64,000 nucleotides of DNA from the NCBI RefSeq assembly GCF_003287935.1, contig NZ_CP030287.1, positions 1,736,001 through 1,800,000 of the forward strand, written 5' to 3'. Source of the stretch: Streptomyces sp. ICC1 (GTDB taxonomy: Bacteria; Actinomycetota; Actinomycetes; Streptomycetales; Streptomycetaceae). Positions within the stretch are counted from its first letter, which is position 1. The number at the start of each line of letters is the position of its first letter. A model generated the notes under the pieces. That model was not told the DNA's origin and did not search any database. It saw only the letters and a list, made by a program, of their open reading frames with translations. Below are positions 1 through 64,000 of this stretch, one piece after another. The translations under genes and the position numbers were made by a program.

Positions 1-395
1 ATCCAGCGCCCGTTCTGGCCGCCGTCGTGGCCGATGTGCGCGCGGGTACCCCGCCACCCCTGATCGCGGCCCGATTCCACTCCGGCGTCGCCGGACTCGT
101 CGCCGACCTGTGCGTCCTGGCGCGAGAGCGGTACGGCCTGGACTCCGTCGCGCTGACCGGCGGGGTCTTCTCGAACACCCTGTTGTCCTCGGCCACGGCC
201 CGACGGCTGCGCGGACACGGCTTCACCGTGCTCCAGCACCATCGCGTCCCCCCGAACGACGGCGGCCTGGCCCTCGGCCAGCTCATGGTTGCGGCTGCCA
301 CCACGGCCACTGCCACGGCCGACTCTGCCCGCGCGACGGAACACCCACAGCAAGGAGAAGCCCATGTGCCTGGCGGTACCCGGCAGAGTGATTGA
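1..395 (+). CDS. hypF: Carbamoyltransferase HypF, C-terminal end (partial)
   Basis: The reading frame enters from the left edge and ends at the TGA at 393-395. Residues such as LTGGVFSNTLL and HHRVPPNDGGLALGQ match the C-terminal carbamoyltransferase (YrdC/Kae1-like) domain of HypF. HypF transfers a carbamoyl group to HypE for synthesis of the CN ligands of the [NiFe] hydrogenase active site. Only about 130 codons are in the window, so N-terminal acylphosphatase and zinc-finger domains cannot be checked. The last 32 bases overlap hypC in another frame, which supports one operon. The GTG at 27 is internal and not a start. Confidence 0.85.
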   Translation, partial: PAPVLAAVVADVRAGTPPPLIAARFHSGVAGLVADLCVLARERYGLDSVALTGGVFSNTLLSSATARRLRGHGFTVLQHHRVPPNDGGLALGQLMVAAATTATATADSARATEHPQQGEAHVPGGTRQSD

Positions 396-714
396 CATCG
401 GGGAGAAGGACGGCACCCGCATGGCCACCGTCGACTTCGGCGGGGTGGTCAAGGAAGTGTGCCTGGAGTACCTGCCGGACCTCCAGGTCGGCGAGTACGC
501 GATCGTCCACGTCGGCTTCGCACTGCAGCGGCTCGACGAGGAGTCGGCCAAGCAGACCTTGGAGCTCTTCGCGGAACTCGGCATGCTCCAGGAGGAATTC
601 GGCGATCCGTGGGAGCAGGCCGCGCAGGCCGGTGGGGCGCCGTGGCCCTTCACCGACGACTCCGACGACTCCGACGACTCCGATGACGTAGCGCAGGAGG
701 CGACCCGGCAGTGA
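364..714 (+). CDS. hypC: Hydrogenase maturation chaperone HypC
   Basis: The protein has 116 residues and begins MCLAVPG, the family signature; Cys2 is the residue that, in the family, binds the Fe(CN)2CO unit together with HypD. The ATG at 364 follows AAGGAG at a good distance. Position 364 lies inside the end of hypF, and the stop overlaps the hypD GTG (GTGA at 711-714). The body after the signature is a normal HypC beta-barrel. The C-terminus carries an extra acidic tail with three DDS units near residues 99-108, beyond the usual 75-95 residue length. Confidence 0.93.
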
Positions 715-1904
715 AGTACATCGACGAATTCCAAGACCCCGACCTCGCTCGCCGGCTACTGGACGACATCCACTCGACGGTCACCCGGCCCTGGGCGCTG
801 ATGGAGGTGTGCGGGGGCCAGACCCACACCATCATCCGGCACGGTATCGACCAACTGCTCCCCGATTTGGTCGAGTTGATTCACGGACCGGGCTGTCCCG
901 TGTGCGTCACCCCGCTGGAGGTCATCGACAAGGCTCTGGAGATCGCCTCCCGCCCCGATGTCATCTTCTGCTCCTTCGGGGACATGCTGCGCGTACCCGG
1001 GACCGGCCGCGACCTCTTCCAGGTGCGCAGCGAAGGCGGTGACGTACGGGTCGTCTACTCCCCGCTCGACGCCCTGAAGATCGCCCAGCAGAACCCGCGG
1101 AACGAGGTGGTGTTCTTCGGCATCGGCTTCGAAACCACGGCCCCGCCCAATGCCATGACCGTGTACCAGGCCAAGAAGCTGGGCATCCGCAACTTCAGCC
1201 TGCTGGTGTCCCACGTCCGCGTCCCCCCGGCGATCGAGGCGATCATGCAGTCGCCGAGCTGCCGCGTCCAGGCCTTCCTGGCCGCCGGGCACGTGTGCAG
1301 TGTGATGGGCACGGGAGAGTACCCGGAGCTCGCCGCGCGCCACCGCGTCCCGATCGTGGTCACCGGCTTCGAGCCCCTGGACATCCTGGAAGGCGTACGC
1401 AGGGCCGTGCATCAGCTGGAGCGCGGCGAGCACACCGTGGACAACGCCTACGCCCGCGCGGTGCGTCCGGAGGGGAACCCGGCGGCGCTCGCCATGCTGG
1501 GGGACGTATTCGAGGTCACCGACCGGGCCTGGCGCGGCATCGGCGTGATTCCCGACAGCGGCTGGCGGCTGTCGGCACGCTACCGGGACTTCGACGCCGA
1601 GCACCGCTTCTCGGTGACCGGGATCAACACGCGCGAGCCGGCCGAATGCCGGAGCGGCGAAGTCCTCCAAGGGCTGCTGAAACCACACGAGTGCGAGGCC
1701 TTCGGCACCACCTGCACCCCGCGCAACCCGCTCGGCGCCACGATGGTCTCCAGCGAGGGCGCGTGCGCCGCCTACTACCTCTACCGGCGCCTGGAGATCA
1801 CGCCGACCCGCACGGCCCGTACCGCCGCCCCCGCCCCTACCGCCCGTACGGCGGAGCGGACCGCCACCGCCGACGCGCCGCTGGAGGCGAGCCCCGTTGC
1901 CTGA
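711..1904 (+). CDS. hypD: Hydrogenase maturation Fe-S protein HypD
   Basis: The protein has 397 residues. It contains CGGQTH (34-39), GPGCPVC (59-65) and the C-terminal cysteine cluster around [11 protein letters not shown] and [10 protein letters not shown] that holds the [4Fe-4S] cluster. HypD is the scaffold on which Fe(CN)2CO is assembled, with HypC and HypE as partners. The GTG start overlaps the hypC stop by four bases and the end overlaps hypE by eight bases, so translation is probably coupled. The last 35 or so residues are a Thr/Ala/Arg-rich extension without family signatures. Confidence 0.95.
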
Positions 1905-2958
1905 CACGACCCTCGACATCACCGGCTGGACCTGCCCCGCGCCGCTGCGCGACCGCCCCCGGGTGGTGATGGGCCACGGCGGTGGCGGAGCGCTCTCCGC
2001 CGAGCTGGTCGAGCACCTCTTCGCACCCGCCTTCGGCGGCCCGGTGCTCGCCCAGCTCGGCGACTCGGCGACGGTCACGCTGGGCGGGGTCCGGCTGGCC
2101 TTCTCCACCGACTCCTACGTGGTGCGCCCCCTGTTCTTCCCCGGGGGAAGCATCGGCGACCTCGCCGTCAACGGCACGGTCAACGACCTCGCCATGAGCG
2201 GAGCCCAAGCCGCCTATCTGTCCTGCGGGTTCATCCTCGAGGAAGGCGTGGAACTGTCCGTGGTGGCCCGGGTGGCCGAGGCCCTGGGCGACGCCGCCCG
2301 CGCGGCCGGGGTCGAGGTGGCGACCGGCGACACCAAGGTCGTCGAGGCCGGCCACGGAGACGGGATCTACATCAACACCGCGGGCATCGGGATCATCCCG
2401 CAGGGCGTCGACCTGCGGCCGCAGCGGGTCGTACCCGGCGACGTGGTGATCGTCAGCGGGGAGATCGGGCTCCACGGGGTGGCGATCATGAGCGTCCGCG
2501 AAGGGCTGGAATTCGGAGTGGACATCGAGAGCGACTGCGCCCCGCTCGGTGATCTCGTACGGGCGATGCTGGAGGTCACCCCCGACCTGCACGTCCTGCG
2601 CGACCCCACCCGGGGCGGACTGGCCGCCTCGCTCAACGAGATCGCGGCCGCGTCCGGTGCGGGAGTCGTCATCCAGGAGGGCCGCGTCCCCGTTCCCGTA
2701 CCCGTCCGCAATGCCTGCGCGATCCTGGGCCTCGACCCGCTCTACGTGGCCAACGAGGGCAAGCTCGTCGCGTTCGTACCCCGCGAGCACGCCGAGGCCG
2801 TACTCGCCGCCATGCGCACCCACCCGCTGGGCCGGCACGCGGCGGTGATCGGCGAGGCGGTGGACGCGCACCCGGGTCTGGTGGTCGCCCGGACCGGCCT
2901 CGGCGGCACCCGCGTGGTCGACCTGCCGATCGGAGAGCAGCTACCGCGCATCTGCTGA
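1897..2958 (+). CDS. hypE: Carbamoyl dehydratase HypE
   Basis: The 353-residue product ends in PRIC, the hallmark of HypE, whose C-terminal Cys is carbamoylated by HypF and dehydrated to a thiocyanate. The PurM/ThiL-like ATP-binding fold is visible ([14 protein letters not shown] near the N-terminus, [30 protein letters not shown]). The chosen start is the TTG at 1897, overlapping hypD by eight bases. An internal GTG near 1968 would cut off the conserved N-terminal motif, so the TTG is preferred. It is the last gene of the visible hyp operon. Confidence 0.94.
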
Positions 2959-3009
2959 GGCGCGACCTGGATGAGCTGCGTACGGTGCCGGTGCCCGGAC
3001 CACCCGCGG

Positions 3010-3399
3010 CTATCCGGCACTGCGCGTGCCGGGCGGGTCCTGGGGGTCCACACCGGTGGAGGCGGAGGCGTCCTTGGTTCCACTGGGTCGCTGCGAGCGG
3101 CCTCGCGTTCCGAGGTCGTGCATGCCCTCGTCGCCGGATCCCTTGCTCCGATCCTCCCCGCGGGCGCCCCTGCTCTTGGAGGGCTTGCCATGGGGATTGC
3201 CCGCTTCCTCCTTGGAAACCGTCCTACCCGGTCCCTTGGCGGGGGCGTACTCATCAGGGTGGAAGGAGCGGTGGGCGCTCGGGTTCTCCTCCTGGCGGGT
3301 CTCGTCCACATCCGGAGACCAACCGTGCTGCTTGGATCCCCTGTGCCGGCTTATGCCCTCTCCGTCGGAGGGCGGGGACGGCTTCGGCTGCTTGGTCAT
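3010..3399 (-). CDS. Small hydrophilic protein of unknown function
   Basis: A 129-residue, strongly charged protein beginning MTKQPKPSPPSDGEG. It is rich in Gly, Ser, Lys, Asp and Glu, with short repeats of the KGxGDEG/SKSRGARG kind and no predicted membrane segment or fold. The ATG at 3399 is preceded by AGGTCAGGTC. Its composition resembles intrinsically disordered, stress-related small proteins of actinobacteria. I do not recognise a family. It lies tail to tail with hypE. Confidence 0.5.
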   Translation of the reverse strand: MTKQPKPSPPSDGEGISRHRGSKQHGWSPDVDETRQEENPSAHRSFHPDEYAPAKGPGRTVSKEEAGNPHGKPSKSRGARGEDRSKGSGDEGMHDLGTRGRSQRPSGTKDASASTGVDPQDPPGTRSAG

Positions 3400-3555
3400 G
3401 ACCTGACCTGCTGTCCTGTTCGGGGGTGGGACGCACAGACGCATGCGCCACCACTGGCCATGACAATTCTCCCACCTGGGGGCAGACCGGTCACATCGGG
3501 CCGCACGTGTTCCCCGACCGGGCCGCCCGGGGCGAGGGCCGGTCTCCGGATGTGA

Positions 3556-3594
3556 CAGAGCCCGGCCGGGTGACTGTGGACCGGCCGGGCTCTG
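3556..3594 (-). terminator. Hairpin terminator after the Q/K-repeat gene
   Basis: A perfect 14-bp inverted repeat (CAGAGCCCGGCCGG at 3556-3569 and its complement at 3581-3594) encloses an 11-base loop. It lies 25 bases beyond the stop of the minus-strand gene at 3619-3855. There is no long U tract, as is usual in Streptomyces. Confidence 0.7.
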
Positions 3595-3618
3595 GGTGTG
3601 TGGGCGCGTGTGCCCTGG

Positions 3619-3855
3619 TCAGAAGGTCTCGTCGTGCAGGTCCTCTTCGCGCAGCAGGTCGTCCTCGCGGCGGTGCGAGGCCTCCTTCTGGCCCTCCTTC
3701 TGGCCCTGCTTCGGCCCCTGCTTCTGGCCCTGCTTCTGCCCCGGCTCGCGGGAGGGCTTGCCTGGCTGGGGGTGCGCGGGGTCTCCGGGGCGATGGTGCT
3801 CCTGCGCCTCGCGGCCCTTGTCCGGTTCCTGGCTCTTGCCCTGCGTACCGCCCAT
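3619..3855 (-). CDS. Q/K/G-repeat small hydrophilic protein
   Basis: A 78-residue protein starting MGGTQGKSQEPDKG. Its middle is a tandem of G-Q-K-Q/E units followed by a charged tail (REDDLLREEDLHDETF). The ATG at 3855 has a clear AAGGAG 8 bases upstream, which decides this start over an upstream in-frame ATG at 3909. No signal peptide, cysteine or fold is visible. The protein is probably disordered. It is followed by a strong hairpin. Function unknown. Confidence 0.55.
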   Translation of the reverse strand: MGGTQGKSQEPDKGREAQEHHRPGDPAHPQPGKPSREPGQKQGQKQGPKQGQKEGQKEASHRREDDLLREEDLHDETF

Positions 3856-4119
3856 GACGGCGACTCCTTTTTGCGTGGAGCACGGATTTCTCTCGGATGA
3901 CGCTGGCACGCACCGTGACGGTCCGCATCATTTCGGCGGCGAAGCGAGGCGCACGGGTGACCTTCGTCCTCGGTGGGGGCCCCGTCTCAGCGGGTTCAAC
4001 GGCCTGCAGACAGACAGGCAGGCAGCCCGAGCGCGCCGCAACGGCTGAGTACGATCGCCTACGCCGGTCTGAGTACGCGAGCCGTTGCCCGCCCCGCGCG
4101 GCGGCGCAAGGGTGGACGC

Positions 4120-4854
4120 ATGCGCCGACCGCTGCTGCTCGCCCCGCTGTTGCTGTTCGCCACCGGCTGCGGACTGGTGCAGTCCTCCGAGGGTGAGGCG
4201 GCGGACGCCGCACGGGAGGTGGCCAGGACGGCGGGCGAGCGCCTCTACGGCCAGCGTCCGCGCACGGCGGAGGAGGTCGGGCGCTCCGCTTCCGGCATCG
4301 ACGGGGTCGAGGTGCTGCGGGTGACGGGTACCTCGACACACGACGGGAAAGGCATCGACGTCCTCGTCCGCACATCGGGATCGGCGAACCGGGGGTGGCT
4401 CGCCCCCGAGGGGGTCACCGTGCGGCGCTGTTTCGCGGTGCGCGTCTCACCCACGTCGGAGTGGGGTGAGGATCCCCGTGACGTCAGCTGCCCGGACGGG
4501 CCCGCGCTGACCTTCGCCCCGCCACCCGAACCGCCGCGGCTGCCGTACGAGGAGCTTCGCTCGAAGCTTCCCCGGGTGCCGGACGGCGGCCGGGTGGACG
4601 AGGGCGAGGTGCGGAGCGCGCTCGCCGCCCTGGACCTGGATCCGGCGATCCGTACCGAGGTGAAGGCGGACGGCGGCCGGGTCGGCGTTCTCCTGTCGGT
4701 ACGGGGCAACGGCTTCGACGCGCAGGACTGCCTTCTTGCCCGCGTGAGCCCCGGCGCCACCGACGTGTGGGTGCCGCCCCGGATCCATCGGATGCCCGGG
4801 GAGGGCGGCTGCACCGTCGCCAACGCCCTGGACCCGAAACCGTCACCGCACTGA
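4120..4854 (+). CDS. Putative secreted lipoprotein
   Basis: The 244-residue product begins with a short basic n-region, a Leu-rich core and the lipobox FATGC, placing the lipidated Cys at residue 17. The mature part is mixed alpha/beta with several cysteines (around TVRRCFAV, DVSCPDG, QDCLLA and GGCTVAN) that may form disulphides. The ATG at 4120 follows AAGGGTGG. I do not recognise a family. It ends 16 bases before a strong bidirectional hairpin that separates it from the convergent secreted-protein gene. Confidence 0.75.
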   Translation: MRRPLLLAPLLLFATGCGLVQSSEGEAADAAREVARTAGERLYGQRPRTAEEVGRSASGIDGVEVLRVTGTSTHDGKGIDVLVRTSGSANRGWLAPEGVTVRRCFAVRVSPTSEWGEDPRDVSCPDGPALTFAPPPEPPRLPYEELRSKLPRVPDGGRVDEGEVRSALAALDLDPAIRTEVKADGGRVGVLLSVRGNGFDAQDCLLARVSPGATDVWVPPRIHRMPGEGGCTVANALDPKPSPH

Positions 4855-4870
4855 ACGGGCCCGCACAAGC

Positions 4871-4906
4871 GGAGGGGCGGTGCGCCTTACGGCGCACCGC
4901 CCCTCC
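4871..4906. terminator. Bidirectional hairpin terminator
   Basis: A perfect 16-bp stem (4871-4886 with 4891-4906) has the 4-base loop TTAC. It lies between two convergent genes and can stop transcription from both sides. Confidence 0.8.
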
Positions 4907-4940
4907 TGCCGGCCCGCTCACCGGCGGGCCCGCGGGTCGA

Positions 4941-6671
4941 TCAGATCGTCTGGTAGTAGCCGACCAGGTCGACGAGCAGGTCGACGTCCTCCCAGCCCTG
5001 GTTCCAGAAGTCGATGATGGCTCCCTTGCCGGCGGGCGTCTGCACCAGGTTCGGGACGGTCGCGCCCGCGGTCCAGTTCAGGGCCGAGGAGACGGGCCGC
5101 TGCGGAGTGATCGCGGTGCCGTTCTGGTAGTCGGACCAGAAGTTCGGGTCCGGCGTCACGGACAGGAAGCCGTCGCCGCGGGTGTTGGTGACCGTGGTGT
5201 TCAGCGCCCAGCCGTCGACGCGGGGCGTCTTCGTGTCGGACTCGAACCGCATGACCTCGACCTTGCGGGCCGGCACCGGGCCGGCCGGCCGCAGGCCCCA
5301 GCTGCGGTCCTCGCGGGTGTCCAGCAGCCGCATCGGAACCCAGGCGGACGAGAAGGCGGACCGGCTGTCGGGGCTGTAGTAGCCGACGACGTCGACCACC
5401 ACGTCGGCAGGGTCCCAGCTGCCGTTGCGCACGGTGATCTTCCCGTCGGCGCCGATCGGCACGATCACCGCGTTGGCGATGGTCTGGCCGGCGGTGAAGT
5501 TCAGGTTCGAGGTGACCGGAGCCGCCTGCCCGCTGGGGTAGGCGCTCAGGTGGCCGGCCGACCGCGGGTTGGTGGCGGTGAGGTTGAGCGCCACCGCGGT
5601 GGCGCCCTTCGGCACGCCGCCGCGGCCGGCGATCTCCACGCCGAAGGTTCCGTAGCCGGGGACCTGGCCCTTCGCCGTGCCGAGGCCCGCGCGGGTGTCC
5701 ACGACACGGGTCTGGGTCACCGAGCCGTAGCCGGCGGCGGGCGCGGCCTTGAAGGAGCCGGTGACGTCGGCGATCAGGTCGACCGGCTCCCAGCCGGCGT
5801 TGAACAGGTGCACGTACCCGTCCTCGCCGACCGGCGCGATCACCAGGTTCGCGGCGGTCTGGCCCGCGACGAAGTTCAGGTTCGACGTCTCGGCGGTCTC
5901 GGTCAGTTCCTTGGTCTTGCCGACCGAGATGTGGCCCGGTCCCGCGGTGTTGGTGGCGGTGACGTTGAGGACGACCGAGCCGACCCCGGCGGGGACCTTC
6001 GCGGCACCCGCGACCTTCAGTGCCACCGAGCTGCGCGCGCCGACCTTGGCCCTCGCGGCACCGAGGCCGGAGCGGGTGTCCAGCAGCCGGGTGGGCTCGT
6101 GCGCGGTGAACTCGGTGCCGTCGGTGACGAACTTGAGCTCGTTGACGGCCTGGGCGCCGCTCGCGGCGTGCTTCACCGTGACCTTGACGTCGTACGAGCC
6201 GACCGCGGCGTAGGTGTGCGTGATGTTGCGGGCGTCCCCGCGGAAGCCCGCGAGGGCGGCGGAGTACGTGTCCGTGGTCCCGTCGCCCCAGGAGACGACC
6301 GCTTCGACCTCGGCGTCGTCCCAGGTGATGACGTGGGACCGCAGGTCGATGGAGTGCGCGGTCGGAGTCGTCGCGTCCAGGTAGATCGAGATGTGCGGGT
6401 CCGGCACCTCCTGCGCCCCCTGTGCCCGCGCGGTCCCGCCGGCCTTGGCGCCGGAAGGCGCGGTCACGACCGTGCGGTCGGCAGGGCTGGTGAAGGTCTT
6501 GCCCTTGGCCTTGGCCTTGCGTGCCGCGTCCGGGTTGGCCCCGGTCGCGGGCGCTCCCTGCGCTGCCGGCGCTGCCGGAGCGGCGGGTCCTGCCGCCTGG
6601 GCGATCCCCGGTATGAATCCGATGCCCGCGGCCACGAGGGCAGCGGAAACTACGAGTCGGCGATGATGCAC
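4941..6671 (-). CDS. Secreted PKD-domain protein with three beta repeats
   Basis: About 576 residues, read from the GTG at 6671, which gives a clean signal peptide (HHRRLVVSAALVAAG...AQA) followed by an Ala/Pro-rich linker. A PKD-like domain comes next (VSWGDGTTDTYS...THTYAAVGSYDVKVTV). Three repeats of about 130-150 residues follow, each with RLLDTR (or RVVDTR), NLTATN/NVTATN, SNLNFxAGQT and a final DVxGxY/F signature; the third is more diverged. Such repeats occur in secreted actinobacterial proteins and probably act in adhesion or carbohydrate binding. No catalytic motif is seen. An ATG at 6725 is possible but would place residues before the signal sequence. Confidence 0.75.
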   Translation of the reverse strand: MHHRRLVVSAALVAAGIGFIPGIAQAAGPAAPAAPAAQGAPATGANPDAARKAKAKGKTFTSPADRTVVTAPSGAKAGGTARAQGAQEVPDPHISIYLDATTPTAHSIDLRSHVITWDDAEVEAVVSWGDGTTDTYSAALAGFRGDARNITHTYAAVGSYDVKVTVKHAASGAQAVNELKFVTDGTEFTAHEPTRLLDTRSGLGAARAKVGARSSVALKVAGAAKVPAGVGSVVLNVTATNTAGPGHISVGKTKELTETAETSNLNFVAGQTAANLVIAPVGEDGYVHLFNAGWEPVDLIADVTGSFKAAPAAGYGSVTQTRVVDTRAGLGTAKGQVPGYGTFGVEIAGRGGVPKGATAVALNLTATNPRSAGHLSAYPSGQAAPVTSNLNFTAGQTIANAVIVPIGADGKITVRNGSWDPADVVVDVVGYYSPDSRSAFSSAWVPMRLLDTREDRSWGLRPAGPVPARKVEVMRFESDTKTPRVDGWALNTTVTNTRGDGFLSVTPDPNFWSDYQNGTAITPQRPVSSALNWTAGATVPNLVQTPAGKGAIIDFWNQGWEDVDLLVDLVGYYQTI

Positions 6672-6804
6672 CGGCCCCCCATTTTCTCTTACGGTCACAT
6701 GTGCGAATACATGATCAGCGTACATACCTCCAGTTCGATCGGGCTTGCATTACTGCTCTGGCCGGTCGGCGCGTGTTCGCGACGGTGACGGCGGCCGGGT
6801 CGGC

Positions 6805-8280
6805 CTAAGCGGTGCGGGTGCGCCAGGGTGAGTTCTGGTAGCCGCTGTCGATGTGGAAGATCTGCGGCTTGCCGAACAGGTTCCGCACGATGATGTTCCA
6901 CGTCGCCCCGTTGACCACGAAGGGGTCCGCGGCGAACGAGGCCGGCCGACCACTCTGGGTCCACTGGCCGCAGGCGACCAGGCAGGCCTGGACCATGTCC
7001 GCGAAGTACGAGGCGACCTTGGCCGGGGACGGATCGACGCCAAGCTCCTGGACCATGTGCTTGGTGCAGGCCAGATCGGTCTCCATCGCGCCGGACCAGA
7101 ACGCGCTCGGGGCCCACGCCTGGCCGATCCCGCGCCACGACAGCGCGTTGACGCCGCTCGGCAGCGAAATCGTGGTGAAGCCGAGCTTGTTGAGCTTGCC
7201 GCAGGCGACATCCCAGTCCAGGGCGCCGTCGTTGAGTACCTGGACCGCGATCGACAGGTTCTCGGGGTTGGCCGCCGGGACCTTCTTCGTGAGCGCCTTC
7301 ACGACTTCGAGGTGCGTACAGCGGACCAGGAGACGGGCCAGGTCCTCCGGGGACTCCATCGAGCACAGGCAGTGGATCCACGCCGTGCCGTACGTCCCGA
7401 CGAGCGACAGGCACGCCTTCCTGGACGTGGCGGGCAGCGTGGTCAGCGGTGCCAGACGGCTCAGCATCGACGGGGTCAGACGGGCCGCGCGGGCACTCAG
7501 CCGCGACTCCACCTGCATGCACAGGGTCATGGCCTTCCCCGACAGATCGCCGACCAGCTGCTTCTGCTGCTCCTCCGAGAGGGCGAAGGCCTTGAGCAGC
7601 TCACCGTCGACCATGCCCGCGAGCGACTCCGGAGTGACCTGCAGGGCCGCCTCCGCCGCCACGCACTCCTTGTGCACCGGGTCCAGCAGCGGGCCCACGT
7701 ACAGGGTCAGGTCCAGCACGGCGACCTCGACGGTCAGCGTCTTGGCCGTCTGGAGCGTCTGCGCGAGGCGGTCGCGCTCCTTGCCCGCGTTCGTCAGGCA
7801 CAGCGTCACGGTCTGCTCGACCCGGACCGCGCGCTCGACGTACCCGGCGACTTCGCCCTGGAACTCCGCCAGCTTCTCCTCGACCTGGGTCCAGAGCATC
7901 GAGGCGTAGGCGAACTGGTCCCCGATGTACTGCTCCGTCGAGGCGGTCAGCGGCTGCACGTCGGACAGCATGAGGCCGTGGCTGCTCTTGCGGAGCTCGG
8001 CGAGCGTCACGGTGACGGATGTGTCGAGGCGCAGCTTCAGCGCGGCGACCAGAGCGTTGGAGCGCGCCCTGAGCAACTCCCTGAGCATGGCCACCCACTG
8101 CGCACGCCGTCCTGCGGGCAGCGCCGCGAGCAGCGTGTCGAGGTTCTTGAGCTGCTCACCGGCCCACCTGGGGATCGCCGCCCCCTTGCCCTGCAGCGTG
8201 GCCGTCACGGCCGCCCTCAACTCGGCCTCGTTCGCGGCCCGGTCCTTCGGCTGTCCCCCGTGTACGGGTTGATCTGTCAT
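6805..8280 (-). CDS. Large helical protein of unknown function
   Basis: A 491-residue protein beginning MTDQPVHGGQPKD, with AGGGGGTGGGGTC before the ATG at 8280. Residues 1-290 look almost entirely helical with long heptad-like stretches (for example around QVEEKLAEFQGEVAGYVERAV and KERDRLAQTLQTAKT). Residues 290-491 look like a separate globular domain with several Trp and Cys residues, ending in KPQIFHIDSGYQN. There is no signal peptide or recognised family. It follows the small gene at 8362-8670 by 81 bases on the same strand, so the two may be co-transcribed. Confidence 0.65.
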   Translation of the reverse strand: MTDQPVHGGQPKDRAANEAELRAAVTATLQGKGAAIPRWAGEQLKNLDTLLAALPAGRRAQWVAMLRELLRARSNALVAALKLRLDTSVTVTLAELRKSSHGLMLSDVQPLTASTEQYIGDQFAYASMLWTQVEEKLAEFQGEVAGYVERAVRVEQTVTLCLTNAGKERDRLAQTLQTAKTLTVEVAVLDLTLYVGPLLDPVHKECVAAEAALQVTPESLAGMVDGELLKAFALSEEQQKQLVGDLSGKAMTLCMQVESRLSARAARLTPSMLSRLAPLTTLPATSRKACLSLVGTYGTAWIHCLCSMESPEDLARLLVRCTHLEVVKALTKKVPAANPENLSIAVQVLNDGALDWDVACGKLNKLGFTTISLPSGVNALSWRGIGQAWAPSAFWSGAMETDLACTKHMVQELGVDPSPAKVASYFADMVQACLVACGQWTQSGRPASFAADPFVVNGATWNIIVRNLFGKPQIFHIDSGYQNSPWRTRTA

Positions 8281-8361
8281 GACCCCACCCCCTGGCGCGC
8301 AGTCTGCCACCGTACGGCCCGTTCCGTACCCCCACCTGCGCCGCTCGGACAGCCCCTGGTG

Positions 8362-8670
8362 CTAGATGATGAGCTGGGCGAGGGAGTTGTCGGTCACCTC
8401 GCCGCCGAGATAGGCGGTCAGGTGATAGCCAATGCGCCACATGTTGGTTTTCTCGCCCATTTCTCCGACCGCCGCCTCCAGAAAGAGGACGTCGCTGCCA
8501 TCCACCCCCGTCACGGTTACGTCGACGGACCACATCGCGTGGTCGGCCACTTCGTCCCAGCCGATGCAGGCGGGCCAGCAGCCGGCAACGGCCTTGAGGA
8601 GACGCGTACCTGCGGGGAGGGTGAAGGCAGGTATGCGGATCTTCGTGTGGTGGAGGTTGTTGTCAGCCAT
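8362..8670 (-). CDS. Small beta-rich protein of unknown function
   Basis: A 102-residue protein from the ATG at 8670 (MADNNLHHTKIRIPAFTLPAGT), with GAAGAG upstream. Predicted beta strands alternate with turns, as in a small sandwich domain; two cysteines lie in AVAGCWPACIGWDE. An in-frame ATG at 8805 exists, but the extension is Arg/Pro-rich and out of character. It precedes the large helical protein gene and may form a two-gene unit with it. No family recognised. Confidence 0.55.
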   Translation of the reverse strand: MADNNLHHTKIRIPAFTLPAGTRLLKAVAGCWPACIGWDEVADHAMWSVDVTVTGVDGSDVLFLEAAVGEMGEKTNMWRIGYHLTAYLGGEVTDNSLAQLII

Positions 8671-8914
8671 GTAGAACTCTTCGCGGCACGCCACCCCGGA
8701 CTCCGTGACGACGGCCCGAACTCGCACTCCCCGCGGCTCCCTCTGTCCGCACGGTACGAGCGCACCAGGTGGTGGCCTTCCTCCCGGGCCCCTCATTTCG
8801 GCCATGCGGTGCTCCTATGAGCCGACCTTCGGTCCATGAGGATCAGGCTGGGCCGATCGGCTTACGATCAAGGGACCTTGCTCGGGTCGGCTTCCCGGAA
8901 CCGGAGGACCTCGT

Positions 8915-10327
8915 ATGCCCTTCACTCCTCCCGCGGCCGTGGAAACGGAAAGATTCCGGGCCTACGGCGCCCGTCACGTGGACGAGCTGAGCCAACGGTT
9001 CGCGATTCCGGGCCATGTCGCCCGGTCCGTCAAGTCCCTCGCCGCCGTCCTGCCGTTCCGTGTGAACGAGTACGTCCTCACCCACCTGATCGACTGGGAC
9101 GACATTCCGGACGACCCCGTCTTCCAGATGGTCTTCCCGCAGACCGGGATGCTCCGGGCGGAGGACGAGCGCCGACTGGCGGCCCTCGTGGACGATCCCG
9201 GCGCGAGGAAGGAACTCCGGCTCGCGGTCGAGCAGATCCGAGGCGGCCTCAACCCCCATCCCTCGGGGCAGAAGCAGCTCAACGTCCCCACCCTGGACGG
9301 CGATTCGGTGCCCGGCCTCCAGCACAAGTACCGCGAGACCGTCCTCTACTTTCCCGGCCAGGGACAGACCTGCCACGCGTACTGCACCTACTGCTTCCGC
9401 TGGGCTCAGTTCGTGGGGGACGCCGATCTGCGTTTCGCCGCACCGGAGCCCACCGGCCTCGTGGACTACCTCGGCCGGCACCCCGAGGTCGATGACGTTC
9501 TCGTCACCGGTGGCGATCCGATGATCATGTCGACCGACCGGCTGCGGAGTCACCTCGCCCCCATTCTGGGCGTGCCCGGTGTCCGTACCATCCGCATCGG
9601 GACCAAGTCGGTCGCCTACTGGCCCCAGCGGTTCGTGACCGACGCCGACGCGGACGACGTGCTCCGGCTCTTCGAGGAGGTCGTCGCCTCGGGGAGGAAC
9701 CTCGCGGTGATGATGCACTTCACCCACCCCCGGGAGCTGGAGTCGGACCTCGCCCGCCGGGCCATCGCCCGGATCCGGTCGACCGGCGCCCTGGTCTACT
9801 GCCAGGCGCCCCTGGTCGCCCACGTCAACGATGACCCGGGGACGTGGAGCGCGCTGTGGCGCGCGGAACTGGCCGCGGGCGCCGTGCCCTATTACATGTT
9901 CGTCGAGCGGGACACCGGCCCGTACGAGTACTTCAAGGTGCCGCTCGCCCGCGCCCACGACATCTTCCGGTCCGCCTACCTGACCCTGCCCGGGCTCGCC
10001 CGCACGGTGCGCGGACCGGTCATGTCGGCCACACCCGGCAAGGTGGTCGTCGACGGCGTCACCGAGACCGCCCAGGGACGCTTCTTCCAGTTGCGCATGC
10101 TCCAGGCCCGGGATCCGCGGCTGGTCGGCCGCCCGTTCCAGGCGCACTACTGCGAGAGCGCCGCATGGCTGGACGAACTCCGCCCCGCCCACGACACACC
10201 CGCCGACATCGTCAACGCACTGCGGGGTGCCCGGCAGCAACCCGCGGGCGGGCCGGAGCCGTTGCCCGGGTTTTCCGGCATCGGCCAGGGACGTTCGCCG
10301 GCCCCACTCGCTCCGGCCGCTCCCTGA
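8915..10327 (+). CDS. KamA-like radical SAM protein (lysine 2,3-aminomutase family)
   Basis: The 470-residue protein has the radical-SAM motif CHAYCTYC (Cys153, Cys157, Cys160) followed by FRW, as in lysine 2,3-aminomutases, plus TGGDPMIMS and the PYYMF strand typical of KamA/EpmB/YodO proteins. The ATG at 8915 follows GGAGGACC. The region that in canonical KamA carries the lysine-binding aspartates and a GGGGK loop is different here (ARTVRGPVMSATPGK), so substrate and even aminomutase activity are uncertain. The gene is monocistronic, and its stop lies just before a 165-bp mobile repeat. Confidence 0.8.
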   Translation: MPFTPPAAVETERFRAYGARHVDELSQRFAIPGHVARSVKSLAAVLPFRVNEYVLTHLIDWDDIPDDPVFQMVFPQTGMLRAEDERRLAALVDDPGARKELRLAVEQIRGGLNPHPSGQKQLNVPTLDGDSVPGLQHKYRETVLYFPGQGQTCHAYCTYCFRWAQFVGDADLRFAAPEPTGLVDYLGRHPEVDDVLVTGGDPMIMSTDRLRSHLAPILGVPGVRTIRIGTKSVAYWPQRFVTDADADDVLRLFEEVVASGRNLAVMMHFTHPRELESDLARRAIARIRSTGALVYCQAPLVAHVNDDPGTWSALWRAELAAGAVPYYMFVERDTGPYEYFKVPLARAHDIFRSAYLTLPGLARTVRGPVMSATPGKVVVDGVTETAQGRFFQLRMLQARDPRLVGRPFQAHYCESAAWLDELRPAHDTPADIVNALRGARQQPAGGPEPLPGFSGIGQGRSPAPLAPAAP

Positions 10328-10352
10328 CATCCCCGGCGGGCAGGCATGACAG

Positions 10353-10517
10353 CTAGTGCTGTGACCGGAAAGGTTCACCGGGTCGCGGCGCCCGGCACGG
10401 CACCTCGCCGCGTTGTCGGACCACCGAAGTACGTCCAGTACGAGCGGCGGCCCTCCGCCTTGCGAGGCACCGCACCGGACACCGCGACCCGGCAAACCTT
10501 TCCGGCCACAGCACTAG
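10353..10517. mobile_element. MITE-like repeat, copy A (165 bp)
   Basis: The element runs from CTAG (10353-10356) to CTAG (10514-10517). Its ends are 23-bp inverted repeats with one mismatch (CTAGTGCTGTGACCGGAAAG on the left). Further inside, CCGGGTCGCGG on the left is complementary to a block on the right, so the whole element can fold into one long hairpin. There is no transposase ORF. Copy B at 46506-46670 has the same length and order, and copy C at 31543-31593 is an internally deleted form. The right CTAG supplies the TAG stop codon of the toxin gene. Confidence 0.85.
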
Positions 10518-10786
10518 ACCTCGATGTACGCCACGACGACCACGGTGCGCAGCGCCGTGACGAAGTAGAGGACGCGGACGGACTCGACCTCGTCGGTGTA
10601 CTGGCGGAGTTGGGGTGCGGTGGTGTCGCCGGGGATCGTCTCGCCGATGACGGGGTCCACGGAGATGACGACGAGGGCGCGGTCCAGGGCGTGGAGGACG
10701 GCCTCGTCGGTGATGTCCTCCAGCTGTTTCGCAGCGGCGTCGGACAAGGCGATCCGCGCTCGGCGGCGGGCGGGATGTGTGCCCAT
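10514..10786 (-). CDS. RelE/ParE-type toxin-like protein
   Basis: A 90-residue basic protein from the ATG at 10786 (MGTHPARRRARIALSDAAAKQLEDI). The order helix-helix-beta sheet, with QLRQYTDEVESVRVLYFVT and a hydrophobic last strand ending AYIEV, fits the RelE/ParE mRNA interferase or gyrase-poison fold. The start overlaps a possible antitoxin stop (TGATG). Its own stop codon TAG is part of the CTAG edge of the repeat element. The catalytic class cannot be decided from sequence alone. Confidence 0.65.
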   Translation of the reverse strand: MGTHPARRRARIALSDAAAKQLEDITDEAVLHALDRALVVISVDPVIGETIPGDTTAPQLRQYTDEVESVRVLYFVTALRTVVVVAYIEV

Positions 10787-10912
10787 CAGGCGGCCGCGGG
10801 GTGCTGGTCGGTGAGGCGGGCGAGGTGTGCTTCGCACACCTCTTCCCGTGGCCGCGTCGGCGGCCGCGGGGTCCAGCGGCTGCCGGGCGGCGGAGGCCGG
10901 CTGTTCACTCAT
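10786..10912 (-). pseudogene. Frame-broken antitoxin remnant upstream of the toxin
   Basis: Reading from the ATG at 10912 gives MSEQPASAARQPLDPAAADAAT. After that the sensible frame continues one base later as EEVCEAHLARLTDQHPAAA and a TGA that overlaps the toxin ATG. The switch falls in a GGG run (10845-10847). Removing one G would give a 41-residue acidic protein translationally coupled to the toxin. As written, the first frame runs on into the toxin and would make a 132-residue fusion. It is either a real frameshift or a base-calling error. Confidence 0.45.
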
Positions 10913-11212
10913 GCCTCATCGGGGACTCCAGGACACTGAACTGGCGGGTTCACACCACGGTACCGCCCGGTCAGGCCTCTGGACTCCCGTACGGACGAAC
11001 CGGGCCCGCACCGCCAGGACCGGCCCGGGGGGCGGTGCGGGACCGGTGCGCGTTCCGGATCTCCGGAACGCGGGTCGCCTTCGAGTGGTCGATGACGTTG
11101 CCGTTGTCGCTGTGGCTGTCGCTGTCGGACGAGGTCGCGGACGTCGGTCCCGGCGTTGACCGGGGGGCTCGTCCTGACGGTCGCGTAGGGCCAAGCCCTG
11201 GTCTCGGCAAGG
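10913..11212. other. Intergenic region with an 11-bp-arm palindrome
   Basis: No convincing gene is seen. The stretch holds a perfect palindrome (next entry) and a run of TCG/TGT-type codon-like repeats near 11098-11140. On the minus strand these would read Ser-Asp-Ser-Asp, but no start with a ribosome binding site fits. It lies upstream of the antitoxin/toxin pair and downstream of the deaminase gene. Confidence 0.4.
11049..11072. promoter_or_regulatory. Perfect palindrome, possible operator or hairpin
   Basis: CGCGTTCCGGA and its exact complement flank a TC centre. The near-zero spacing argues against a good RNA terminator loop and favours a dimeric protein-binding site. It lies about 140 bases upstream of the antitoxin/toxin start on the minus strand and about 140 bases beyond the deaminase stop. 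The regulator is unknown. Confidence 0.35.
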
Positions 11213-11641
11213 TCAGCGGTAGTAGCCCTCGACCACCGGCTTCACCTCGTCGAACAGCGCGGGGCCGTCCTGCGGCACGGGCAGCCGGCCGCTGCCGGGC
11301 CTGATGTCCAGGAGCTGTTCGTTGGACAGGGCGAATACCACCCGCCGTAGTCCCGCGCTCTGGATGGCCGCCTCGCACATTCCGCACGGCTGGCAGCTGG
11401 TGTACATCGTGGTCCGCGCCGCGGTGTCCCCCTGCAACTCCCCCGCGGCCCACCTCGCCAGCTTCAGCTCCGGGTGCGCGGTGATGTCGTTGTCGGTGAG
11501 GGTGGTGTTGTGGGCCTCTGCCAGAACCGTTCCGTCCGGTCCCGCCAGGAGGGATCCGAACGGCGGGTCACCGCCCGCGGCCGCCTTGGCCGCGAGCGCG
11601 ATGGCCCGGCGCAGGAGAGTGTGGTCGTCGAGTGTGGTCAT
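11213..11641 (-). CDS. Nucleoside/nucleobase deaminase family protein
   Basis: A 142-residue zinc-dependent deaminase of the cytidine-deaminase-like fold. The zinc site is H56-P-E58 with PCGMC (Cys86 and Cys89), the arrangement of guanine deaminases and tRNA adenosine deaminases. Pro replaces the usual Ala in HAE, which is tolerated in the guanine-deaminase-like group. The ATG at 11641 follows GGAGCAGTC. It starts 11 bases after the stop of the luciferase-like gene and is probably translated from the same mRNA. The substrate cannot be fixed from sequence. Confidence 0.8.
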   Translation of the reverse strand: MTTLDDHTLLRRAIALAAKAAAGGDPPFGSLLAGPDGTVLAEAHNTTLTDNDITAHPELKLARWAAGELQGDTAARTTMYTSCQPCGMCEAAIQSAGLRRVVFALSNEQLLDIRPGSGRLPVPQDGPALFDEVKPVVEGYYR

Positions 11642-11652
11642 GACTGCTCCGT

Positions 11653-12501
11653 TCAGGTGCGGGGGGAGAAGGAGTGGGCTGCCACCGTGGCGAGTGCCTG
11701 CCAACTCGCCTGGGGATGGCACGTCTCACGGGGGTCGCCGTTGTAGGTGTCGAGGACGACGGTCTCGGCTCCGAGCAGGCGCAGTCGGTCAAGGTCGTCC
11801 ATGATCTGGTCGATCGTTCCCTCCCCTGCGAGCCGTTGTGGTCCGGTGACCGGTGCTTCGGTGAGCTTGAGCGCGATCCGGGGGCTCAGGGCGGGGACGG
11901 GGAGTCGTTCCTCGTCCGCGAAGGCCTTCAGCCTGACCACGGCTTCGCGTAGCCACGGCAGGGTGCAACGCAGCGGATGCCAGGCGTCACCGAGCCGCAC
12001 GGCACGGCGCAGCCCCGCGTCGCTGTTTCCGCCGACCCATACCGGGATCCCGCGGCTTCCGTAGGAGGCGGTGTCCGTCCAGGCCGCCCGTATGTCCCGC
12101 AGGTGGTCGTCGGTCAGTCGCCCGCGACGTTCGAACGGAACCCCGAGGGCGGCGAACTCCTGTCGTGCCCAGCCCACCCCCACACCGAGGACGAGCCGGC
12201 CGCCGCTCAACTGGTCCAGGTTGGCCGCCATGCGGGCCGTGAGCAGCGGGTGTCGGTAGGGAGCGATGAGGACTGTCGTGCCCAGCCGCACCCGAGTGGT
12301 GAGTCCGGCCAGCCAGGACAGGGTGGTGAACGGCTCGTAGAACGGTGCGGGATACCGCTCGGCGACATCGGGAGTAGTGACGATGTGGTCCGAGACCATC
12401 AGCAGGTCGAAGCCGAGACCCTCCACCGTCTGAGCCCCATCGCGTAGGGTTCCCGGGTCCGTGCCGGGGCCGAAGTTGAGGATGTTGACTCCGATCTTCA
12501 T
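11653..12501 (-). CDS. Luciferase-like, probably F420-dependent oxidoreductase
   Basis: A 282-residue TIM-barrel protein starting MKIGVNILNFGPG. Motifs VSDHIVTTPD, GTTVLIAPYRHPLLTA, GGRLVLGVGVGWARQEFAALG and IPVWVGGNS are typical of actinobacterial LLM-class F420-dependent enzymes. The ATG at 12501 lies 94 bases from the divergent Lrp-type regulator, which is likely to control it. It is followed by the deaminase gene. The substrate is not known. Confidence 0.82.
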   Translation of the reverse strand: MKIGVNILNFGPGTDPGTLRDGAQTVEGLGFDLLMVSDHIVTTPDVAERYPAPFYEPFTTLSWLAGLTTRVRLGTTVLIAPYRHPLLTARMAANLDQLSGGRLVLGVGVGWARQEFAALGVPFERRGRLTDDHLRDIRAAWTDTASYGSRGIPVWVGGNSDAGLRRAVRLGDAWHPLRCTLPWLREAVVRLKAFADEERLPVPALSPRIALKLTEAPVTGPQRLAGEGTIDQIMDDLDRLRLLGAETVVLDTYNGDPRETCHPQASWQALATVAAHSFSPRT

Positions 12502-12595
12502 GCAGCTCAGGCTAGTCGCGGAAGCGGGACCGCCAGAAGGGATTCCCGCCTGTTCAGGGCCGGTTCTCCCGTGGATCCATCGGTAATATGGGCAG

Positions 12596-13090
12596 ATGAC
12601 CGAGAATCTCGACTCGACGGACTGGGCGATTCTGGATGAACTCCAGCGGGACGGCAGGATCGCGTTCACGGAGCTGGCCCGGCGCGTCAACCTGAGCGCG
12701 TCCGCGACGACGGAGCGGGTGCGGAGGCTGGAGGCGGCCGAGGTGATAGCGGGGTACCGGGCGGAGGTGGACCTCGAACGGACCGGTTACATGGCGCTGG
12801 CGATCGTCCGGCTGAAGTATCCGGGGAATCGGCATGAGCCCTTGCGTCAACTCCTCGGGGAGCGACCGGAAATTCTGGAGTGCCTGCGCACTACCGGAGA
12901 CGACTGCTACGTACTGAAGGTGGCGGCCACGTCGATGGCCCAGCTCGAGGAGATCGTCGACGCACTGGCGCAGTTCGGGAGCACGACCACCAACCTCGTC
13001 CTCAGCCGTACCCTGCCGTTCCGCGGCCCGGCACAGCCTCAGGCCGTCGGTACTGCTCGGCCCCGGACGGCCACCGCACGTACCATCTGA
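12596..13090 (+). CDS. Lrp/AsnC family transcriptional regulator
   Basis: A 164-residue protein with an N-terminal helix-turn-helix (DWAILDELQRDGRIAFTELARRVNLSASATTERVRRLEAAEVI) and a C-terminal RAM-like ligand/oligomerisation domain (ALAIVRLKY...CYVLKVAATSMAQLEEIVDAL...TTTNLVLS). The ATG at 12596 is chosen because it directly precedes the HTH. Divergent orientation and a 94-bp shared spacer suggest it regulates the oxidoreductase/deaminase pair and itself. Confidence 0.88.
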   Translation: MTENLDSTDWAILDELQRDGRIAFTELARRVNLSASATTERVRRLEAAEVIAGYRAEVDLERTGYMALAIVRLKYPGNRHEPLRQLLGERPEILECLRTTGDDCYVLKVAATSMAQLEEIVDALAQFGSTTTNLVLSRTLPFRGPAQPQAVGTARPRTATARTI

Positions 13091-13136
13091 ATGGCCCATC
13101 ACAGACGAACGCACGCAGGGCGGGGAGCGGAGCAGA

Positions 13137-13382
13137 ATGGTGTTGGCGGCCCAAGTCGCGACCGTGGAATACCTCTACGCCATACGGTATGGAGTCTTTG
13201 GCATAGTGGGGCTCGGGATTGCCTTCAATCTATTTGACTGCGCCTATCGAATTCACCAGCTCGCGATGGACCGTTCGCCCGTGGCCCCTGGAGCTGGATT
13301 CAGTCCCACCGTCCTGCGTATCGCCGGGCTCGTGCTGGGATCCCTCTCCGCGATTTCCTGCGTCCATGAGCTGACCGCTTGA
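13137..13382 (+). CDS. Small two-helix membrane protein
   Basis: An 81-residue protein with two predicted membrane segments, about residues 18-35 (YGVFGIVGLGIAFNLFD) and 58-74 (TVLRIAGLVLGSLSAI). The ATG at 13137 follows GGGGAGCGGAGCAG. The AT content is higher than in its neighbours, which may mean recent transfer or relaxed selection. No family recognised. Confidence 0.5.
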   Translation: MVLAAQVATVEYLYAIRYGVFGIVGLGIAFNLFDCAYRIHQLAMDRSPVAPGAGFSPTVLRIAGLVLGSLSAISCVHELTA

Positions 13383-13388
13383 CCATGT

Positions 13389-13611
13389 GCCGCCGGCCCG
13401 CCATTCCGGGGAACGGGACCGGCCGGTGCCGAAGCCGTAGCAGTCGATGCGGCGCGACGTCGTGGTCGTCATACCGGAGTTGTCGGTGACGGTGAGCTCC
13501 GCGGTGTAGCTGCCCTGCCCGGCCGGGTGGCGGTGCGTCGCGGTGGCACCGGTGCCCGTGCCCGTGCCCGTGCCGGAGTCGCCGAACTTCGTTCCTCTCC
13601 GCGCCCACGGT
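13389..13611 (-). pseudogene. PKD-domain fragment, gene remnant
   Basis: On the minus strand one frame reads TKFGDSG, then a GT-repeat, then HPAGQGSYTAELTVTDNSG and TSRRIDC, which is the second half of a PKD/beta-sandwich domain (GDG-like turn, then SYTAELTVTD). There is no start codon or signal sequence. The frame meets a TGA at its upstream end and runs on past the domain without a family-like end, so this is a left-over piece. It supports loss of a secreted-protein gene here, perhaps related to the PKD protein at 4.9-6.7 kb. Confidence 0.45.
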
Positions 13612-13794
13612 GTTCATCGACGAAAAGGGACCGCTCCGATGAGCCTGTCCTGAACGTCGACGCCGGATCCCGTTGATCGTCCCCATGGGGTGCCGGTATG
13701 CGGGTACCGGCCGCGCCACCAGCCTCGAGGGATCCAACCTCTGATCTGCGTCAAATCGTACGTCCGCGCCCTGCGTCGGCAGGACGATGCGGCC

Positions 13795-14775
13795 ATGTCG
13801 ATCTCGTCTTGGACGCTTCCGGCTCGCACCCACTGGAAGCGCGTGTACGTGCCTGCTGGGGCTGTCATCAATGGCTTGGGCAATTCGATGTACAGCACCC
13901 CCCACCGGTGGCCGGGCCTCGCGCTCTTCGTGTGCGGACTCGTGATCGCGGTGCGCGGGCGCCGTGCGTGGGACGGGTTCGGGCAGGGATGGCACCTTCC
14001 CGGGCAGGTGAGCGGCCGGCTGAAAGACGCGTTCCTGACACCTGAGTGGGTCAGCCGCTGGGGAAAGCTCAAGGTGGCGGTGTGGGGGCTCATCGCCTTC
14101 AGGTTCGCGGTCCATCCGTTCTTTCTCCCCGAAAGGATCGCGGCCGCCCCGGATCAGCTGTTCGAGCACGGCAGGGACGCCATGACGATGCTCGCGTTCA
14201 CGTTCCTGTTCCCCTCCTTCACCCGCTGGATCGAGCCGAAGGAGAACCAGCTCCAAAGGCTCGCGGCGCGCGTCTTCCGCGCCATGGTCGGCCGTACGCT
14301 GGCGAACTTCAGCGGACTCTGCGGCGTGGCGGTCCTGCTCTACACCCTGCTCTCCAGGTTCGCTCACGACAGCGTCAGGTCATTGCCCGCGCTGACCCTC
14401 ACGATCGCCGTCGCCATGGTGGTGGCGACCCACAAGATGTGGACCCGCTACCGGAAGCTGTGCACGCAGACCCACAAGGACATCCAGGCCTTGGTCCGCG
14501 CCCTGGAGAAGCCACCCGGTGCGGACGTGGTGGACCAGCGGTCTGCGGTCCTCGCCGCCTGGGACGCGGTGGAGCGGGATCTGCGCACCCGCGCTGACAC
14601 GGGATACAGCTTCGGGACGCGCTTCGCCCCGAAGGCGGTCACCGCGGCGATCGGCGAGGCGGTGGAGAAGATCGGCAAGGGGCTGCCGGGCCATCAGGAC
14701 GCGCGGGAGCAGGTCCTGATGGACTTGAAGGTCATCCAGGATGTGTGTGCCGACGAGATCGATTCCGTGGCGTGA
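13795..14775 (+). CDS. Membrane-associated protein of unknown function
   Basis: A 326-residue protein from the ATG at 13795 (MSISSWTLPARTHW). Predicted membrane segments lie near residues 40-52 (WPGLALFVCGLVIAV), 93-110 (VAVWGLIAFRFAVHPFF), 169-183 (LCGVAVLLYTLLS) and 197-210 (LTLTIAVAMVVAT). The C-terminal 110 residues are soluble and helical. No motif is recognised. An upstream in-frame ATG at 13690 is possible, but the added residues are basic and unlike the rest. Confidence 0.6.
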   Translation: MSISSWTLPARTHWKRVYVPAGAVINGLGNSMYSTPHRWPGLALFVCGLVIAVRGRRAWDGFGQGWHLPGQVSGRLKDAFLTPEWVSRWGKLKVAVWGLIAFRFAVHPFFLPERIAAAPDQLFEHGRDAMTMLAFTFLFPSFTRWIEPKENQLQRLAARVFRAMVGRTLANFSGLCGVAVLLYTLLSRFAHDSVRSLPALTLTIAVAMVVATHKMWTRYRKLCTQTHKDIQALVRALEKPPGADVVDQRSAVLAAWDAVERDLRTRADTGYSFGTRFAPKAVTAAIGEAVEKIGKGLPGHQDAREQVLMDLKVIQDVCADEIDSVA

Positions 14776-14794
14776 CGCTGCGGGCGGGGAGCGG

Positions 14795-15370
14795 TCAGGG
14801 GCGCAAGGCGTAGCAGCGGAGCACGTCGAGGTCGGCGGTCCGCACGACGGACCATCCGGCGGTGAGGATCTCGACCTCCGCGGGGCTGATCCCCAGGCCC
14901 TGGAGGGGGTCGGAGCCCCCTCGGCGGCCGGTGACCTCGGTGACCACCCAGAAGGTTCCGCCCGGTGCGAGTAGGCGGCGTACGCGGTCGAGCAAGAGCG
15001 CCTTGTCGTCCATCCACCGGTACACCAGCCGGCAGGTGATGACCGCGTACGCCGGGTCCGGCAGCGCGGTGAGGTCGTCGGTGGTGAAGTCGGCGCACCT
15101 CCAGACCGGTCCGTGTCCGGGAGCCGCGCCGTGGGCGGCCAGCGCGACGGCGCTCCGGGAGCAGTCGATGCCGGTGGTGCGGTATCCGAGCCCGTGGTGG
15201 AGGTGACGGGCCAGGGCTCCGTCGCCGCAACCGAGGTCGAGGGCCGGGCGCCCGCGGCCCCGGCCCAGGTGCTGCTCCAGCAACCGTGTCTCAGGGCCGT
15301 CGATCTGCCGGTACCGGCGGCCTTGTGCCCAGAGCGGTTCCCAGTAGGAGGCGGTCGTGGTCGTGGTCAT
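14795..15370 (-). CDS. Class I SAM-dependent methyltransferase
   Basis: The 191-residue protein has motif I LDLGCGDGALARHL (about 44-57), then GIDCSRSAVALA and LLAPGGTFWVVTEV, the usual order of a Rossmann-fold methyltransferase. Its start is 15 bases after the stop of the exporter gene, which suggests one operon in which a compound is modified and exported. The acceptor is unknown. Confidence 0.82.
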   Translation of the reverse strand: MTTTTTASYWEPLWAQGRRYRQIDGPETRLLEQHLGRGRGRPALDLGCGDGALARHLHHGLGYRTTGIDCSRSAVALAAHGAAPGHGPVWRCADFTTDDLTALPDPAYAVITCRLVYRWMDDKALLLDRVRRLLAPGGTFWVVTEVTGRRGGSDPLQGLGISPAEVEILTAGWSVVRTADLDVLRCYALRP

Positions 15371-15385
15371 GGTGATCCTCCGGGG

Positions 15386-16906
15386 TCATTCCTTGGCGCC
15401 AGGTGTGGGTGCCCCCGCCGACGGGGCGGGGCGGCCGGGGAGGAAGAGCGAGCCGAGGGCCGCGCAGGCGGTGAAGAGGGCGGCGCAGAGGAAGGCGTGG
15501 GCGTAGCCGGCCGTGAGGGCCTGGGATCCCGGGCCCGCATGGCCGCGGGCGGTGTGGGACACGATGGCGGCGAGAACGGCGAGTCCGACGGCGCCGCCGA
15601 CCTGGCGGGACGTGTTGACCAGCCCGGAGACCAGGCCCGCCTCCCGCGGGTGGATGCCGGTGGTGGCCGCGGCGGTGACGGGCAGCATGGCCAGCCCCAG
15701 GCCGAGGGCGCACAGGGTGAACGGCGCTGCCACATCGGTGGTGAAGACTCCGTGCAGGTGGATGCGCGAGAGCCACAGGAAGCCGAGGGTGCTGATGGCC
15801 AGGCCACCGACGAGCAGGCTCCGCGGGCCGGTGCGGTGGACGAGGTGGGTGGCGGTCCTGGTCCCGATGACGACCGCGAGGCAGCTGGGCAGGAACCACA
15901 GCCCCGTCTTCAGCGCGCTGAAGCCGAGGACCTGCTGCATGTAGAGGGAGAGCAGGAACCACATCGCGAACATCGCCGCGCCCAGGCCGATCATGACCCC
16001 GTTCGCGATGGCGAGGGTGCGGCGGCGCAGGACGCGCAAGGGGACCAGCGGGTCGGCGGCCTTCGACTGGATGAGGACGAAGGCCGCCATCAGCACGACG
16101 CCGACGGCGAGTGCCGCCCACACGTGCGGGGAGGCCGGGGAAACGCTCTCGGTGGAGATGATCGCGTAGACGAGGGCGGTCAGACCGACGGTGACGGACA
16201 GCGCGCCGGGAAGGTCCAAGCGCCGCGGTCCGTCCGTGCCCCGCGGTCCGTCCGCGCACTGCGGTCCGTCCGTGCCCCGCGCACCGTCACCGCTCCGGGC
16301 GGCGGGCAGGTGGAGGTACCCGGCGACGCAGAACACGACGCCGACGGGAACGCCGATGAAGAAGACCCAGCGCCAGCCGGCGTACTCGGTCAGCGCGCCG
16401 CCCAGCAGCGCGCCGACCGCGCCGCCCACGGCGTTGACGGAGCTCCAGGCGCCCAGCGCACGGGTACGGGCGCGCGGGTCGGTGAAGGTGGTCATGATCA
16501 GCGTCAAGGTGGCGGGGGCGAGGATCGCGCCGCCGACGCCCTGGACGGCGCGCGCCGCGATGAGCGTGCCCGCGTTGGCGGCGAGTCCGCAGGCGAGGGA
16601 CGCGGCGGTGAAGACGCCGAGGCCGGCCAGGAAGACGCGGCGGGCACCGACCAGGTCGGCGGCGCGCCCGCCCAGGAGCAGCAGCCCGGCGAAGGCGAGG
16701 GTGTAGGCGTTGACGATCCACTGCTGCCCGGCCGGGCTCAGTCCGAGGGAGTCCTTGATGTCAGGAAGGGCGACGTTCACGATCGAGATGTCCAGGACGA
16801 CCATGAACTGGGCCGCACAGGCGATCACGAGGATCATCGCCGTCCACGCACCGCGGCGCGTGGACGGTGCGGGTTCGGAGTCGAGCACGGGCGGAGCACT
16901 GCGCAT
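15386..16906 (-). CDS. MFS drug exporter, DHA2 (14-segment) family
   Basis: A 506-residue transporter starting at the ATG at 16906, preceded by GAGGAACCCC. Motif C-like sequences (QFMVVLDISIVNVALPDI), GGRAADLVGARRVFLAGL (motif A) and WRWVFFIGVPVGV are diagnostic of DHA2 proteins such as EmrB/QacA. About 14 hydrophobic segments are visible. A cytoplasmic loop near residues 205-235 carries a short Gly-Asp/Gly-Pro repeat (DGPQCADGPRGTDGP), coded by an imperfect DNA repeat at about 16221-16290. It probably exports an antibiotic or toxic compound. Confidence 0.88.
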   Translation of the reverse strand: MRSAPPVLDSEPAPSTRRGAWTAMILVIACAAQFMVVLDISIVNVALPDIKDSLGLSPAGQQWIVNAYTLAFAGLLLLGGRAADLVGARRVFLAGLGVFTAASLACGLAANAGTLIAARAVQGVGGAILAPATLTLIMTTFTDPRARTRALGAWSSVNAVGGAVGALLGGALTEYAGWRWVFFIGVPVGVVFCVAGYLHLPAARSGDGARGTDGPQCADGPRGTDGPRRLDLPGALSVTVGLTALVYAIISTESVSPASPHVWAALAVGVVLMAAFVLIQSKAADPLVPLRVLRRRTLAIANGVMIGLGAAMFAMWFLLSLYMQQVLGFSALKTGLWFLPSCLAVVIGTRTATHLVHRTGPRSLLVGGLAISTLGFLWLSRIHLHGVFTTDVAAPFTLCALGLGLAMLPVTAAATTGIHPREAGLVSGLVNTSRQVGGAVGLAVLAAIVSHTARGHAGPGSQALTAGYAHAFLCAALFTACAALGSLFLPGRPAPSAGAPTPGAKE

Positions 16907-17188
16907 GGGGTTCCTCACGGGCGGCGGTGGACGGATCCGGGCCGGGAAGCGAGCGCTCGCCCTGCCCGCCCCCATGTCTGCCCTCGTCACGCACCGTTGT
17001 CACAGCTCACGGCAACCGGGTGACCCCGCGCCGCGTACCCACCGGGCGCCGAGGGCACCTACGGGCCGGCGGCGTGGGCCTGGCGGGCGGGCGCCTCGCC
17101 TTTCTTGGCCTTCATGCCCCACCACGGGCCGCCGACAGTGCTACAACTGGTTCGTGACCCCTCCTTGCAACCCGTACCGGGGACGTCG

Positions 17189-19837
17189 GTGCGGTCACTG
17201 AACGGGAACCGCCCGCGAAGCGTCGCCCGACAGGTCTTCGTCCTCCAGGTGGCGGTCGTGGTGCTGCTCGCCGCCGGTGCGGTGCTGGCGCTGGTGCTCC
17301 AGTCGCGCCACGACATCGACCGCGAGGCCCGCACCCGGTCCGTGGCGGTCGCCGAGACCTTCGCGCGCTCGCTCGGGCTGCAGGAAGCCCTCCGTTCCCC
17401 CGATCCCTCCGCGATCCTCCAGCCACTCGCCGAGTCGACGCGCAAGGCCGCCGGGGTGGACTTCATCGTGGTGATGGACACCCAGGGGATCCGCTACACC
17501 CATCCCCTCCCCGACCGCATCGGCAAGCGGTTCGTGGGGACGCTCGCGCCCTCGCTCGCCGGCCGCGTGTACACGGAGAGCGTCGACGGTCCGCTGGGCA
17601 ACGAGATCCAGGCCGTCGTGCCGGTGTTCTCCGACAACGGCCGGGTCGTGGCCCTGGTGTCCGCCGGCCTCACCGTGGAGAACGTCACCGGAGTGGTCGA
17701 CCGGCAGCTCCCCGTGATCCTCGGCGTCAGCGCGGCCGGCCTCGCACTGGCCACCGGGGGCGCGGCACTGATCAGCAGACGCCTCCGGCGCCAGACCCAC
17801 GGGCTCGGCCCCCTGGAGATGACACGGATGTACGAGCACCACGACGCGGTGCTGCACGCCGTACGCGAGGGGGTGCTGATCACCGATGGCGCGGGCCGGC
17901 TGCTGCTCGCGAACGACGAGGCGAAGCGGCTCCTCCGGCTCTCCCCCGATGCCGAAGGCGCACTCATCCGGGACCTGCCCGGCCTCGACCGGGAGGTGTC
18001 GAGCCTGTTGCAGTCCGGTCGGGAGGCCACCGACGAGGTGCACGAGGCCGGAGACCGGCTGCTGGTGATCAGCCAGCGGCCGACCCGGGCCGACGGCGGA
18101 CCCGAGGGGGCGGCCGTCACGATCCGTGACTCCACCGAACTGCGCGTCCTCAGCGCCCGGGCCGACGCCGCCCACAGGCGGCTGAGGCTGCTGTACGACG
18201 CCGGCACGGGAGTCGGCACCACCCTGGACGTGGAGCGCACGGCCCAGGAGCTCGCCGACGTCGCCGTACCGCGCTTCGCCGACTTCGTGACCGTGGACCT
18301 GGCCGAGTCCGTGCTCCACGGGGACGAGCCCACGCCGGACGCGGACCTGCGCCGTACCGGGTTCAGCGGCATCCGCGACGACTCGCCCCTCTATCCGCGC
18401 GGCAGGCTGATCGGCTTCCTGCCCGCCACACCGCAGGCCCGCGGCCTCGACAGCGGGGTGGCCGAGCTGGTGCCCGTGCTCTCCGAGGGGCCCGACTGGC
18501 ACGCCCAGGACCCGCGGCGGGCCCAAGAGATCCTCGACTTCGGGATCCACTCCCTGATCACCGCTCCCCTCACGGCCCGCGGGGTCACGCTCGGCGTCGC
18601 CAACTTCTGGCGCTCGCGGAAGCCGGAACCCTTCAACGAAGAGGACCTCTCGGTCGCCGAGGAGCTCGTGGCACGGGCGGGCATCACCATCGACAACGCC
18701 CGCCGCTACACCCGCGAACACGCCCTGGCCGTGACGCTCCAGAACAGCCTGCTGCCGCGCGAGCTGCCCGAACAGAGCGCCGTGGAGGTGGCGCACTACT
18801 ACCTGCCCGCCCACTCCGGGGTCGGCGGCGACTGGTTCGACGTCATCCCGCTTCCCGGCAGCCGGGTCGCCCTGGTCGTGGGCGACGTCGTCGGCCACGG
18901 ACTGCGCGCCGCGGCCACCATGGGCCAGCTGCGTACCGCCGTGCTCAACTTCTCGTCCCTGGACCTTCCCCCCGACGAGCTGCTGGCCCGTCTCGACGAC
19001 CTCGTCCAGTACATCGACCAGAGCGGGGAGGGCGGCGCCGACGGCGGCGGGCTGATCGGAGCGACCTGCCTGTACGCCGTGTACGACGCGGTGACCCAGC
19101 GGTGCACGATGGCCCGCGCGGGACACGTGCCGCCCTTCGTGGTGCGTCCCGACGGTTCGACGCACATGCCCGACCTGCCCCCGGGCGCGCCCTTGGGGCT
19201 GGGCGGGTTCCCCTTCGAGTCGGCGGAGCTGGACCTCAGTGAGGGCTCGCAGCTGGTGCTGTACACCGACGGCCTGATCGAAGACCCGGGCCGCGACATC
19301 GACGAGGGGCTCGAGCTGCTCCGTTCGGCACTCTCCCAGGCCGGCCGGGGGCCCCACGAGACCTGCCGAGCGGTCCTGAAGGGGCTGCTGCCCATGCGCC
19401 CGAGGGACGACGTGGCCGTCCTCATCGCGCAGACGCACGCGCTGGGCGCGGACCGCATCGCCGACTGGGAGGTGCCGTTCGAGCCGAGTGCCGTGGGGGT
19501 CGTGCGGACCCGCGCCGTGGAGAAGCTCGAGGAATGGGGCCTGTCCGAGCTCGCCTTCGGCACGGAACTCGTACTCAGCGAGCTCGTCACGAACGCCATC
19601 CGGCACGGCAGCGCACCGGTCCGCGTCCGGCTACTGAACGACGGCAGGCTGCTGACCTGCGAAGTCTCCGACGGCAGCAGTACCTCACCGCACCTGCGGT
19701 ACGCCGCGACCACGGACGAAGGCGGTCGCGGGCTCTTCCTGGTGGCTCAAATCGGCGGCAGATGGGGCACCCGTTACACCCCCTCCGGGAAGATCATCTG
19801 GTCCGAGCAGTCGCTGCCGGCCCCCGTGGACCACTGA
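17189..19837 (+). CDS. Multidomain SpoIIE-type phosphatase with sensor and ATPase domains
   Basis: About 882 residues. Order: a membrane segment (VFVLQVAVVVLLAAGAVLAL), an extracytoplasmic CitA/DcuS-like sensor (FIVVMDTQGIRYTHPLPDRIGKRFVG), a second membrane segment, a PAS domain (REGVLITDGAGRLLLANDEA), a GAF domain, a PP2C/SpoIIE phosphatase (VGGDWFDVIPLPGSRVALVVGDVVGHG) and a C-terminal RsbW-like ATPase (LSELVTNAIRHG, GGRGLFLVAQIG). Such proteins tune sigma factors through anti-anti-sigma phosphorylation. The GTG at 17189 has GGGGA upstream; ATG 17114 and TTG 17105 are alternatives without a ribosome binding site. No antagonist gene is adjacent. Confidence 0.85.
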   Translation: MRSLNGNRPRSVARQVFVLQVAVVVLLAAGAVLALVLQSRHDIDREARTRSVAVAETFARSLGLQEALRSPDPSAILQPLAESTRKAAGVDFIVVMDTQGIRYTHPLPDRIGKRFVGTLAPSLAGRVYTESVDGPLGNEIQAVVPVFSDNGRVVALVSAGLTVENVTGVVDRQLPVILGVSAAGLALATGGAALISRRLRRQTHGLGPLEMTRMYEHHDAVLHAVREGVLITDGAGRLLLANDEAKRLLRLSPDAEGALIRDLPGLDREVSSLLQSGREATDEVHEAGDRLLVISQRPTRADGGPEGAAVTIRDSTELRVLSARADAAHRRLRLLYDAGTGVGTTLDVERTAQELADVAVPRFADFVTVDLAESVLHGDEPTPDADLRRTGFSGIRDDSPLYPRGRLIGFLPATPQARGLDSGVAELVPVLSEGPDWHAQDPRRAQEILDFGIHSLITAPLTARGVTLGVANFWRSRKPEPFNEEDLSVAEELVARAGITIDNARRYTREHALAVTLQNSLLPRELPEQSAVEVAHYYLPAHSGVGGDWFDVIPLPGSRVALVVGDVVGHGLRAAATMGQLRTAVLNFSSLDLPPDELLARLDDLVQYIDQSGEGGADGGGLIGATCLYAVYDAVTQRCTMARAGHVPPFVVRPDGSTHMPDLPPGAPLGLGGFPFESAELDLSEGSQLVLYTDGLIEDPGRDIDEGLELLRSALSQAGRGPHETCRAVLKGLLPMRPRDDVAVLIAQTHALGADRIADWEVPFEPSAVGVVRTRAVEKLEEWGLSELAFGTELVLSELVTNAIRHGSAPVRVRLLNDGRLLTCEVSDGSSTSPHLRYAATTDEGGRGLFLVAQIGGRWGTRYTPSGKIIWSEQSLPAPVDH

Positions 19838-20096
19838 GCTTTCCGTTCCTGGTCGCACAAGGGTTGTTCCGGCACCATGAGGGAATCGAAGGAATACGCC
19901 GCGCAGCTCGCGGGTTCGTGCACCCGAGCGGCCCGCACGGCGTGGATTCCTCGCGGCCGCAGCCGCTCCCCCGAACCCCCGCCAGGACGGTGGGGTGACG
20001 CGGGACCCGCCCACCGGCCCGCAGATCATCCTCCGCGAGGACCCGACCCACATTCCTGGGCATCCGGGGGACGAGCCCCCGTCAAGGATCTGCCCC

Positions 20097-20303
20097 GTGA
20101 ACGACCGCATCTCCGGCTACGTCCAGTCCTACAACCGCGCCCGCGGCTACGGCTTCCTCGTCCCGTACCGGACGGCCTTCACCATCTACGTGGAAGCCTC
20201 CGCACTCGATCCTCCCTGCACCACCCTCTCCGAGGACCAGCAGGTCACCTTCACCATCGCCTTCGAGGAAGGCCGCTACACCGCACTCGACGTCCGGCCC
20301 TGA
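20097..20303 (+). CDS. Cold-shock-domain-like protein
   Basis: A 68-residue protein from the GTG at 20097, preceded by AAGGATC. GYVQSYNRARGYGFLVPY matches the first cold-shock strands and the RNP1 motif (K/RGYGFI), and the length equals that of single-domain Csp proteins. It differs in lacking the usual FVHFSAI and in having FTIYVEASAL, so it is a diverged member. It probably binds single-stranded RNA or DNA. Confidence 0.65.
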   Translation: MNDRISGYVQSYNRARGYGFLVPYRTAFTIYVEASALDPPCTTLSEDQQVTFTIAFEEGRYTALDVRP

Positions 20304-20334
20304 ACACCGGCGGAGGGCGGGCAGCAGACCCCCG

Positions 20335-21435
20335 TCAGGGCTCGCACAGGCGTACGGCGAGGGCGGCGACGTCGTCGTCGAGGCGTCCTCTGCTGTAGCG
20401 CAGGAGGTCGCGGTGAAGAGCCGCGAGCAGTTCGCGGGGCGGTGTCGGGGGCTGTCCGCCCATCCAGGCTGCCAGGGGGAAGAACTCGCCGTCGCGCGCG
20501 CGGGCCTCGGCGATCCCGTCGGTGTAGAGCAGCAGCAGGTCGCCGGGGGCGTAGTCGAAGGTGTCGACGGTGTACTGGTCGCCGATCAGCTCCGCGAGGC
20601 TGATCAGCGGCGAGGTGGCGGCCGGCTCGAGGGCACGGACTTTCCCGCGGTTCAGGATCAGCGGCGGGGGGTGTCCGCAGTTGAGGATGTCGATGCGTCT
20701 GCCCTCGTGCGGGATCTGGACGAGAAGGGCGGTGGCGAAGCGTTCCATCGGGCCCTCGGGCGGAAACGCCGAGTTGTAGCGGGTGCTGCTGGCGTCCAGC
20801 CTGCGCGCGATGTCGACCAGGTCGCTCTCGCCGTAGGCCGCCTCCCGGAAGGCGTTGACGATCGCCGCGGCCGCCCCGACCGCCGGCAGACCCTTGCCCC
20901 GCACGTCACCGATCAGCAGCCTGACCCCGAACGCCGTGTCGACCACCTCGTAGAAGTCCCCGCCGATACGGGCCTCCGCCGCGGCCGCGAGGTACAGCGA
21001 CTCGATCTCGATGCTGCCGAAGCGGCGCGGCATGGGGCTCAGCACCACCTGCTGGGCCGCGTCGGCGACGAGCCTCACCTGAAAGAGGGTGCGCTCCCGC
21101 TGGAGCCGGACGTGGCTTCCGTACGCGGCGGCCACGGTGACCGCGATGATCCCCGCGGCCGTCCACCACGTTCCCAGATCGGGGAAGACGAGGCTGAGGC
21201 CGATCATCAGCAGGAGGCAGACCGTCCCGAGCAGGATGGTGGGGAGGACCGGCCACATGGCGGCGGCCAGCGCCGGCGCCGCGGGCAGGAGGCGGCTGAA
21301 GGCCATGTCCGGCGGGGTGGTGTAGGCCAGGCTGGCGATGACGACGGTCAGGATGACCGGCGACAGCCGTACAAGTCTTCCCGGGCCGGGGCGCCTACGA
21401 CGCCGCGGCGGTCCAGACTCGATCACATTCGCCAC
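20335..21435 (-). CDS. Membrane-anchored PP2C/SpoIIE-family phosphatase
   Basis: About 366 residues. Three or four N-terminal membrane segments (VILTVVIASLAYT, LAAAMWPVLPTILLGTVCLLLMIGLSLVF, AAGIIAVTVAAAYG) precede a SpoIIE phosphatase domain (IGGDFYEVVDTAFGVRLLIGDVRGKGLPAVG, LNCGHPPPLIL, LLLLYTDGIAEARARDG, DDDVAALAVRL). The metal-binding aspartates of the family are present. The exact start is unclear: GTG 21435, GTG 21426 or ATG 21492. It is typical of the many stand-alone Streptomyces phosphatases with a PAP2-like membrane part. Confidence 0.82.
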   Translation of the reverse strand: MANVIESGPPRRRRRPGPGRLVRLSPVILTVVIASLAYTTPPDMAFSRLLPAAPALAAAMWPVLPTILLGTVCLLLMIGLSLVFPDLGTWWTAAGIIAVTVAAAYGSHVRLQRERTLFQVRLVADAAQQVVLSPMPRRFGSIEIESLYLAAAAEARIGGDFYEVVDTAFGVRLLIGDVRGKGLPAVGAAAAIVNAFREAAYGESDLVDIARRLDASSTRYNSAFPPEGPMERFATALLVQIPHEGRRIDILNCGHPPPLILNRGKVRALEPAATSPLISLAELIGDQYTVDTFDYAPGDLLLLYTDGIAEARARDGEFFPLAAWMGGQPPTPPRELLAALHRDLLRYSRGRLDDDVAALAVRLCEP

Positions 21436-21612
21436 GATATCCGCCCGGTGCGGGCTCGGCACTCCGGCCGGGTCCGGATGCGCCCCTCGCATCCCTGCGG
21501 GACGGCAGGCCGGTTCCTCGGCGGCCGACGGCTCGAAACCGTCCTCCCGCAGGTGGTCACAGGTGGTAGGAATTCCATTGAATCATCGACGGTCACGGAG
21601 ATCGGGACGTGA

Positions 21613-22476
21613 ATGAATTCAGTGCGAGGGGCCACAGACTGCGGAATGTGGCAATTGGTCACGGGTGCGCCGGCTGCACTCCTTCGGGATGGAGTGTTGG
21701 GATATCGCGGATACCACTTGGCCATGAACCGGCCACAACGGCGCATTGAAATCCCTCACGCGGCAGTCACCATGGTGATCAATTTCGGCGATCCGGTCAG
21801 AGTCGGTGAAATCGGCACCGAGGCGACTTCCTACAGTTCTCTGATCAACGGACTGAGGACGACCGCGGTCATCGGCGAACACACAGGGCAGCTCCATGGC
21901 ATGGAGGTCCATTTCACACCATGGATGGCATACACGCTCTTCGGTACGGACATGCACGAACTCAGGAACCGCACGGTGTCCCTCGTCGAACTGCTCGGCC
22001 CGGCCGGCCACCGGCTCGAGGACCAGCTGGCGCGTGCGCCGTCCTGGCAGGCGCGGTTCACCCTGCTCGACCTGCTGCTCCTGAGCAGGCGCGATGCGGG
22101 GCGCGCGGCAGCCCCGCAGGTGGTGTGGGCTTGGGGGAAACTGGTACGCACCGATGGACGGATTCCGCTGAGCGAGCTGATGAAGACCACCGAGTGGAGT
22201 GCTCGCCATCTCGAACTCAAATTCCGTGAGCAGATCGGCCAGCCGCCCAAAACGGTCTCACGCGTGCTGCGCATCCAGCGGGCACTGAGAATGCTGACGT
22301 CGGGAGGCGCGGCGGCAGACGTGGCGTCATCCTGCGGCTTCTATGACCAGGCCCACCTGCACCGCGATTTCAGAGCAATGACAGGTTTTACGCCCAGGAA
22401 GTTCCTCATCGCCCGCAGCGGAGGAGACCGACCGGTGGACCGTGTTCCGGGGCAGGTCACGAGCACCCTGGCGTGA
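21613..22476 (+). CDS. AraC family transcriptional regulator
   Basis: The 287-residue protein has a sensory N-terminal domain (IEIPHAAVTMVINFGDPVRVG) and a C-terminal double helix-turn-helix (LSELMKTTEWSARHLELKFREQIGQPPKTVSRVLRIQRALRML and ADVASSCGFYDQAHLHRDFRAMTGFTPRKFL). The start at ATG 21613 follows GGGACGTGA. It has no close divergent partner, so the target is unknown. Confidence 0.87.
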   Translation: MNSVRGATDCGMWQLVTGAPAALLRDGVLGYRGYHLAMNRPQRRIEIPHAAVTMVINFGDPVRVGEIGTEATSYSSLINGLRTTAVIGEHTGQLHGMEVHFTPWMAYTLFGTDMHELRNRTVSLVELLGPAGHRLEDQLARAPSWQARFTLLDLLLLSRRDAGRAAAPQVVWAWGKLVRTDGRIPLSELMKTTEWSARHLELKFREQIGQPPKTVSRVLRIQRALRMLTSGGAAADVASSCGFYDQAHLHRDFRAMTGFTPRKFLIARSGGDRPVDRVPGQVTSTLA

Positions 22477-22532
22477 GCCCCCCTCCTGAACCCCCTGGGC
22501 CCCCTGGGCCCGCTGAGCCCGCTGAGCCTGTT

Positions 22533-23756
22533 TCACAGGAAGCGGCGGATGGGCTGCACGGCCAGCTCCCGGACTCGCTGGAGGGTGGGGCGTCGCTTCC
22601 AGCGGCCTTCCTGGATCCGCTCGCTCACAGCCAGGTCCTCGTCGAAGTGCCCGTCGAGGACGGCGGTGAACCGCTCGTCGAGGACGGCGAGCATGACCTC
22701 CTCGTCATGGTCGAGGGAGCGGCGGTTGAAGTTGGTCGAGCCGACCAAGGCGGCGACGTGGTCGACCGTGATGACCTTGGCGTGCATCATCGTCGGCTGG
22801 TACTGGTAGATCTTCACTCCGCAGGAGATCAGGTCCGCGTAGTGGTGTTGGCCGGCCAGCTGACAGACCCGCTTGTCCGTGTGGGGGCCCGGGAGCAGGA
22901 TCTCCACCTCGACCCCGCGCCGGGCGGTGGCGCAGAGCAGCTCGATGAAGTACGCGTCCGGTGAGAAGTAGGCGGTGGCGAGGCGGAAGCGCTCCTCGGC
23001 GGACTCCAGCATGACGCGCATCAGCGTCTGCATGTCCTGCCAGCCGTAGCTGGCCGAGCCGCGCACGACCTGGACGATCGCGTCGCCCTGCGGGCGGTGG
23101 TCTGTGAACCGGTCGCGGTCGTCGAAGAGTTCGTCGTGGCACTCGGCCCAGTTCTGCGCGAACGCCGCGGCGATCCCGTCGACGGCGGGCCCGCGGACCT
23201 CTACGTGCGTGTCGCGCCATTCGTGCTGGTCGCGCGCGTTGCCGCACCACTCCTCGGCGATCCCGACCCCGCCGGTGAACGCGGTCTCCTCGTCGACGAC
23301 GAGGACCTTCCTGTGGCAGCGGTGGTTCTGCTTGAGCGGCGAGAGGTACAGCGGCTTTCGGAACCATGCCACCTGCACCCCTGCCCGTTCCATCTCGTCC
23401 AGCAGCTCCCTTTCGATCAGGCGGCTGCCGAAGCCGTCCAGGAGCAGCCGGACCCGCACACCGGCGCGGGCCCGCTCGGCGAGTGCCCGGGCGAAGTCGC
23501 GGGCGATGTCGCCCTTCCAGTACACGAACGTCATCATGTCCACCGTGTACCGGGCGCGGCGGATGCCGCCCAGCATCGCGGCGAAGATCTCGTCCCCGTT
23601 GCGCAAGGGGGTGAGGGCGTTCCCCTCGGTCGCCGCGATCCCTATCAGCCGTTCCAGGCGCCGGCGCAGCCGCGCCACCCGTATCTCGGCCGACGGCACG
23701 CGCGGTGCCGTGGAAGTGTTCGTGACCGACTCGGCCGACTCCTGCGTACTGGGCAT
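22533..23756 (-). CDS. Phospholipase D family protein, cardiolipin synthase type
   Basis: A 407-residue protein from the ATG at 23756, preceded by AGGAGA. It holds two HKD motifs, HRKVLVVD followed by TAFTGGVGI, and HAKVITVD followed by AALVGSTNFN, which form one active site in phospholipase-D and bacterial cardiolipin synthases. No N-terminal membrane segment is visible, unlike ClsA, which is closer to ClsB-type or soluble family members. It probably uses phosphatidyl donors at the membrane face. Confidence 0.85.
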   Translation of the reverse strand: MPSTQESAESVTNTSTAPRVPSAEIRVARLRRRLERLIGIAATEGNALTPLRNGDEIFAAMLGGIRRARYTVDMMTFVYWKGDIARDFARALAERARAGVRVRLLLDGFGSRLIERELLDEMERAGVQVAWFRKPLYLSPLKQNHRCHRKVLVVDEETAFTGGVGIAEEWCGNARDQHEWRDTHVEVRGPAVDGIAAAFAQNWAECHDELFDDRDRFTDHRPQGDAIVQVVRGSASYGWQDMQTLMRVMLESAEERFRLATAYFSPDAYFIELLCATARRGVEVEILLPGPHTDKRVCQLAGQHHYADLISCGVKIYQYQPTMMHAKVITVDHVAALVGSTNFNRRSLDHDEEVMLAVLDERFTAVLDGHFDEDLAVSERIQEGRWKRRPTLQRVRELAVQPIRRFL

Positions 23757-23845
23757 CGGGTCTCCTGGCCGGAACGCGAGAGGGGAACATGGCGGGCGCC
23801 CCGCACCCGGTCCGGCCCGGGCAGCGAGCCGACTGTATCCGCCGC

Positions 23846-24034
23846 TCAGCCGCGGCGGCTCTTGCGCCAGCCGAAGGGGCCGGGCAGGTTCATGGAGGTG
23901 GTACGGCGTCCGGTGCTGCTGCGGGTGCGGCGGGGGCCGTGCTTGCCGCCGGTGGTGATCGACCACGACTTGCGGTTGATGTTGAGCCGGACGCCGGGCA
24001 GGATCCTGAAGCTCTTGCGGAATGTCAGCGGCAT
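23846..24034 (-). CDS. DUF4236-type small protein
   Basis: A 62-residue basic protein starting MPLTFRKSFRILPGVRLNINRKSWSI. The pattern FRKSFxIxPGVRLNI followed by a Ser-Ile-Thr-Thr-Gly-Gly turn is the DUF4236 signature. The ATG at 24034 has AAGGCGAG upstream. The second half is an Arg/Ser/Thr-rich tail. Function unknown. It lies 90 bases upstream of the phospholipase-D family gene on the same strand. Confidence 0.68.
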   Translation of the reverse strand: MPLTFRKSFRILPGVRLNINRKSWSITTGGKHGPRRTRSSTGRRTTSMNLPGPFGWRKSRRG

Positions 24035-24237
24035 GACGTCTCGCCTTCTCAGTGGACGGAGGAAGGGCGGCCCGACTGCTTCTGCGTTCAGGCCAGTTGG
24101 CATACGTGTGTCCGGTGCCGCCCGTTCCATGCGCCCGCGGCCGGCTCAGTCGGCGCGGCCTCAGCTCGAGCAGCCGGGAAGCGGGGGCGGGGCGGAGGCA
24201 CGGCCGAGCGGTGTCTGCCACCCCGCGTCACCCTGAT

Positions 24238-25884
24238 TCAGCGCAGCCAGACCGCGGTGTCCCGGGGAAGCACGCCGTCCTCGACCGGGCCGCTGGCGAT
24301 CAGCACCTCGGTGTGGTCCGGCAGCGGAACCGGGCCGGCCGAGAGGTTCACCAGGCAGCGCACGGAGGATCCGGCCGCGGCACGGGCGAAGGCGAGTACG
24401 CCCGGCCGGCCCGGATGGGTGGGCAGCCAGCTGAACCCGCCCTCGCGCAGGAGCGGTTGGGTGCCCCGCAGCGCGAGCGCCTGCCGGTAGAAGCTGAGCA
24501 TCGAGTCCGGGTCCGCGCCCTGCTCGCGCACGCTCAGCGCGGCCCACTCGGCCGGCCGGGGCAGCCAGGACTTGGCGTCCGGGGCCTCGTCTCCCCAGGG
24601 GAGGGGGACCCGGCAGCCGTCCCGGCCGAGGTCCTCGCCTCCGGTCTGGAAGAACGTCGGATCCTGGCGGAGTCCTGCCGGGATGTCCTCGACCTCCCAC
24701 AGGCCCAGCTCGTCGCCCTGGTAGACGTAGACACAGCCGGGCAGGGCCATCGTCAGCAGGACCGCCGCCCGGGCCCGGCGCCGCCCGAGGCCGAGGTCGG
24801 CCGGCACGCCGTGCGCGCGGCGGCCGTCGAGCGCGTACGAGGTGTCGGCGCGGCCGTACCGGGTGATGTGGCGGGTGGTGTCGTGGTTCGAGAGGACCCA
24901 GGTCGCGGCGGCGCCGACGGGGGCGTGCTCGGCGAGTGTGGAATCGATGACCGTGCGCAGGGCCGTCGCTTCCCAGGGGCTCTGGAGGAAGGGGAAGTTG
25001 AAGGCCGTGTGCAGTTCGTCGGGGCGCAGGTAGCGGGCGAAGCGCTCGGGGTCGGAAGTCCACACCTCGCCCACGAAGACCGGGTGGTGGTCGTAGTCGT
25101 CGAGCACCTTGTGCCACGCGCGGTAGATGTCGTGGACGCCGTCCTGGTCGGCCCAGGGGGTGGGCCCGCTCTCGTGGTCGGGCAGCGCGGGGTCCTTGAC
25201 GAGGTTGTCGGCGACGTCGATGCGGAAGCCGTCGACGCCGCGGTCGAGCCAGAACCGCAGGATCGACTCGAACTCCGCGCGGACCTCGGGGTTGTCCCAG
25301 TTGAAGTCGGGCTGCTCCGGGGCGAACCGGTGCAGGTACCACTCGCCGGGTGCGCCGTCGGCCTCGGTCACCCTCCGCCAGCCCGGGCCGCCGAACACGG
25401 ACTGCCAGTTGTTGGGCGGCAGTTCGCCGTGCTCGCCACGGCCGCGCCGGAACCAGAACCGCGCCCGCTCGGGCGAACCGGGACCGGCCGCGAGGGCCGC
25501 CCGGAACCAGGGATGCTGGTCCGAACAGTGGTTGGGGACGATGTCGACGATCACCCGGATGCCCAGGTCGTGCGCCTCGGACAGCAGCGCTTCGGCTTCT
25601 TCCAGGGTACCGAAGAGCGGGTCGATGTCACGGTAGTCGGCGATGTCGTACCCCCCGTCCGCCATGGGGGACGGATACCAGGGGCTGATCCACACCGCGT
25701 CGACGCCGAGCCGGCGCAGATGCGGCAGCCGCGCGCGGATTCCGGCGATGTCACCGACGCCGTCGCCGTTGCCGTCCGCGAAACTGCGCGGATAGATCTG
25801 GTAGATCGCCGCACTGCGCCACCAGACGGAGGACTGTCGGGAAGGAGACTCGGTGGCCGTGGGCAAGGCCTCGGGGTTCGCCAT
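24238..25884 (-). CDS. GH13 alpha-glucosidase
   Basis: The 548-residue protein has the GH13 signatures: YQIYPRSFADGNGDGVGDIAGI, VDIVPNHCSDQHPWF, DGFRIDVAD with nucleophile Asp223, VGEVW with acid/base Glu273, and SNHDTTR with Asp335. This is the oligo-1,6-/alpha-glucosidase subfamily acting on maltose-like sugars. There is no signal peptide, so it works in the cytoplasm. No sugar ABC transporter or LacI regulator is next to it, unlike the agl locus, so the natural substrate remains open. Confidence 0.9.
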   Translation of the reverse strand: MANPEALPTATESPSRQSSVWWRSAAIYQIYPRSFADGNGDGVGDIAGIRARLPHLRRLGVDAVWISPWYPSPMADGGYDIADYRDIDPLFGTLEEAEALLSEAHDLGIRVIVDIVPNHCSDQHPWFRAALAAGPGSPERARFWFRRGRGEHGELPPNNWQSVFGGPGWRRVTEADGAPGEWYLHRFAPEQPDFNWDNPEVRAEFESILRFWLDRGVDGFRIDVADNLVKDPALPDHESGPTPWADQDGVHDIYRAWHKVLDDYDHHPVFVGEVWTSDPERFARYLRPDELHTAFNFPFLQSPWEATALRTVIDSTLAEHAPVGAAATWVLSNHDTTRHITRYGRADTSYALDGRRAHGVPADLGLGRRRARAAVLLTMALPGCVYVYQGDELGLWEVEDIPAGLRQDPTFFQTGGEDLGRDGCRVPLPWGDEAPDAKSWLPRPAEWAALSVREQGADPDSMLSFYRQALALRGTQPLLREGGFSWLPTHPGRPGVLAFARAAAGSSVRCLVNLSAGPVPLPDHTEVLIASGPVEDGVLPRDTAVWLR

Positions 25885-25975
25885 GCGGCGAATCTAGGGA
25901 AGGCCCTTCGACGCCGTCAATGGTCCGCCGCGACTTCATGATCGCCGAGCCGGTGGCCCGCGTTCGCGGCGCGCC

Positions 25976-26013
25976 GGACGGCCGGACCGGGAGGTCTCCG
26001 GTCGGCCGTCCGG
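25976..26013 (-). terminator. Hairpin terminator after the carbohydrate-binding gene
   Basis: CGGACGGCCGGACCGG pairs with CCGGTCGGCCGTCCG across a 7-base loop, with one bulged G. It lies about 40 bases beyond the minus-strand stop at 26055. Confidence 0.55.
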
Positions 26014-26021
26014 CGCCCGCC

Positions 26022-26053
26022 GCGGGTGCGGGTGCGGGTGCGGGTGCGGGTGC
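26022..26053. repeat. Short tandem repeat, about five GGGTGC units
   Basis: CGGGTG/GGGTGC is repeated about five times directly before the stop codon of the minus-strand gene. It is a simple-sequence tract and a possible slippage site. Confidence 0.7.
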
Positions 26054-26054
26054 G

Positions 26055-27020
26055 CTAGGAGGTGTACGCCTCCAGTTCCGACAGCTGGCCCGCGGGCCAG
26101 CCGGTGTTGCCGGCGAAGGTCAGGCGCAGGTGGCGAACTCCGGACGCGGGCAGGGTGACGGTGACCGTGTTGGATCCCTCGGTGAACGTGTAGGCGGCGG
26201 AGGCCTTCACAGTCGACCAGGCCGCATTGTCGGTGGAGCCCAGCACCGAGAGGGTCTGGGTACGGGTGCCCCAGGAGGCGGGGAGCTTCAGCACCAGCCG
26301 GCCGACGGTCTGGGTGGCGCCGAGGTCGACGGTGAGCGACTGCGGGAAGGAGCTGTTGTTGCTCTCCCAGTAACTTCCGGCGTCCCCGTCGGTGACGTTG
26401 CCGGCCAGGTAGCCCTGGGTGTGGGAGGTGTCGGTCGCGCTCTTGCCCCGCGCGAGGTTGGTGCCGGCCGGAGGGGTGGTGGGCGGAGGCGGGGTCGTGG
26501 TCGGCGGGGTCGTCGGGCCGCCGTCGGCCGCGTAGACCTCGAACTCCGAAATCTGTCCGGCCGCCCAGCCGGTGTTGGCCGTGATGTTCAGCCGTACGTA
26601 GCGGACGTCGGCCGCGTCGAGGGTGAGCGTCGCGGTGTTGCCGGACGCGGGGTTGAAGGTGACGCCGGAGGAGCCGAGCAGTGTGGACCAGGCGGAGTTG
26701 TCGGTGGAGCCGAGCACCGCGAGGTTCTCGGTGCGCGTGGCCCAGTCGGAGGAGGGCGGCAGCTTGAGCGTGACCTTGCCGATCCGCTTGGCCTCGCCGA
26801 GGTCCACCGTCAGGGTCTGCGGGAAGGAGTTTCCGCTGCTCTCCCAGTAGGTGGAGGCGTTTCCGTCGACGGCGTTGCCCGCCGCGTACGACTGGACGGC
26901 CGAGGAAGCGGTGGCCGGCCTGCCCTGCGCGAGGTTGCCGTTCGGCGGGGTTGTCGGCGGCGTGGTGGGCGGGGTCGTCGGAGGCGTGGTGGGCGGCGTC
27001 GTACACCACCAGCTCCCTCC
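26055..27020 (-). pseudogene. 5'-truncated secreted protein with two F5/8-type binding domains
   Basis: Reading on the minus strand gives a Thr/Pro linker, then NLAQGRPATASS...AVDGNASTYWES...FPQTLTVDLGEAKRIGKV and, after a second T/P linker, a second copy (NLARGKSATDTS...NVTDGDAGSYWES...QSLTVDLGATQTVGRL). These are discoidin (F5/8 type C) carbohydrate-binding modules of about 130 residues. The first linker meets a TGA at 27021-27023 with no start codon between, so the N-terminal signal and presumed catalytic domain are missing. The gene was probably a secreted glycoside hydrolase. Confidence 0.7.
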
Positions 27021-27778
27021 TCACGTCCGACGTCTACGGCCGCGGGACGCCCGTGACCCGCCCCCGCCCCACCGACGCCCCGCACCCGGCGGCCCCCACC
27101 GCCAGCGTCACCTACACCCCGGCGACGCCCGGCGAACTCCCGCAGAGCATCCCCGTCTCCGCCCCCGCGCCCTCGGCGGCCCCGGCCGCGAAGGCGAAGA
27201 CGGACGCCGAGCTGGCCGGCCTGCTCGTGACGCAGGCCGAGCTGGCCGACCACCAGTTCGCCGCGGTCCCGTCGACCGAGGTGGCGATCGGCAGCGCCGC
27301 CGCCAGCGACAAGGCCGCGTGCCAGCCCGTCGTCAAGACGCAGGGCACGGTCACGGTCGGCGAGGCCCTCGGCGTGGCGCGGACCAAGGCCGTCGCCAAG
27401 CCGAAGGAAGGCGCCAGCGGGCTGGAGGCCCTCGGCGCCACCCGTACCTCGGTCACCCTCTCCTCGTATGACGGCAAGGGTGCGGAGGAGGCCTTCGCCG
27501 CGATCAAGGCCGCGGCCACGGCGTGCGCCGGGGGCTTCACGCTGACCATGGAGGGCGAGACCACCAAGATCGAGAAGGTGACGTCCACCGACGCCCCCAT
27601 CGGCGACGAGGCCATCGCCCTCACGCTGGAGGCTGACGTGGAGGGCGAGAAGGTGACGTCCGAGACCGTCGTCGTGCGCAAGGGCAACACGCTCGCCACC
27701 CACACCGCCTCGAGCCTGGCGGGCGTCGCGGACAAGCCGACGGTCGTCGTGGCCGCGCAGGTCAAGAAGCTCGGCTGA
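27002..27778 (+). pseudogene. 5'-truncated lipoprotein-like gene
   Basis: The frame encodes an Ala/Pro/Thr-rich linker and a soluble domain (KTDAELAGLLVTQAELADHQF...CQPVVKTQ...TSVTLSSYDGKGAEEAFAAIKAAATACAGGF...VVVAAQVKKLG). This resembles Streptomyces cell-surface lipoproteins, with two Cys that may pair. No start with a signal peptide or lipobox exists: upstream the frame runs into the antisense of the Thr/Pro linker of the divergent gene. GTG 27055 could start translation but would give a cytoplasmic protein. The reading frame itself is intact to the TGA at 27776-27778. Confidence 0.6.
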
Positions 27779-27799
27779 CGGTTCGCCCGTACGTGCGTC

Positions 27800-27836
27800 A
27801 ACCCCGCCCCGGCGCATTCGCCGGGGCGGGGTTTTC
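27800..27836 (+). terminator. Strong intrinsic terminator before glmS
   Basis: A 15-bp perfect stem (AACCCCGCCCCGGCG with its complement) encloses the loop CATT and is followed by TTTT. It ends the transcript of the lipoprotein-like gene 22 bases after its stop. Confidence 0.85.
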
Positions 27837-27887
27837 GTCTTGTTCAGGTACCGGGCGAGGAGCCAACTGAGGCGTACCCTGCGGCTT

Positions 27888-29735
27888 ATGTGCGGAATCG
27901 TGGGTTACGTGGGAGCGCAGTCGGCGCTCGATGTGGTCATTGCCGGACTCAAGCGGCTGGAGTACCGCGGCTACGACTCGGCGGGTGTCGCCGTGCTCGC
28001 AGACGGGGAGCTCGCCTCGGTCAAGAAGGCCGGCAAGCTGGTCAATCTGGAGAAGGAGCTGGTCGGGCACCCGATGCCCGCCGGTTCCACCGGGCTCGGA
28101 CACACCCGGTGGGCGACCCATGGCGGTCCCACCGACGTCAACGCCCACCCGCACCTCGACAATTCGGGGCGCGTGGCCGTCGTGCACAACGGGATCATCG
28201 AGAACTTCGCCGCGCTGCGCGCCGAGCTCGCCGAGCGCGGGCACCGGCTGGAGTCCGAGACGGACACCGAGGTCGTGGCGCACCTGCTGGCGGAGCGCTT
28301 CTCGGCCACCGGGGACCTCGCCGAGGCGATGAGGCAGGTCTGCCGGCTGCTGCAGGGCGCCTTCACACTGGTCGCCGTGCACGCGGACGATCCGGACGTG
28401 GTGGTCGGCGCCCGCCGGAACTCGCCCCTGGTGGTGGGCGTTGGAGAAGGCGAGAACTTCCTCGCCTCGGACGTGGCCGCCTTCATCGCCCACACGCGGT
28501 CCGCGATCGAGCTGGGGCAGGACCAGGTCGTCGAGCTCCGCCGCGACGGTGTCACGGTGACCAACTTCGACGGTTCGGCCGCGAACGTGCGGGCGTACCA
28601 CGTGGACTGGGACGCCTCGGCGGCCGAGAAGGGGGGCTACGACTACTTCATGCTCAAGGAGATCGCCGAGCAGCCGAAGGCCGTCGCCGACACCCTCCTG
28701 GGCAGGATCGACGCGGGCGGCCTGCTGACCCTCGACGAGGTGCGGATCCCCGACTCCGTGCTCCGCGAGGTCGACAAGGTCGTGATCGTGGCGTGCGGTA
28801 CGGCGTACCACGCGGCCATGATCGCGAAGCTGGCCATCGAGCACTGGACCCGCATCCCGTGCGAGACGGAGCTGGCCAGCGAGTTCCGCTACCGCGACCC
28901 GATCCTCGACCAGCGGACGCTGGTGATCGCGATCTCGCAGTCCGGCGAGACCATGGACACCCTGATGGCGCTGCGCCACGCGCGCGAGCAGGGCGCCAAG
29001 GTGCTGGCCGTCTGCAACACGAACGGCTCGACGATCCCGCGCGAGTCGGACGCCGTGCTGTACACGCACGCCGGACCCGAGGTGGCCGTCGCCTCGACCA
29101 AGGCGTTCCTGACGCAGCTGGTGGCCTGCTACCTGGTCGCCCTCTACCTCGGCCAGGTCCGGGGCACGAAGTGGGGCGACGAGATCCAGGCCGTGATCCG
29201 GGAGCTGTCGGACATCGCCGCGGCCGTGGACACCGTACTGGAGACCATGGAGCCGGTACGGGAGCTCGCGCGGTCCCTGGCCGACAAGAACACCGTGCTG
29301 TTCCTCGGCCGGCACGTCGGCTACCCGGTGGCGCTGGAGGGCGCGCTCAAGCTCAAGGAGCTGGCGTACATGCACGCCGAGGGCTTCGCGGCGGGCGAGC
29401 TCAAGCACGGGCCGATCGCGCTCATCGAGAAGGACCTCCCGGTGGTGGTCGTCGTGCCGTCGCCGCGCGGGCGCTCGGTGCTGCACGACAAGATCGTGTC
29501 GAACATCCAGGAGATCCGGGCGCGCGGGGCGCGGACCATCGTCATCGCCGAGGAGGGTGACGAGGCCGTGGTCCCGTACGCCGACCACCTCATCCGCATC
29601 CCGGCCACCCCGACACTGCTCCAGCCGCTGGTGGCGACGGTGCCGCTGCAGGTCTTCGCGTGCGAACTGGCCACCGCGCGGGGCAACGAGGTGGACCAGC
29701 CGCGTAACCTCGCGAAGTCCGTGACCGTGGAGTGA
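27888..29735 (+). CDS. glmS: Glutamine-fructose-6-phosphate aminotransferase
   Basis: A 615-residue enzyme making glucosamine-6-phosphate, the first step toward UDP-GlcNAc for peptidoglycan. The ATG is followed at once by Cys2 (MCGIVGYVG), the glutaminase nucleophile. The N-terminal domain has GLGHTRWATHGG and HNGIIENF. Two SIS domains follow (VACGTAYHAAMIAK, ISQSGETMDT, FLGRHVGYPVALEGALKLKE), and the end is DQPRNLAKSVTVE, as in all GlmS proteins. It is followed closely by acpS, nnr and alr. Confidence 0.97.
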   Translation: MCGIVGYVGAQSALDVVIAGLKRLEYRGYDSAGVAVLADGELASVKKAGKLVNLEKELVGHPMPAGSTGLGHTRWATHGGPTDVNAHPHLDNSGRVAVVHNGIIENFAALRAELAERGHRLESETDTEVVAHLLAERFSATGDLAEAMRQVCRLLQGAFTLVAVHADDPDVVVGARRNSPLVVGVGEGENFLASDVAAFIAHTRSAIELGQDQVVELRRDGVTVTNFDGSAANVRAYHVDWDASAAEKGGYDYFMLKEIAEQPKAVADTLLGRIDAGGLLTLDEVRIPDSVLREVDKVVIVACGTAYHAAMIAKLAIEHWTRIPCETELASEFRYRDPILDQRTLVIAISQSGETMDTLMALRHAREQGAKVLAVCNTNGSTIPRESDAVLYTHAGPEVAVASTKAFLTQLVACYLVALYLGQVRGTKWGDEIQAVIRELSDIAAAVDTVLETMEPVRELARSLADKNTVLFLGRHVGYPVALEGALKLKELAYMHAEGFAAGELKHGPIALIEKDLPVVVVVPSPRGRSVLHDKIVSNIQEIRARGARTIVIAEEGDEAVVPYADHLIRIPATPTLLQPLVATVPLQVFACELATARGNEVDQPRNLAKSVTVE

Positions 29736-29755
29736 GCGAGTGAGCGAGTGAGCGA
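29732..29755. repeat. Three tandem copies of GTGAGCGA
   Basis: Three exact 8-bp units begin inside the glmS stop codon and fill the glmS-acpS spacer. They probably arose by slippage. No function is evident. Confidence 0.75.
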
Positions 29756-29770
29756 AGTGGGTCTGTCGTC

Positions 29771-30139
29771 GTGATGATCGGTGTGGGGATCGACGTTGCC
29801 GAGATCGAGCGGTTCGGCGCCGCGCTGGAGCGGACGCCGAACCTGGCGCAACGGCTGTTCGTCGAAGCCGAGCTGACGCTGCCGAGCGGCGAGCGGCGCG
29901 GGACCGCCTCGCTCGCCGCCCGGTTCGCGGCCAAGGAGGCGCTCGCCAAGGCGCTCGGCGCGCCCGCCGGACTGCTGTGGACCGACGCCGAGGTGTACGT
30001 CGAGGCCAGCGGGCAGCCGCGGCTGCGCGTGTCCGGGACGGTCGCGGCACGGGCGGCCGAGCTGGGCGTGCGGTCCTGGCACATCTCGCTGAGCCACGAC
30101 GCGGGCATCGCCTCCGCTGTGGTGATCGCCGAGGGGTGA
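29771..30139 (+). CDS. acpS: Holo-[acyl-carrier-protein] synthase
   Basis: A 121-122 residue phosphopantetheinyl transferase of the AcpS type. [12 protein letters not shown] carries the Mg-binding Asp, [12 protein letters not shown] the catalytic Glu/Lys, and SWHISLSHD the C-terminal signature. It loads 4'-phosphopantetheine onto ACPs of fatty-acid and polyketide synthesis. GTG 29771 and ATG 29774 are adjacent possible starts. It lies between glmS and nnr on the same strand. Confidence 0.95.
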
Positions 30140-30154
30140 CGGCACGCTGGTGAC

Positions 30155-31546
30155 ATGCGTACTGCTTACAGCGTGGAGACCGTACGGGCCGCCGAGCGCG
30201 AGCTGATGGCCCGGCTACCCGAAGGCACCCTGATGGCGCGGGCGGCGGCCGGACTGGCCGCCGTCTGCGCCCGGCTGCTGCCCCGGGTGTACGGGGCGCG
30301 CGTGGTGCTGCTCGTCGGCCCGGGGGACAACGGGGGCGACGCGCTGTACGCGGGCGCGCGCCTGGCCCGGCGCGGGGCCGGGGTCACCGCGGTGGCCATG
30401 GATCCGGCGCGGGTGCACGCGGGCGGGCTGGCCGCGCTGCGGGCCGCCGGCGGACGCCTCGCCGAGGCCGTGCCGCCGCGGGCGGACCTCGTCGTGGACG
30501 GGCTCGTGGGAATCGGCGGCCGGGGCGGGCTGCGGCCGGCCGCGGCCGCGCTGGCGGAGCGGATCCCGGCGGGCGCGGTGGTGGTCGCGGTGGACCTGCC
30601 GAGCGGGGTGGACGCGGACACCGGGGAGGTGGCCGGGGCGGCCGTACGGGCCGATGTCACGGTGACCTTCGGGGCGTACAAGCCGGGGCTGCTGATCGAT
30701 CCGGGGGCCGGGCTGGCCGGGGCGGTGCACCTGGTGGACATCGGGCTGGCCCTCCCCGCGGCGCCGGACATCGAGGCCCTGCAGCACGCGGACGTGGCCG
30801 CACTGCTGCCGGAGCCGACCCGGACGAGCGACAAGTACCGGCGCGGCGTGGTCGGGATCGTCGCCGGGTCCGCGCGCTACCCGGGCGCGGCGGTGCTCGC
30901 GGTGGCGGGCGCGCTGCGGGGCGGCGCGGGCGCGGTGCGCTACGTGGGACCGGCGGCCGTCGCGGACGCCGTGCTGGCCCGCTACCCGGAGACGCTGATC
31001 GGGCCGGGCCGGGTCCAGGCGTGGGTGGTCGGGCCGGGGCTGGGAGACGAGGACGGCACCCGGGTGCTGGCGGAGCCGGTGGCGGTCCTGCTGGACGCGG
31101 ACGGGCTGCGCGGACTGGACCCCGAGGTGCTGAGGGCGCGGACGGCACCGACCCTGCTGACCCCGCACGCGGGGGAGGCGGCGGCGCTGCTGGGCGTCGC
31201 GCGGGAGGCGGTGGAGTCGGGGCGGCTGGCCGCGGCGCGCGAGCTGGCGGAGCGGTACGGCGCGGCGGTCCTGCTGAAGGGGTCGACGACGCTGGTCGCC
31301 CCCGGCGGCGGCCGCCCCGTCCGGGTGAACCCGACCGGGACTCCGTGGCTGGCCACCGCGGGGAGCGGGGACGTGCTGTCCGGGCTGGCGGGCTCTCTGC
31401 TGGCGGCGGGCCTGTCGGGGCCGGACGCGGGGGCGGTGGCGGCGTACCTCCACGGCCTGGCGGCCCGCCTGACCGGAGGCCCGCTGCTGGCGCAGCAGGT
31501 GGCGCAGGCGGTGCCGTCCGCCTGGCGCGAGGTGCTGCGCGGCTAG
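30155..31546 (+). CDS. nnr: Bifunctional NAD(P)H-hydrate repair enzyme
   Basis: A 463-residue fusion. Residues 1-210 are the YjeF-type epimerase (LLVGPGDNGGDALYAGARLARRG, VVDGLVGIGGRGGL, AVDLPSGVDADTGEV). Residues 220-463 are the ribokinase-like ADP-dependent dehydratase (VLTPHAGEAAALLG, LLKGSTTLVA, GSGDVLSGLAGSLLAAG). Together they restore NADH and NADPH damaged by hydration. The stop TAG at 31544-31546 is the CTAG edge of repeat copy C. The gene order acpS-nnr-alr is conserved in Streptomyces. Confidence 0.95.
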   Translation: MRTAYSVETVRAAERELMARLPEGTLMARAAAGLAAVCARLLPRVYGARVVLLVGPGDNGGDALYAGARLARRGAGVTAVAMDPARVHAGGLAALRAAGGRLAEAVPPRADLVVDGLVGIGGRGGLRPAAAALAERIPAGAVVVAVDLPSGVDADTGEVAGAAVRADVTVTFGAYKPGLLIDPGAGLAGAVHLVDIGLALPAAPDIEALQHADVAALLPEPTRTSDKYRRGVVGIVAGSARYPGAAVLAVAGALRGGAGAVRYVGPAAVADAVLARYPETLIGPGRVQAWVVGPGLGDEDGTRVLAEPVAVLLDADGLRGLDPEVLRARTAPTLLTPHAGEAAALLGVAREAVESGRLAAARELAERYGAAVLLKGSTTLVAPGGGRPVRVNPTGTPWLATAGSGDVLSGLAGSLLAAGLSGPDAGAVAAYLHGLAARLTGGPLLAQQVAQAVPSAWREVLRG

Positions 31547-31593
31547 TGCTGTGACCGGAAGGGTCCACCGGGCCTTTCCGGCCACAGCACTGG
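31543..31593. mobile_element. MITE-like repeat, copy C, internally deleted (51 bp)
   Basis: The left end CTAGTGCTGTGACCGGAAGG matches copy B, and the right end CCTTTCCGGCCACAGCAC matches copy A, but only about ten bases separate them. The right CTAG has become CTGG. The result is a compact hairpin directly on the nnr stop codon, between nnr and alr, where it may also act as a terminator. Confidence 0.8.
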
Positions 31594-31667
31594 TACGGAT
31601 CGTGCCCGGCCCGCGCGGGTGGAGGCGTGGACGGCCCCCGGCGCCGGGCTCTGAGAGACTGGGGGCG

Positions 31668-32825
31668 ATGAACGAGACACCCACCCGCGTGTACGCCGAG
31701 ATCGATCTGGACGCCGTACGGGAGAACGTGCGCGCACTGCGCGAGCGGGCGCCCCGGTCCGAGCTGATGGCCGTCGTCAAGGCGGATGCCTACGGGCACG
31801 GAGCCCTGGCCTGCGCCAAGGCCGCCCAGGAGGCCGGCGCCACCTGGCTCGGGACCGCCACGCCCGACGAGGCGCTCGCGCTGCGTGCCGCGGGGATCGA
31901 CGGACGGATCCTGTGCTGGCTGTGGACCCCCGGCGGGCCGTGGCGGGAGGCCATCGAGGCCGATGTGGACGTGTCCGTCAGCGCCATGTGGGCCCTGGAC
32001 GAGGTACGGGCCGCCGCCCGCGCCACCGGGCGGACCGCCCGGATCCAGCTCAAGGCGGACACCGGGCTCGGGCGCAACGGCTGCCAGCCCGCCGACTGGG
32101 CGGAGCTCGTGGGCGCGGCCGTCGCCGCCCAGGCCGAGGGAACCGTCCACGTCACCGGCGTCTGGTCCCACTTCGCCTGCGCCGACGAGCCGGGCCACCC
32201 CTCCATCGCGCCGCAGCTGGCCGCCTTCCGCGACATGCTCGCGTACGCCGAGAAGGAGGGCGTCGAGCCCGAGGTCCGGCACATCGCCAACTCGCCCGCG
32301 ACCCTCACCCTCCCCGAGAGCCACTTCGACCTCGTCCGCTGCGGGCTGGCGGTCTACGGCGTCTCGCCCGCTCCCGAGCTCGGCACCTCCGCCCAGCTCG
32401 GCCTGCGGCCCGCCATGGCCCTGAAGGCCTTCGTGGCCCTGGTCAAGGAGGTCCCCGCCGGGCACGGCGTCAGTTACGGGCACCACTACCTGACCGAGGC
32501 GCGGACCCGCCTCGCGCTGATCCCCGCGGGCTACGCCGACGGGATCCCGCGCCACGCCTCCGGCCGCGGCTCCGTCCTCCTCGGCGGGAAGACGCGGTAC
32601 GCCGCCGGGCGCGTCGCCATGGACCAGTTCGTCGTGGACCTCCACGGCGACGAGCACGTCCGCGCCGGCGACGAGGTGGTCATCTTCGGCGACGGCACGC
32701 ACGGCGAGCCCACCGCCGAGGACTGGGCTCGAGCGGCGGACACCATCGCGTATGAGATCGTCACCCGTATCGGGGCCAGAGTGCCCCGGGTGTACCGCAA
32801 CGGATGTCCCGCGACGGCTCGGTGA
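31668..32825 (+). CDS. alr: Alanine racemase
   Basis: A 385-residue PLP enzyme providing D-alanine for peptidoglycan. The PLP lysine is Lys38 in AVVKADAYGHG; the second catalytic Tyr lies in GHGVSYGHHY. The C-terminal beta domain contains GRVAMDQFVVD. The ATG at 31668 follows GGGGGCG. An in-frame ATG-like start further up (31551) lies inside the mobile repeat and is rejected. It is followed 10 bases later by the hydrolase gene. Confidence 0.96.
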   Translation: MNETPTRVYAEIDLDAVRENVRALRERAPRSELMAVVKADAYGHGALACAKAAQEAGATWLGTATPDEALALRAAGIDGRILCWLWTPGGPWREAIEADVDVSVSAMWALDEVRAAARATGRTARIQLKADTGLGRNGCQPADWAELVGAAVAAQAEGTVHVTGVWSHFACADEPGHPSIAPQLAAFRDMLAYAEKEGVEPEVRHIANSPATLTLPESHFDLVRCGLAVYGVSPAPELGTSAQLGLRPAMALKAFVALVKEVPAGHGVSYGHHYLTEARTRLALIPAGYADGIPRHASGRGSVLLGGKTRYAAGRVAMDQFVVDLHGDEHVRAGDEVVIFGDGTHGEPTAEDWARAADTIAYEIVTRIGARVPRVYRNGCPATAR

Positions 32826-32835
32826 GGACGGCGGC

Positions 32836-33990
32836 GTGAGCGAGAACTGGCGCAAGGCCGGCTGGGCCGGCGCCGCCATCGGCGTGATAGCCGCGGGCGC
32901 GGCGGCCGGTGTCGCGGTCGAACGGATCACCGTCGGGCGGGGCATGCGCATGAAGGCGCGCCTCGCCCTGGACGCGACCGGGGACTACGGCTCCCTGCGC
33001 GGCGCCCCCGGCACCGCGTGGGCCGAGGACGGCACCGCCCTGTACTACGAGGTCGACGAGCTGCCCGAGGAGGGCAAGCGGCGCCGGCTGCGCCGCAAGG
33101 CCCCCGCCCAGCCGACCGTGGTGTTCTGCCACGGCTACTGCCTCGCGCAGGACTCCTGGCACTTCCAGCGCGCCGCCCTGCGCGGTCTGGTGCGCGCCGT
33201 GTACTGGGACCAGCGCAGCCACGGCCGCAGCGCGCGCGGCCTCGCCCAGGCCGACGGCGAGCCGGTGACCTTCGAGCAGCTCGGCCACGATCTGGCGGCC
33301 GTCATCGCGGCCGCCGCCCCCGAGGGCCCGCTGATCCTCGTCGGTCACTCGATGGGCGGCATGACCGTCATGGGCCTGGCGGACCAGTTCCCCGACCTCG
33401 TCCGCGACCGGGTGGCCGGGGTGGTGCTGGTCGGCACCTCCAGCGGCCGCCTGGGCGAGGTCACGTACGGGCTGCCGTCCGTGGGCTTCGGTGCGGTGCG
33501 CAGGATCCTGCCCGGCGTGCTCAAGGCGCTCGGCTCCCAGGTGGAGCTGGTGGAGAAGGGCCGGCGGGCCACCGCCGACCTGTTCGCCGGCATGGTCAAG
33601 ATGTACTCCTTCGCCTCGCGCGACGTGGACCCGGGCGTGGCCCGCTTCGCCGAGCGGCTGATCGAGGGCACCCCCATCGACGTGGTCGCCGAGTTCTATC
33701 CGGCCTTCGGGGCGCACGACAAGACGGCCGCCCTCCAGCGGTTCGCGGACATCCCCGTCACCGTCATCGCCGGGGACCGGGACATGGTCACACCGCCCGA
33801 CCACAGCCGGGCCATCAAGGAGGCACTGCCCTCCGCCGAGCTGGTGGTGCTGGAGTCCGCCGGGCACCTGATGATGCTCGAACACCCGGAGACCGTGACC
33901 CGGCTGCTCACCGAGCTGCTGGCGCGCACCGGGGTGGTGCCGGCAGCGGCTAACGTTGGCGGGCATGGAAGAAGCACCGCAGACGCCTGA
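32836..33990 (+). CDS. Membrane-anchored alpha/beta hydrolase
   Basis: A 384-residue protein from the GTG at 32836, with GAGGACGG upstream. An N-terminal hydrophobic anchor (AGAAIGVIAAGAAAGVAV) is followed by an alpha/beta-hydrolase fold. Nucleophile Ser lies in GHSMGG, the acid in AGDRDMVTP and the His in ESAGHLMMLEHPE. The substrate is unknown. The 3' end overlaps tsaE by 26 bases, so it is part of the alr-tsaE run. Confidence 0.88.
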   Translation: MSENWRKAGWAGAAIGVIAAGAAAGVAVERITVGRGMRMKARLALDATGDYGSLRGAPGTAWAEDGTALYYEVDELPEEGKRRRLRRKAPAQPTVVFCHGYCLAQDSWHFQRAALRGLVRAVYWDQRSHGRSARGLAQADGEPVTFEQLGHDLAAVIAAAAPEGPLILVGHSMGGMTVMGLADQFPDLVRDRVAGVVLVGTSSGRLGEVTYGLPSVGFGAVRRILPGVLKALGSQVELVEKGRRATADLFAGMVKMYSFASRDVDPGVARFAERLIEGTPIDVVAEFYPAFGAHDKTAALQRFADIPVTVIAGDRDMVTPPDHSRAIKEALPSAELVVLESAGHLMMLEHPETVTRLLTELLARTGVVPAAANVGGHGRSTADA

Positions 33991-34495
33991 CACCGAAGCG
34001 CACGTCACCGTCGGCTCGCCCGACGCCATGCAGGACCTCGGGCGCCGGATCGCCGCGCTGCTGCGCCCCGGCGACCTCGTCCTGCTGACCGGGGAGCTCG
34101 GCGCGGGCAAGACCACCCTGACCCGGGGCCTCGGCGAGGGCCTCGGCGTGCGCGGGGCGGTGACCTCGCCGACCTTCGTGATCGCCCGGGTCCACCCCTC
34201 GCTGACCGGCGGTCCGGCGCTGGTGCACGTGGACGCGTACCGGCTGGGCGGCGGGCTGGACGAGATGGAGGACCTGGACCTCGACGTCTCGCTGCCCGAA
34301 TCCGTGGTCGTCGTGGAGTGGGGCGACGGCAAGGTCGAGGAGCTGTCCGACGACCGGCTGCACGTGGTGATCCGCCGGGCGGTCGGCCACGAGGAGGTCC
34401 TCGACGACGTGCGCGAGGTCGCGGTCCGCGGGGTCGGGGCGCGCTGGTCCGCCGGAGCCGGTCTGGAGAGCCTCGCGGGCGTCCTCTCGGAGTGA
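33965..34495 (+). CDS. tsaE: tRNA t6A threonylcarbamoylation ATPase TsaE
   Basis: A 176-residue P-loop protein with Walker A GELGAGKTT (about 43-51), SPTFVIARVH and HVDAYRLGG as in TsaE/YjeE. With TsaB and TsaD it makes N6-threonylcarbamoyladenosine at position 37 of ANN-decoding tRNAs. The ATG at 33965 lies inside the hydrolase gene. tsaB, rimI and tsaD follow after about 1.1 kb that contains a small ORF and a reverse gene. Confidence 0.94.
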   Translation: MEEAPQTPDTEAHVTVGSPDAMQDLGRRIAALLRPGDLVLLTGELGAGKTTLTRGLGEGLGVRGAVTSPTFVIARVHPSLTGGPALVHVDAYRLGGGLDEMEDLDLDVSLPESVVVVEWGDGKVEELSDDRLHVVIRRAVGHEEVLDDVREVAVRGVGARWSAGAGLESLAGVLSE

Positions 34496-34574
34496 CGCCC
34501 GGGGCAATCGTTCCGACAACGCGTCGGCAAAATATTGCGCAGGTGGCAGCCCCCGTGGTCACATGGTACCGAGG

Positions 34575-34593
34575 GCTGGTTAGGCGTACCTAA
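34575..34593. promoter_or_regulatory. Candidate DmdR/IdeR iron box
   Basis: The 19 bases contain TTAGGCGTACCTAA. By hand alignment with the iron-box consensus (TTAGGTTAGGCTAACCTAA), 14 of 19 positions agree, including the whole right half CCTAA. The site lies 31 bases upstream of the ATG of a 62-codon ORF with a strong ribosome binding site, a position suited to repression by an iron-loaded DtxR-type regulator. Confidence 0.4.
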
Positions 34594-34623
34594 GTACGGG
34601 CTGGCCCCGGCCAGGAGGCAGCC

Positions 34624-34812
34624 ATGTCGACAGCAGGAGCAGCGCGCGTCCCCCGTACGTCCGGCGTGACCATGGGGGCCCTGCTCGCCGCGGGCGCCGC
34701 CGCCAGCGCCGTGTCCACGCCGCCCGCGCGCGAGCACGCGCAGGACCCGGTTCCGCTGTGTGGAGGGGCCGGGGACGCGGAACAGGCCGCTCCGGAGTCC
34801 GAAGCGGCCTGA
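34624..34812 (+). CDS. Small protein with possible signal-like segment
   Basis: A 62-residue ORF starting MSTAGAARVPRTSG, with an ideal AGGAGG six bases upstream of the ATG, so it is probably translated. A weak hydrophobic stretch (GVTMGALLAAGAAASAVS) is followed by an acidic end (GDAEQAAPESEAA). No family is recognised. It sits alone between tsaE and the reverse transpeptidase-like gene, downstream of a candidate iron box. Confidence 0.5.
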   Translation: MSTAGAARVPRTSGVTMGALLAAGAAASAVSTPPAREHAQDPVPLCGGAGDAEQAAPESEAA

Positions 34813-34863
34813 GGCGGAGACCGGGGTCCCCCGTACGAGTGAAGCCAGTGTGTCGCGGCCCGG

Positions 34864-35424
34864 TCAGGGAACGACGACGACCTTCGAGCCGATCGTCGCG
34901 AAGGCCCACATCGCGTCGCCGTCCGCGCGCGTCATGCGCACGCCGCCGGTCTTCTTGGCCGGGTCGGGCGTCGGCAGGGTGTTGTCCACCCGGGCGCTGA
35001 AGCCGACCACGACCCCCTGCGCGCTGGCGAACCGGACCACGTGCTCGATCGGAACCCCGTCCGAGCCGGTCACCGTGCCCGCGCGGGAGTCCACCGTGTA
35101 CTTGCCCGGAGCCGGATTGACCGTGCTCGGCACCACCGCGAACGACTTCGGCTCCTGCCCTTCGGCGGCGACCAGCCACACGCGCTTGGAGCCCACGGAG
35201 TAGACGACGCGCACCCCGGATCCCGAACCGGCCGGCAGGGCCACCGGCTTCCCCGGGTCGACCTTGGCGGCACCGGACTCGCTCGGAGCGGGCACGGGGG
35301 TCTGCGCGGCGGCCTTCGGCGGAAGGGCGGGGGCGGTGGCGTGTGCCTGGTAGCCGAGGAAGCCGATGACGGCGAGCGCCCCGGCGGTGAGCCCGGCCAC
35401 GATTCCCGAGCTGCTGCGTGCCAC
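34864..35424 (-). CDS. L,D-transpeptidase-like secreted protein lacking the catalytic Cys
   Basis: A 186-residue protein with an N-terminal membrane/signal segment (GIVAGLTAGALAVIGFLGY) and a YkuD-like domain: PGKYTVDSRAGTVTGSDG, IEHVVRFA, then TGGVRMTRADGDAMWAFATIGSKVVVV. In active enzymes this last block reads HGCVRM; here the Cys position is Gly161. It is antisense to its neighbours between tsaE and tsaB. It may bind peptidoglycan or regulate, rather than catalyse cross-linking. Confidence 0.72.
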   Translation of the reverse strand: MARSSSGIVAGLTAGALAVIGFLGYQAHATAPALPPKAAAQTPVPAPSESGAAKVDPGKPVALPAGSGSGVRVVYSVGSKRVWLVAAEGQEPKSFAVVPSTVNPAPGKYTVDSRAGTVTGSDGVPIEHVVRFASAQGVVVGFSARVDNTLPTPDPAKKTGGVRMTRADGDAMWAFATIGSKVVVVP

Positions 35425-35603
35425 CTTGCTCCACCTCTCCGCATGGTCCGATGTCGTCGAACGGCCGGCTCCGTCGCCCGTCGAACGATCAGCTGTACGC
35501 GTCGTCGAACGGTCGAGCCCCGAGACCTGGGTCGAAGGTAGCAGCCGGGGTGCCCGTAGACCGGCCGCAAGGGCCCGGGGCCCCGGAGTCGTAGGCTGTT
35601 CGC

Positions 35604-36281
35604 GTGCTCTTGCTCGCTGTAGATACCGCCACGCCCGCCGTCACCGTCGCCCTGCACGACGGCGAGTCCGTACTCGCCGAGTCGAACCAGGTCGACGCCC
35701 GCCGCCACGGGGAGCTCCTGCTGCCCTCCGTCGACAAGGTCCTCGCCGAGGCGGGGCTCACGCTCGAAGCCGTCACCGGCATCGTCGTCGGCGTCGGCCC
35801 CGGCCCCTACACCGGACTGCGGGTCGGCCTCGTCACCGCCTCCACCTTCGCCTCCGTCCTCGGCGTGCCCGTGTACGGGCTGTGCACCCTCGACGGGCTG
35901 GCCTACGCGGCCGGCGCCGCCGGGATCGAGGGCCCCTTCACCGTGGCCACCGACGCACGGCGCAAGGAGGTCTACTGGGCCCGCTACGAGGACCCGCTCA
36001 CCCGGGTCGGGGACCCGGCGGTGGACCGGCCGGCCGACATCGCCGAGCGGGTCGCCGGACTGCCCGCCGTCGGGCAGGGCGCGCGGCTCTACCCCGAGGT
36101 GTTCACCGACGCCCGCGACCCCGAGCACCAGTCGGCCGGCGCCCTCGCGGCCCTGGCGGCGCGGCGGCTCGCCGCCGGCACGGCGTTCGAGAACGTCGAG
36201 GGCGCGCCCCCGGCCCCGCTCTACCTGCGCCGGCCCGACGCCCAGGTGCCCAAGAACTACAAGGTGGTCACCCCGCAGTGA
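35604..36281 (+). CDS. tsaB: tRNA t6A protein TsaB
   Basis: A 225-residue ASKHA-fold protein (LLLAVDTATPAVTVALHDG, GIVVGVGPGPYTGLRVGLVTA, VATDARRKEVYWARY) that forms a heterodimer with TsaD. The GTG at 35604 directly precedes the conserved first strand. Its stop overlaps the rimI GTG (GTGA at 36278-36281). Confidence 0.93.
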   Translation: MLLLAVDTATPAVTVALHDGESVLAESNQVDARRHGELLLPSVDKVLAEAGLTLEAVTGIVVGVGPGPYTGLRVGLVTASTFASVLGVPVYGLCTLDGLAYAAGAAGIEGPFTVATDARRKEVYWARYEDPLTRVGDPAVDRPADIAERVAGLPAVGQGARLYPEVFTDARDPEHQSAGALAALAARRLAAGTAFENVEGAPPAPLYLRRPDAQVPKNYKVVTPQ

Positions 36282-36832
36282 CCGGCCCCGCCGCCCCCGC
36301 CGCCCCGGCCGCCCCGGCCGCGCTGCTGCGCGAGATGCGCTGGTGGGACATCGGACCCGTGCTGGAACTGGAGCACGAGCTCTTCCCCGAGGACGCCTGG
36401 TCCGCCGGGATGTTCTGGTCCGAACTCGCCCGCGCCCGCGGCCCGCGGGCCACCCGCCGCTACGTCGTCGCCGAAGCCCCGGACGGCCGCCTGGTCGGCT
36501 ACGCCGGGCTGGCCGCCGCCGGGGACCTGGGCGACGTACAGACCATCGCGGCCGCGCGCGACCAGTGGGGCACCGGGCTCGGCGCCCGGCTGCTCACCGA
36601 CCTGCTGCGCGCCGCCACCGCGTTCGAGTGCGCCGAGGTGCTGCTGGAGGTGCGGGTGGACAACACCCGCGCCCAGAAGCTGTACGAGCGCTTCGGCTTC
36701 GAGGCGATCGGCTTCCGGCGCGGCTACTACCAGCCCGGCAACGTGGACGCGCTCGTGATGCGCCTCTCCGATCCCGCCACCTCCCTGCCCCCGACCTTCC
36801 AAGACGCCGTAAGAAGTGAGACCCATGGCTGA
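36278..36832 (+). CDS. rimI: Ribosomal protein S18 alanine N-acetyltransferase
   Basis: A 184-residue GNAT acetyltransferase. [49 protein letters not shown] (acetyl-CoA loop) and [29 protein letters not shown] are the RimI signatures. An Ala/Pro-rich stretch of about 15 residues precedes the domain. The GTG at 36278 overlaps the tsaB stop and the end overlaps tsaD by eight bases. RimI genes are widely embedded in t6A operons. Confidence 0.92.
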
Positions 36833-37976
36833 CGAACCGCTCGTCCTCGGCATCGAGACCTCCTGCGACGAGACCGGCGTCGGCGTCGTCCGGGGCACGA
36901 CCCTGCTCGCGGACGCCATCGCCTCCAGCGTCGACGAGCACGCCCGCTTCGGCGGCGTCGTGCCCGAGGTGGCCTCGCGCGCGCACCTGGAGGCGATGGT
37001 CCCCACCATCGAGCGCGCCCTGAAGGAGGCCGGGGTCAGCGCCCGCGACCTCGACGGGATCGCCGTCACCGCGGGTCCGGGCCTCGCGGGAGCCCTGCTG
37101 GTGGGCGTCTCGGCCGCGAAGGCCTACGCCTACGCGCTGGGCAAGCCGCTGTACGGGGTGAACCACCTGGCCTCGCACATCTGCGTCGACCAGCTGGAGC
37201 ACGGGCCGCTGCCCGAGCCGACGATGGCGCTGCTGGTCTCCGGCGGGCACTCCTCGCTGCTGCTGGCTCCCGACATCACCTCCGACGTGCGGCCGCTGGG
37301 CGCGACCATCGACGACGCGGCGGGCGAGGCCTTCGACAAGATCGCGCGCGTGCTGCAGCTGGGCTTCCCCGGCGGACCGGTCATCGACCGGCTCGCGCGC
37401 GAGGGCGACCCGAAGGCCATCAACTTCCCGCGCGGGCTGACCGGGCCGCGCGACGCGGCGTACGACTTCTCCTTCTCCGGGCTCAAGACCTCGGTCGCCC
37501 GCTGGATCGAGGCGAAGCGCAAGGCGGGCGAGGACGTGCCGGTGCGCGACGTGGCGGCGTCCTTCCAGGAGGCCGTGGTGGACGTGCTGACGCGCAAGGC
37601 GGTCCGCGCGTGCAAGGACGAGGGCGTCGACCACCTGATGATCGGCGGCGGCGTCGCGGCCAACTCCCGGCTGCGCGCCCTCGCGCAGGAGCGGTGCGAA
37701 GCCGCGGGGATCATCCTGCGGGTGCCGCGGCCGGGGCTGTGCACGGACAACGGCGCGATGGTGGCGGCGCTCGGCGCGGAGATGGTCAAGCGCAACCGGC
37801 CGGCCTCGGACTGGGACCTGTCGGCGGACTCCTCGCTCCCGGTGACCGACCCGCACGTTCCCGGCCGCTCGCACGGCCCTTCCCACGGGGACGGCCACGA
37901 TCACGGCCACGGCCACGGCCACGGGCACGATCACGACCACGTGCACGAGCTGAGCAAGGACAACCTGTACTCGTGA
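36825..37976 (+). CDS. tsaD: tRNA t6A transferase TsaD
   Basis: A 383-residue catalytic subunit of t6A synthesis. [15 protein letters not shown] starts the ASKHA fold; the metal-binding histidines are His114 and His118 (NHLASH); SGGHSSLL and [15 protein letters not shown] follow. The last 35 or so residues are an unusual His/Gly/Asp-rich tail (repeated HGHD/HGHG units), not part of the core enzyme. The ATG at 36825 overlaps the rimI end and the stop overlaps the next GTG. Confidence 0.95.
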
Positions 37977-38254
37977 GCACCGTCGCGCTGATGTGGGAGG
38001 CCCGGGCCGTGCCCGGGCGGGGCAACGAGCTGCTGGAGTGGGCCCGTTCGCGGGTGCTGGCCCAAGAGCCGGTGCGCCGGGAGGTGTTCCGCGCCCCGCA
38101 GGGCCGGGTGCTCGTCATCACCTGGTGGGAGACGCCCGGGGGAGTCTCCGACGACCTGCCCGAACTGCCCGAACCGGAAGCCGACTTGATCACGCGGGCG
38201 GTGCACCGCTGGCGCTTCGAGTCGGTCGGGGCGGAGGGGCCCGGCGGAAGCTGA
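37973..38254 (+). CDS. Small ABM-like protein of unknown function
   Basis: A 93-residue protein starting at the GTG that overlaps the tsaD stop (GTGA at 37973-37976). The sequence ([25 protein letters not shown]...[22 protein letters not shown]...[10 protein letters not shown]) fits a single ferredoxin-like fold as in antibiotic-biosynthesis-monooxygenase-like proteins. It is translationally coupled to tsaD. The function is unknown. Confidence 0.65.
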
Positions 38255-38301
38255 GCCTCCGGGCGGGGGCCCGCCGGGCCCCGCGACCTGCCGCTATGGT
38301 C

Positions 38302-38952
38302 ATGCGCATGCCCCGCTGTGACCTGCCTCCGCCGCCCCCTCCCGCGCACCTGCGCGCCTGGCTCGACGAGCACACCGTGCGGGCCGACCGCGCCCGGTTC
38401 CTGAGCGAGCTCGGGCGGCGCAGTCTGGGCTTCGGGCGGCTGCTGCTGCTCTGGGCGGTCTCGGCGGTCTTCGCCCTGGGCTGGTCCTTCGTCGGCATGG
38501 CGCTGATGGCCTTCGAGACGCACGATCCGCTCTCGTACCTCTTCGGCCTGATCTTCGCCGTGCTCGGGGTGGGCGTGCTGATCCCGGCCGGATTCTGGTT
38601 CGCCTGGGGCGCCAAGCGGGACCGGCAGGTACGCAGGCTGATGTGCGCGTGGGCGGAACTGGAGCCGGACCCGGCCGCCGACCGCGCGATGCGCGCGCCG
38701 GGGCGCAGCCTGACCTGGCTGCTCGCCTCCTTCGCCCTGGGCGCGCTCGGGCTCTGGGTGACCTTCGGGTCGGCGGCGGCGGCCCGGCCGGGCGCGGACA
38801 CGTACGGCGAGGTCGCCTACACCATGGGCCTCGGCATGATCCTGTGGATCACCGCCCTGCTGGGCCTGGGCAAGGCGGGCGCGCACTACCGGTGGGCGAT
38901 CCGCTTCCAGGCCGTCTCTCAGAGGTCTTTCGGGGACCCCGGGGCCGCGTGA
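38302..38952 (+). CDS. Four-segment membrane protein
   Basis: A 216-residue protein (MRMPRCDLPPPPPPAHLRAWLDEH). Membrane segments lie near residues 48-70, 78-98, 136-156 and 170-190, with a cytoplasmic loop holding RRLMCAWAELEPDPAADRAM. Starts at 38296, 38302 and 38308 are equally possible. It overlaps the convergent methyltransferase gene by 34 bases. No family recognised. Confidence 0.65.
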   Translation: MRMPRCDLPPPPPPAHLRAWLDEHTVRADRARFLSELGRRSLGFGRLLLLWAVSAVFALGWSFVGMALMAFETHDPLSYLFGLIFAVLGVGVLIPAGFWFAWGAKRDRQVRRLMCAWAELEPDPAADRAMRAPGRSLTWLLASFALGALGLWVTFGSAAAARPGADTYGEVAYTMGLGMILWITALLGLGKAGAHYRWAIRFQAVSQRSFGDPGAA

Positions 38953-40160
38953 ACCCGTGCCGCGCCCGCGCCCCCGTCCGCGGTCGCCGGTGAGCCGATC
39001 AGCATCGAGGGCGCCCCGGCGACCCGGGTCAGGAACACGGTCGCGGAGTTCGGCCCCTGCGGCTTGACCTTCTTGCGCAGCTCCTCCGGCTCGACCGCCG
39101 AGCCGCGCTTCTTCACCGTCAGGATGCCGACCCCGCGCTCGCGCAGCAGGGCCTTGAGCTTCTTCAGCCCGAAGGGCAGCACGTCGGTGATCTCGTACGC
39201 GGTCGCGTACGGGGTCGCGCGCAGCTCGTCCGCGGTGATGTACGCGATGGTCGGGTCGATCAGCCTGCCGTCCAGCTGCTCGGCGACCTCCGCGACCAAG
39301 TGGGCCCGGATCACGGCGCCGTCGGGCTCGTAGAGGTAGCGGCCGACGGGCCCGGCCTCGGGGTCGGGCAGCGGATCGGCGGTCACCAGCGCGCGCGGCC
39401 CGGGCAGCAGCGTGGCGCGGATCTCGCCCGGGGCGGTCCCGAACCACAGGACGGCCTCCTTCACGTCCCCCTGGTCGGAGATCCACTCCGCGCAGGCCTC
39501 CGCCGGGACCGCCTCGTGCGGGATCCCGGGCGCGACCTTGATGGCGGCGAACTTCGCGGCGCGCGCGGTCTCCACGGCCCACGAGAGCGGCGGGGAGTAG
39601 GACTCCGGATCGAAGATCCGGCCGCGGCCGCCCCGGCGGGCCGGGTCGATGAAGACGGCGTCGTACCCGGCGGTGTCCACCTCCGTCACGTCCGCCTCCA
39701 GGACCTCGATCAGGTCGGCCAGCCCCAGCGCCTCGGCGTTGGCGCGGGCGACGGCGACGGTCAGCGGGTCGTGGTCCACCGCGAGCACGCGGATGCCGAG
39801 CCGGGCCAGGGCCAGGGCGTCGCCGCCGATGCCGCAGCACAGGTCCGCGAGGCTGCGTACGCCGAGGGCGGCGAGCCGCTCGGCGCGGTACGAGGCCACG
39901 GACGCGCGCGTGGCCATCTCCCCGCCGCCGGGGGTGAAGTACATCCGGCCCGCGTCCTCGGCCCCGAACTTCGCCACCGCGCGCTGGCGCAGCCGGGCCT
40001 GCCCGAGGGCGGCGGAGACCAGCGCGGCGGGGTGCTCGCGGCGCAGCCGGGTGGCGACGGCGAGCTCCTGGGCGGGGTCGTAGTCCCGGAGCGAGTCGAG
40101 GAGGGCGTGGCCCTCGGGGGCGAGGAGCGCGGCGAAGTCTTCGGGGGTCACGGGATCCAT
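38919..40160 (-). CDS. SAM methyltransferase with THUMP-like C-terminal domain
   Basis: A 413-residue protein. A helical N-terminus (TPEDFAALLAPEGHALLDSL) is followed by a Rossmann methyltransferase (ADLCCGIGGDALALARLGIRVLAVDHDPLTVAVARANAEALGL, then the active-site-like DAVFIDPARRG). A THUMP-like C-terminal domain comes last (YATAYEITDVLPFGLKKLKALLRERGVGILTVKKRG). The family is related to RNA methyltransferases, but the target is not known. Confidence 0.85.
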   Translation of the reverse strand: MDPVTPEDFAALLAPEGHALLDSLRDYDPAQELAVATRLRREHPAALVSAALGQARLRQRAVAKFGAEDAGRMYFTPGGGEMATRASVASYRAERLAALGVRSLADLCCGIGGDALALARLGIRVLAVDHDPLTVAVARANAEALGLADLIEVLEADVTEVDTAGYDAVFIDPARRGGRGRIFDPESYSPPLSWAVETARAAKFAAIKVAPGIPHEAVPAEACAEWISDQGDVKEAVLWFGTAPGEIRATLLPGPRALVTADPLPDPEAGPVGRYLYEPDGAVIRAHLVAEVAEQLDGRLIDPTIAYITADELRATPYATAYEITDVLPFGLKKLKALLRERGVGILTVKKRGSAVEPEELRKKVKPQGPNSATVFLTRVAGAPSMLIGSPATADGGAGAARVHAAPGSPKDL

Positions 40161-40252
40161 TGTCGGCCACGGTGGGCCAGTCGGAGGAAGGTCGAATTCC
40201 GCTCGCGGTGTCGGCCGGGGCGCGGGCCGGGCGGATGCCAGGATGCTCAGCT

Positions 40253-41212
40253 ATGCAGCTAGTCCGACAAAAGGAACATAAGACGCAACAGGGTCACCGG
40301 ATCGCGGCAGCAGCGCGAGGCCGGTTGGGGATGGCCGCGATGGCCGCACTGCTGGTCGCCGCAGTGGCGACCGGGTGCGGATCCGCGGAGCCCGGGTCGC
40401 CGGACAAGGCCGCGAAGGCGAAGGCCGCCGCCGGCGCCGAGCCGGCCGGCGCGGCCGGCGCGCTCGGCAACTACGCCGAGAAGCTGAAGGCCGCCCAGCA
40501 GGCGCGGGTGGTCGCCGCGAAGAAGTGGGGCCTGGTCAAACCGCCGCTCATGGCCCCGGCCGCGCCCAAGACGAAGCCCGAGATCACCACTCGGGACGGC
40601 TTCGAGGTGGAGGACCAGGAGAACCTGCCCCCGGTCTTCACCACCGTCCCCACGGAGGAGAAGGTCGTCTTCCTGACGATCGACGACGGCGCGGAGAAGG
40701 ATCCCGAGTTCCTGAAGATGATGCAGGAGCTGAAGCTCCCGTACACCGCGTTCCTGAGCGACTACCTGGTGCGGGACAACTACCCGTACTTCAAGGAGAT
40801 GCAGGCGGCGGGCGTCACGCTCAACAACCACACGCTCAACCACCGCTACATGCCGGCGCTCTCCTACGAGAAGCAGCGGCAGGAGATCTGCGGGCAGCAG
40901 GACACGATCGAGAAGCAGTTCGGCAAGCGGCCCACGCTGTTCCGCCCGCCGTACGGGAACTACAACGAGGACACGCTGCGCGCGGCCAAGTCCTGCGGGG
41001 TCAAGGCCGTTCCGCTGTGGAACGAGGAAGCCTTCCCGAACCGGATGGACTGGCGGGAGTGGGACAAGGACCTGCACCCCGGTGACATCATCCTCACGCA
41101 CTTCCGGGGCAAGGAAGACTGGAAGGGCAGCATGACTGACATGATCCGTCATGTCATGAAGACCGTCACGGACAAGGGGTACGCCGTGGCTCGCCTGGAG
41201 GATTACTTGTGA
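40253..41212 (+). CDS. Lipoprotein polysaccharide deacetylase 1
   Basis: A 319-residue protein with signal peptide and lipobox VATGC (Cys42). The NodB domain has FLTIDDGAEKD (catalytic and metal aspartates), HTLNH (metal histidines) and RPPYGNYNEDT. It probably deacetylates peptidoglycan or another surface glycan outside the membrane. Its stop overlaps the start of a paralogue by four bases, so the pair arose by tandem duplication and is co-translated. TIDDGAEK replaces the more common TFDDGP. Confidence 0.9.
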   Translation: MQLVRQKEHKTQQGHRIAAAARGRLGMAAMAALLVAAVATGCGSAEPGSPDKAAKAKAAAGAEPAGAAGALGNYAEKLKAAQQARVVAAKKWGLVKPPLMAPAAPKTKPEITTRDGFEVEDQENLPPVFTTVPTEEKVVFLTIDDGAEKDPEFLKMMQELKLPYTAFLSDYLVRDNYPYFKEMQAAGVTLNNHTLNHRYMPALSYEKQRQEICGQQDTIEKQFGKRPTLFRPPYGNYNEDTLRAAKSCGVKAVPLWNEEAFPNRMDWREWDKDLHPGDIILTHFRGKEDWKGSMTDMIRHVMKTVTDKGYAVARLEDYL

Positions 41213-42105
41213 GGTACGCGCGCCGGTTGACAGCCGGAACGCTGGCGGCCGGCGCGCTCGCGCTGTCCCTGACGGGGTGCGGGGGCAGCGCGGACCCCAC
41301 CGGACGGATGGGTCCGGGGACCACGGAGGCGGGGCGGTCCGCGCCGCCCCCGGCCACGTCCTCACCGTCCGGGACGGGGGCGGGGACGGCGCCGGGGCCG
41401 AGCTCCGCGGGGGACGAGGCGTACCGGAAGTGGGGCCTGAACGCCCCCCTCCAGTACGCCCCCAAGCCCGCGGCCAGGGCGCAGATCCCGCCGGCGCAGC
41501 CGGGCCGGGTCCAGGTCGTGGACCGAATACCCGTCCCGGCGGACGACAAGGTCGTCTTCCTGACGTTCGACGACGGCGCCGAGAAGAGCCCCGAGTTCCT
41601 GAAGATGGCCGCCGAGCTGAAGCTGCCGATCAGCATGTTCCTGACGGACGCCATCGCCTCGTCGGACTACGGCCACTTCGAGGCGCTCCGCGACAACGGC
41701 TCGGGCAGCACGATAAACAACCACACGCTGACGCACCCGAACCTGCGGACCCTGTCCTTCGAGGCGCAGAAGAAGGAGATATGCGGGCAGCAGGAACGCC
41801 TGGAGAAGCGCTTCGGCACGAAGCCGGCCCGGTTCCGCCCGCCGTACGGCAACTACAACGACGACACCCTCAGGGCCGCGCACGAGTGCGGGATATCGCA
41901 GCTGCTCCTGTGGCGCGTGTCGATGCAGATCAACAACTTCCAGTACGCCGAGGGCTCCGCGCTCAAGCCGGGTGACATCGTCCTGGCCCACTTCCGCGGC
42001 CCGTCGGAGCTCAAGGGCACGACGGAGACCGAGATGACGACGCGGATGCTCCAGCGGATACAGGAGCAGGGCTACCGGATCGGTCGGCTGGAGGACTACC
42101 TCTGA
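41209..42105 (+). CDS. Lipoprotein polysaccharide deacetylase 2
   Basis: The 298-residue paralogue of the preceding gene, with lipobox SLTGC (Cys24), a long Gly/Ser/Pro linker, FLTFDDGAEKS, HTLTH and RPPYGNYNDDT. The GTG at 41209 overlaps the upstream stop (GTGA). The metal ligands are intact. The two copies differ most in the linker and in the segment before the C-terminal GYxxxRLEDYL, which both share. Confidence 0.9.
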   Translation: MRYARRLTAGTLAAGALALSLTGCGGSADPTGRMGPGTTEAGRSAPPPATSSPSGTGAGTAPGPSSAGDEAYRKWGLNAPLQYAPKPAARAQIPPAQPGRVQVVDRIPVPADDKVVFLTFDDGAEKSPEFLKMAAELKLPISMFLTDAIASSDYGHFEALRDNGSGSTINNHTLTHPNLRTLSFEAQKKEICGQQERLEKRFGTKPARFRPPYGNYNDDTLRAAHECGISQLLLWRVSMQINNFQYAEGSALKPGDIVLAHFRGPSELKGTTETEMTTRMLQRIQEQGYRIGRLEDYL

Positions 42106-42185
42106 CCGAGGGGGCCGGGTCGGGCAGACCGGGCCGGGTCGGGTAGACCGGGCCGGGCCGGCCGACTGGCCCCGCCCCGCCCCGC

Positions 42186-43589
42186 TCAGACCGACTGCGG
42201 GGTCAGCGCCGGTGTGATCGTCGTTGCCACCGGTCCCCGGCTGTCCGCCTCGCGCTGGCGTTCCGCGCTGTCGGAGATCCGCAGCAGCAGGGCGATCATG
42301 ATCCAGTTGGCCAGCAGGGACGAGCCGCCGCTGGCCAGGAAGGGCAGCGCCTTGCCCGTCAGGGGGATCAGGCCCGTCACGCCGCCCGCCACCACGAAGA
42401 CCTGCAGGGCCAGCGCCGAGGACAGGCCCACGGCCAGCAGCTTGCCGAAGGGGTCGCGCGCGCCCAGCGACATCCGCAGCCCCCGCTGCACGAGGAGCCC
42501 GTACAGGGCGAGGACGGCCATGACGCCGACCAGGCCCAGCTCCTCGCCCACCGTCGTCAGGATGAAGTCGCTGCGGCCGGCGAAGCCGAGCAGCTCCGGG
42601 TGGCCCATGCCCAGCCCGGTGCCCGTGACGCCGCCGGTGCCGAAGCTGAACAGCGCCTGCGCCGACTGGTCCGAGATGATGCCCGGCGGCCGGGGGTTCG
42701 AGTAGTAGGACAGCGGGTTGAGCCACGCGGCCACGCGCCCCTTGACGTGCGGCTCGACCGAGCCGACGACGAAGGCGCCCACGCAGGACATCAGCAGGCC
42801 GAAGATGGTCCAGCTGGTGCGTTCGGTGGCGACGTAGAGCATCACCACGAAGACGCCGAAGAAGATCAGCGAGGTGCCGAGGTCGCGCTCGAAGACGAGG
42901 ACGAGGAGCGACACGATCCACACCGTGATGATCGGTCCGAGTTGGCGCATCGGGGGCAGCCGCATGCCGAGGAACTTGCGGCCCGACAGGGCCAGCGAGT
43001 CGCGGTGGATGACCAGGTAGCCCGCGAAGAAGATCGCGATCATGATCTTCACGAACTCGCCGGGCTGGACCGAGAGCGAGCCGACGGTGATCCAGCGCTT
43101 CGCCCCGAACTTGTCCGCGCCGAAGAACGCCGGCGCGATCAGCGCCACCAGGGCGACGGCCATCGTGATGTAGATGAACCGCTGCAGCAGCCGGTGGTCG
43201 CGCAGCAGCCCCAGCACCGCGATGCAGGCCGCGACGCCGACCACCGACCACATCAGCTGGCCGGGCGCCGTCGCCGGCGAGTTGTACCGCTCCAGGTACC
43301 CCTGGTCGAGCCGGTGCAGCAGCACCAGGCCCAGCCCGGTCATCAGCAGGGCGATGGGGAAGATCAGCGGATCCGCGTACGCCGCGAACCGGCGCACGGC
43401 CAGGTGCCCCACCAGCGCGAGCAGCGTCATGCTGATCACGAAGCCGGTGAGGCCGGCCGGCAGCGCGTCGTTCATCGCGAGGCCCGCGCTGATGTGGCCG
43501 GAAATGGTCACGCCGAGGACGAGGACGAGCAGCAGTGCTTCGGTGCGGCGGCGCGCGCCCGCCGACGTCAGGGGTTTCAGTCCACGCAC
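42186..43589 (-). CDS. SEDS family peptidoglycan polymerase (FtsW/RodA type)
   Basis: A 467-residue protein with about ten membrane segments. The SEDS signatures include GAKRWITVGSLSVQPGEFVKIMIAIFF, VFERDLGTSLIFFGVF and GTGGVTGTGLGMGHPELLGFAGRSDFILTTVGEELGLVG, and near the end SGGSSLLANW. Such proteins polymerise lipid II with a partner class B PBP. No PBP gene is adjacent. The GTG at 43589 overlaps the LCP gene stop by 13 bases, which decides the start and indicates coupling. Confidence 0.92.
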   Translation of the reverse strand: MRGLKPLTSAGARRRTEALLLVLVLGVTISGHISAGLAMNDALPAGLTGFVISMTLLALVGHLAVRRFAAYADPLIFPIALLMTGLGLVLLHRLDQGYLERYNSPATAPGQLMWSVVGVAACIAVLGLLRDHRLLQRFIYITMAVALVALIAPAFFGADKFGAKRWITVGSLSVQPGEFVKIMIAIFFAGYLVIHRDSLALSGRKFLGMRLPPMRQLGPIITVWIVSLLVLVFERDLGTSLIFFGVFVVMLYVATERTSWTIFGLLMSCVGAFVVGSVEPHVKGRVAAWLNPLSYYSNPRPPGIISDQSAQALFSFGTGGVTGTGLGMGHPELLGFAGRSDFILTTVGEELGLVGVMAVLALYGLLVQRGLRMSLGARDPFGKLLAVGLSSALALQVFVVAGGVTGLIPLTGKALPFLASGGSSLLANWIMIALLLRISDSAERQREADSRGPVATTITPALTPQSV

Positions 43590-44887
43590 GGAACGCCGCC
43601 GCCGTCGATGGCGGGGATGCCGTTGTCTTCCTTCGACTTCGACGGGGTCGGTGCGGGCGCGGAGCCCGGGCCGGACGCCGGGCCGGACGCCGGGCCGGAC
43701 GCGGACGCGGCCGGTGCGGGAGTGCCCGCCGGTGAGGGAGCGGCGCCCGGTGCGCTCGGACTCGCAGAGGCCCTGGGACCGATCTGCTCGGCAATGAGGC
43801 GCTTTATCTTCATATCGTCTACGACGTTTATGTCGGACCCATGGTTCCTGTCGAAGCGCTCGATGGGAAGGGTCACAAATTCCACGTTGCCCCCCGACAG
43901 GCTCTTGGCCTGCTGCACGAACGACAGCAGGTCCCACCCCTGATCGGTGACGACGTCCTGCTTCGCGGTGTCGATCAGCTTGAGCAGTTTCACCGGATCG
44001 GTGAAGGTCCCGGCCTGATTGAGCTTGTACGTCGCCCCCGCGAGGAAGGCCTGCTGCCGCTTCGTCCGGTCCAGGTCGCCCATGGTCAGCCCCATCCGCT
44101 GCCGGACGAAGGCCAGCGACTGCCGGCCGTCCAGCTCGTGCCGCCCGGCCGAGAAGTCGGCCCCGGAGTTCTTGTCCTTCACGGCGTGGTTCAGGCAGAC
44201 CGGTACGCCGCCCAGCGCGTCCGCCAGATGGTAGAAGCCGGCCAGGTTCAGCTCGGCGAAATGGTCGATCGGGACCCCGAGGAAGGTGCGGACCGTCTCG
44301 ATCTCCGCCTTGCGCCCCGCCTCGCGCCCCTCGCGCTCCAACTGCCTCTTGTCCGTGACCCCCCGGGCCGAGAGCTGCTCCTCGGTCGTGGCCTTCGCCC
44401 GCCCGTACGCCTCCTTGATCTTGGCCTTGCCGGTGAACCCGGGCACGCCCCGCAGGTCGACGAAATCGTCGCGCGGCACCGAGAAGGCCTTCGCCTTGCC
44501 GCCGTCGCCGGGGACGTGCAGCAGGATCAGGGTGTTGGTGTTGTAGCCGCCGACGTCGGAGCTGGCGCCCGCGTGCAGTTTGTCGAGGATCTCCGGCGGG
44601 AGGTCCTCGCCGTTCTGGTCGCGGCGGCTGTCCAGGCCCATCAGCAGGATGTTCACATCGCCGTGCTTCGACTTCTCGGCGCCCTCCAGGGCCTTGGAAC
44701 TGCCGATGCTGGAGACCAGGTCCCGGTACAGGTACCAGGCCGAGCCGCCGGCGATCACCGCCAGCGCGCAGCCGGCCGCCAGCAGGGTGCGGACGAGCCG
44801 GCTCCGGCGCGAGGGCCTGCGGCGGCGGGTCGCGGGGGCCTGTGGCGGCCGTTCCCGCTCCGGGGGCTTCCTGCGGTGGGCGCTCAT
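43577..44887 (-). CDS. LytR-CpsA-Psr family protein
   Basis: A 436-residue protein with a basic cytoplasmic N-terminus, one membrane segment (LVRTLLAAGCALAVIAGGSAWYL) and an extracellular LCP domain (DVNILLMGLDSRR, TLILLHVPGDG, SVPRDDFVDL, LNLAGFYHLADALGGVPVCLNHAVKD, LAFVRQRMGLTMGDLDRTKRQQAFL). LCP enzymes attach teichoic-acid-type or other glycans to peptidoglycan. The C-terminal tail is Ser/Ala/Pro/Gly-rich with GPASGPASGPG repeats and ends with a Cys pair-like GGGVPCVD. It forms an operon with the SEDS gene. Confidence 0.92.
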   Translation of the reverse strand: MSAHRRKPPERERPPQAPATRRRRPSRRSRLVRTLLAAGCALAVIAGGSAWYLYRDLVSSIGSSKALEGAEKSKHGDVNILLMGLDSRRDQNGEDLPPEILDKLHAGASSDVGGYNTNTLILLHVPGDGGKAKAFSVPRDDFVDLRGVPGFTGKAKIKEAYGRAKATTEEQLSARGVTDKRQLEREGREAGRKAEIETVRTFLGVPIDHFAELNLAGFYHLADALGGVPVCLNHAVKDKNSGADFSAGRHELDGRQSLAFVRQRMGLTMGDLDRTKRQQAFLAGATYKLNQAGTFTDPVKLLKLIDTAKQDVVTDQGWDLLSFVQQAKSLSGGNVEFVTLPIERFDRNHGSDINVVDDMKIKRLIAEQIGPRASASPSAPGAAPSPAGTPAPAASASGPASGPASGPGSAPAPTPSKSKEDNGIPAIDGGGVPCVD

Positions 44888-44944
44888 GCCTGTCGATGCT
44901 GGGGGAGCGCGGCTGAAGGAATCCTGAGGGTCCTGAAACCGCCT

Positions 44945-46531
44945 TCAGGGACGGGCGGGCGGTGGCCCGCCTCCCGGGCCGATCTCCGGGCCGGTCTCCG
45001 GGCCGATCGCTGGGCCGGTCTCCGGGCCGATCGCTGGGCCGGTCTCCGGGCCGCCTTCAGGCCCGCGCCCGGGCCCGCGCCCCGGCACCCGCAGCACCAG
45101 CCGCGCACCGGCACGGCCGGCGGGCGCGGGGAGCGCCCGGACGTCACCGCCGTGCGCCCGCGCGATCTCCCGGGCGATCGCCAGGCCCAGGCCGGTGCCG
45201 CCGCTGGTCCGGCCCCGGTCCGCGTCCAGCCGTACGAACCGCTCGAAGACCCGGTCCCGGTCCGCCTCCGGGATGCCCGGCCCGTCGTCGGCCACCTCCA
45301 GCACCGCCCAGCCGTCGCCGTCGGCGCCCGCCCTGACGGTGACCTCGGTGCGGGCGTACCGCAGGGCGTTGTCCACCAGGTTGGCCAGCGCCCGCTCCAG
45401 GCGCGCAGGATCCCCGGCGGCCGGTACGGGGGCCCGCGCGTCCAGCCGCAGCGCGACCCGGGGCTCCGGGCGCCGCGCCACGTCCTCGGCGGCCAGCAGC
45501 GCGAGGTCCACCGGCTCGGTGCGCGGCGCGGGTCCGCCGTCGAGGCGGGCCAGCAGGAGCAGATCGGCCGCGATGCGCTGGAGCCGCTCGGTATCGGCCA
45601 GCGCGGCCGCCACGGACTCCCGGTCGGGGTCCCGCAGCGCCACCTCCAGCCGGGACCGCACGGCCGCTAGGGGGTTGCGCAGCTCGTGCGAGGCGTCGGC
45701 GGTGAACTGCCGCTGCCGGGCGTCGCTGCGCTCCAGCCGGTCGAGGGTGGCGTTGACGGTCCGGGCCAGCCGCGCGATCTCGTCGGCGCCGCCCGGGTCC
45801 GGGACCCGCCGGTTCAGCTCGCTCGCGGTGACCGCCGCCAGCTCGGTGCGGATCGCGGTGACGGGGCGCAGCGCGTGCCCGGTCACCCACCAGGCCAGGA
45901 GCGCCGAGAAGGCGATCAGCGGGGGCGCGCCGGCCAGCAGGCCGAAGGCGACGGCCCGGTTGGCGTCGTCGACGTCGCCGAGCACGGTCATGGCGTACAC
46001 GGTGTGCGGGGCGTGCGCCCCCGGCGGGCCGGGGGCCTGGACGGCGACCACGACGCGCCGCTGCGCGCCGGGGCGCGCGGGCTCCAGGACCGCCGACCGG
46101 GAGTCGTCGCCGGGCGCGATGCCCGGCCCGGCGGGCTCGGGGGTGTCCTCGAGGTCCCCGCTGGTGGCGACGGTCGCGCCGGCCGCGTCCCGTACGAGGA
46201 CCAGGTCGACGCCGCCCTCGGGCGCGGGCAGTCGGCCGCCCGCCGGGAGGGTCGCGGTGTCCAGCTGGGCGGCGACCTTGCGGGCGGCGAGCTCGGTGCG
46301 GCCGGTGGTGTTCTCGATGAGGTTGGCGCGCAGCACGGTGTAGAGCCACAGCCCGCCGGTGGCGAGCACGGCGGCCATCGCGAGGGCGGCGGCCGCGGCG
46401 GCGCGGGCCCGCAGGCTGCCGAGCCGGCGTGTCCGGGCGCCGGACCGGCCCCGGGACCCGGACCCGGACCCGGACCGGGGTCGGAGCCGGGGTCGGGACC
46501 GGGCGCTAGTGCTGTGACCGGAAGGGTTCAC
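44945..46531 (-). CDS. Sensor histidine kinase with displaced start
   Basis: About 528 residues from a GTG at 46531 that lies inside repeat copy B; an in-frame TTG at 46648 is also inside it. Order: basic Arg/Ser/Gly stretch, membrane segment (AAAAALAMAAVLATGGLWLYTVL), extracellular sensor, second membrane segment (LIAFSALLAWWVTG), HAMP, dimerisation helix with phosphoacceptor DASHELRNPLAAVRSRLEV, and ATPase domain (LVDNALRYA, EVADDGPGIPEADRDRVFERFVRLD, GGTGLGLAIAREIARAHGG). The C-terminus is a GPETGPAI-type repeat tail. It pairs with the response regulator upstream. Confidence 0.85.
   Translation of the reverse strand: MNPSGHSTSARSRPRLRPRSGSGSGSRGRSGARTRRLGSLRARAAAAAALAMAAVLATGGLWLYTVLRANLIENTTGRTELAARKVAAQLDTATLPAGGRLPAPEGGVDLVLVRDAAGATVATSGDLEDTPEPAGPGIAPGDDSRSAVLEPARPGAQRRVVVAVQAPGPPGAHAPHTVYAMTVLGDVDDANRAVAFGLLAGAPPLIAFSALLAWWVTGHALRPVTAIRTELAAVTASELNRRVPDPGGADEIARLARTVNATLDRLERSDARQRQFTADASHELRNPLAAVRSRLEVALRDPDRESVAAALADTERLQRIAADLLLLARLDGGPAPRTEPVDLALLAAEDVARRPEPRVALRLDARAPVPAAGDPARLERALANLVDNALRYARTEVTVRAGADGDGWAVLEVADDGPGIPEADRDRVFERFVRLDADRGRTSGGTGLGLAIAREIARAHGGDVRALPAPAGRAGARLVLRVPGRGPGRGPEGGPETGPAIGPETGPAIGPETGPEIGPGGGPPPARP
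44978..45056. repeat. 24-bp tandem repeat coding the kinase C-terminal tail
   Basis: About three units alternate GGGCCGGTCTCC and GGGCCGATCGCT, giving Gly-Pro-Glu-Thr-Gly-Pro-Ala-Ile in the protein. The length is likely variable between strains through slippage. Confidence 0.7.
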
Positions 46532-46670
46532 CGGGTCGCGGCGCCCGGCACGGCACCTCGCCGCGTTGTCGGACCACACCGGTACGTCCAGTACGAGGCG
46601 TGGTCCTCCGCCTTGCGATGCACCGCACCGAACACCGCGACCCGGCAAACCTTTCCGGTCACAGCACTAG
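46506..46670. mobile_element. MITE-like repeat, copy B (165 bp)
   Basis: It has the same length, ends and internal order as copy A, differing at roughly a dozen positions by eye. It has CTAG at both edges and no transposase ORF. The right CTAG (46667-46670) provides the stop codon of the response regulator. The left CTAG (46506-46509) is fused in frame to the histidine kinase. The element therefore sits precisely at the former stop/start overlap of a two-component pair. Confidence 0.87.
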
Positions 46671-47347
46671 CCACCGTCCGGGGCCATCCGGTAGCCGGTG
46701 CCGTGGACGGTGAGGATCGAGCGGCGGCCGAAGGGGGCGTCGATCTTGCGGCGGAGCGAGGAGACGTAGACCTCGACGATGTTCGGGTCGATGCCGTGCG
46801 GGGTGTCCCAGACCTCGTCGAGGATGTCCTGCTTGGCGACGGCCCGGCCGGGCTGCTCCATCAGGCAGGCCAGGACGCCGAGCTCGCGGGCGGTCAGCTC
46901 GATCTCGTGCGGGCCGCGCCGGCAGCGGCGGCCGCGCGGGTCGAGGAGGAGGTCGCCGGCCTGCAGGACGCTGGGGCGCGGGGCGGCGGCCCGGCGGGCG
47001 AGCGCGCGCAGCCGGGCGGCGAGGACGACGAAGGAGAACGGCTTGGTGAGGTAGTCGTCGGCGCCGGAGTCCAGGCCCTCGGCCTCGTCGTACTCGCCGT
47101 CCTTGGCGGTCAGCATGAGGACGGGGGTGGGGTCGCCGTGGGCGCGCATGCGCCGGCAGATCTCGAAGCCCGAGGGTCCGGGGAGCATCAGGTCGAGCAG
47201 GACCACGTCGTACGGGCCGCCGGAGAGGGCGAGTTCCAGCCCGCGGTGGCCGTCGTGGGCGAGGTCGGTCCAGTGGCCGTCGGCGGAGAGGCCGCGCCGC
47301 AACGTCTCGGCAAGCCCCACTTCGTCTTCGACGACCAGAATCCGCAT
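46667..47347 (-). CDS. OmpR/PhoB-type response regulator
   Basis: A 226-residue protein starting MRILVVEDEVGLAET. The receiver domain has phosphoacceptor Asp52 (VVLLDLMLPG), Thr in MLTAKD and Lys in LTKPFSF. The C-terminal winged helix has ELTARELGVLACLMEQPGRAVAKQDILDEVW and VEVYVSSLRRKID. The start at 47347 is chosen over 47395 because the extra residues are not receiver-like. The kinase gene follows after repeat copy B. Confidence 0.92.
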   Translation of the reverse strand: MRILVVEDEVGLAETLRRGLSADGHWTDLAHDGHRGLELALSGGPYDVVLLDLMLPGPSGFEICRRMRAHGDPTPVLMLTAKDGEYDEAEGLDSGADDYLTKPFSFVVLAARLRALARRAAAPRPSVLQAGDLLLDPRGRRCRRGPHEIELTARELGVLACLMEQPGRAVAKQDILDEVWDTPHGIDPNIVEVYVSSLRRKIDAPFGRRSILTVHGTGYRMAPDGG

Positions 47348-47718
47348 GCCCCAAGCCTCACATACCGGGCACCCCCCTTGATGTGCGGCCCGCATCGCTG
47401 CGCGGGACGCCGTCCGCCGGTGACCGGGCGGGGTTGCCGCCCGAGCGTCCCGGCCCCGGTGGGCGGGTGCGGGTGGTGCTGCCCTGCGGTGCGGAGGTCC
47501 CCTACCCGCCCTTCCACCGTTCCCCGGGCGCTGCCCGGACCCCGGTCCTCAAGCGCCGGACGGGCTGAGAAGGCGAGCCCCGGGCTGCGCCCGGACTCCT
47601 TCCGGGGCTCCGCCCCGGCAGCGGTGCCGCACCCGGCGGCGGGTCCGGGGCCGCGGGCCCGGGGTGGGGTTCCGGGCCGCCTCCAGGGCGGTCCGGGCGG
47701 CGAAACGAGCGGCGCGTA
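47348..47718. repeat. Gene-free stretch with a Streptomyces-type intergenic repeat
   Basis: No credible gene lies between the response regulator and the groES promoter. From about 47520 to 47640 the sequence (CAAGCGCCGGACGGGCTGAG, then GCGAGCCCCGGGCTGCGCCC and GGGGCTCCGCCCCGG) has the GC-rich hairpin style of the repeats scattered between genes in many Streptomyces. Family identity is from memory and not checked. Confidence 0.45.
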
Positions 47719-47745
47719 TTGGCACTCCGCTTGACCGAGTGCTAA
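47719..47745. promoter_or_regulatory. CIRCE operator 1 (HrcA site)
   Basis: TTGGCACTC, 9 bases, GAGTGCTAA: one mismatch from the CIRCE consensus. It overlaps the -35 box of the groES promoter, so HrcA binding would block RNA polymerase. Confidence 0.95.
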
Positions 47746-47760
47746 TCCCCGGAATAGTCT
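47731..47760 (+). promoter_or_regulatory. Vegetative-type groES promoter
   Basis: TTGACC (47731-47736) and TAGTCT (47755-47760) are 18 bases apart. The -35 lies within CIRCE 1, and CIRCE 2 starts just after the -10, so two HrcA dimers flank the promoter. Confidence 0.7.
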
Positions 47761-47765
47761 CGCGT

Positions 47766-47792
47766 CTGGCACTCGCCCCTGGTGAGTGCCAA
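47766..47792. promoter_or_regulatory. CIRCE operator 2 (HrcA site)
   Basis: CTGGCACTC, 9 bases, GAGTGCCAA: a second CIRCE copy about 20 bp after the first, at the expected start of the groES transcript. Confidence 0.9.
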
Positions 47793-47888
47793 CACAGCGA
47801 CAGGCAGGTCCGGCTCCCGCGACGACGGATCGACCTGGTCGCCACCTCAGACAGTTAACCCCGGATCTCCGAAGGGGGAGGTCGGAAC

Positions 47889-48197
47889 GTGACGACCACC
47901 AGCTCCAAGGTTGCCATCAAGCCGCTCGAGGACCGCATTGTGGTCCAGCCGCTCGACGCCGAGCAGACCACAGCCTCTGGCCTGGTCATCCCGGACACCG
48001 CGAAGGAGAAGCCCCAGGAGGGCGTCGTCCTCGCGGTTGGCCCGGGTCGCTTCGAGGACGGCCAGCGTCTTCCGCTGGACGTCACCGTCGGCGACGTCGT
48101 CCTGTACTCCAAGTACGGCGGCACCGAAGTGAAGTACAACGGCGAGGAGTACCTCGTCCTCTCGGCCCGCGACGTGCTCGCGATCGTCGAGAAGTAA
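47889..48197 (+). CDS. groES: Co-chaperonin GroES
   Basis: A 102-residue protein with the GroES beta barrel ([46 protein letters not shown], the mobile loop being around [10 protein letters not shown]). The GTG at 47889 follows GGGGGAGG. It caps GroEL rings. The operon is under double CIRCE control. Confidence 0.97.
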
Positions 48198-48222
48198 GTC
48201 ACTTCTTCAGTTTTGCTTTGAG

Positions 48223-48269
48223 CTACGCCCCTGGTCACCCCTGCTGATGCCGGGCGGCGAGGGGCGTAG
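48223..48269 (+). promoter_or_regulatory. Hairpin in the groES-groEL1 spacer
   Basis: CTACGCCCCT and AGGGGCGTAG form a 10-bp stem with a 27-base loop. There is no U tract. It could partly terminate transcription or mark an mRNA processing site, giving more groES than groEL1 mRNA. Confidence 0.5.
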
Positions 48270-48326
48270 TTCGTTTCTGCACAGGCGGTCGCGGTGAGCG
48301 GCCGGGGATCGCAACGAGAGGGCTGA

Positions 48327-49964
<1,638 letters not shown>

Positions 49965-49989
49965 CCTCGTCAGCAGTCGCAGTCACGGC

Positions 49990-50032
49990 AAAGCCCCGGT
50001 CACCGCTGCCAAGCGGTGGTGACCGGGGCTTT
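49990..50032. terminator. Terminator after groEL1
   Basis: AAAGCCCCGGTCACC pairs with its complement (50018-50032). The ends are A- and T-rich, so it serves both groEL1 and the convergent gene at 50041. Confidence 0.8.
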
Positions 50033-50040
50033 CCCCTTGG

Positions 50041-50739
50041 CTATCCGGGCATCATGCCCATCTGGCGCATGAGCGCCGGGGCGTCGTAGTACCACCAGTC
50101 TTCCGCGATCTGGCCGTTCTCGATGCGGCTGGTCGTACAGCCCGACATGGAGAATTCCCTGCCGGTCGGCGCGACCCCCATGAACTCGCCCTTGTGGGTG
50201 CCCTTCCAGTCCCAGAGCGTGGTGACGCAGTCGCCTTCGGCGATCTGGCGCGTCATCTCGAAGTTGAACTCGAAGGCGTCCCGCCACATGCCGATGGTCC
50301 GGCGCAGGCCTTCCCGGCCGTTGCCCTGTCCGTCGCTCTCCATGATGTCGTGGCTGATGTAGTCGGCCGCGATGCACTCGTCCACGACGGCCATGTCGCC
50401 CTTGACCGCGATCTCCTCGAACATCCGGTTCACGACGAGCTTGTTGAGGTACTCGTCGCGGACCACGTCGAGGTTCATGAACTTGGGCATGCCGTCGCAG
50501 AGGGCCACCATCTCCTGGAACATCCGGTCGGTCTCCGGGAGTTGAGAGTTCCTCATGGCCTCTTCGTACGAGGGGAACTCGACGAGGTCCACGTAGTGCG
50601 TCTGGGCGTCGCGGTCCCTGCCGATGAGTGTGTGCGTGACCGTGCGCTTGCCCGCGGCCTGCTCGGCGTAGCGGTCGATGAGGGCGTTCATCTCGTCGAA
50701 CCGCTTCGTCTCGTAATCGATTACTTGTACGAATGTCAT
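50041..50739 (-). CDS. Two-domain ABM-like/SnoaL-like protein
   Basis: A 232-residue fusion. Residues 1-95 form a ferredoxin-like (ABM/NIPSNAP-type) domain (FVQVIDYETKRFDEMNALIDRYAEQ...DLVEFPSYEEAMRNS). Residues 100-225 form a SnoaL-like ester-cyclase cone fold (NRMFEEIAVKGDMAVVDECIAADYISHD...FEFNFEMTRQIAEGDCVTTLWDWKGTHKGEFMGVAPTGREF...GQIAEDWWYYD). No polyketide genes are nearby, so a cyclase role is not implied. Confidence 0.75.
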   Translation of the reverse strand: MTFVQVIDYETKRFDEMNALIDRYAEQAAGKRTVTHTLIGRDRDAQTHYVDLVEFPSYEEAMRNSQLPETDRMFQEMVALCDGMPKFMNLDVVRDEYLNKLVVNRMFEEIAVKGDMAVVDECIAADYISHDIMESDGQGNGREGLRRTIGMWRDAFEFNFEMTRQIAEGDCVTTLWDWKGTHKGEFMGVAPTGREFSMSGCTTSRIENGQIAEDWWYYDAPALMRQMGMMPG

Positions 50740-50828
50740 CGCGTCGCCTCCCGCGCTGGATGGGACACATCCAGTCTAGGGAGATTTCACCCATATGCCG
50801 CGTTTACCCACAGGTCACCAAAGACCGG

Positions 50829-51602
50829 TCACTGCGGCCCGTACTTGCGCCCCGTCCGCGAGGAGACCCCGCCCAGCAGCCCGCGCGGCGTCAGCTTCAC
50901 CACGCCCATCAGCGCCTTGTAGCGCGGGTCCGGGATCGACACCGTCTTGCCCCGCGCCAGGTCCGCCAGGGCCGCGGCCACCAGCTTGTCGGCGTCCAGC
51001 CACATCCAGCCGGGGATGTTGTCCGTGCCCATCCCGGCGCGCTCGTGGAACTCGGTGCGCACGAAGCCCGGGCACAGCGCCATCAGGCGTACGCCCGAAC
51101 CGGTCAGGTCCTTCGCCGCGCCCTGGGTGAACTGCACGACCCAGGCCTTGCTCGCCCCGTAGGTGCCGCGCGGCAGGAAGGCGGCCACCGAGGCCACGTT
51201 GATCACGCCGCCGCGCCCGCGCGAGCGCATCGACCCGGTCGCCGCCGAGGTCAGCCGCAGGACGGCCTCGACGTGGACCTTCAGCATGGTCAGCTCGTCG
51301 GCCATGGAGACTTCGAGGTAGCGGCCCTTGTTGCCGAACCCCGCGTTGTTGACCAGCAGGTCCACCGGGTGCTTGAGGTCGCCGAGGCGTTCCTCGACCG
51401 CCGTGATGCCGTCCTCGGTGGAGAGGTCCGCGACCAGCACCTCGGCCTCGATGCCGTGCCGGTCGTGCAGTTCGGTGGCCTGCTCGCCGAGCCTCCTGGT
51501 GTCCCGGGCCACCAGGACGAGGTTGTGCCCCTGGGCGGCGAGCCGCCGGGCGAAGGCGGCGCCGATGCCCGCCGTGGATCCCGTAATCAACGCAGTCGTC
51601 AT
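50829..51602 (-). CDS. Short-chain dehydrogenase/reductase
   Basis: The 257-residue protein has the cofactor motif GSTAGIG (8-14), NNAG (85-88), Ser138 and YGASK (Tyr148, Lys152), so the catalytic residues are complete. Arg at VARD and the TGSTAG motif favour NADP(H). Short-chain ketoreductase-like sequence with a C-terminal helix; the substrate is unknown. It starts 50 bases from the next gene. Confidence 0.88.
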   Translation of the reverse strand: MTTALITGSTAGIGAAFARRLAAQGHNLVLVARDTRRLGEQATELHDRHGIEAEVLVADLSTEDGITAVEERLGDLKHPVDLLVNNAGFGNKGRYLEVSMADELTMLKVHVEAVLRLTSAATGSMRSRGRGGVINVASVAAFLPRGTYGASKAWVVQFTQGAAKDLTGSGVRLMALCPGFVRTEFHERAGMGTDNIPGWMWLDADKLVAAALADLARGKTVSIPDPRYKALMGVVKLTPRGLLGGVSSRTGRKYGPQ

Positions 51603-51651
51603 ACGCGCAACCTAGCCGCCCGGGGCGCCGCCTCCCGTACCGGCCGGTGCG

Positions 51652-52341
51652 TCAGGCCCCTTGCGGGGACCTCTCCTTCCCGTACTTCGCCACGTAGGCC
51701 AGCGCCTTGTCCCGCGCCTCGGGCTCCAGCGCGTCACCGACCGCCAGGGTGCGCGGCAGCAGCTCCCGCTCGGTGGTGAAGGCGCGGAACCAGAACGCGA
51801 CGGTCACCTCGTGGTCGGGGCGGTGCAGCACCTCGATGGCGTCGCCGGGCGAGACCCGGCCCTCCTCGATCACCCGCAGGTACGCGCCCGGCCGCGCGGC
51901 CCGGGTGAACCGCTTGACCCAGGCCTTCTCGCCGAGCACCCCCTGGAAGGTCCGGCACGGGATGCGCGCCGAGGCCACCTCCAGGACCAGCTCGGGGCCG
52001 ACCCGCCAGCGCTCGCCGACCTTCGCGCCGTTCACGTCGATCCCGGAGGTGGTGAAGTTCTCGCCGAAGACCCCGCCGGGCAGCTCGCGCTCCAGCTCGC
52101 CCTCCCACCACTCCAGGTCCTCGCGGGCGTACGCGTACACGGCCTGGTCGTCGCCGCCGTGGTGGCGCAGGCTGCACACGTCATCCCCCTCGACGCCGCT
52201 CGCCCCGACGCCCTTGGGGCCCGGGGCGAAGACGCGCACGGGGCCGTGCGCCGGGAGCTTGTGGTGGCCGGTCAGCCCGTCCTCCGCGTCGGTGTAGGCG
52301 ACGGCCGTCGCGCGGCCGAGGTTCACGGAGATCAGATGCAT
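51652..52341 (-). CDS. MOSC-domain protein (YiiM-like)
   Basis: A 229-residue protein with GVEGDDVCSLRHHGGDDQAVYAYAREDLEWWE, GVFGENFTTSGID and the conserved Cys region SARIPCRTFQG, all typical of YiiM/MOSC proteins that detoxify N-hydroxylated compounds with a molybdenum cofactor. It is divergent from the LysR regulator with a 79-bp gap. Confidence 0.85.
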   Translation of the reverse strand: MHLISVNLGRATAVAYTDAEDGLTGHHKLPAHGPVRVFAPGPKGVGASGVEGDDVCSLRHHGGDDQAVYAYAREDLEWWEGELERELPGGVFGENFTTSGIDVNGAKVGERWRVGPELVLEVASARIPCRTFQGVLGEKAWVKRFTRAARPGAYLRVIEEGRVSPGDAIEVLHRPDHEVTVAFWFRAFTTERELLPRTLAVGDALEPEARDKALAYVAKYGKERSPQGA

Positions 52342-52420
52342 GTCACCACGCTAACCGAACCGTCTCAAAGCGGCACGGGATTATTGGCGCCGCCATCAAA
52401 GTAGCCCTTATGCTCGAAGG

Positions 52421-53320
52421 GTGATCGAGGCACGTCATCTCCGAGTTCTGCGCGCTGTCGCCGGAACCGGGTCCTTCTCCGCCGCGGCCCGCGAGCTGGG
52501 CTGCACCCAGCCGGCCGTCTCCCAGCAGATGAAGGCGCTGGAACAGTCCGCCGGCACTCCGCTGCTGATCCGTACCGGGCGCGAGATGCGCCTCACCCAG
52601 GCCGGTGAGGCGCTGGTCCGGCATGCCGCCGGGATCCTCGCCGGGCTGACCGCCGCCGAGGAGGAGGTCGCGGCGATCGCGGGCCTGCGCGCGGGCCGGG
52701 TCCGGCTCGTCTCCTTCCCCAGCGGCAGCTCCACGCTGGTGCCCACCGCGCTGGCGGCGATGCGCGCCGAGCACCCGGGGACCCGGATCTCGCTGGTGGA
52801 GGCCGAGCCGCCGCGCTCGGTGGAGATGCTGCGCGAGGGCGACTGCGATCTCGCGCTGGCCTTCCGCTACGGCGGGGGCTCGGCGCCGTCCGCCGAGTGG
52901 GAGGACCTCGTGGTCCGGCCGCTGCTGACCGACCGGCTCGTCGGGCTGGTTCCCGAGGGGCACCGGCTGGCGGGCGCGGAGCGGGTGGGCATGGCCGAGC
53001 TGGCCGACGAGCCCTGGATCGCGGGATGCCCGCGCTGCCGCCGCCATCTGGTCGAGGTCTGCGAGGGCGCCGGATTCACCCCGCGCATCGATTTCGCCAC
53101 CGACGACTACCCGGCCGTGGTCGGCCTGGTCGGGGCGGGGCTCGGGGTCGCGGTGCTGCCGGAGCTCGCGGTGGAGTCCGTACGGGCCAAGGGCGTGAGC
53201 ACGCTCGTCGTGGAGCCGGCCGTGGAGCGGGAGGTCGTCGCGCTGACCCTGCCCGACCTGGCCCGGGTGCCGGCGGTGGCCGCGACCCTGGCCGAGCTGG
53301 AGCGGGCGGCCAGGCGCTGA
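52421..53320 (+). CDS. LysR family transcriptional regulator
   Basis: The 299-residue protein has an N-terminal winged HTH (RHLRVLRAVAGTGSFSAAARELGCTQPAVSQQMKALEQSAGTPLLIRTGR) and a periplasmic-binding-like effector domain. The GTG at 52421 directly precedes the HTH. Its divergent neighbour, the MOSC gene, is the natural candidate target. Confidence 0.9.
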   Translation: MIEARHLRVLRAVAGTGSFSAAARELGCTQPAVSQQMKALEQSAGTPLLIRTGREMRLTQAGEALVRHAAGILAGLTAAEEEVAAIAGLRAGRVRLVSFPSGSSTLVPTALAAMRAEHPGTRISLVEAEPPRSVEMLREGDCDLALAFRYGGGSAPSAEWEDLVVRPLLTDRLVGLVPEGHRLAGAERVGMAELADEPWIAGCPRCRRHLVEVCEGAGFTPRIDFATDDYPAVVGLVGAGLGVAVLPELAVESVRAKGVSTLVVEPAVEREVVALTLPDLARVPAVAATLAELERAARR

Positions 53321-53333
53321 GCGCGCGCGGGGA

Positions 53334-53363
53334 TGCCCCCGTACGGGACTCCGTACGGGGGCA
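53334..53363 (+). terminator. Hairpin terminator after the LysR gene
   Basis: TGCCCCCGTACGG pairs with its complement across a GACT loop, 13 bases after the stop codon. A second, imperfect inverted repeat follows to about 53400. Confidence 0.7.
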
Positions 53364-53571
53364 CCCCTGTGTGCGGGCCCCGTACGGAGCCCCGTGGGGA
53401 GCCGCAGTACAGCGGGTCGGGCCGGCCCGCCACACGAGGGACCGTACGGCGGTACGGCCGGTCGGGTGGCGTCCCGGGCCGGTGATCGGCACGCCGTGCG
53501 CACCGCGGGGAGCGGCGGGCGGGCCGGATGAATCGAAGAAACGTTCCTTCGACTCCTCGTGACCAGTCCGC

Positions 53572-53898
53572 TCAGTGCGGAGCGATCGGTCCGATGGCGG
53601 TCGTCGCGGGGATCAGGCGATGGCGTGCGCGACCCATCAGTTCTTCGCGTTCGTCCTCGGTGAGGCCGCCCCACACCCCGTAGGGCTCGCGGACGGCGAG
53701 TGCGTGCGCGGCGCATTCAGAACGCACCGGGCATCGCATGCAGACCTCTTTAGCCGAGGCCTCGCGCGCGCTCCTGGCCGCGCCCCGCTCGCCTTCCGGG
53801 TGGAAGAAGAGGGAGCTGTCGACCCCGCGGCAGGCAGCCAGCAGCTGCCAGTCCCAGAGGTCGGCGTTCGGTCCGGGGAGGCGGGAGAAATCTGCCAT
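53572..53898 (-). CDS. whiD: WhiB-like developmental regulator WhiD
   Basis: A 108-residue WhiB-like protein, nearly identical by recall to WhiD of S. coelicolor (MADFSRLPGPNADLWDWQLLAACRG). The [4Fe-4S] ligands Cys23, Cys53, Cys56 and Cys62 are all present, as is the GVWGGLTEDER turn. WhiD is needed for late spore maturation and binds the principal sigma factor. The ATG at 53898 follows GAGGAC; an upstream ATG at 53949 is rejected because the homologous proteins start at MADFS. Confidence 0.95.
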   Translation of the reverse strand: MADFSRLPGPNADLWDWQLLAACRGVDSSLFFHPEGERGAARSAREASAKEVCMRCPVRSECAAHALAVREPYGVWGGLTEDEREELMGRARHRLIPATTAIGPIAPH

Positions 53899-54277
53899 TG
53901 GTAGTCCTCTTGGTGCCGGTACTGAGGCGGATACGGTCCATGTCTCCACACCTACTGTCGTAGTAGATGTAAATATGACTCATTGGGAATCTAGCCTCAG
54001 ACATGCGCCAAACGGAAGGAAAGCCGCCAAATAGGGCATAACTCCAGATGGAGGACACGCGGCGAGTGGCGCCCGCGTCGTGATCGCTTCCTCACGTAGA
54101 GTGCCGAAGGTGTTCGTCTGACCCGTAACTCTTTCGAGTGACCATCGTTGAGAGTGCGAAGGCGGTTGAACCAAGAAGTTCTCGGACAGGTGTCCGGGGA
54201 CATCGACCGCACAGGTGACGATACGTACCAGCCTGGAGGCTCAAGGTGACGCGCATCAGCAGCTGCGGAGGGCGGTC
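53899..54277. promoter_or_regulatory. Divergent whiD-bldM control region
   Basis: A 379-bp, comparatively AT-rich region without a gene, containing the divergent promoters of two sporulation regulators. The clearest site is the sigma-BldN promoter at 54124-54151. Other promoters reported for these genes in S. coelicolor cannot be placed with confidence by eye. Confidence 0.75.
54124..54151 (+). promoter_or_regulatory. Sigma-BldN promoter of bldM
   Basis: CGTAAC (54124-54129) and CGTTGA (54146-54151) are separated by 16 bases, exactly the sigma-BldN consensus described for bldMp1 in S. coelicolor. It lies 127 bases upstream of the bldM start. Confidence 0.85.
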
Positions 54278-54889
54278 ATGACATCCGTCCTCGTCTGCGA
54301 CGACTCCCCGCTTGCCCGAGAGGCGCTCCGCCGCGCGGTTGCCACCGTGCCCGGCGTCGAGCGTGTGACGACGGCCGCCAACGGCGAGGAAGTCCTCCGC
54401 CGCTGGGGTGCCGACCGCTCCGACCTGATTCTGATGGATGTACGGATGCCCGGGCTCGGCGGTGTGGAGACGGTTCGCCGGCTGCTCTCGGCCGATCCCG
54501 GCGCCCGCATCATCATGCTGACGGTCGCCGAAGACCTGGACGGCGTGGCCCTCGCGGTCGCCGCCGGCGCCCGGGGCTATCTGCACAAGGACGCCTCGCG
54601 CGCCGAACTGCGGGCCACGGTCACCCAGGCCCTCGCCGACCCGACCTGGAGGCTGGCCCCGCGCCGGCTCCGCTCGGCCGAGATGGGCGCCGCGCCCACG
54701 CTCACCGCGCGCGAGATCCAGGTGCTGGAGGGCATGAGCCACGGCCGGTCCAACGCGGAGATCGGGCGCGAGCTCTTCCTCTCCGAGGACACGGTCAAGA
54801 CGCACGCCCGCCGGCTGTTCAAGAAGCTGGGCGCCTCGGACCGGGCGCACGCCGTGGCCCTCGGATTCCGCTGGGGTCTGGTCCGCTGA
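54278..54889 (+). CDS. bldM: Developmental response regulator BldM
   Basis: A 203-residue NarL-type regulator, the same length as S. coelicolor BldM. The receiver has Asp54 (LILMDVRMPG), and the LuxR-type HTH reads LTAREIQVLEGMSHGRSNAEIGRELFLSEDTVKTHARRLFKKLG. BldM activates aerial-growth genes as a homodimer and sporulation genes as a heterodimer with WhiI. The ATG at 54278 matches the known start; an upstream GTG-type extension is rejected. Confidence 0.96.
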   Translation: MTSVLVCDDSPLAREALRRAVATVPGVERVTTAANGEEVLRRWGADRSDLILMDVRMPGLGGVETVRRLLSADPGARIIMLTVAEDLDGVALAVAAGARGYLHKDASRAELRATVTQALADPTWRLAPRRLRSAEMGAAPTLTAREIQVLEGMSHGRSNAEIGRELFLSEDTVKTHARRLFKKLGASDRAHAVALGFRWGLVR

Positions 54890-55137
54890 CCGCACGACCG
54901 CCGGCCCTCACCGGCCGGCGGTGCCGCGGCCGGGCCCGGGCCGGACGGGTCCTCGCGGCGGGTCCCGGCGGCCCCGCCGACCGATCCCCCGCACCGTGGT
55001 GCGGACCGGGGATTGGCGGTGCACAATCCGGGGGACGTGTCGCTTCGCGCGCCATGCCGCATGCTTGAGGGTGTGGCGCATCCTGGAGATGTCGCCTCGG
55101 GGGCGATTCGGCCGAGCGGGAGGGGAGGGGCCAGAGC

Positions 55138-55860
55138 ATGAGTTCCGGTGCACCCACCCCGCATAACGCTTCGACGCACAACACGGACCGCAGTGCCGCG
55201 AATGCTCCGGCATCAGGGCACCATGGATTGATGCGCGAAGACGAGGCCCCGGGTTCACCCGCGGCCACAGGCCCCACCGGCACCGCCCGAGGTGGCGGCG
55301 ACGGTACCGTCGGCGCGCTCGTACGCCGTGCGGTCGAGGGCGACGAGCAGGCCACGCACGATCTGCTCGCCTTCGTGCACCCCCTCGCCATCCGCTACTG
55401 CCGCACCCGGCTCTCGCGGCTCCCGGGTGACGCTCGTCACTTCGTCGAGGACCTGGCACAGGAAGTCTGTGTCGCCGTCCTGATGGCGCTGCCGCGCTAC
55501 CGCGACACCGGCCGCCCCTTCGAGGCCTTCGTCTTCGCCATCGCCGCGCACAAGGTCGCCGACCTGCAGCGGGCCGCCATGCGGCACCCCGGCAGCACGG
55601 CCGTGCCCTCCGACGAGATGCCGGAGCGGCCCGACGACTCCCTGGGCCCCGAGGAGCGCGCGCTGCTGAGCAGCGATGCCGCCTGGGCCAAGAAGCTGCT
55701 GGCCAACCTCCCGGAGAACCAGCGGGAGCTCCTCGTGCTGCGCGTCGCCGTCGGGCTCACCGCCGAAGAGACCGGGCATCTGCTCGGCATGTCCCCCGGG
55801 GCGGTCCGGGTGGCCCAGCACCGCGCCCTCAGCCGGCTCCGCGCGCTCGCCGAGCAGTAG
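55138..55860 (+). CDS. shbA: ECF-type sigma factor ShbA
   Basis: A 240-residue sigma-70-type factor. Region 2 ([21 protein letters not shown]...[47 protein letters not shown]) and region 4 ([47 protein letters not shown]) are complete. The position between bldM and guaB is that of ShbA, which transcribes hrdB in S. griseus. ATG 55138 has GGGAGGGGAGG upstream; ATG 55231 is an alternative. Identity with ShbA rests on synteny and domain type. Confidence 0.85.
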
Positions 55861-55941
55861 GCCGGACGGGTGCGACGGGCCGGACCCCTGTGTACCGGTT
55901 CGGCCGCCTTCGCGTGGGTTCGCCGGGTTCATTCTTCGTAG

Positions 55942-57549
<1,608 letters not shown>

Positions 57550-57564
57550 TCCGGACATCGGTGG

Positions 57565-57592
57565 AGGGGCGGGCCCGCACGGGCCCGCCCCT
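57565..57592 (+). terminator. Terminator after guaB
   Basis: A 13-bp GC stem (AGGGGCGGGCCCG with complement) is nearly loopless as written (a few base pairs must open). It lies 15 bases after the guaB stop. Confidence 0.7.
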
Positions 57593-57731
57593 TCGGCGTG
57601 CCCGGCCCCCGCGCGGTGCTCCGGTCGTCCGTACAGCGGGGCTCAGGTCGTCCGTACAGCGGTCACCGGAACGCGAGGCGCCGGGGTTCGGGGATACTGG
57701 ACGGGCAGACCCAGAGGAAAGGCCACCACAC

Positions 57732-58856
57732 GTGACTGAGATCGAGATCGGGCGCGGCAAGCGCGGCCGCCGGGCGTACGCGTTCGATGACATCGCCATC
57801 GTCCCCAGCCGCCGGACCCGGGACCCGAAGGAGGTCTCGATCGCCTGGCAGATCGACGCCTACCGCTTCGAGCTCCCGTTCCTGGCCGCTCCCATGGACT
57901 CGGTCGTCTCCCCGCAGACCGCCATCCGCATCGGGGAGCTCGGCGGCCTCGGCGTGCTGAACCTCGAGGGCCTGTGGACCCGCTACGAGGACCCGCAGCC
58001 GCTGCTCGACGAGATCGCGGAGCTGGACGAGGAGACCGCCACCCGCCGTCTCCAGGAGATCTACGCGGCTCCGATCCAGGCGGACCTGATCCGCCGGCGG
58101 ATCAAGGAGGTGCGCGACTCCGGTGTCGTCACCGCCGCCGCGCTCTCCCCGCAGCGCACGGCCGAGTTCTCCAAGGTCGTCGTCGACGCGGGCGTGGACA
58201 TCTTCGTGATCCGCGGCACCACCGTGTCGGCGGAGCACGTCTCCGGCGCCGCCGAGCCGCTGAACCTCAAGCAGTTCATCTACGAGCTCGACGTCCCGGT
58301 CATCGTGGGCGGCTGCGCCACCTACACCGCGGCCCTGCACCTGATGCGCACCGGCGCGGCCGGCGTGCTGGTCGGCTTCGGCGGCGGCGCCGCGCACACC
58401 ACGCGCAACGTGCTGGGCATCCAGGTCCCGATGGCCACCGCCGTCGCCGACGTGGCCGCGGCCCGCCGCGACTACATGGACGAGTCCGGCGGCCGCTACG
58501 TGCACGTCATCGCCGACGGCGGCGTGGGCTGGTCCGGCGACGTCCCGAAGGCCGTCGCCTGCGGCGCCGACGCCGTGATGATCGGCTCCCCGCTGGCCCG
58601 TGCCACCGACGCGCCCGGCAAGGGCAACCACTGGGGCATGGAGGCCGTCCACGAGGACGTGCCGCGCGGCAAGAAGGTCGACCTCGGCACGGTCGGCACC
58701 ACCGAGGAGATCCTCACCGGCCCGTCGCACTCCCCGGACGGCTCGATGAACATCTTCGGCGCGCTGCGCCGCTCGATGGCCACCACCGGCTACAGCGAGC
58801 TCAAGGAGTTCCAGCGGGTCGAGGTCACCGTCGCGGACTCCCAGCACCGCCGCTGA
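57732..58856 (+). CDS. guaB3: GuaB3-type IMP dehydrogenase-related protein
   Basis: A 374-residue (beta/alpha)8 barrel related to IMP dehydrogenase (YAFDDIAIVPSRRTRDPKEV, LAAPMDSVVSPQTAIRIGELGGLGVLN, ADGGVGWSGDVPKAVACGADAVMIGSPLARA). It lacks the CBS modules, and the loop that holds the catalytic Cys in GuaB reads GFGGGAAHTTR, with His222 at that position. This is the actinobacterial GuaB3 group found next to guaB. Its reaction is not established from sequence. The GTG at 57732 follows AGGAAAGG. Confidence 0.85.
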   Translation: MTEIEIGRGKRGRRAYAFDDIAIVPSRRTRDPKEVSIAWQIDAYRFELPFLAAPMDSVVSPQTAIRIGELGGLGVLNLEGLWTRYEDPQPLLDEIAELDEETATRRLQEIYAAPIQADLIRRRIKEVRDSGVVTAAALSPQRTAEFSKVVVDAGVDIFVIRGTTVSAEHVSGAAEPLNLKQFIYELDVPVIVGGCATYTAALHLMRTGAAGVLVGFGGGAAHTTRNVLGIQVPMATAVADVAAARRDYMDESGGRYVHVIADGGVGWSGDVPKAVACGADAVMIGSPLARATDAPGKGNHWGMEAVHEDVPRGKKVDLGTVGTTEEILTGPSHSPDGSMNIFGALRRSMATTGYSELKEFQRVEVTVADSQHRR

Positions 58857-58873
58857 CCGCTCTCGCAACCGCG

Positions 58874-58917
58874 TGCCGGAGGGCCGGCGCCCCGCTCGGG
58901 GTGCCGGCCCTCCGGCA
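58874..58917. terminator. Terminator between guaB3 and the M16 gene
   Basis: TGCCGGAGGGCCGGC and its complement enclose a 14-base loop. The stem is perfect over 15 bp and lies between convergent genes. Confidence 0.78.
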
Positions 58918-58926
58918 TGCCCGGGC

Positions 58927-60538
58927 TCAGCCCCGGCGTCTGACCGCGCGGATGCTGAGCAGGGCGCGGAGCGTCACGCCCCCGATCACGGCCGCCACCG
59001 CCCCGATGCCGCCGACGAGCGTCCAGTCGGCGCCCGCGGGGCCGTGGCCTTGGAGTTCCACCCGGAGGATGAAGAGGGCGTACAGGGCCAGGGCCACGGA
59101 GAACGCCACCCAGAGCCCGATGTGCGGGGCCAGCGACGAGAGCTCGGCCCGTTTTCCGGCGGGCCGCGGGATCTGCTCGGGGGCGCGCGGCGGCATCCGG
59201 ACCACGGCCGCCGCGGGCACCCCCGCGTCCAGCGGGCCCAGATCGGCCTCCGTGATCCTGAAGAGGGTGGGTTCGACGGCGAGGCTGAAACCGTCGTCTC
59301 CGACGAGGGCGCGTCCGCCGTCGGGGAAGACCCGCATCAGCACGCAGTCCTCGTAGCGGATCGTGACCGGGCCGTCCGTGCCCGCCAGGCTGATCCCCTC
59401 CCGCGCGACCACGAGCGAGACGAGGCCGTCACCGCGCATCGGGAAGCGGCGGCCTTCGAGGAGCTCGGCGGAACCCTGCGGCGCGAGGGCCAGGCCCGCC
59501 CAGTCCAGGTCCCGGCGCGGCACCTGCACCAGCGCGTCCGCCCACACCTCCTCGGCCACCCGGCGCAGGTCCCCGGTGGTGACCGCCTCGATCTCGATCC
59601 GGAGCTCCTTCTCCGTCGGCGCGCAGCGGCCCATGAGCAGGTCCAGGGCGTGCGCGGGCAGCATCGCGGCGGCCACGTCCGGCAGGTCGAACTGCGCGAG
59701 CGCGGTGGCCCGTACGGAGTCCAGGTCGGCCTGGGAGATCCGGCCGGCCCGCAGGGCCGCGAGGACGTCGACGATTCCGCCGGCCACCGCGTCCTGCTTC
59801 TGCGGCAGGGCGTCGGCGAAGGCGGTGAGCGTGGCGCACTCGCCGTCGCGGGTCGTGTAGTCGGCCGTCGCCGTGTAGGAGTAGCCGCCCTTCAGCCGCA
59901 GCGAGCGGAACAGCTCCTTGCCGAGCAGGTCGGCGAAGAGGACGGCTTCGGTGGAGCGCGGCAGCACGGCGGTCAGGACCACCGCGCCGTCCTCCCCGGG
60001 GGAGGTCGAGGCGCAGCCCCTCGGGGACCGTGTCGCTGGTGATCCACAGGACGGCGTTCTCGCGGGTGAACCACTCCTCGGCCCAGCCGCGCACGGCCTC
60101 CTCGGTCAGGGCGTGCAGCCCGGCCTCCGGGTAGCTCGTCAGACCGTACGACTGGGCGCCGTAGCGCCAGATGGCCGGGTGGTGGCCCGGCCGGCGGCCG
60201 CGGCCGGCCGCCTCGGTGCGCAGGATCTCCTTCTCGGTCTCCAGCCGCTCCATCGGGAGGTCGCGCAGGGCGGAACAGACGCCGTTCAGGTACTCGACCA
60301 CGTCCCCGGCGGTGCCGGTGACGTGGAAGTGCGTGTGGGCGGCGGCGGTGGCGCCGTTGTAGTGCAGGTCGCCGAGGCCGTGGCGGTACAGGGCGAGGTG
60401 CTCGACGAGATGGGTGATCCCGCCGCTCGCGAGGGTCTCGTCGGCGCGCCCGACGCGGAAGAGCAGCCCGGCGGTGACCGGGCCGGGCCGGTGGGCGAGG
60501 ACCGTGCGGACGCCGTCGACGGAGGTTTCGGTGATCAT
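58927..60538 (-). pseudogene. M16 zinc peptidase-like gene with a frameshift
   Basis: From the ATG at 60538 the frame encodes an M16 peptidase N-half with the inverted zinc motif HLVEH (43-47) and the downstream Glu in ETEKEILRTEA. Near residue 180 (about 60000) it runs out of frame at a CCCCCGGGG run. The neighbouring frame continues sensibly (EDGAVVLTAVLPRSTEAVLFADLLGKELF...GGYSYTATADY) to the second M16 half and two C-terminal membrane segments (LWVAFSVALALYALFIL, LVGGIGAVAAVIGGVTL). Removing one base joins the halves. It is either a decayed gene or a sequencing error. Confidence 0.75.
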
Positions 60539-61497
60539 GCCGCTCCCCGGCCCAGGGCGATCTCGCGGTGCCGGGCGAACTCGGCGACCGGGTCGCTGTC
60601 GAGGTACTCCCACGGGAAGGCGCTCATCCGGTTGCCGAGGGCGCGGAAGTGCGGAGCGGCTTCGCGCCAGCGGCTCGCCAGGCAGTGCACGGCGGCGAAC
60701 ACGCCGTGGGCGGCGATGGCGTGGTGGCGCTCGGAGTCGAAGTCCGGGTGCAGGACGGACGCGGCCGCGGCCCGCTCCAGCTCGGTGCGCCGGGCCGGGT
60801 CCTCGACGTGGTCCTCGGCCTCGTCCGGGTCGGTCCCCGCGAGTTCGAGCCAGCGCTCCAACTGGACGACGGCGCCGAGCACGGCGGCGGGGGAGCCGGG
60901 CCGGGAGCGCCGTGCGCAGTCGTCGGCGAAGCTCTGGGCCGCCTCCCAGCTGCCGCCCCATTTGGGGCAGAGCTGCTGGAGCAGCTGCTGCTGGCCCGCG
61001 TGGTGGTGGGGGTGGTGCTCGGCGAGCCGGTCGTAGCGGCGCCGGGTCTCGCTCTGGCCGAGTTCCAGCCCGCGCGCGGTGATCACCCGGAGGTGCCAGG
61101 CGAGGGCGTACTCCGGGTGCTCGGCGCAGACCCCGATGAGCAGGCCCTCCGCGCGCAGCAGGTGGGAACGGAAATCCGCGGCCCGGCCGGCCGCCGTGCC
61201 CGCGGCCCGGGCGCCGGTGCGGATCTCCCAGCCCGTGGTCACGAGCCGGTCGGCGTACAGGGTCCGGGCCAGGGGGTCGTGCGGCAGCTCCTCGACGGTC
61301 CGCCGCAGGAACTCCTCGCTCCCGGGCGTCGAGGCGACGACCCGGCAGGCGAGGGTGCGGTCGTCCTCGTCGGACACCGTCTCGAAGGCGGCGGCGAGGG
61401 ACTCCCCGGCCAGGGTCGCCGCGCGCAGCGGCGCGAGCGCCGGGATCGCGAGAGCGGGGTCGAGGAGGGGCCGATCGTACGGCGCGGTGGCAGGCAC
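60535..61497 (-). CDS. Helical repeat protein of unknown function
   Basis: A 320-residue soluble protein from the ATG at 61497. It is mostly helical, with TPR-like pairs (EEFLRRTVEELPHDPLARTLYADRLV, LLIGVCAEHPEYALAWHLRVITARGLEL) and a His-rich segment (RLAEHHPHHHAG). The stop overlaps the start of the M16 gene (ATGA at 60535-60538), so the two are translationally coupled and probably work together. No family named. Confidence 0.7.
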   Translation of the reverse strand: MPATAPYDRPLLDPALAIPALAPLRAATLAGESLAAAFETVSDEDDRTLACRVVASTPGSEEFLRRTVEELPHDPLARTLYADRLVTTGWEIRTGARAAGTAAGRAADFRSHLLRAEGLLIGVCAEHPEYALAWHLRVITARGLELGQSETRRRYDRLAEHHPHHHAGQQQLLQQLCPKWGGSWEAAQSFADDCARRSRPGSPAAVLGAVVQLERWLELAGTDPDEAEDHVEDPARRTELERAAAASVLHPDFDSERHHAIAAHGVFAAVHCLASRWREAAPHFRALGNRMSAFPWEYLDSDPVAEFARHREIALGRGAA

Positions 61498-61727
61498 TGA
61501 TGGATCATAGGAGCGTTTCGCTCCGTTGCAACAGGGAATACCGATCTCCGTTTGGCAGAGTCTCGGATTACATATTTCCTGTTCAGGGCCTTATTCGGGG
61601 TGAAGTGGACAGAATTGCTCCACCGTTGGTTGTTGCCTTGAGGCGGAGGTCCGGGCGGCAGGCCGGCCCGCTGTCACGGGCTCGGCTGCCGGGGGCGGGG
61701 CCGGGGGCGGTGGGGCGAGGGGCCGCC
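61498..61727. other. Intergenic region, AT-richer core
   Basis: A 230-bp region between two minus-strand genes. A stretch around 61540-61600 is clearly less GC-rich (ACATATTTCCTGTTC) and is the probable promoter area of the helical-repeat gene. No hairpin or small gene is convincing. Confidence 0.4.
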
Positions 61728-62273
61728 TCAGTCGCCGATCTTCTTGGCGGAGCCGAATCCGGTGAACGCGCCGAGGGCCAGGAAGAGGACGCTCATGACG
61801 TCCGCCTCTTCCTTCCAGATGTCGACCAGGCCGGACACGCCGACCGTGCTCAGCACGTCGCCCAGGCCGACGCCGGCGGCACCGGCCAGCGCGAGCGCGT
61901 AGAAGAACAGCTCGCCGAGGAAGACGGAGACGACGGCGAAGACCGCGCCGACGACCGGCAGGACCGGGTTGCGGCCGCCGAGCTTGCCCGCGGCGAAACC
62001 GACGAGGGCGCCGACGCCGACCGCCGCGTAGCCGATCTCGCGCTCGATGGCGTTCATGATGCCGCCGTACGCCGCGGCCGCGGCCAGGGCGGCGACGAGC
62101 GCGGCGACGATGCCGAGACCCACGTTGCCGGTGCGCACCGCGACCGGGGCCGGGCCCGGGACCAGGAAGTCGGCACCGGACGGGGCCGGGTGGCCGAGCG
62201 GGGCCGGGGCGGCCGCGGCGTCGGTCGAGGGCGTGGCGGACTCGGGCGCGGGCGGCTGGAACTGCTGGCTCAT
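61728..62273 (-). CDS. Membrane protein with Pro/Ala-rich N-terminus
   Basis: A 181-residue protein from the ATG at 62273 (MSQQFQPPAPESATPS), which follows a GGGGGGATTTCTCC leader. After 40 Pro/Ala residues come four membrane segments (GLGIVAALVAALAAAAAYGGI, IGYAAVGVGALVGFAAGKL, PVLPVVGAVFAVVSVFLGELFFYALALAG, MSVLFLALGAFTGFGSA). The family is not recognised. Confidence 0.7.
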   Translation of the reverse strand: MSQQFQPPAPESATPSTDAAAAPAPLGHPAPSGADFLVPGPAPVAVRTGNVGLGIVAALVAALAAAAAYGGIMNAIEREIGYAAVGVGALVGFAAGKLGGRNPVLPVVGAVFAVVSVFLGELFFYALALAGAAGVGLGDVLSTVGVSGLVDIWKEEADVMSVLFLALGAFTGFGSAKKIGD

Positions 62274-62432
62274 GGAGAAATCCCCCCCAGGGATTTTGGG
62301 GCGCACGGATGCCCGCATGTGTGTACGTGTGTACGCGGGACGTATGCGCGAGATAAGTCGCCGCAGGCTAGCACCAGCCCGTGACATCCGTGGAGGGGGT
62401 TTCGGCCGCCCGGACCGGCCCTGTGGATCGGG

Positions 62433-63662
62433 CTACAACCGGTGCGCGGTGCCCACCGGGCTGGCACCGCGGGTGTCCAGCAGCAACTGGGCTTTCACCG
62501 CCAGGCCTTGCAGGTCGTACGTGCGGTGGTGCTGGAGCAGGATCGTCAGGTCGGCGTTGGCCGCGGCCTCGTACAGGGATTCGGCGCGGGGGACCGGCTG
62601 GTCCCTGACGCGCCATCCGCCGATGTACGGGTCGTGGTAGCTGACCAGCGCCCCGAGGTCGAGGAGCCGGCTGGCGATCTCGCGTGCCGGTGAGCCCTCC
62701 TGGTCGGCGAGGTCCGGCTTGTAGGTGACGCCCAGGAGCAGTACGCGAGCCCCGCGGGCGGACTTGCCGTGCTCGTTGAGCAGGGTGGCGCTGCGCTGGA
62801 TGACGTACTGGGGCATCCGGTTGTTGATCTCCTGCGCCAGGCCGATCATGCGCAGCGGGTGGCCCGGGGTGCGGGTGGTGTGGGGGAGGTAGTTGGGGTC
62901 GAGCGGGACGCCGTGCCCGCCGACTCCGGGGCCGGGCCGGAAGGCCTGGAACCCGTACGGCTTGGTCTCGGCGCACCGGATGACGTCCCACAGGTCCACG
63001 CCGAGGTCGTGGCACAGGACCGCCATCTCGTTCATGAGGGCGATGTTGACGTGCCGGTAGTTCGTTTCGAGGAGCTGGACCGTCTCGGCCTCACGCAGGC
63101 CGCGGGCGCGTACCACCTTCTCGGTGAGGCGGGCGTAGAAGGCGTGCGCGGACTCGGTGCAGGCGGGGGTGAGGCCGCCGATGACCTTGGGGGTGTTGGA
63201 GATGCCGTGCGTGCGGTTGCCGGGGTCGAGGCGGCTGGGGGAGTAGGCGAGGTGGAAGTCCCGCCCGGCGCGCAGCCCGGAGCCCGATTCGAGGATCGGG
63301 CGCAGGTAGTCCTCGGTGACGCCCGGGTGGGCGGCCGATTCGAGGATGACGGTGGTGTGCGGGCGCAGCCGGGCGGCGAGCGTGCGGCCCGCCTCGCCGA
63401 CCGCGGACAGGTCGAGTGCGCGGTCCGCGCCGAGCTGGGTGGGGGCGCAGATGACGGCGGTGCGGACCCGGCCGAGTTCGGCGGGGTTGGTGGTGACCCG
63501 GAAGCCGGCCGCCGACATGCGGCGGATCTCGGCGGCGGTGAGGGTGGAGTCCGTCGCCGGACCGCTGTCGTAGCCGACCGTCTCGATCCCGGCGGCCACG
63601 GCTGCCTGGGCGAGCGGGAGGCCGAGATGGCCGAGTCCGATGACGGCGAGATCTGCGGGCAT
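62433..63662 (-). CDS. Nucleotide-sugar dehydrogenase-like protein without catalytic Cys
   Basis: A 409-residue UDP-glucose/UDP-ManNAc dehydrogenase-family protein. The N-terminal NAD domain has VIGLGHLGLPLAQAAVAAG; the middle has LVETNYRHVNIALMNEMA-type helices; the C-terminal domain has LLGVTYKPDLADQEGSPAREI. In the family the active-site loop is GPGVGGHC; here it is GPGVGGHG, with Gly251 replacing the thiol that forms the thiohemiacetal. Oxidation to a uronic acid by the usual route is therefore unlikely. The ATG at 63662 is chosen; ATG 63692 is possible. Confidence 0.85.
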   Translation of the reverse strand: MPADLAVIGLGHLGLPLAQAAVAAGIETVGYDSGPATDSTLTAAEIRRMSAAGFRVTTNPAELGRVRTAVICAPTQLGADRALDLSAVGEAGRTLAARLRPHTTVILESAAHPGVTEDYLRPILESGSGLRAGRDFHLAYSPSRLDPGNRTHGISNTPKVIGGLTPACTESAHAFYARLTEKVVRARGLREAETVQLLETNYRHVNIALMNEMAVLCHDLGVDLWDVIRCAETKPYGFQAFRPGPGVGGHGVPLDPNYLPHTTRTPGHPLRMIGLAQEINNRMPQYVIQRSATLLNEHGKSARGARVLLLGVTYKPDLADQEGSPAREIASRLLDLGALVSYHDPYIGGWRVRDQPVPRAESLYEAAANADLTILLQHHRTYDLQGLAVKAQLLLDTRGASPVGTAHRL

Positions 63663-63941
63663 GGGGGTGCCGTCCCTTCCCTTCCCTGACATGCATGAGG
63701 GGGCGGAGCGCGCAAGTCCTGTGGAGGAGGAGAGCTGGCGCAATGTCAGACTAGGCGTATATATGACAGATATGTCGCATTCGGGGCTGATGGCCGTCGT
63801 CGTGTTATCCACAGGCGGTGGCTGATGCGCGTGCGGCCGGTCAGAATCATGAACGGGCGATGTGAGCGGGATCACCCACGACGGGTGGGATGACCGCATA
63901 GGGCGGACGCGGCGACCCGCGTCTACGGGAGGCAGGCAGCC

Positions 63942-64000
63942 GTGAGTACTGGGGCAGGGACAGGGGCAGGGACGGGCGCGGGTACGGGTACGGGTACGGG
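63942..64000 (+). CDS. Start of a gene running off the window
   Basis: A GTG at 63942 has GGGAGGCAGGCAGCC upstream. The visible 19 codons read Ser-Thr then Gly-Ala/Gly-Thr repeats coded by GGGGCAGGGACA and GGTACG units. Too short to identify. The divergent spacing to the dehydrogenase (279 bp) suits two promoters. Confidence 0.5.
   Translation, partial: MSTGAGTGAGTGAGTGTGT

Follow-up and report, generated by a model that had tools for sequence, protein, structure and literature searches.

Insertion sequences of the IS630/Tc1-mariner group and the MITEs that they mobilize are the closest described relatives of the repeats analyzed here. The repeats resemble these MITEs in having IS630-like ends of about 30 bp, duplicating TA, preferring CTAG and carrying no transposase of their own. 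Tenzen and Ohtsubo are said to have reported in 1991 that IS630 prefers the TA in CTAG. According to passages of PMC2170065, a bacterial element of the IS630/Tc1-mariner type moves as double-stranded DNA by cut-and-paste. Passages of PMC3049150 describe the pneumococcal BOX, RUP and SPRITE families, which, like the elements here, are short interspersed repeats for which an RNA fold is predicted; the pneumococcal repeats have been found in transcripts. Two further likenesses concern GTAG-type REPs, whose ends often provide the TAG stops of flanking ORFs (passages of PMC3733652), and QMITE1 of Coxiella burnetii, which combines variable ends with a conserved core (passages of PMC5896051).

The window, that is, the whole 64,000-nucleotide stretch analyzed, covers positions 1,736,001–1,800,000 of a 9,034,319-bp Streptomyces contig. 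The first-pass annotation had described a family of three non-coding copies with common inverted ends. All three were present (Table 1), and the number holds inside the window but not for the chromosome, which has dozens more. The strand of copy 2 was set by its two end sequences. When the 15-base end was searched with up to 3 mismatches, 8 matches were obtained in the window, where shuffled sequence would give 2.3, and 6 of the 8 were the ends of the three copies. CTAG was as scarce as had been supposed (16 occurrences against 76 expected). Both 165-bp copies had CTAG at each edge, and at all three copies the adjacent gene ended in the TAG of an edge CTAG, as the annotation had stated. Its gene labels Nnr and response regulator agreed with Pfam, but its label "toxin" did not, as the 132-aa ORF at 10514–10912 (−) had no Pfam match at E≤0.001.

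Table 1. Copies of the element in the window, with their predicted cores and stop-forming edges (window coordinates).
Feature	Positions	Strand	Details
Copy 1, full-length element	10353–10517	−	165 bp; 157 bp between CTAGs; RNA-like strand = minus
Conserved RNA core (predicted) of copy 1	10376–10490	−	model R1, 107.9 bits
Edge CTAG of copy 1	10514–10517	−	TAG = stop of ORF 10514–10912 (−)
Copy 2, short form	31543–31593	−	51 bp; both ends, core deleted; left CTAG, right CTGG
Edge CTAG of copy 2	31543–31546	+	TAG = stop of nnr (30155–31546, +)
Copy 3, full-length element	46506–46670	−	165 bp; RNA-like strand = minus
Conserved RNA core (predicted) of copy 3	46529–46643	−	model R1, 112.7 bits
Edge CTAG of copy 3	46667–46670	−	TAG = stop of response regulator 46667–47395 (−)

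Across the chromosome, the 15-base end with at most 1 mismatch matched 198 times, compared with 9 times for a reversed control pattern. The genome blast for copies scored the best 40 of 317 candidates, so the copy number is a lower bound. A scan of 371 kb of the chromosome with up to 2 mismatches gave 344 end-like matches, from which 67 pairs were kept; the 210 unpaired matches that were set aside are mostly due to chance, with some real one-ended copies among them. Six of the 67 pairs had no CTAG at either end and were dropped, which left 61 paired copies for the stop-codon counts. The 67 pairs comprised 31 of 157 bp and 20 of 183 bp, the remainder being shorter or odd; these 51, measured between their CTAGs, are thus too short for a transposase. 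The 183-bp form (20/51 full-length copies) has an insert in place of part of the conserved internal loop. Deletions in the palindrome were frequent among the copies, giving short forms. As four core-less 34-bp forms had one deletion junction in common, the element may have moved even when it lacked its core. Matches to the element were found in 48 plasmid records, from Streptomyces, Embleya or Streptantibioticus only, and a search of phage records gave no match.

The target site was examined at the edges of the copies and at empty sites. CTAG was present at 60 of 67 left edges and 51 of 67 right edges of the paired copies in the 371 kb. In the window family, CTAG on both sides is compatible with duplication of either 2 bp or 4 bp. 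In a related family with AGGGCTGTCC ends, the flanks read CTA|A...T|TAG and have only TA in common, which indicates TA duplication. The loci from other genomes were those listed by a pattern scan together with the best matches, and hence are not a random sample: removal of 133 lacking TA on either side reduced 262 raw core matches to 129, and 20 of these had short flanks, leaving 109, of which 84 had TA on both sides. Among these 84 listed elements, the next outer base was C in 74 on the left and G in 73 on the right, so that the site is CTAG.

At the site of copy 3, five of five relatives (G061, G065, G077, G094 and G097) kept both flanks without the element. G077 had a single CTAG there, and its ORF ended in that TAG; G061 and G065 had CTAA (TAG on the gene's strand), and G094 and G097 had TCAG (TGA on the gene's strand). 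At the nnr–alr site, nnr ended in a CTAG stop without an element in G097 and in TGA in G061, G062, G065, G069 and G077, which makes this empty site weaker than the response-regulator site. The flanks of a further copy (L017, core genome) were too diverged for exact placement of an empty site. The CTAG targeting proposed in the first-pass annotation is therefore borne out, both by the edges genome-wide and by the empty sites with CTAG in G077 (copy 3 site) and G097 (nnr).

The same chromosome contained a full-length IS630-family element (G000:C1:8946520-8948013; 1,494 bp, CTAG on both sides) with a 373-residue open transposase frame. Its product matched DDE_3 and helix-turn-helix domains (PF13358, PF13551 and PF13565, above cut-offs). 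The inverted ends of this element were TGCTGTGACCGG(G/A)AAGGTTC(G/A)CCGGGT, and its right end was identical to the end of the window element over 28/28 bases. Insertion at the TA within CTAG, as for IS630, was seen in the flanks of this IS, in the flanks of the small elements and at the empty site. The small elements have the features of MITEs, namely terminal inverted repeats in common with an autonomous element, small size and no transposase gene. A plasmid search with a related transposase gave 172 matching records, and CTAG-flanked ends of like kind were found at 8/8 loci examined from these, with imperfect pairs at 2 of the 8. From the matching ends, the IS630-family element is the likely mover of the small elements in trans, and the IS630-type partner put forward in the first-pass annotation is supported. 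IS5, the other mobilizer that had been suggested, is not a likely partner of the window family, although an IS5-type partner was found for another family with the same core: AGGGCTGTCCCG ends bounded an 878-bp element with a 255-residue open frame for a DDE_Tnp_4 (IS5-type) transposase, and the genome with this element also had one core-bearing element with exactly AGGGCTGTCCCG ends. The 878-bp element is the likely partner of the AGGGCTGTCCCG-ended elements. A 3.4-kb interval between two end-like sites (7629463–7632819) was considered as an autonomous element and rejected, as its ORFs had no recognized transposase.

REP-type palindromes moved by a RAYT (Y1) transposase often supply the TAG stop of flanking ORFs (GTAG-type REPs; passages of PMC3733652), but they are an extremely improbable explanation, as REPs are palindromes of 20–40 bp, in that type with a GTAG tag, whereas the elements here are 165 bp long with CTAG flanks that fit TA duplication and with inverted ends of about 30 bp in common with an IS630 element.

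Genes around the copies were called with a simple codon-usage caller trained on the window. The edge CTAG was the stop of a called gene in 39 of 61 paired copies, and on both sides in 3. Among the 66 element-free CTAGs of the same segments, 14 were stops, 48 were intergenic and 4 lay in genes (39/61 vs 14/66, Fisher p = 1.1e-6; 4.3e-6 without the in-gene sites). In the other genomes, stops were found at 59 of 109 copies and 26 of 110 free CTAGs (p = 4e-6), or at 26 of 87 free CTAGs without the in-gene sites (p = 8e-4), among the matches listed. The enrichment at CTAG and at stops thus extends beyond the window, as expected if the elements land at gene ends, and stops are favored more than the use of CTAG would by itself predict. 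The excess could be explained if promoters and reading frames are avoided, whether by target choice or by selection. CTAG is scarce, and about one-fifth to one-quarter of the free CTAGs examined (14/66 and 26/110) were stops. Among the matches listed from other genomes, 81 of the 84 elements began with G or A, so that insertion into a TAG stop yields TAG or TAA and the gene keeps its stop. Insertion at stops would be a simple account of how dozens of transposon copies can be present without broken genes. The stop-codon seat is real, and it was partly foreseeable from the known CTAG preference and from the behavior of REPs.

The conserved part of the elements was their core of about 115 bases, which recurred between unrelated ends (IS630, IS5 and others; more than ten end types were visible). 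A sequence search of 61 genomes, including the one analyzed here, gave matches in 41, and among the matches listed outside this genome most spanned the inner element only (approximately bases 26–137). Between the window element and locus L061, the cores were 87% identical and the outer 22 bases 18% identical, and core pairs of 87–92% identity occurred with ends of 18–36% identity. Over the 2,040 pairs with ends less than 50% identical, core identity had a median of 75% and a maximum of 92%, compared with 56% (sd 4) for shuffled cores. As judged from these identities, the core was kept while its ends were swapped. A covariance model detected the core in 58 of 246 genomes and 17 of 103 genera in genomes from the class Actinomycetes, and in 9 of 198 genomes from the phylum; three of these nine lay outside the class, with a single weak match each.

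The core also showed strand-specific pairing. Its orientation was set by an asymmetric internal loop and not by pairing. In the set orientation the arms paired nearly perfectly when G-U was allowed, whereas the opposite orientation had A-C mismatches. In 29 full-length copies there were 341 G-U and 6 A-C pairs. In two further sets the arms were compared by alignment, so that folding cannot favor G-U. Among the matches listed from other genomes, the inner stem (positions 23–55) of 84 elements had 425 G-U against 16 A-C pairs, and G-U exceeded A-C in 84 of 84. The outer 22 bases of the same elements had 109 G-U against 18 A-C pairs, 43 of the 109 coming from one end type; part of this weaker imbalance may derive from the insertion sequence, whose ends are unequal. 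In the window genome, 51 copies had 318 G-U against 32 A-C pairs in the inner stem and 193 against 14 in the outer bases. The fold was better in the set orientation in 36/36 placed relatives (of 39) of a first set, in 104/105 cores of a larger, overlapping set (28 of its 133 loci were not placed and were left out; the exception was a false match in a gene) and, in a model-derived set of 26 loci of which 21 were placed, in all but L397 (20/21).

An alignment of 42 diverse cores, the members of 71 non-redundant cores with the commoner apical loop, was examined for covariation. In this alignment (A2), 96.1% of cells paired and both sides had changed in 20 of 37 pairs, and every covariation measure exceeded those of all 500 shuffles and all slid registers. 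Covariation and strand-specific wobble pairing, as looked for in a structured RNA, were thus both present, and together they point to a structured RNA as the predicted cargo of the elements. At gathering scores, the window had no match in Rfam; a permissive search with copy 1 gave a nematode snoRNA as its best hit (E 0.043; 18.1 bits against a cut-off of 35), which is at chance level. For the internal loop, a kink-turn was considered, but on inspection the loop did not fit the kink-turn consensus.

We then weighed what such a structure might do. One reading is a structured 3'-end element kept for the neighboring gene, in which a hairpin in the read-through RNA ends or protects the transcript. 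In its favor, at least one gene end faced the element in 56 of 61 copies, each strand of the window copies folded strongly (−110 to −145.5 kcal/mol), and like effects have been described for other MITEs in passages of PMC3049150. However, the touched stop lay on the RNA-sense side in 21 cases and on the antisense side in 21 in the window genome, so that both strands would be read, whereas only one strand has the G-U signal. In other genomes the numbers were 28 sense and 39 antisense among the matches listed (binomial p = 0.22). A local benefit in one orientation is therefore not visible. The end of the hairpin was inspected for a U-run and none was found, which, with the random orientation to the neighboring genes, argues against the plain 3'-end terminator that had been suggested for the long hairpin. 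Random orientation does not sit easily with a benefit to the neighboring gene, and we regard this reading as unlikely. A role in trans that serves the element itself would be compatible with a strand that is fixed and an orientation that is random.

An ordinary MITE whose interior is passive, in which only the ends matter and strand-biased mutation produces the G-U/A-C imbalance, would be in line with the long imperfect palindromes that are common in MITEs and with the palindrome deletions that are common among the copies. But the imbalance, about 26 to 1, had the same direction in all 84 elements (among the matches listed), whose ends were of many types, and it was present even though orientation was random with respect to genes and, in 52 copies, to chromosome halves (Fisher p between 0.58 and 1.0). 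Moreover, changes on both sides at 20 of 37 pairs are not expected of a passive inside, and the conserved part is the core and not the ends. We consider this explanation improbable.

Somewhat more doubtful still is the selection of a single-stranded DNA hairpin instead of an RNA, read on one strand by a recombinase or replication protein. DNA hairpins also tolerate G-T better than A-C, and the same imbalance would be expected. Against this, the orientation of the elements was not biased between the chromosome halves, and passages of PMC2170065 describe movement as double-stranded DNA for the bacterial IS630-family element.

The explanation that we favor, and hold to be probable, is that these elements are MITEs with IS630-like ends, likely moved by an IS630 transposase into CTAG with TA duplication, which carry a conserved predicted-RNA core in one orientation. 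It builds directly on what was observed: ends in common, sites at CTAG, sites in relatives without the element, an excess at stops, and the G-U and covariation signal. The IS630 transposase would act on the elements in trans, with cut-and-paste into CTAG and duplication of TA, as suggested by the matching ends and by the established biochemistry of IS630/Tc1-mariner elements (passages of PMC2170065). The copies would be transcribed by read-through, and the RNA, folding well in one orientation, would serve the element itself and not the neighboring gene, probably by binding a protein via the conserved internal loop. Given a conserved core whose ends have changed from one transposon family to another, the core would be what selection keeps and the ends would be replaceable vehicles. 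The abundance of the 183-bp form (20/51) and the core-less 34-bp forms count against an RNA that serves the element. As a more tentative extension, to which we give somewhat less than an even chance, the element may be a mobile RNA that changes vehicles, having spread through the Actinomycetes by picking up, again and again, the ends of unrelated transposons (IS630, IS5 and others), parking on stops at little cost to the host and promoting its own spread in trans.

If this is true, an RNA family across the class, tied to transposition, has gone undescribed. With partner, target, empty sites and structure now defined, the role of the inside of a MITE is testable in ordinary Streptomyces. A full-text literature search, with most subscription journals outside its reach, gave no description of the element family. 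The words Streptomyces, actinobacteria and IS630 are absent from the main text of a 2024 review of prokaryotic MITEs (PMC10969869), as are Streptomyces and actinobacteria from the main text of PMC3733652. Passages of PMC3049150 contain no comparable test of strand imbalance for BOX, RUP or SPRITE.

TAG stops from GTAG-type REPs and the preference of IS630 for TA in CTAG are already in print. What appears to be new is that a predicted structured RNA, specific to one strand and found widely in the class, travels from one kind of transposon end to another, unrelated one. The first-pass annotation had noted neither the strand-specific signal nor the swapping of ends around the core. GTAG-type REPs, as characterized in passages of PMC3733652, are short palindromes tied to RAYT genes, without the IS630-like ends of the elements here. 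BOX, RUP and SPRITE were described in streptococci (passages of PMC3049150), whereas the core here spans many genera and has ends of two transposase families. QMITE1 is known from one species (passages of PMC5896051), whereas here, across a whole bacterial class, the ends stem from transposons of different families, and the core, unlike QMITE1 as presented in those passages, shows RNA-type pairing. Unlike the MITEs moved by IS630, the elements here carry a conserved, strand-specific core, predicted to be structured, which is also found between unrelated ends; a fixed core with exchanged ends would, if true, be the reverse of the usual picture of a MITE.

Five elements on the chromosome contig adjoin further end-like sequence, and the CTAG is either common to both or adjacent. 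This arrangement is what would be expected had a later copy inserted into the CTAG at the border of an earlier one. At the full-length copy on the response-regulator stop codon, the sequence immediately to the left (window 46440-46505) consists of degenerate G+C-rich short tandem repeats, which lie within the spacer preceding the histidine kinase gene.

Of 51 full-length copies examined in the genome, 20 are of the 183-bp form, in which a short palindrome rich in G+C (CCCCCAGCTACCGCCGGGAGGGG) has taken the place of GCAAGG in the conserved internal loop. At two further loci (L195 and L216), comparable inserts occupy the opposite side of that loop. Four 34-bp minimal forms contain little beyond the two element ends, and their deletion junction is identical even though they occupy separate chromosomal sites.

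In addition to its full-length copy, the IS630 element is represented at six chromosomal sites by fragments of approximately 126 bp from its right end, each of which begins at a CTAG. All of the fragments inspected break at one common base, beyond which the sequence differs between sites. The IS630 relatives at two plasmid loci enclose an additional gene within the element ends.

Coordinates of the element variants and IS630-related features (G000, the genome containing the window; G000:C1, its chromosome contig; L numbers, single loci)
Feature	Position	Locus or annotation
Elements adjoining a second end-like sequence	G000:C1 1554310, 3089087, 7466251, 8262311, 8738395	L040, L002, L008, L018, L145
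Example of 183-bp copy	G000 1554310-1554492	L040
34-bp minimal forms	G000:C1 3604996, 4565700, 5527513, 8243774	
IS630 right-end fragments (~126 bp)	G000:C1 6780838, 7043966, 8029352, 8146920, 8738579, 8807628	L126, L129, L139, L140, L145, L272
Parent of the right-end fragments		L273
Second gene inside plasmid IS630 relatives	L334 2645-3217; L335 2645-3217	class I SAM-dependent methyltransferase
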